A stretch of 20,144 bases of DNA, from positions 1 through 20,144 of the forward strand of contig LXFE01000542.1 in NCBI GenBank assembly GCA_001929475.1, written 5' to 3'. The notes below the pieces were generated by a model that worked only from the letters and a program-made list of their open reading frames with translations, was not told the origin of the DNA and did not search any database. This document shows, in pieces, positions 1 through 20,144 of the stretch. Both the position numbers and the translations under genes were made by a program. Positions within the stretch are counted from its first letter, which is position 1, and every line of letters begins with the position of its first letter. Origin of the DNA: Neolecta irregularis DAH-3 (Eukaryota; Ascomycota; Neolectomycetes; Neolectales; Neolectaceae).

Positions 1-122
1 CCAACCAGCAATTTATTATCCTATAAACGCCTACAACATCTAACTACACCCTGCGTGCAACAAGCCCCTCATTATTTTTGGACTTTGTTCATGATCTCCC
101 TAATGACGCCGAGACAAAGACC

Positions 123-208
123 GGCTCAGTGGTCTAGTGGTATGATACTCCGTTCGGGCTCGTCGTCTGAACTCGGAGTGGTCCCGAGTTCGAATCCCGG
201 CTGAGCCC
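123..208 (+). tRNA. tRNA-Pro (anticodon CGG) with a 14-nt intron
   Basis: The acceptor arms GGCTCAG (123-129) and CTGAGCC (201-207) pair fully, with C208 as discriminator. The D-arm region has the usual eukaryotic Pro form (TGGTCTAGTGGTATGA). The anticodon stem is CTCCG (148-152) with CGGAG (174-178). The loop reads TT-CGG-G, then an intron at 159-172 placed after position 37, the canonical site, then T. The T arm carries TTCGAAT; its stem 184-188/196-200 has one A-C mismatch. A T-run at 212-216 fits a Pol III terminator. The gene decodes CCG proline codons. Removal of the intron would need the tRNA splicing endonuclease. Confidence 0.95.
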
Positions 209-426
209 CGCTTTTTAATTCAGTATTTATTACACATCGTCATCATAGCCCCAAGTATTTCACTAGCTAATTGTTGATATGAAATTGGCCGAAGATAAAT
301 AGGTCCTGGTCTGTGAAATCGGATACAATTTGTGTTGTTTTAGAAGAGCAAGCAAAGATAGGAGTAATAAATTGATGATGAAATCTACGAAGCAGCATTC
401 TATTTCATTTCATTCTAGATTTCCAT
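209..426. other. Intergenic spacer between tRNA-Pro and the 3' end of the PAS gene
   Basis: A Pol III-type T-run (212-216) opens this stretch. The rest is AT-rich and includes the 3' flank of the minus-strand PAS gene. No open frame with recognisable content was seen. Confidence 0.6.
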
Positions 427-1631
427 CTATTCATCTTCACTTTCTCCAGAGCTCTCTGAGGTATCTGTCTCCATCCCGTATCCTACATAACTATCTGAGC
501 GATCACCATACTTATTGGGTCTACCCTGAGCATATTGATCAAACACCTCTTCGTTGATGCGAATTGACCAAACGAAAACAGCCATGTCTCGAGCAGTCTG
601 CAAAAATCCTTCTCCACAATGTCTTGGAAAAGGAGGAGGCAAGGGATTCGTAGCCCAGGGACTCGCAAAAAGAACCGGGGGCGCTGACACCATTTGTCGT
701 GCTCGACGTAGCACGACGACGATTCCGTCTGATGTACACGTAACTACTGCTTCGACTTCGAATGTGGAACATTGAATTGCAGTTTCAGATAATAATCCTC
801 TCGAAGAACTGAAACCAGACTTTATGAGATTGCGATTTTGACTACCAGAAGAGAACGTGAGAGAATCGCGAGAAAAAGGGTTTCTCCAAGGAAATCGCAG
901 GTAGGCGAGTGAGTCGTTTTCTTTCGCTCGTTCGATGGCATCCACAGCACCTTCGAGATGATTTTCCGAAATACATTTGAGAAAAGAGTGCCCGCGAATG
1001 TCTTCGGCCGAAATACCGAGTATTGACAATGAAGTGTGAGTAGCGTAGAGAATGGGTAATGTCCGTGAATATCGATTGATGATAAAAGCTACTCTAGGTT
1101 CGCAACTCCTTTCCCTGTCTACAAATTTTGTGGAAAGGTGCTTAATCATGTGGTATCGTGGATCCGCAGGAGTCGAAGAAATCACTGGAGAAAACACAGC
1201 AGAAATTTCAGGCGCCATTTCTTTGCGTTCTAGGATTAGAGTTGATCCAGTAGCCATAAGTACTTTCACTCTTCAACCCTTTTGTATGAATTGTCGTAGC
1301 CGCTATAAAAACGTCATAGACTACTGTGAATACACATTCACAACCAACCCATTCCTGCTGCTTATTCTTGAGTTTGCAGTAGCTCAGCATTGCAGCTTTA
1401 TCGAGTTTGATCTGATTGGAATGGATGTCTCTAGCGAGAGGGACTTGTTCAGGGTGAAAGAAGTCAAAGCAAGACTTTGCGACGACGTCTGACGGTTCAT
1501 AGCCCAAAACGTCGGACACTGACTGAGATGCATAAAGGATGGTAGCATTAGGGCTAAGATCGTGCAGCGTAATAAAAGTACTAAGATTGTAAGACTGATA
1601 TGGATACAGTCAGGGAATCATACATGTCCAT
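427..1631 (-). CDS. Fungal double-PAS domain protein, 375 aa, three exons
   Basis: Exons on the minus strand are 1631-1624, 1580-1264 and 1229-427. Introns are 43 nt (gtatga...cttag) and 34 nt (gtactt...cctag, with a ctaat branch site), and the frame closes exactly. The first coding exon is only ATGGACAT; splicing gives MDITFITLHDLSP, the N-terminus expected of this family. PAS 1 (about 1-105) has VSDVLGYEPSDVV, then SCFDFFHPEQVP and WVGCECVFTVVYDV. PAS 2 (about 150-235) begins near FIINRYSRTLPILYAT. PAS 1 lacks the flavin-binding NCRF(L/Q)Q motif of LOV domains, so a photoreceptor role is unlikely. The tail is acidic (METDTSESSGESEDE). The family is conserved in fungi but has no settled function; a signalling or transcription-related sensor is inferred. 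The short second intron is supported because it restores the conserved GLKSEKR segment and continues into the second PAS region. Confidence 0.88.
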
Positions 1632-2785
1632 GATATATATTTTTCCGACCGTGGGAACAGTCCTGGACTTGAAGTTGTGAGGAGAGCCCAAAAACCGCAG
1701 GGTTGTAAAAGTTGAAAAGTTGGTTTCATCCGAGACAAAGGCCGTGTTAAATAGATGTTCGTTAGCTGATCGGCTCGCTGGTCCGATTCCACCCCGAACT
1801 TCTCCCGGTCCGTCCACGCGGTCGCAAAGATATTCCGAAGGCACAAGACGGTACAAATTTTGGCGGTATGAAGCGAGCGCGTTTGAAATATTAACCTTTG
1901 CCAAGCCCGACGCCAAAATACCATTCTAGAGTCTCGATTCACATATTCATAATTTGTACTAGCATGAATAGTGAAAGGTGACGACTGTCAAGATTTTGTA
2001 ACTAACCGAGAATCGCCTCACTATGAGTGCATTGGTCTAATGGCCAGTTCTATAAACCAAAGGAATGTTTACAGGTATTAGGTGACACCCGCATTAATAT
2101 AAACTCTTATTCACGTTGCAGACGCAAACAATAGTCAATTGAACAGCCAACCAAACAAATAGAGAAAGCTGTGGTCCAAGTATCCCATTTTGATACTGTA
2201 TATTACTGAAGAAAAACCATCTTGCGTAATGTGAACCATTACGTGACTTCATGGTTAAAAAATAGCCGCGATATCGGCCCTAGACAGGGTTATAGTCTTA
2301 CTCGGACCTTTCAAGTTGGAAGATTTCTAATTTTAGGTCTTATCAATCATATTACAATACATTCTTGATTGATAATTTGACTTGTTTTCATAAAAAGATG
2401 TTACGTAGGAATTTCGAAGAAAGCTTGCAGTGATTAGGGTGCATTAGATTGAAACACAACTTTTTCGGGGTTTATGTTGTCAACAAACTTGAAGACAGCA
2501 AACTCGTTGGAATTAGGTGTGCTTTACCTGGCACTTACTCTGCCCATTCAGAGAAATCCTTTGAGATTACCATTCCTGATCGTACCTATAAATTCTATCA
2601 TCGTTGGTTGTCGCCCCAGATATCGTTGCATGAATCTTCGGTGTACAATTCTTCTTTTACTCGAAAACTCTAGGATCTATCTGTAATCCTTATTCGCATC
2701 GTTATGTACAATCAGAGGTCAAAGTTTTCGCTGACAGATTCCAAGAAATAGTGAGAATTTTAATTGATAATAGAAGCACGCACAA
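1632..2785. other. 1.15-kb intergenic region upstream of the PAS gene
   Basis: This lies between the 3' end of FOX2 and the start of the PAS gene, both on the minus strand, so it should hold the PAS promoter and 5' leader plus the FOX2 3' flank. Overlapping open frames at 1581-1942 on the minus strand look like leader sequence: they show no family resemblance and run into stops before the PAS frame. A plus-strand open stretch at 2449-2673 has no ATG at its start and no recognisable domain. The region is AT-rich with no convincing RNA gene or repeat. Confidence 0.55.
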
Positions 2786-5700
2786 TCACATTTTTCCTTT
2801 GGGTGAACCTATCAACTTCCCAATTGCCTGGCTCTTCATGATATTTCCCTTGATCTTAATTTTCCCTGTCATAAACATCTTCTGAGCGTTTCCTTTTCCA
2901 TTTGCTAGGTCAACAAGGTCATTGTCCTCAATGACGATGGTGCAATCCGGCTTGGTAGCCTTACCTAAACCAACGGCTCCTTTTGTCTTGCATGTTAACA
3001 AGAACGCCAATAGAGTCAAATACCTTTGCGTCTATATACCAAGCCTGTTGTTCTCCAGATGAATTTATAACATCAAACTGGAAGATTGCATTGACTTGCT
3101 TTAGTGTTGAGACTTTCTCCCTCTCGTCAGCAACAGAAAATTGTTTGGCAGCATCTTCAAAGACTTTGGAACAAGCAAACCCTTTGATGGCAATAGACCC
3201 AACTGAAGTCTTTTCAGAAGGATTGTTCGACTTTGAACCCAAGAGTTCTACAGCAGCAGAGGAAATGGCAATAGTATTTCGTTCGACGACTTTGGTTTGG
3301 AAGATCACTTTGTTCCCTTCCTTCCACATTTCGGTTCGCAGGGTTTCACCAGGGAAGACGTGTCCAGCAAACCGAACTTTGATATTCTGGAAAGGTCCAA
3401 ACTTTTGATAGAGATGTTTTCCGCTGATACCAAAACTACATAATCCGTGGAGAATAGGTTGTGGAAATTTCCCTATTTTGCTATTTCGTAAGTATATTTC
3501 CCAAAATGTAGGAAATACGCAAAATCGGGATCGATATGAAGAGGATTTCGATCACCGCTTAGTCGATATATCGCAGATTGCTCTTCCGAAGTCTTCTCTT
3601 CAACGACAGCGTCTGGACTGCGTTTGGGTGGGGTATTCGCAGCAGAAGCATTGCCTCGATCCGCAGATTTCGATGGGCCACCGAATCCACCACTTCCTCG
3701 AACAAAGACGGTCGCCTGATTCGCAAAGATAGTCTCACCACTCGAATCTTTAGTCTCCGTCGCAATAACAACTGTAGCGGCTTTTTGCTTATCGACGATC
3801 TCGACAACTTTTGAGTGTGTAATGAACTTTCCTGATGTTGGAATAGGGAACTTTTTAATCTCTAGATACTGCTCACCATGGAGCAACATCATCTACATAG
3901 TTGACACTGCTTATGCATATTGGGACTTACAGGAGAAAAGTTTTGTAGGAAATCATCATATGGAGTCGCCACCATCGACGGAAATTGAGGGATGACTCCG
4001 AAGGTGGGGAGGGCTTCAAACTGATCAGCCCCTTCGAACACCCACTTGAGGTCTGTTCGTTTCGCTCCGATCCCGATGTTATATAAGATAACATCTCGAT
4101 CATTATATGAGTATTCTATACTATCATACTTGACCTTTCGAGCTTTCGAGATAACATCCTCGACCCCGGAGGTAGAGGTATTGCCTGATATATTGTTCAC
4201 GTTCTCGAGAATAGCACTGAAAGAATCTTGAGGACTGTCAGGGTAAGTAGCTCGATTGTCGAAAGTAACGATTTCTTTCCACTTTGCACGAACTTCTTCG
4301 GGGTGTAGTGTTTTGTCAATGGGGAATCCGTATCCAGCCGATCTCTGCCATCGCACTCGGGCAACCCAACCACCGCCAACTTCGAAGATATTTCCAGTTG
4401 ATGGACACATTTCGTGACCGAGAAGGCAGACGAGAGGGGCGACGTAAGCCGGCTTGAAAGCTTGAACCATTTCTTCAGACCAGACGGTTGCCGTCATGTT
4501 GGTCCCGGCGTTTGGAGCAATTACATTAACGAGGATATTGTATTTGGCACCTTCTCTAGCAAGAGCTTTGGTAAACCCAATGAGGCCTGATTTTGCACAA
4601 GCATAGTTGGTCTTCCTTATTAGTAATCGATCTTTTAAGAAGATTTGATACTTGACCAAAGTTTCCATAGAGACCAACCGCGCTAGAAGTATTTAAGACT
4701 CGTCCATATTTTTGCCTTAAGAAATGAGGCCAAGCTGCTCTGGTAACTTTGTAAGCGCCTCGAAGATGGACTTTAAGAACGTCATCCCATTGTTGATCAG
4801 TGATCGCATTGAATGATTTATCGCGAAGAATACCTGCGTTGTTGATAATGACATGAATGGCACCGAATGCATCGAGACAAGTTTTGATGACGGCTTCGCC
4901 ATCTTCGACACTATTTTTGTCACCGACTGCATTGCCGCCGGCAGCTTTTATTTCTTTAACGGTTCCATCAGGATTCATTACATCATTAACTACGACATTG
5001 GCTCCCATCTTCGCGAATAGTAGAGCATAGGCCTTTCCAAGACCTCCTCCGGCACCAGTGACTAATACAGTCTTCCCGCTGAAGTTCAAATTATTGCCTT
5101 GTTCATTTTTTGGTAAATGTTTTGATGCTTCGAGCATTGATACCCAGTCGACATCAGTAACAGCGGTTGGATATGTAGGGTCAGAGAAATCGGTAACTTT
5201 GGAAAATTGTTTGAGGATTGCAGATGAAGTCAATGAATCGTCGGTTTTGAAGAGGGCTCCAGCAGATCGTTGATAGCGAAGCTTTGAATAAAACCCAGCA
5301 CCAAGTTCGTAAACTCCGCCGGATTCTTTATTATTTTCGTGAGTGAGAAGTACTACTAATGGGACAACCCATTCTGGTTTCAAGTTCTTGAGAATCTCGG
5401 GGGGCATGACTGTTTCTGTCATTCGACTGGTCGGTAAGAAATTGATCTCGCTAGGTGTTTACCTGGCTGCTATAGGGACAATGGTGTTAGAGATGATGTT
5501 ATACTTCGTGCCTTCTTTTGCAAGAGAATTACTGAATGAGACCATGCTCATTTTCGCAGTCGAATAATTGACTTGGCCAAATGATCCATAGATACCCGCT
5601 GCTGAGGAAGTATTTATTATTCTTCCGTACTTCTGCTTCCGAAATATAGGCCAGCAAGCTCGTGCACACTAATTGGATGAGATGCTGCAGGGTTTAAAGA

Positions 5701-6209
5701 ATTCACTTTGTAGGATCCTCGAATGTGTACCTGGACGATGAGGTCCCAATCTTGATCCTTCATGTTCTTGAATGAGACATCTCGCAAAATACCTTCATCA
5801 ATGAACTTTGTTTTCCAATCATAACATTATACCAGCGTTGTTAATTAAAATGTGTACCGTTCCAAATGCTTTAACTGCTGTTTCGACGATTTTATCGCCG
5901 TCTTCTACCGAATCGTAATTTGCAACTGCTCTTCCTCCAGCCTTTTTGATTTCTGATTTTCCGTAAAAGGATATCGATAAGAAGGTTACCATCAACTACA
6001 ACGTCTGCAGCCTTTGTATTGTTTCCCTCTCCACTAGCTGATACACCTAAATCGTTTACAACGACGTTGGCACCGCGGGAGCCGAAGAAGACGGCATAGG
6101 CACGTCCTAGTCCACCTCCAGCGCCAGTTATCTCGGTCCATCAGCATTCAAGCCAATCAATCTGGGATTTTACAATGACAGTCTTGTTGTCAAAACGAAG
6201 TTCAGACAT
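2786..6209 (-). CDS. fox2: FOX2-type peroxisomal multifunctional enzyme (3-hydroxyacyl-CoA dehydrogenase / enoyl-CoA hydratase 2) with C-terminal SCP2 domain
   Basis: Ten exons on the minus strand: 6209-6174, 6131-5990, 5952-5833, 5792-5707, 5668-5463, 5426-4652, 4611-3931, 3892-3519, 3480-3024, 2986-2786. Together they code for 1025 aa; the nine introns are 36-42 nt. SDR 1 has [12 protein letters not shown] (14-25), NNAG and Y163xxxK167. SDR 2 starts near residue 310 with [21 protein letters not shown] and Y458xxxK462. The hydratase 2 domain (about 620-890) carries [17 protein letters not shown] (791-807), with the catalytic Asp and His. Residues about 905-1025 form an SCP2 lipid-carrier domain. 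The enzyme performs the hydration and D-specific dehydrogenation steps of peroxisomal beta-oxidation. The C-terminus is PKGKM, aligned with the usual PKAKL-type PTS1 but non-canonical. Many ascomycete FOX2 proteins are about 900 aa and lack SCP2. The intron 4 acceptor (5669) is the least certain junction. Confidence 0.94.
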
Positions 6210-6443
6210 GGTTGGAACGCGGAGAAATTGGGGCAAACGCCCGTTTTATGGGTCTCGCGTCACATGTCGTCTGCCGAGGTGATCAAACAGGCAAAGAGAA
6301 GCAGTTTCGCCAATTACTCTCTCTTCCAAATACAACCCATTAATGTAATATTCAAACAATTCACAAGAACCAGGACCGTAGATTCGAATTTCATAAATTA
6401 TAATGCTGTGTATACACGGTAATCCATCGGACAGAACTCTCTC
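6210..6443. other. FOX2 upstream region / E2 downstream region
   Basis: This 234-bp gap lies between the FOX2 start codon and the E2 stop codon; both genes are on the minus strand. It must contain the FOX2 promoter and the E2 3' untranslated region. No clear TATA box or repeat was identified. Confidence 0.5.
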
Positions 6444-7015
6444 TCAGCTAGCGTATTTCTTAACATATTCCTTTACGTTCTTTTCAAACTTCTTTTTGTC
6501 TGTCTTGAAGACCTCTGCGACCGAGGTAACAAGAGGATCGTCAGGGTTACTATAGATTGAGTTGCCATATACTGCAAAGACTGGTACGGCTCCTGGAACA
6601 GCCTGACAAGATCTTCTAGTACAGCCGTAATCTTGATGCTTGGCTTCCACTCCTCATTCTTGACGATTGACATGCAGATCGCGCCCTCAGAGTCGATGTT
6701 GGGGTGGTATATACGTGTCTTGAAGGTGATGATAGGTGGTTTGAATGGATACGTATCAGGGAACTCGATATTGAAGGAGAACTTGGCGCCCTAGTCATGA
6801 TCAGCATACGATTCAAAGACAGCAGAGGTACTTTGTAGGGCGTTCCTGCTGGCCCAGTCAAAGTACATTGCCAGGTAGCCAGGTTGCTCTCATTTATATC
6901 GATTTTGATGTTTGGATTTGGGCTGGAGTTAACCAGCGCAGCATCCTACAGTCTCAGCTGGGAGATGCAGATGACCACACACCTTTGCCAGTCTCTTTGC
7001 TGTGGTTGAAGACAT
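6444..7015 (-). CDS. E2 ubiquitin-conjugating enzyme, UBE2L3-like, 151 aa, four exons
   Basis: Exons on the minus strand are 7015-6983, 6945-6832, 6790-6588 and 6549-6444; introns are 37, 41 and 38 nt. The spliced protein is 151 aa, the normal length of a bare UBC fold. It shows TWQCTLTGPAGTPYKGAKF, the beta-sheet and PxxP segment EFPDTYPFKPPIITF, and YHPNIDSEGAICM, where the Cys after GAI is the catalytic thioester residue. The following EEWKPSIKI corresponds to ENWKP in UBE2L3, and the tail KKFEKNVKEYVKKYAS matches its C-terminal helix. UBE2L3-type E2s work with HECT and RBR ligases because they transfer ubiquitin to cysteine; that specificity is an inference here. The start is the only ATG in frame after the last upstream stop that leads directly into the family N-terminus (MSSTTAKRLAK). 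Confidence 0.92.
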
Positions 7016-7187
7016 GGGCACCGGCCCGAGTGCGAGGCAGGATGCTGGTTGTGGTGGAACCAATTTGGTCCCGGGGGCATCCGGGATTCGGGAAGACCCG
7101 GTTACGGCGACTTTCTGTAACAATTGCTGTCTATCATACTCCGCTCGCTATGTCTGAACGGTGCAATCGCCCAATGGTCTGCTGCTA
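7016..7187. promoter_or_regulatory. Bidirectional promoter between the E2 and eIF3g genes
   Basis: The two start codons (7015 minus, 7188 plus) face away from each other across 172 bp, so both promoters and 5' leaders must share this interval unless they overlap the genes. It is more GC-rich than its surroundings, especially 7020-7110, with C/G runs and no clear TATA box on either strand. Such spacing is common for housekeeping gene pairs. Confidence 0.6.
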
Positions 7188-8089
7188 ATGCCACCTAGAA
7201 ATATGAACTGGGCCGATATTGACGACGACTATGATCTTCCCACTCCTGAGATCACAGAGGATCCCGCGACAGGAATTAAAACTATCGTCGAATACAGAAT
7301 TGACGGCGGCAAGAAAGTCAAAATCACTAGACGGATTAGATCTACCATCATCAAGGAAAAAGTGAAACATGCCGTCGCAGAACGCAAAAAATGGGCCAAG
7401 TTTGGATTAGAGAAGGGTCGTAAGGAAGGTCCTGATTTGAGTACTACGACCGTCGCCGAAAACATGAATATAAAATTTAGTATCGGTTGGTCAAAGGTTC
7501 GCTCTGCACCTCGATACTCGCTAAACTTATCATAGAATAAAAAAGAGGAAACTTCAGACGACAAGACAATGCTAGATAAACTCAAAGATAAAAAGGTTAC
7601 ATGTCGAATCTGTAAAGGCGATCATTTCACTACTCGCTGCCCCTACAAAGAGAGCATGCCAACTGAAGACGCCTCCGTTTGCGACCCTAACCCTGAGCCC
7701 GAACTCTCAGGTGGAGGCGGGTCTCGATACATTGCTCCTCATATGCGAGCCGGATCTAAACGTGATGCTGCTGGTGATAGTATGTATAGACGGGATCGCG
7801 ACGATTCGACTACCCTGCGTGTTACCAACGTCAGCGAAGATGCTACTGATGAAGATCTTAAGGTTCTTTTTGGACGTTATGGACCAGTAACCAGGGCTTT
7901 TGTAGGAAAAGATCATGCCACTGGTCGTGGAAAAGGATTTGCGTTCATAAATTTCGCAGATAGGGACTCCGCTACCAAAGCTTGTGAGAAAATGGATGGA
8001 TTTGGTTACGATAACCTAATTCTGAGGGTTTGTTATGTAATTTTATCACGACTGATCTTTAGGTGGAATTTTCGAAAGCAAGAGAGTAA
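7188..8089 (+). CDS. TIF35: Translation initiation factor eIF3 subunit G, 275 aa, three exons
   Basis: Exons are 7188-7496, 7536-8027 and 8063-8089, with introns of 39 nt and 35 nt; the last exon codes only VEFSKARE plus the stop. The N-terminal half has the eIF3g signature: NWADIDDDYDLP, GIKTIVEYR, KKVKITRRI, then ERKKWAKFGLEKGRKEGPD. A CCHC zinc knuckle follows (CRICKGDHFTTRCPYKESM, about 118-136). After a Gly/Ser-rich linker comes a C-terminal RRM (about 187-267): TTLRVTNVSEDATDEDLKVL contains RNP2, and GKGFAFINF is RNP1. The protein binds eIF3i and takes part in scanning and reinitiation within the eIF3 complex. Without the second splice the frame reads on into unrelated sequence, so the 35-nt intron (gtttgt...ctgatctttag) is needed to give the conserved YDNLILRVEF ending. 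Confidence 0.95.
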
Positions 8090-8746
8090 AAGTTTGGTTT
8101 TTCTTTACGTGCAACATACCTGTTTCTCGTTATGACTTCAAATGTTTTCATACAGGTACAGCCAAATACAATTTTATTTTCAGTTGTTCCCTTCAAGTCA
8201 TTGGATTAATGCCCAAGTCACTATATTTGGCCGTCGGTTTAGTAGCCGTTCGGAACATTTTGCCCTACCAAGATCTTATTTCTCCAAAGCTATTACAAAC
8301 ATTGTGATTGAGACTATTTTCACTGAAGTGGCCCACAATGTTCTTCGTACGAATTGTACTTCATAGATTTGCAACGTAATGTTTTTGATATACAATACTG
8401 AGATGTATCACATTCCGCCCTCAGTAATCAAACTCCAAACTCTCATCGCCTTTGCTTTCATGAGTACGTCCATTATGTAGGTTGTTGATTTAGGAACTCA
8501 ACAATAACTAAGCGCAGTGCAGAAGATTAAGGTTGTTGAACGACTTGGTGATTGTACGACGTCAAATTGAAAAGCTAGCTCTAAAGTGATGGTTTCAACC
8601 ATTGCGCAAGATATGCCTAAATGGATTCTGCAACATTGTCTAACCGCAACTTGTGGCACGGAAATGATCTAAACAATCTTACGGGTAATATTTAAGGGCT
8701 CTTTTCTGTTTTGCTTCGTTTAGTTTTTATCAGATTGTATGGGGAC
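8090..8746. other. Gene-poor sequence downstream of eIF3g
   Basis: The eIF3g 3' untranslated region lies at the left. Open frames here (for example 8142-8366) have no family features. Parts from about 8500 may be degenerate internal sequence of the LTR elements that follow, but no reverse transcriptase or integrase motif could be read. Confidence 0.5.
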
Positions 8747-8806
8747 TGTAAGTTTTGATACTCCGAAGTACAAATAAGACCGGGTTTATAGTACTAGCCT
8801 AAGAAT
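8747..8806 (-). mobile_element. Inverted LTR 3'-end fragment (fragment D)
   Basis: Read on the minus strand, this segment ends in CTTACA and carries TCTTAGGCTAGT, then GGTCTTATTTGTACTTC. It aligns with the last part of the LTR at 11847-12030 (ACTTAGGCTAGT, GGTCTTAT, CGTACTTC, CTTACA). It therefore represents the 3' end of a related LTR in opposite orientation, truncated at its 5' side and lying just upstream of the next LTR. No target-site duplication was found. Confidence 0.55.
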
Positions 8807-8832
8807 GGCATTAGAAGATAAAAGGGGGGAAG

Positions 8833-9062
8833 TGTAAGGGTATACAGTTTGGTATACCTCACACACATAACATAGAAAATGGGTATATATATTTGTATAC
8901 CTTAAATGCAGGACAAGGATTAAGCAAGGTTATCATGCAGGAACATTGCATTATTTTAAGGAGTTATGTATAGTATATAAGGGAAGTGGATAAGGACTAT
9001 CTAGCTAAGATTCTCATATCTTAAGCTAGAAATATATCCTAGTCTTATTTGTACTGATTACA
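8833..9062 (+). mobile_element. Diverged solo or 3' LTR (copy A), 230 bp
   Basis: It begins TGTAAGGGTATAC and ends GATTACA, giving TGTAA/TTACA inverted termini. A purine tract (8820-8832) directly precedes it, as a polypurine tract precedes a 3' LTR. It has a TATA-like stretch (agtatataagg, about 8973-8983), an imperfect stem-loop at 9001-9029, and CTAGTCTTATTTGTACT near the end. Start, TATA, hairpin and end occur in the same order as in the copy at 11847-12030. The flanking 5-mers do not match, so it is old or rearranged. No internal coding region could be joined to it. Confidence 0.6.
9001..9029 (+). repeat. LTR stem-loop, copy A
   Basis: Arm CTAGCTAAGAT (9001-9011) pairs with ATCTTAAGCTAG (9018-9029) around a six-base loop, leaving one extra A on the 3' arm. 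The same structure, with different bases in several pairs, is found in copy B at 11921-11949. Confidence 0.7.
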
Positions 9063-9284
9063 GTCAGTGTGTCCATCAATCAATCAATCCATGAGGGCTG
9101 GAGATTGGACCAATTGATCATTGTTACTCTTTTTTTTAATATATTTACATCAAGCAAAATGGAAGTTAGACATGTAGATGAGATTTTAAGATCATTAGGG
9201 CAGAGATGGGCAGGGCAGGAATAGTATAAATTGCTATAGTATGTAGATAATTCTTGATATCTATCTAAATATTAGCAAGGGAAC
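9063..9284. other. AT-rich sequence after LTR A with a short (ATCA)n tract
   Basis: It includes a short tetranucleotide repeat (atcaatcaatcaatcc, about 9074-9090). No gene, PBS-like match or other structure was recognised. Confidence 0.5.
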
Positions 9285-9409
9285 TGACAGGCAGGTGGGC
9301 AAGGTGGGTGGGTGAGACAGGAGAATGAGGCGGGCGCACAGGGTGGGAGAGGTGCACAAGGCAGGCAAGATGGGCGCATGAGGTGGGAGGGGCGCGTGAG
9401 GTGGGAGGG
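9285..9409 (+). repeat. Degenerate G-rich minisatellite, about 18-bp unit
   Basis: The clearest units are GCGCATGAGGTGGGAGGG (9374-9391) and GCGCGTGAGGTGGGAGGG (9392-9409), immediately adjacent and differing at one base. Looser copies extend left to about 9285 with repeated ggtggg and gcgc blocks. The plus strand has many closely spaced GGG runs and could form a G-quadruplex. An open frame on the opposite strand is simply the repeat translated. Confidence 0.75.
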
Positions 9410-9560
9410 TTAGGAGTCGGGTAGTAGATGTCATCTGCAAAATCAACGGGCGACCCATCTTTTACGGTACCCTCTTGGTTGTACACGGCCTCGCCCATAT
9501 ACCGCTTCCCAAAGGTTGCCGCATCGATCCCGACACAAGGAGTGCAACCACGGAGAGCTG
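9410..9560 (-). pseudogene. Possible coding relic next to the minisatellite
   Basis: On the minus strand about 9410-9530 reads as a short open, locally GC-richer stretch (GKRYMGEAVYNQEG, then DGSPVDFADDIYYPTPN) that runs into the repeat. It has balanced codon use but no start, no family I recognise and no continuation. It may be a fragment of a retroelement gene or of a host gene; chance is also possible. Confidence 0.25.
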
Positions 9561-10356
9561 TGGCACTCCTGACTTCCTAAGTAAGAGATCTATTAAAAGG
9601 AATTGAAATAAGCTGAGACTGAGAGGAGAGTCGGAGGCAGCTTGTGGGAATTGAGGCATCCTACAGCTGCCTCGAAAGTAGGAATCTATTGAGTTGAAAG
9701 TGAGACACGGATCGGATAAGTGTTCAGAACAAGTGAGAATTTCACCGGCTTTGCAACACTCTACAACTGCGACTCGTGTGACAAACTAAAACCCTTCAGA
9801 TGTCAGCAACCCGGCATCATATATGCTGTCTCACAATCTCTCGAAATTTTTACCGCTGTAATAAGCCTGTGACGGACTGAGAACCTCCTGATGTCTCCAA
9901 TCCAGCAAGATCCCAATCGCTCAACAAATCGTTGGGATGCCAAGACGTCAAGCACTCTCGATGTTAATAGTGTCATCATCCAGGCACCTATCTTGTATAC
10001 CTCTAGGATTGGGGTGGGATATAAGATTTATGGGTATAAAGCTTCATTGAATTTGGTAAACCTCACTCGCTAGACCTTTGAATTGGGTTCAGATTTTTGA
10101 TCCAGAAAACTATCGGACACGTGGACATGATTAGTGTCTTACAATACCTTTGGCGTCGAGAACAGGGTCCCAGTTACAACCCAGTATGTGCCAATAATGA
10201 TAAATACGTTATTCACATCCCTACAGTGCTGAGATGGTAATGCTTCGATGAAAACAAAACTTGGGAGGATTGAAATGAAAAGCAAGGCAAGTTTCAGAAA
10301 AACTGTACAGTCTAGATAATCTAATTTCACACTGGTTTCAGTGCTCACAATTAGCC
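9561..10356. other. Non-coding or unresolved sequence before the hidden gene
   Basis: A hairpin overlaps the left edge (AGGAGTGC at 9538-9545 with GCACTCCT at 9563-9570). A 9-bp inverted pair, GAGGCAGCT and AGCTGCCTC, lies at about 9634-9674. Short open stretches at about 10096-10237 and 10279-10356 on the plus strand might be upstream exons of the gene that follows, but no consistent splice path was found. Confidence 0.4.
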
Positions 10357-11267
10357 ATGAATATCGGTTCTACAACTCCGAGGCGTCGGTTTGTATGTTT
10401 CAGCGATTTTTCGCCCACAATGCGAATACTTAACTCTCACGAGGCCTGCGATTCATCCATCCAGTCTTTTCACTCTGCCCTATATGAAGTTAAGTCTGTT
10501 ATTTGCGCTCCTCCTGACTATGCACTCTCGGGCTACACGGCCAATCCATTTACAAAGTCTTTTGGATATGCCCCAATTTGAAGTTGGACAAGCAGCTACA
10601 ACAGATTTAAAATTGGAGCTCCCTAGTCGACCGGTTGTACTCATGTTTCTGGGAGATTTCATAGTACAGTCAAAGTTCTAGATCATATCTGATTTTCCAA
10701 AGATGATCGAATATGGCTCAGTATCGATTGACTGGTTGAAATCCACGATGACCCGCTTTCTGCATGATATTTCAGGAGGTTCTGATTTTGTATCAGACCA
10801 GGAAGTTGACATTCGCGATGGTATAGTTCATATTGCTGATCTTTTGTGTAATCTTCCAGGAATACCTAGACGTATGATTGCTTGTCCAATTCCGCACACA
10901 AGAAACATCATAGTATCTGTAGACAACAGTACTTTTCTTTCTTAGACGCAGTTGACCTCCAAGTTGACGAATTATCGTCCGATATGGATGGCTGCACTTT
11001 ATCAAATATTCAAAAATTATTGGATATGACTATTGGGGACTCTGAACTCGATAGATCGCATGATACAGAAGAGGAAGGTATAAACGTAGTCAATATATTG
11101 ATGCTAATTGAAACCCAGGACTTTTAGAAGGAGAACCACAGAACGAAATTGACTTTCGAGCTGAACGTATGTTTTATTCTAGCGACCGCTCATCTGACAT
11201 ATTCACAGTCGAAACATGTGCTAGTATAGTCCATGAATATTGGAACGATATCTTAGAGACAGAATAG
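10357..11267 (+). CDS. Uncharacterised multi-exon gene; 3' exons well supported, 5' structure tentative
   Basis: No single open frame covers this locus, but the short-intron pattern of the neighbouring genes links pieces. The firm part is the 3' end. An exon ending at 11077 (LSSDMDGCTLSNIQKLLD, then DRSHDTEEE) is followed by a 41-nt intron (11078-11118, with gctaat), an exon at 11119-11166 (LLEGEPQNEIDFRAE), a 42-nt intron (11167-11208, with ctgac), and a last exon at 11209-11267 (ETCASIVHEYWNDILETE, stop). Upstream, a 39-nt intron at 10664-10702 removes an in-frame stop between LPSRPVVLMFLGDFI and MIEYGSVSIDWLKS. The exon path between about 10820 and 10930 is unresolved. The ATG at 10357 (MNIGSTTPRR) with a 55-nt intron to 10443 is only one option. 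I recognise no domain; the C-terminus is acidic and probably helical. It could also be a decaying gene. Confidence 0.45.
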
Positions 11268-11649
11268 AGGTTGATGAATATCTTTCAAGTTTTTTGGCAA
11301 ATCGGCTTTTGTTATGACACTTCAAAAACTCTTTGATCTGCATGTCGCCAGGACTCGCAAATTCCCTTTCTCTTTTCTTTCTAGCCTCGATTTTTCGTTA
11401 TAGACTTCACCCTCAGGGATAGTTCTTAGCCGCCTCTGCCCCCGTGAGCCACTCTCCGCCTCAGTTTCAGCCTTTCTCCTCAGTTACCGCTAGAGATTTC
11501 TCTGTGTGGTTTGCTAGAGTTTTTCGGCCTCCCTGTCTTTCACCTGCCTCAAACTCTTTTGTTCTCTTATTTCTCCTCGATCATTTCTCTGTCGAGAGCC
11601 TTGCCGGCAACGGCTATAAAACGCCCCAGTTTTCTCTCTTGAGATAGCC
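11268..11649. other. Pyrimidine-rich sequence with an orphan TATA-like box
   Basis: From about 11360 the plus strand is C/T-rich and leads to ggctataaaacgcccc (about 11610-11625), which looks like a core promoter. No gene starts downstream; LTR fragments follow. It may belong to a retroelement or be a relic. An open frame at 11444-11647 has no recognisable content. Confidence 0.4.
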
Positions 11650-11812
11650 AATTGTATACCTACTTTCTGCACTTGATCTCGACGATCCTGGGAAGCAATG
11701 TACGTCTATGCTCACTCTATATATTACTACTAGTTCAACCTAACCAAGTACGAATAGCGTAGGCTAGTTAATACTACGTAGTCTTATTTGTACTCAGGGT
11801 TCACCACTTGCA
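11650..11812 (+). mobile_element. 5'-truncated LTR fragment (fragment C)
   Basis: It shares with copies A and B, in order, a GTATACCTAC-like start (about 11652), a TATA-like run (ctatatatta, 11717-11726), the hairpin region CCTAACCAAGTA (11739-11750) then TAGGCTAGTTA, and GTCTTATTTGTACT, ending near ACTTGCA (11812). The 3' hairpin arm is degraded. It lies 34 bp upstream of copy B in the same orientation. Confidence 0.5.
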
Positions 11813-11846
11813 AGAACCGTCTTGTTGTGGGGACTCGGAGTTTCGG

Positions 11847-12030
11847 TGTAAGGATATACCCAAAGGGTATATCTTACCAATACGGCAAGGTGGCTTGACG
11901 GGAAGTATATAATAGATATTCCTAGCCAAGTACGAATACTTAGGCTAGGTATGTCCCTTTGTAAGAAGTACGAATACTTAGGCTAGTTATATCACTTGGT
12001 CTTATCGTACTTCTAAGCGCATAGCTTACA
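11847..12030 (+). mobile_element. Solo LTR (copy B), 184 bp
   Basis: It begins TGTAAGGATATACCC and ends AGCTTACA (TGTAA/TTACA termini). Just inside the start is an inverted repeat, ATATACCC (11854-11861) with GGGTATAT (11865-11872); copy A has a comparable GGTATAC/GTATACC pair. A TATA-like agtatataat precedes a hairpin at 11921-11949, and the 3' arm sequence is repeated at 11966-11989. The end GGTCTTATCGTACTTC resembles the other copies. No target-site duplication was seen (ttcgg/ccaag). Confidence 0.6.
11921..11949 (+). repeat. LTR stem-loop, copy B
   Basis: Arm CCTAGCCAAGTA (11921-11932) pairs with TACTTAGGCTAGG (11937-11949) across a CGAA loop with a single bulged A on the 3' arm. The bulge is in the same place as in copy A, while several base pairs differ by compensating changes. 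Confidence 0.75.
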
Positions 12031-12073
12031 CCAAGTCGCCACAACACCCAACCTTTGGGGTAGCTAAAGGAAC

Positions 12074-12321
12074 TGTCAAGAGAAGCCGCCAGCGTCATGG
12101 CCTCGCCCATTCATGATAGTCATCGGACTTGCCAACGGGTATGTCACAGGGAGGCAAAGAGGCAAATGACGGTAGTGTGCATATGTGCTGATTTGTATAT
12201 AAGTAGCGCCTGGCTAGGCTTTTACGAGATATTCAATATACGCAGTTCTTTTCTAAGGAACAATGCTAGGGTACCCAGTCGAAGTTTCACCCAGCATCAA
12301 AGCCAAGTTCGCGTACTGACA
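12074..12321 (+). mobile_element. Possible second-type solo LTR, 248 bp
   Basis: The segment is bounded by TGTCA (12074-12078) and TGACA (12317-12321), inverted termini common in fungal Ty3/gypsy-type LTRs. It has a central TATA box (gtatataagtag, about 12197) followed by a start-site-like stretch. The flanking bases (ggaac and cttgt) are not duplicated, and there is no second copy in the window to confirm it. The open frame at 12097-12351 shows no domain. Confidence 0.35.
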
Positions 12322-12776
12322 CTTGTAATGATTTGCTCCCAAAGAGTTTAGGAAGGTATATGGTGCAACAATCTTTCACCCCACTCGATTGACTCTGATG
12401 ATTTCTACAAGTCAATTGGAAGAGATAAATATATTTGTAAGGTATATACATGTAACATCTGCAACCTGAATCACCATAGTTCTTGGCTGGAAGTCATATG
12501 ATGATGAAAGACCAGAATAGGTGTTAGGAGAAAAATGTTTTAGTCGGAGATAGTCATTACTCTAATCTACCGGAGATTAGACTCAGAATAGGTTCAACAT
12601 GCATCAGTCCAACCGTATCTAAATCGTAGAACATTTTAGCACATAACCCCGAGTCACGTGCACATTCTTTTCTTCCCTCTTCGTTACCCATTAAGGAAAT
12701 TGCAGGATACCAAAATTTCCCCATTCAGATTCTTGTGTTCAAATAAGCCATACCCGGTGTCCAACGACTTGGTCGA
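12322..12776. other. Region upstream of PNS1
   Basis: This AT-rich stretch should include the PNS1 promoter and leader. CCCCGAGTCACGTGC at about 12646-12660 contains a CACGTG E-box, a site for fungal bHLH factors, 117-130 bp upstream of the ATG. A C/T-rich tract (about 12662-12682) follows it. No gene was recognised. Confidence 0.45.
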
Positions 12777-14586
12777 ATGACGTCGTATCAAAGCCAAGCT
12801 GGCTACTATCAGCCTATGAGGGATTCCGAATCTTACACTCCATATCAACCGCCAGAGTATTCTCAAAAGCCTCAAGAGGGTGATCAAACATTTGAGCAAA
12901 AGTTTGAAGTTCGCCCGGTATACAACGATGTACGAGTTCCCCTTTCATCATGTCTAATATCTAGGTTTGGGCTGCGATCGCATTTCTACTCGACCTCTTG
13001 ATCTTCGCTGGCCTTAGTGGATTCTGCATCAATGCCTATCGAAACACCAGTATAAGAAAACTTAGGAGCGTAAAGTTGACCCCGTAGAAGGTTTTCAGGA
13101 CAAGGGGATATATGGCCATTCGAGTAATGATTTCTCAATTAATACGTAAGCGTCTCTGTAGAGAATCTCATTTATAAAACCAGGAACACGACAATTCTAT
13201 TCGCATTTGTTCTGGTCGTCGCTTTCGGATTGGCTCTTCTCTATCTGGTGCTTGCTCGAATGTTCACTAAAGTATGTTACAATCCAACAAGTTTCAAACC
13301 TCATGGGCAATAGATGTTTATCTGGGCGACTGGAATCTTTCACGTTCTGTTAGGTCTCAGTTTTGCCGGCTATTATTTCGCCACTCGTTCTTATGGAGCA
13401 GCCATTGGTATAAGCTATGTACGATCCACCTGGATAACCTCTAGTCCTTGGAATTTTCGCGATCTTTTATGGTATCGCTTTTGTGACCTGGATACCTCGA
13501 ATTCCTTTTGCAACTCAAATCCTCCAATTCACCCTGGACGTATCGCGATTCTACAAGTCGGTTTATCTTGTTTCTTTGTGCGGTTTGCTTGCTCAGATGA
13601 GTTTCACGGCCTGGTTTGCGGTTACTCTTATCAGCGCTTATGTCAAATTCGACCCAGAGACTAACAATCCTGGCTGTAAGCAGACAGGCAGTAATTGTGG
13701 AAAGGGGAGTTTGATCGTGGTCCTCGTATTCTTAGGTACATTCAGAAAATCCACCTTTGGACTGACTCGTTTAGTCTTCAGTGCATATTGGATAACCGAA
13801 GTTATCAAGAATTTAGTTCACACTACTATCTGTGGTGTGTACGGTGCATATTATTATGTTTGTATATCTTTTCTATTTTATTCTGACAGTCAGGGTCTCA
13901 ATAGTCCACAAGGACTACCGCGACATGCGACTCTAGGCTCGTTCCAACGTGCTTCTACTTACAGTTTCGGGAGTGTATCCTTCGGCTCCTTGATTGTTTC
14001 GCTCATCCAATTACTTCGGACTCTAGCGTATGAACTTTTGTAATACAGTTCCTCACGTCACAGTTCGATTGGCGAACAGGACGCTCAACAACAGGGCTCA
14101 ACCGGACTCATGATAGTCTTCACTCTTTTTAGATGTCTCCTCGGGTTCATTGAAGGTCTTGTTCAGTACTTCAATCATTACGCATACACTCAGGTGGCAC
14201 TATACGGGAAAAAATACATCCAAGCAGCCAAAGATACATGGTCTTTGATCAAATCGAAAGGAATCGATGCTATTATTAATGATTGCCTTATCGATAATGT
14301 TCTGACAATGGGGACTGTCACTATCGCATACATTTGCGCCTTCCTCTGTTACCTGTATCTCAAGTTTACCAAACCAGGGTACAACACTGACGATGCATTT
14401 ACACCGGTGATTATGGCATTTGGGTTCTTGGCTGGACTACAAATTGGAAACACTGCCACTGTCACGATCAAGAGTGGAACTGCAACCTTGTTCGTCGTGA
14501 TCGCCGAAGACCCTGCTGTTCTAAGAAACTCATTTCCGCTTATCTACGAGCGAATCATGCAGCGCTATCCTGGGTTTTCTATGTAG
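12777..14586 (+). CDS. PNS1: PNS1, choline-transporter-like (CTL/SLC44 family) membrane protein, 502 aa, nine exons
   Basis: Exons are 12777-12929, 12965-13049, 13088-13145, 13184-13271, 13314-13407, 13445-13735, 13775-13857, 13894-14027 and 14064-14586; the eight introns are 35-42 nt and the frame closes at 502 aa. A hydrophilic, Tyr/Gln/Pro-rich N-terminus (1-50) precedes the first membrane helix (VWAAIAFLLDLLIFAGL). Family landmarks follow in order: NTKGFQDKGIYG, FVTWIPRIPF, YWITEVIKNLVHTTICGVYG, a Pro/Gly loop SPQGLPRHATLGSFQRASTY, SFGSVSFGSLIV, then ALYGKKYIQAAKDTW, KGIDAIINDCLIDNVLTMG and GFLAGLQIGN. About ten membrane segments are expected at the plasma membrane. Yeast Pns1 is related to choline transporters, but yeast work did not show choline uptake, so the substrate is open. 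Introns 6 and 7 contain no in-frame stop. Confidence 0.95.
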
Positions 14587-14863
14587 GCAGAGAAGCGGTT
14601 AAGGATACATGAGGATGAGTAGATGCTATATGATGTAGCTTAGGGATGTTTAGAATGTTTCCCTTCTGTACCTGATTTATTTGTCCCACGACCATCTCCC
14701 GTGAATTTCCGATATTTGTCAACCAACCCCCGCATTCTCACCAAACACGACTTGGGGCTGACATTCCACAAATATTTCGCTCGGTCACCTCTAGTACATT
14801 TTTGGGTTCTCTCATTCAGCTCGTATTCACTTAAATTGATATCAGTCGTTCATTACAAACGCA
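14587..14863. other. Intergenic spacer, PNS1 3' flank and promoter of the next gene
   Basis: 277 bp between two plus-strand genes. No repeat or RNA gene was seen. The sequence before the next ATG (gttcattacaaacgcaATG) is a normal A-rich fungal start context. Confidence 0.5.
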
Positions 14864-15577
14864 ATGTCATCAGAATCTCTTGAAACCCATCATCCAGCGC
14901 CCTCGTATAGCTCCCAAAGCATCTACCTATTATCACAAGGAAAATTAGAAACTATTGCTCCGCTCGGCATTCCGCGGAAACGCTCAAAGTTCGTTAACAA
15001 GTTGTTCCCCAAGAAGCGCAGCACATCCGAACAAATCTTGAGCTATTTCAATGATTATAGCCCCGGTCCCTCATCTCCAGTTTCTCGTATCCCAAGTAGA
15101 AATACAGACTCGATTTATCCCTCGTCTGAATCCCGGCCGCTTACTGAGACTATTCGACCGCCCAAACGTCGTGCTCTTCGTCGAACGGCCAGTGAGGGTT
15201 CTTCCGCGGATTTGCGAAACGTTTTTCGGAGTATTACGAGTACAATATACAACCTTCCTCTTCAACAATACTCCCAACTTATCGCTTCGTCAAAGGTTTA
15301 TCGAGAGCTAAGCTCGACCGTGAGCTCCACTCGCTTTCAAGATTACGCGAAGACTATTATTCTGGATTATACGCCTCGAAAGCTCGAAGGAAATGCGCGA
15401 AGGATGTTGTATGGCAAACGGGGAGAGAGTCGGATCGAGAAGTATTCTCGCTATGCAGCGATTGCAGTGACAGGTTGGATTGCTTTTCGATGTTTTTGGA
15501 GTGTTATTTCCGGTGTCTTTAGTATCCTGAGAATGGTGGAAGTAGGCGTTCGAGTTTTAGGATGGTTTTTATTCTGA
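14864..15577 (+). CDS. Uncharacterised basic protein with C-terminal membrane segment, 237 aa
   Basis: This is a single-exon frame with a good start context and no need for splicing. I do not recognise a family. Residues 1-105 are Ser/Pro-rich and probably disordered, with basic patches (PRKRSKFVNKLFPKKR and PPKRRALRRTASEG; RRTAS fits a basophilic kinase site). Residues 115-185 look folded and helical (FRSITSTIYNLPLQQYSQL, then DYAKTIILDYTPRK). The last 40 residues hold one or two hydrophobic helices (AAIAVTGWIAFRCFWSVISG and VEVGVRVLGWFLF), placed as in a tail-anchored or hairpin membrane protein with a cytosolic N-terminus. The codon use, length and clean frame support a real gene; it sits between PNS1 and VPS36 on the same strand. 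Confidence 0.75.
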   Translation: MSSESLETHHPAPSYSSQSIYLLSQGKLETIAPLGIPRKRSKFVNKLFPKKRSTSEQILSYFNDYSPGPSSPVSRIPSRNTDSIYPSSESRPLTETIRPPKRRALRRTASEGSSADLRNVFRSITSTIYNLPLQQYSQLIASSKVYRELSSTVSSTRFQDYAKTIILDYTPRKLEGNARRMLYGKRGESRIEKYSRYAAIAVTGWIAFRCFWSVISGVFSILRMVEVGVRVLGWFLF

Positions 15578-16160
15578 TTTCAGGGAACTTGTGTAGCACC
15601 TGGATCTAATAACCAATGCAAAACATTCTTGATAATCAGAGTTGTGTCTTATTCTGTAAAGATTCGATTTATCGCAATGTCAATGAAAACGCCCACTCTG
15701 CATTCGGAGCAGGCCCATTGAAACCAATGTTGTCTGACTATTGATTCTGATTGCGGTACATGTGGTAATAATTCTTGCGATAGAGTTCATCCGATTGCGA
15801 GTATCTTTAGCAAGAGGGCTACTACCTTGATGGTAGGTATATGATACAGTTGGGAAAGATGCTTTAAGAGACCAACCAGGAGCGCATATGCCTAAACTTG
15901 TGCTTGCAAAAGATGATACTATCTGCAGATCATAAAGCTATAATTTTACATTGCCATGTCGGTCAAATTTGAGCATATCGCATAAAGCCTGGAATAGTTG
16001 GACATTGTGTATCCATTTTGTTTCCCTTTAGCCGATCGGACTAGAATCCTTTCATAGGAGTTTTATTACTTCGACAGTGACCCGTCAATAGATCGTCATC
16101 TCTGTTTGGCCGAAAACTAGAGTTTGATAAAAATCCCACTACAACCGATGTGTCACCGAA
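15578..16160. other. 583-bp spacer upstream of VPS36
   Basis: AT-rich sequence with no open frame above background and no repeat recognised. It includes the promoter and leader of VPS36. Confidence 0.5.
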
Positions 16161-17852
16161 ATGGATCAATGGCAGTATCTCAATCTCTCAGCCTCTGGAC
16201 GTCCAGATTTCGAATCCAACGAGCAGATCGTATTCATCCAGTCGAATGTGGGATTGTATAATGGGTACAAGGTAGTCCCTGCTGCTAGTTGACAGACACA
16301 GTCGACAAAAGTCGATGGATTATCAACATGGCTCCGTTTACTTGACTTCGCGTCGGATCTGTTATGTCGACCAAGAAAGACCAGCTACACACTCGCTTTT
16401 CATTCCACTGTTTTCAGTATCACGCTTCGAAACATCGGTAAATCTAGGAGATTCAATGTTGCAGTTAATTGTTCGATAGCCTGGTTTCTTGAAATCGTCT
16501 GCCAAGATTACGCTCTACCTCGCCGCACCGCATAAATTTATTAAAATACCTCCTTCTTCGAGCTGGGTATGCGAGATCTGTACGTTTGCAAATTTCCAAA
16601 GTGCTTCTGTTTGTGCAAATTGTGGTATTGTCCATTTGTCACAGGAATCAAATTTCGAATCGGAGCTATCTCTGAGGAAGACTACTCCAAATGGATACGT
16701 GTGTCCACGATGTACTTTTGTCAATCATCCAGCTTTGGTCTTGTGTGAAATCTGCGGGGCCACTCTGATCTTGGCGAATCTCCCGCTTCAATTGAGCTCT
16801 CAAGATGTCATATCACGTTCAAAGAGTCCGACTCTAAACAATGGGGAGAATGAGCATTATTGCAAACTTAGCTTCCGGGGAGGCGGGGATAAGCCCTTTG
16901 CAGAGAAATTGAAGATTGTTCTTGCAGAAAGGGAGTGGGAGGTACGTAACCCAATCTGCTTTTTGACCCTCAGATCGAGGTTGCAAATATCGATCTTTTG
17001 AAGATTTCGAATGATCAATTGAGACTCTCTACAAAGCAGGGAGCCGGTATCACTGGTCTTGAGAAAGCTTCAGAGACACAGCTCAATCAGGAAGCCACGG
17101 CAATGGGAACAGCCTTTTCTGACCTTGAAGCCTTGATGGCAAGAGCGAAGGAAATGGTAAATAGATGTTATTTCCTTTGCTCATCATGTAGGTTCAACTC
17201 GCGGAATCGTTTGCTTCTCGCCTTGCCAACTCGACTGATCCGGAAGCCAGAGCTATTCTTCAAAAGTCACAACAGGCACTCGGTCTGTCGACGCCCATTG
17301 TCACCAAGGAGCTTGTGGGTACACAAGATCTCTATCATGCAGAACTGGCTCGCCAAGTGAGCGAGTTCTTGGGAAATGGGATAATGGAACGGGAGGGAGG
17401 GGTCATCGGCCTGGTGGACCTGTTTGCAATGTATAATAGAGCCCGAGGTGTCGGTATGCCTATTATCGTCTTTGTTCAAATCTTATCAAATAGACTTGAT
17501 CTCGGCCGACGACCTTGTTGCGGCATGCAGTTCATTTGAGAATTTACATCTACCCTATCGCGTGAAACGCTTTCCCAGCGGGGTTACCGTTATTCGGGAA
17601 CGTAAATGGGCAGATGAAGTTGTTGTTGAGATGATCAGCAAGTGGGTTAGTGAATTAGTAGATGGCGTTGGTGCTCAGGATGCTGCTGCGAAGTTTGGTT
17701 GGAGCGTGCATGTTGCGACGGAAGAGTTGGAGGTATGCATTTCGCTTGACGCTTACTCATGCCGGTAGATGGCGGAGATGAGCAGCGTGTTGTGTAGGGA
17801 TCAGAGTATCCAAGGCGTGCGGTTTTTCAAGAATCTGTTTTCTGAGCTGTGA
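16161..17852 (+). CDS. VPS36: VPS36, ESCRT-II subunit with GLUE domain and two NZF zinc fingers, 489 aa, seven exons
   Basis: Exons are 16161-16264, 16302-16437, 16480-16941, 16974-17156, 17192-17453, 17494-17732 and 17769-17852; introns are 37, 42, 32, 35, 40 and 36 nt. The split GLUE (PH-like) domain begins with FIQSNVGLYNG, HGSVYLTSRRICYVD and GFLKSSAKITLYL, and resumes with HYCKLSFRGGGDKPFAEKLK (about 207-226). Two NZF (RanBP2-type) fingers are inserted: C111xxC114/C125xxC128 and C155xxC158/C169xxC172. The EAP30 winged-helix half (about 255-489) has FSDLEALMARAKEM, FLGNGIMEREGGVIGLVDLF, ISADDLVAACSSFENL and a C-terminal helix. With Vps22 and Vps25 it sorts ubiquitinated cargo at endosomes. 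Two fingers, as in budding yeast, suggest ubiquitin and ESCRT-I binding. Intron 3 could instead end 6 nt later (38 nt), losing two residues. Confidence 0.95.
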
Positions 17853-18237
17853 GACTAGGGAATCGGAACATAATATTTGAGTTAGCACACTAGACATTCG
17901 AGAGGCTGCAATTCTTCATGTCCGTACTGTCACATTGCTACGTCCATATCACAATGAGCCATAAAAGTATAGCAGCGAGAACAGGTATCCCAAGGAAGGC
18001 GGACATTTGTAGCAACCGCTCACAGTCCATTTTAATGTATAAGACCAAATATCATCCACAAAATGCTGTTCAATAGACCCCTTGATACCCAAATCATCCC
18101 AGACAAAGTACACTAGCCCCTCAAATCATGATATTACAATGCAGGCGCATATATCCCAACGAATACACAAATAGGTCCCATACAAGAAAGAAAGATTCTA
18201 AAGCTTACACACAAAGAAGCCTAATAAAAAGTAATGT
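17853..18237. other. Convergent 3' intergenic region between VPS36 and the NDT80-type gene
   Basis: Both genes end here, so it holds two 3' untranslated regions read in opposite directions. It is AT-rich with several AATAAA-like variants and no structure that stands out. Confidence 0.55.
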
Positions 18238-19905
18238 TCAGTTCCTTGTAGCATCTTGATCGCCAGGGAAATACCCACTGCTACTTGTGCTTTGTTCGAA
18301 TTTAGTTTTGGCATTGCGTAGTGTAGCATATGGAGCTTTGACGGGTTCAATCGCAGCATGATTATCAAGTTCTTTTTTAATTTTAACACCGCCGGGGATA
18401 TACCCGCCTTCTTCTTTTTCCTCTTCGATGGGATTTATTGGGCGATGATTTTCGACATGACCGTGTGGTTCATAGTTGCAGTCGACAATCGGGTGTTGGT
18501 TGAGCGGGTATGGGAAATACATATATCCCGTAAATTCATCGTTGAGGCTACTGGGAACCGGCGAGACTTCTGTTGGCGATAATGATGGTGTTGGAGAATG
18601 AGGTGTTGGCATCCGCAATGGCGCTGTCAAGCTTGGTGCTGGTGGGATGAAGACGTTTGACGGCGATTGATAGTTAATGTACGAGGACGCTACCGTGGGC
18701 ACGCCATTTGGTCCATGATATGCAGCGATAGCAAGAGGTGGTTCGTAGAATTGTGGAAATTTTCGAGCAATATTTGGAGAAGTAGACTGATTTGGAGGGG
18801 TAGGAGGACTTGCTCGATGAGAAGGAAACGGCAACGTGGGATTCAAATACTCGATTTCCAAATCATTATCATCCCTCTGTCCATTGTCGGCGTAATGACC
18901 GGGGCTCCGACCTCTAACAACGACAGGCATGCTCCTGCTAACTCCGATTAAAATGGGATCTTGTCCGGCGATGGTGGCGTGCAGCTCTACGCGGATAATA
19001 AAGAATTGTTGCTGAGCTCTGCGTTTGCCGTTATTAGCAGTAGCCGATTTAAACTGTATCCGCTCGAATACGACTTTCTCGTCTGGGCCGATTGTGACAA
19101 AAGCGGGGGCCATTTGGGGACCCTTGTCTCTCTTTGGTGTGTGCTGAACCAGAACGATGGCATTGTTGGGATCGGATGCAATGTGCGATGATATGGTGGT
19201 CTGGAAAGATTGGATGGGGACTTTGTTTGACATGCAAAGATTGGACACAAGGTTGACCTGGATGTGGGTCTGAAAATAGTTTCTGCGGTAGCACGTCCAT
19301 TTTCCATCTGCGACGAAGAATCCCCGATCGACGCTGGCAAAGATGGAGGGGGTATATTGTTCTGATCCGAGGTAGACGGGGCGAATTGTTTCTGTGCCTG
19401 AGAAGGGCAGGGTGATTTCGTCTGGGGCGGGCTTTGAGAATGCTGATCTGTGGTAGGGTTTGAGCAGGCGCGGGGGGCTGTGAGGGTCAGCGCGGGGCGA
19501 GTATGGCTGGATGTACGGGGCGTGGTGGGATGCGGGGCGGTGCAGCGGATAGAAGGTGTGCTGGGGCTTGAACGCAAAGTGCGAGTCTGAATTGGAAGCA
19601 TAGGGCTCTGTATTCGAAGGATAGGGCTGTGTACTCGAAGCATAGGGCGAGTCTCTAGTGGCAGTATAGTGCGAGTCTCTATTCGAAGCATAGGGCTGTG
19701 TATTGGCAGCGTAGTGCGAGTCTCTATTCGCATAGGGCTCTCTATTCGCATAGGTCTCTCTATCGGCATAGGGCTCTCTATTCGCATAGGTCTCTCTATC
19801 CGCATAGGGCGCCGAGTCGGCCTGCGGCAGACTGGAGGCAGCAAGCAGCAGGTGCTGGCGGCTGTGCGAGTCGTACGGCGCAGCGTAGCCCGTCTGGCGT
19901 TGCAT
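18238..19905 (-). CDS. NDT80/PhoG-type transcription factor (XprG/VIB-1 related), 555 aa
   Basis: A single exon from ATG 19905-19903. The frame stays open upstream to a GTG near 19989 but has no earlier ATG. Residues 34-112 are low-complexity Tyr/Asn/Arg/Glu repeats. The NDT80/PhoG Ig-fold DNA-binding domain spans about 183-340: YTPSIFASVDRGFFVADGKW, then TCYRRNYFQ, LVQHTPKRDKGPQ, ERIQFKSATANNGKRRAQQQ and VVVRGRSPGHYAD, all diagnostic blocks of the family. The C-terminal half is Pro/Ser-rich, probably an activation region, with a sumoylation-type IKKE near the end. Relatives control meiosis (Ndt80), extracellular protease and starvation responses (XprG) or heterokaryon incompatibility and cell death (VIB-1); which applies here cannot be told. 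The lack of introns contrasts with the neighbours. Confidence 0.9.
   Translation of the reverse strand: MQRQTGYAAPYDSHSRQHLLLAASSLPQADSAPYADRETYANREPYADRETYANREPYANRDSHYAANTQPYASNRDSHYTATRDSPYASSTQPYPSNTEPYASNSDSHFAFKPQHTFYPLHRPASHHAPYIQPYSPRADPHSPPRLLKPYHRSAFSKPAPDEITLPFSGTETIRPVYLGSEQYTPSIFASVDRGFFVADGKWTCYRRNYFQTHIQVNLVSNLCMSNKVPIQSFQTTISSHIASDPNNAIVLVQHTPKRDKGPQMAPAFVTIGPDEKVVFERIQFKSATANNGKRRAQQQFFIIRVELHATIAGQDPILIGVSRSMPVVVRGRSPGHYADNGQRDDNDLEIEYLNPTLPFPSHRASPPTPPNQSTSPNIARKFPQFYEPPLAIAAYHGPNGVPTVASSYINYQSPSNVFIPPAPSLTAPLRMPTPHSPTPSLSPTEVSPVPSSLNDEFTGYMYFPYPLNQHPIVDCNYEPHGHVENHRPINPIEEEKEEGGYIPGGVKIKKELDNHAAIEPVKAPYATLRNAKTKFEQSTSSSGYFPGDQDATRN
19570..19806 (-). repeat. Coding tandem repeat in the NDT80-type gene
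   Basis: Four perfect-register 18-bp units (19735-19806) encode YADRET, YANREP, YADRET, YANREP, alternating as two 36-bp pairs. A looser array of related codons (NRDSHY, NTQPYAS, TRDSPYAS, NTEPYAS) continues to 19570. The plus strand shows this as recurring ctctctattcgcatagg blocks. Such arrays change length easily by slippage or unequal exchange. Confidence 0.85.
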
Positions 19906-20144
19906 GGCCAAGGTCTTGCGGGGGAGGGACGACGACAGCCGACTGTTATATGGAGGCGCGACGGCGGCCGGCCATTTGACGCGAAGCACGCTAATCCAGG
20001 ATCTGCCGCCCGAGTGTGTTTGCTTGCAAGCGCAGTGTCGTCACTGGCGCATCCTGTGTTTGTAGCCGCGCGGGATCCGCAGCAGCGGTGCGCGCCCGCC
20101 GCGGCCACCGCTCCGCCGGCGATGGCCGCCCTCGAGACGGCGGG
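19906..20144. promoter_or_regulatory. GC-rich upstream region of the NDT80-type gene, cut by the window edge
   Basis: This stretch is markedly GC-rich compared with the rest of the window, notably 20060-20144. On the minus strand a CATATAAC TATA-like sequence lies at about 19945-19955, some 40-50 bp before the chosen ATG. The open frame over this region is a by-product of the base composition, or an N-terminal extension if an upstream exon exists beyond the window. Confidence 0.4.

Follow-up and report, generated by a model that had tools for sequence, protein, structure and literature searches.

Introns much shorter than is usual for fungi have been described in the compact genomes of Taphrina and Pneumocystis, which belong to the same subphylum as Neolecta irregularis, the Taphrinomycotina. 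The mean intron length is 48-51 nt in Taphrina species (PMC4007546 Table 2) and the median is 45 nt in Pneumocystis jirovecii (PMC7181583). The trait is not uniform across the subphylum, however, as seen from S. pombe (median 56 nt, mean 82 nt; PMC2483917 Table 2), from the P. jirovecii mean of 61 nt (PMC4007546) and from Novakomyces olei, for which a median of 261 bp was reported (PMC7912804). For Neolecta itself, an intron count of 4202 has been published (PMC7940399) and an RNA-seq data set, GSE300630, has been reported (PMC13263728).

The window analysed here is an entire contig of N. irregularis DAH-3, 20,144 nt long. Its introns are, very probably, ordinary U2-type spliceosomal introns, compacted into a single, narrow geometry. 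Introns of this kind were already known; what is new is their extreme shortness.

Thirty short introns in six genes

An earlier note on this DNA had placed 30 introns of 32-43 nt, with a mean of about 38 nt. All 30 junctions could be read and re-placed in frame, and all 30 lengths agree (mean 37.87 nt, median 38, standard deviation 2.6). They lie in six genes, with two to nine introns per gene (Table 1). Every one has GT-AG termini, and nine have a length that is a multiple of three.

Table 1. Re-placed introns of the six window genes, with the evidence for each junction (a slash within a peptide marks the junction)
Intron	Positions	Strand	Basis
PAS-domain gene, 43 nt	1581..1623	-	frame and splice motifs; PAS_3 match starts 15 residues past the junction
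PAS-domain gene, 34 nt	1230..1263	-	two open frames joined; among the least certain, without homologue comparison
FOX2 intron 1, 42 nt	6132..6173	-	frame, homology, shared with deposited P0003
FOX2 intron 2, 37 nt	5953..5989	-	frame, homology, shared with deposited P0003
FOX2 intron 3, 40 nt	5793..5832	-	frame, homology, shared with deposited P0003
FOX2 intron 4, 38 nt	5669..5706	-	frame; FOX2 homologues of Saitoella and Taphrina; unspliced in P0003
FOX2 intron 5, 36 nt	5427..5462	-	frame, homology, shared with deposited P0003
FOX2 intron 6, 40 nt	4612..4651	-	frame, homology, shared with deposited P0003
FOX2 intron 7, 38 nt	3893..3930	-	frame and homology; P0003 runs into this intron and stops inside it
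FOX2 intron 8, 38 nt	3481..3518	-	frame and homology (HIDPDFA/K..PILHG)
FOX2 intron 9, 37 nt	2987..3023	-	frame; homologous to the C-terminal region of Saitoella FOX2 (P0001)
E2 (ubiquitin-conjugating enzyme) intron 1, 37 nt	6946..6982	-	frame; spliced UQ_con match starts at profile position 1
E2 intron 2, 41 nt	6791..6831	-	frame; Pfam UQ_con 92.9 bits (single open frame) to 162.5 bits (spliced model)
E2 intron 3, 38 nt	6550..6587	-	frame; UQ_con reaches profile position 139/140
eIF3g intron 1, 39 nt	7497..7535	+	frame; holds in-frame stop; Pfam eIF3g domain 44.8 bits (second exon alone) to 146.9 bits (spliced)
eIF3g intron 2, 35 nt	8028..8062	+	frame; plausible RRM end (LILR/VEFSKARE)
PNS1 intron 1, 35 nt	12930..12964	+	frame, homology, shared with deposited P0121
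PNS1 intron 2, 38 nt	13050..13087	+	frame; shared with P0121
PNS1 intron 3, 38 nt	13146..13183	+	frame; shared with P0121
PNS1 intron 4, 42 nt	13272..13313	+	frame; shared with P0121
PNS1 intron 5, 37 nt	13408..13444	+	frame; shared with P0121
PNS1 intron 6, 39 nt	13736..13774	+	homology (VLVFL/VFSAYW); shared with P0121; multiple of three, no stop
PNS1 intron 7, 36 nt	13858..13893	+	homology (GAYYY/GLNSPQGLP); shared with P0121; multiple of three, no stop
PNS1 intron 8, 36 nt	14028..14063	+	frame; shared with P0121
VPS36 intron 1, 37 nt	16265..16301	+	frame; Vps36_ESCRT-II domain 84.6 bits once spliced
VPS36 intron 2, 42 nt	16438..16479	+	frame; within Vps36_ESCRT-II domain support (84.6 bits spliced)
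VPS36 intron 3, 32 nt	16942..16973	+	frame
VPS36 intron 4, 35 nt	17157..17191	+	frame; Pfam EAP30 51.3 bits (one open frame, one exon) to 180 bits (spliced)
VPS36 intron 5, 40 nt	17454..17493	+	frame; full-length EAP30
VPS36 intron 6, 36 nt	17733..17768	+	frame; full-length EAP30

Splicing raises the domain scores of E2, eIF3g and VPS36 (Table 1), as well as that of PNS1, from 117.3 bits for one open frame to 287.9 bits, and the four spliced models cover their profiles almost fully. The pair with the least support among the 30 is that of the PAS-domain gene: the PAS domain occupies residues 115-190 and the junctions fall at residues 100 and 206, so that the domain lies between them and both introns rest on frame and splice motifs.

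Segments of this kind might also be read as coding inserts, frameshifts or assembly errors, in genes that are pseudogenes or are read through. Read-through is possible for two of the 30, introns 6 and 7 of PNS1, which keep the frame open, but PNS1 homologues align without these segments and the deposited Neolecta model (P0121) agrees. As a general account, this reading is already refuted, and we give it hardly any probability: all 30 have GT-AG termini, the set shows an anchored branch motif, removal of the segments completes conserved domains in E2, eIF3g, PNS1 and VPS36, and the same size class is found in kinase, TCP-1 and DEAD genes (see below).

The deposited gene models provide a further comparison. 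P0121 contains all eight PNS1 introns, identical residue by residue, and P0003 uses five of the nine FOX2 introns, so that 13 of the 17 are shared with the re-placed set. P0003 keeps FOX2 intron 4 unspliced and uses a false 32-nt intron downstream; together, the two models have one retained intron, two false introns and a FOX2 that is cut short. The expectation that standard gene callers would break these genes is thus borne out in that FOX2 and PNS1 are both mis-spliced in the deposited annotation, but it overstates the damage, most of the introns of the two models compared being present. Splice errors of the short size class, found in both, can mislead studies of gene content, and Neolecta is a species used for studying the origin of complex fungal bodies.

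Intron lengths across the genome

When genes were sought ab initio under a flat prior on intron length, 32 GT-AG chains were obtained, against 28-33 for decoy dinucleotides; the sole length bin to stand out was that of 30-44 nt (13 GT-AG chains, 2-11 for the decoys). Since the coding signal was too weak to lift GT-AG chains above decoys, homology was used instead. Neighbouring exons whose profile positions are contiguous (a profile gap of -8 to 4) were paired in kinase (46 of 67 pairs), TCP-1 (16 of 20) and DEAD (6 of 9) genes, the match rows being transcribed by hand and contigs with one match excluded. These 68 pairs give estimates that use no GT or AG information, and 60 of them imply introns of 31-47 nt. 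The short size thus holds genome-wide.

The other eight estimates are 55, 56, 59, 71, 114, 162, 168 and 275 nt. That of 59 nt reads as a 38-nt intron (L057) and that of 71 nt as a real intron of this length (L037), while the 114, 162 and 168 pairs look like protein inserts, their matches reporting the same open-frame length. Sequence stretches were taken for 55 of the 68 pairs, with estimates of 31-71 nt, and junctions were assigned in 52 (L038, L039 and L073 were excluded as ambiguous): 51 introns are of 31-43 nt and one is of 71 nt. In many stretches, two or more junctions were compatible with the frame; for L027, L045, L057, L058, L076, L077 and L080 the junction with the best fit to family motifs was taken and is not the first listed, and the L041 junction is GC-AG as judged by eye. 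Because of this choice of junctions and the selection by estimate, the fair length sample is the 68 pairs and not the 82 introns read (30 in the window plus 52 preselected by gap estimates of 31-71 nt), whose median is 37 nt.

Introns of 157 nt (L025) and 44 nt (L085) were also found. Thus, the description of the introns as uniformly tiny holds for their consistent shortness, but "uniform" is slightly too strong in view of the 71-, 44- and, above all, 157-nt introns. No genome-wide deficit of introns whose length is a multiple of three is claimed: few were seen, but profile matches run through such introns and so miss them by construction, and in the window they make up nine of the 30.

Neolecta introns, nearly all of about 31-47 nt, are thus shorter than the published values for relatives: the medians of 38 nt (window) and 37 nt (82 introns) compare with the Taphrina means and the P. 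jirovecii median given above. Short size could nevertheless be a trait shared by the Taphrinomycotina, with Neolecta at the lower end and nothing specific to it. We consider the chances of this evenly balanced, the Taphrina means and the P. jirovecii median speaking for it and the S. pombe values, the P. jirovecii mean and the long introns of N. olei against it.

Splice signals

Among the 82 introns, 79 have GT-AG and three GC-AG ends, a tally that is partly by construction since the junction search required GT or GC at one end and AG at the other. Donors were said to be GTAxxx or GTTTGT, which is too narrow: GTGAAT, GTGTGT and GTTCGC occur as well. The donors are weak, favouring U at +4 and being nearly indifferent at +5 (0.08 bits; G in 34 of 82), whereas the fungal "+4" G, taken as +5 here, has been described as very strong (PMC3033335). 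All nine donor positions hold 6.1 bits, 3.7 of which come from GT.

The branch site is better marked. In 81 introns, there are 59 occurrences of YTNAY whose A lies 6-9 nt before the last G, against 10.2 expected (mean of 300 shuffles, with a maximum of 18), and 30 of CTRAY in the same place against 1.65 (81 introns, 300 shuffles). CTRAY is present in 40 of the 82 introns; in the 34 introns where candidates restricted to 5-13 nt were measured, its A is separated from the last G by 7.8 +/- 1.4 nt, and a position search without restriction also peaks at 6-9 nt. The claims of a YTNAY-like branch site near the acceptor (A 5-13 nt before the end in 68 of 81 introns) and of little or no polypyrimidine tract are both supported, a branch A so close to the intron end leaving no space for a tract.

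In ciliates with very short introns, a ruler has been proposed, in which size itself is a recognition signal. Applied to Neolecta, it would mean that, the donors being weak, introns are selected mainly by a fixed donor-branch-acceptor spacing. The low donor information, the narrow spread of lengths (standard deviation 2.8 nt across 81 introns) and the tight branch-to-end distance favour such a ruler, but longer introns, of 71 and 157 nt, seem to be tolerated, and intron look-alikes show no specific depletion in exons: long open frames totalling 48 kb hold 112 of them against 118.4 expected, several control patterns being more depleted. A smaller set of 8.8 kb had given 14 against 27.6 expected, with 6 of 300 shuffles as low; this signal not being reproduced in the larger set, look-alike depletion was rejected as evidence. 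We regard the ruler as possible but rather unlikely. Equally tentative is the wider proposal that, among fungi that form macroscopic fruiting bodies and are not poor in introns, Neolecta has the shortest intron class, combined with an intron choice based on fixed spacing and not on donor sequence.

Spliceosomal components and a proposed geometry

Searches for spliceosomal genes and RNAs covered 8.96 Mb of the assembly, partly masked. A U2 RNA carrying GUGUAGUA was found, as was a U1-like RNA with the canonical 5' end, UCACUUACCUGGC, whose score is below the Rfam cut-off. A gene with a CCCH match, which we take by eye to encode a U2AF35-like protein, itself has introns of 44 and 41 nt. In these 8.96 Mb, SF1-HH and U6 RNA gave no match, the controls of both searches also being silent, and U2AF-large gave nothing over the cut-off. 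Of two KH matches, one is above the cut-off of the family that includes SF1/BBP; by eye, both presumably belong with KHDC4- and FUBP-type proteins. Coming from an incomplete and masked assembly, these negative results were not taken as evidence that the introns are short because SF1, U2AF-large or U6 has been lost.

In budding yeasts, U at +4 has been linked with the loss of METTL16. Neolecta has a METTL16-like gene with an NPPF motif (PF05971, 82.5 bits), so that METTL16 loss was rejected as the reason for the +4 U; the family also matches bacteria, and orthology is therefore not proven. A canonical U1-like 5' end and a METTL16-like gene beside +4 U would go against the link.

Under the preferred reading, that of compacted U2-type introns, a weak donor (G/GTA) would be followed after about 28 nt by a YTNAY branch site and, some 7-8 nt further, by the last G of YAG, with no polypyrimidine tract. 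Splicing at these sites in the cell, we infer, would proceed by intron definition: U1 and U2 RNAs would pair normally, U2 would bind at the branch, and the AG that closely follows would be recognised directly, the small U2AF subunit (U2AF35) being a plausible reader. Genome compaction in the Neolecta lineage may have been the driver.

In this free-living, fruiting-body fungus most introns examined are of about 37 nt and genes still have several, so that Neolecta separates the shortening of introns from their loss. Its introns are a natural near-minimal substrate for the recognition of donor, branch site and acceptor where donor sequence is scant and a polypyrimidine tract is absent, which makes the species a good test case for the minimal sequence needs of the splicing machinery.

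Comparison with known systems

Filamentous ascomycetes share with Neolecta GT-AG ends, a CTRAY-like branch site and a weak polypyrimidine tract. The earlier note had set Neolecta introns against theirs, and they are indeed shorter than those of four Pezizomycotina (Gibberella, two Aspergillus and Neurospora; medians 56-83 nt, PMC2483917 Table 2), but these are not the closest yardstick, since short introns are common in the Taphrinomycotina.

Yarrowia, Giardia, Trichomonas and some hemiascomycetes likewise have no polypyrimidine tract and a near-fixed distance from branch site to AG (PMC2483917); in Debaryomyces, 65% of the distances are 6-8 nt, perhaps counted differently from the Neolecta figure (PMC2483917). 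Neolecta has the fixed spacing of a Yarrowia-like class without its few introns and strong consensus: Yarrowia-type genomes are intron-poor with a strong branch consensus, whereas the six window genes hold 30 introns, CTRAY is found in about half of those read and donor position +5 is almost uninformative.

One narrow spliceosomal size class is also found in Paramecium, the Bigelowiella nucleomorph, Dicyema and Encephalitozoon, with medians of 25, 19, 25 and 32 nt, respectively (PMC2483917 Table 2). Most of the Neolecta exon pairs fall in one such class, yet the 71- and 157-nt introns lie outside it. The first three of these systems have little branch motif, and Encephalitozoon has only 13 introns (PMC2483917 Table 2). 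The idea that Neolecta introns are near the steric limit is not supported by this comparison: relatives already have short introns, and with introns of 19-25 nt elsewhere the Neolecta size is no limit.

Short introns in the window

Thirty introns were placed in six genes of the window by reading each gene in frame and, where it was available, by protein similarity. This re-placement reproduced every length listed in the earlier note (30/30); the range is 32-43 nt, with a mean of 37.87 and a median of 38. Nine of the 30 are a multiple of three in length, and seven of these carry an in-frame stop. Splicing raises the Pfam scores from those of one open frame for UQ_con in the E2 gene (92.9 to 162.5 bits), the eIF3g domain (44.8 to 146.9 bits), the choline transporter domain of PNS1 (117.3 to 287.9 bits) and EAP30 in VPS36 (51.3 to 180 bits), the domains being partial in single open frames and nearly complete in the spliced models. 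Saitoella FOX2 aligns with the entire spliced FOX2 model (1025 aa), and the two are 65% identical. The introns of the PAS gene are the least supported of the window, because their junctions flank the PAS domain.

Features of the window and lengths of their introns
Feature	Position	Strand	Introns (nt)	Remarks
tRNA gene	123-209	+		unnamed by ARAGORN; by eye tRNA-Pro(CGG), short intron in anticodon loop
PAS-domain gene			43, 34	
FOX2	2783-6209	-	42, 37, 40, 38, 36, 40, 38, 38, 37	
E2			37, 41, 38	
eIF3g			39, 35	
Repeat remnants	8788-12000			scattered AAGTACGAATACTTAGGCTAG, TAGTCTTATTTGTACT; resemble decayed mobile-element ends
Unnamed gene	10357-11267	+	41 (apparent, 11078-11118)	CTAAT branch motif; would fit same size class
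PNS1	12777-14586	+	35, 38, 38, 42, 37, 39, 36, 36	
Open frame	14840-15577		none seen	
VPS36			37, 42, 32, 35, 40, 36	
Tandem repeats in the N-terminal part of the NDT80/PhoG-type gene	19586-19810	-	none seen; gene apparently intronless	18-36 nt tandem repeats

The deposited PNS1 model (P0121) has all eight introns, plus a spurious 36-nt intron in a conserved exon, which deletes 12 residues that homologues have. In the deposited FOX2 model (P0003), introns 1-3 are the same, as are 5 and 6. Intron 4 is retained there, a false intron of 32 nt is used in its place, and the model apparently ends inside intron 7, with the loss of 343 C-terminal residues of the re-placed model. The size class was thus already implicit in public annotation. 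The C-terminal SCP2-type region of FOX2 is apparently kept, as in Saitoella FOX2 (PF02036 in P0001); in precomputed Pfam assignments, PF02036 is missing from the Taphrina (900 aa), Morchella, Orbilia and Tuber matches.

Intron lengths across the assembly

Elsewhere in the assembly (8.96 Mb searched, in 363 contigs, with masked stretches in five of the fetched 10-kb loci), intron length was estimated as the genomic gap between exon-by-exon Pfam matches, up to 1500 nt, minus three times the profile gap, splice sites being ignored. Contiguous exon pairs imply introns of 31-47 nt in 40 of 46 cases for kinase genes, 15 of 16 for TCP-1 genes and 5 of 6 for DEAD genes, or 60/68 when pooled. The other eight estimates are 55, 56, 59, 71, 114, 162, 168 and 275; those of 114, 162 and 168 look like protein inserts, the joined matches reporting an identical open-frame length. 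Of the 68 junction stretches, 55 were fetched and read and 52 assigned, 51 at 31-43 nt and one at 71 nt (locus L037). An intron of 157 nt was found in locus L025, whose gene resembles CWC24 by eye. The short introns noticed in the window are a genome-wide feature; the description "uniformly tiny" is slightly too strong in view of the 71- and 157-nt introns.

In the combined set of 82 introns (window plus assigned junctions), GC-AG borders are apparent in three, of 35, 37 and 35 nt (L041, L052 and L058). The median of 37 nt stays the same when the three introns on C213, a GC-rich contig, are dropped. Loci L029-L031 on C213 and L089 on C218 have 62-70% GC, against 40-50% in the fetched 10-kb loci, and the two are possible contaminant contigs. 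The C213 introns nevertheless have the length and branch geometry of the rest of the set.

Intron anatomy and splicing machinery

In the 81 introns other than that of 71 nt, 59 occurrences of YTNAY place the A 6-9 nt upstream of the last G (shuffles: mean 10.2, maximum 18 in 300 runs), and the stricter CTRAY is there 30 times, versus 1.65 expected from shuffles. With the A allowed 5-13 nt before the end, YTNAY is found in 68 and absent in 13. In the 34 introns with CTRAY in this wider interval, the branch A lies at position 28.7 +/- 2.3, its distance to the last G is 7.8 +/- 1.4 nt, and a polypyrimidine tract would not fit into so short a stretch. TAG is the acceptor in 39/82 and CAG in 27/82. 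The donor is weak: of the 82, 60 have A at +3, 46 have T at +4 and 34 have G at +5 (0.08 bits at +5), and the match to the U1 complement averages 5.1 of nine positions.

U2 RNA gave a strong match (132.8 bits) with GUGUAGUA intact. A U1-like RNA, starting 5' with UCACUUACCUGGC, scored 43.7 bits, under the cut-off of 69.5. On contig C238 lies a gene that by eye resembles the U2AF small subunit, noticed after a CCCH match; it has introns of 44 and 41 nt itself. The incomplete 8.96 Mb (363 contigs) gave no match to U6 or SF1-HH and 17 to the U2AF-large family, none over its cut-off, which supports no statement of absence.

Neolecta introns are most likely of the U2 type and defined across the intron. 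U1 would engage the weak donor and U2 the branch site about 28 nt beyond it, and the AG some 7-8 nt past the branch site would serve as acceptor. The donor-branch-acceptor spacing may contribute to recognition; one test of such a role, depletion of look-alikes, failed in the larger sample.

Comparison with other fungi

The Neolecta genome was reported by Nguyen et al. (2017; PMC5309816), in whose available text "intron" and "splic-" are absent. In other papers, 4202 Neolecta introns were counted, about 26% of them independently acquired (PMC7940399), Neolecta is among the genomes of PMC8476143, and it is described as forming fruiting bodies (PMC7912804). In the passages covered, this literature gave no intron length for Neolecta.

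The earlier note had the kind of intron right, but "uniform" and "steric limit" claimed too much, and its yardstick was the wrong relatives, Neolecta being placed in Taphrinomycotina. Mean lengths are 48-51 nt in Taphrina, 61 in P. jirovecii and 81 in S. pombe (PMC4007546). PMC7181583 gives a median of 45 for both Pneumocystis jirovecii and Pseudocercospora fijiensis, one of 50 for Peltaster and one of 57 for Dothideomycetes. A 50-species table (PMC2483917) gives 55 for C. neoformans, 56 for S. pombe and 61-63 for Aspergillus, as well as 32 for E. cuniculi, 25 for Paramecium and 19 for the Bigelowiella nucleomorph. We infer that the cause was compaction; the relatives of this lineage, too, tend to have short introns. 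The introns of Neolecta are of interest as an extreme and represent no new kind. In Saccharomycotina, U at +4 has been linked with loss of METTL16 or SNRNP27K (PMC10581693); Neolecta differs from this rule, in that its donors favour U at +4 whereas a METTL16-like gene is retained (L090, contig C351).
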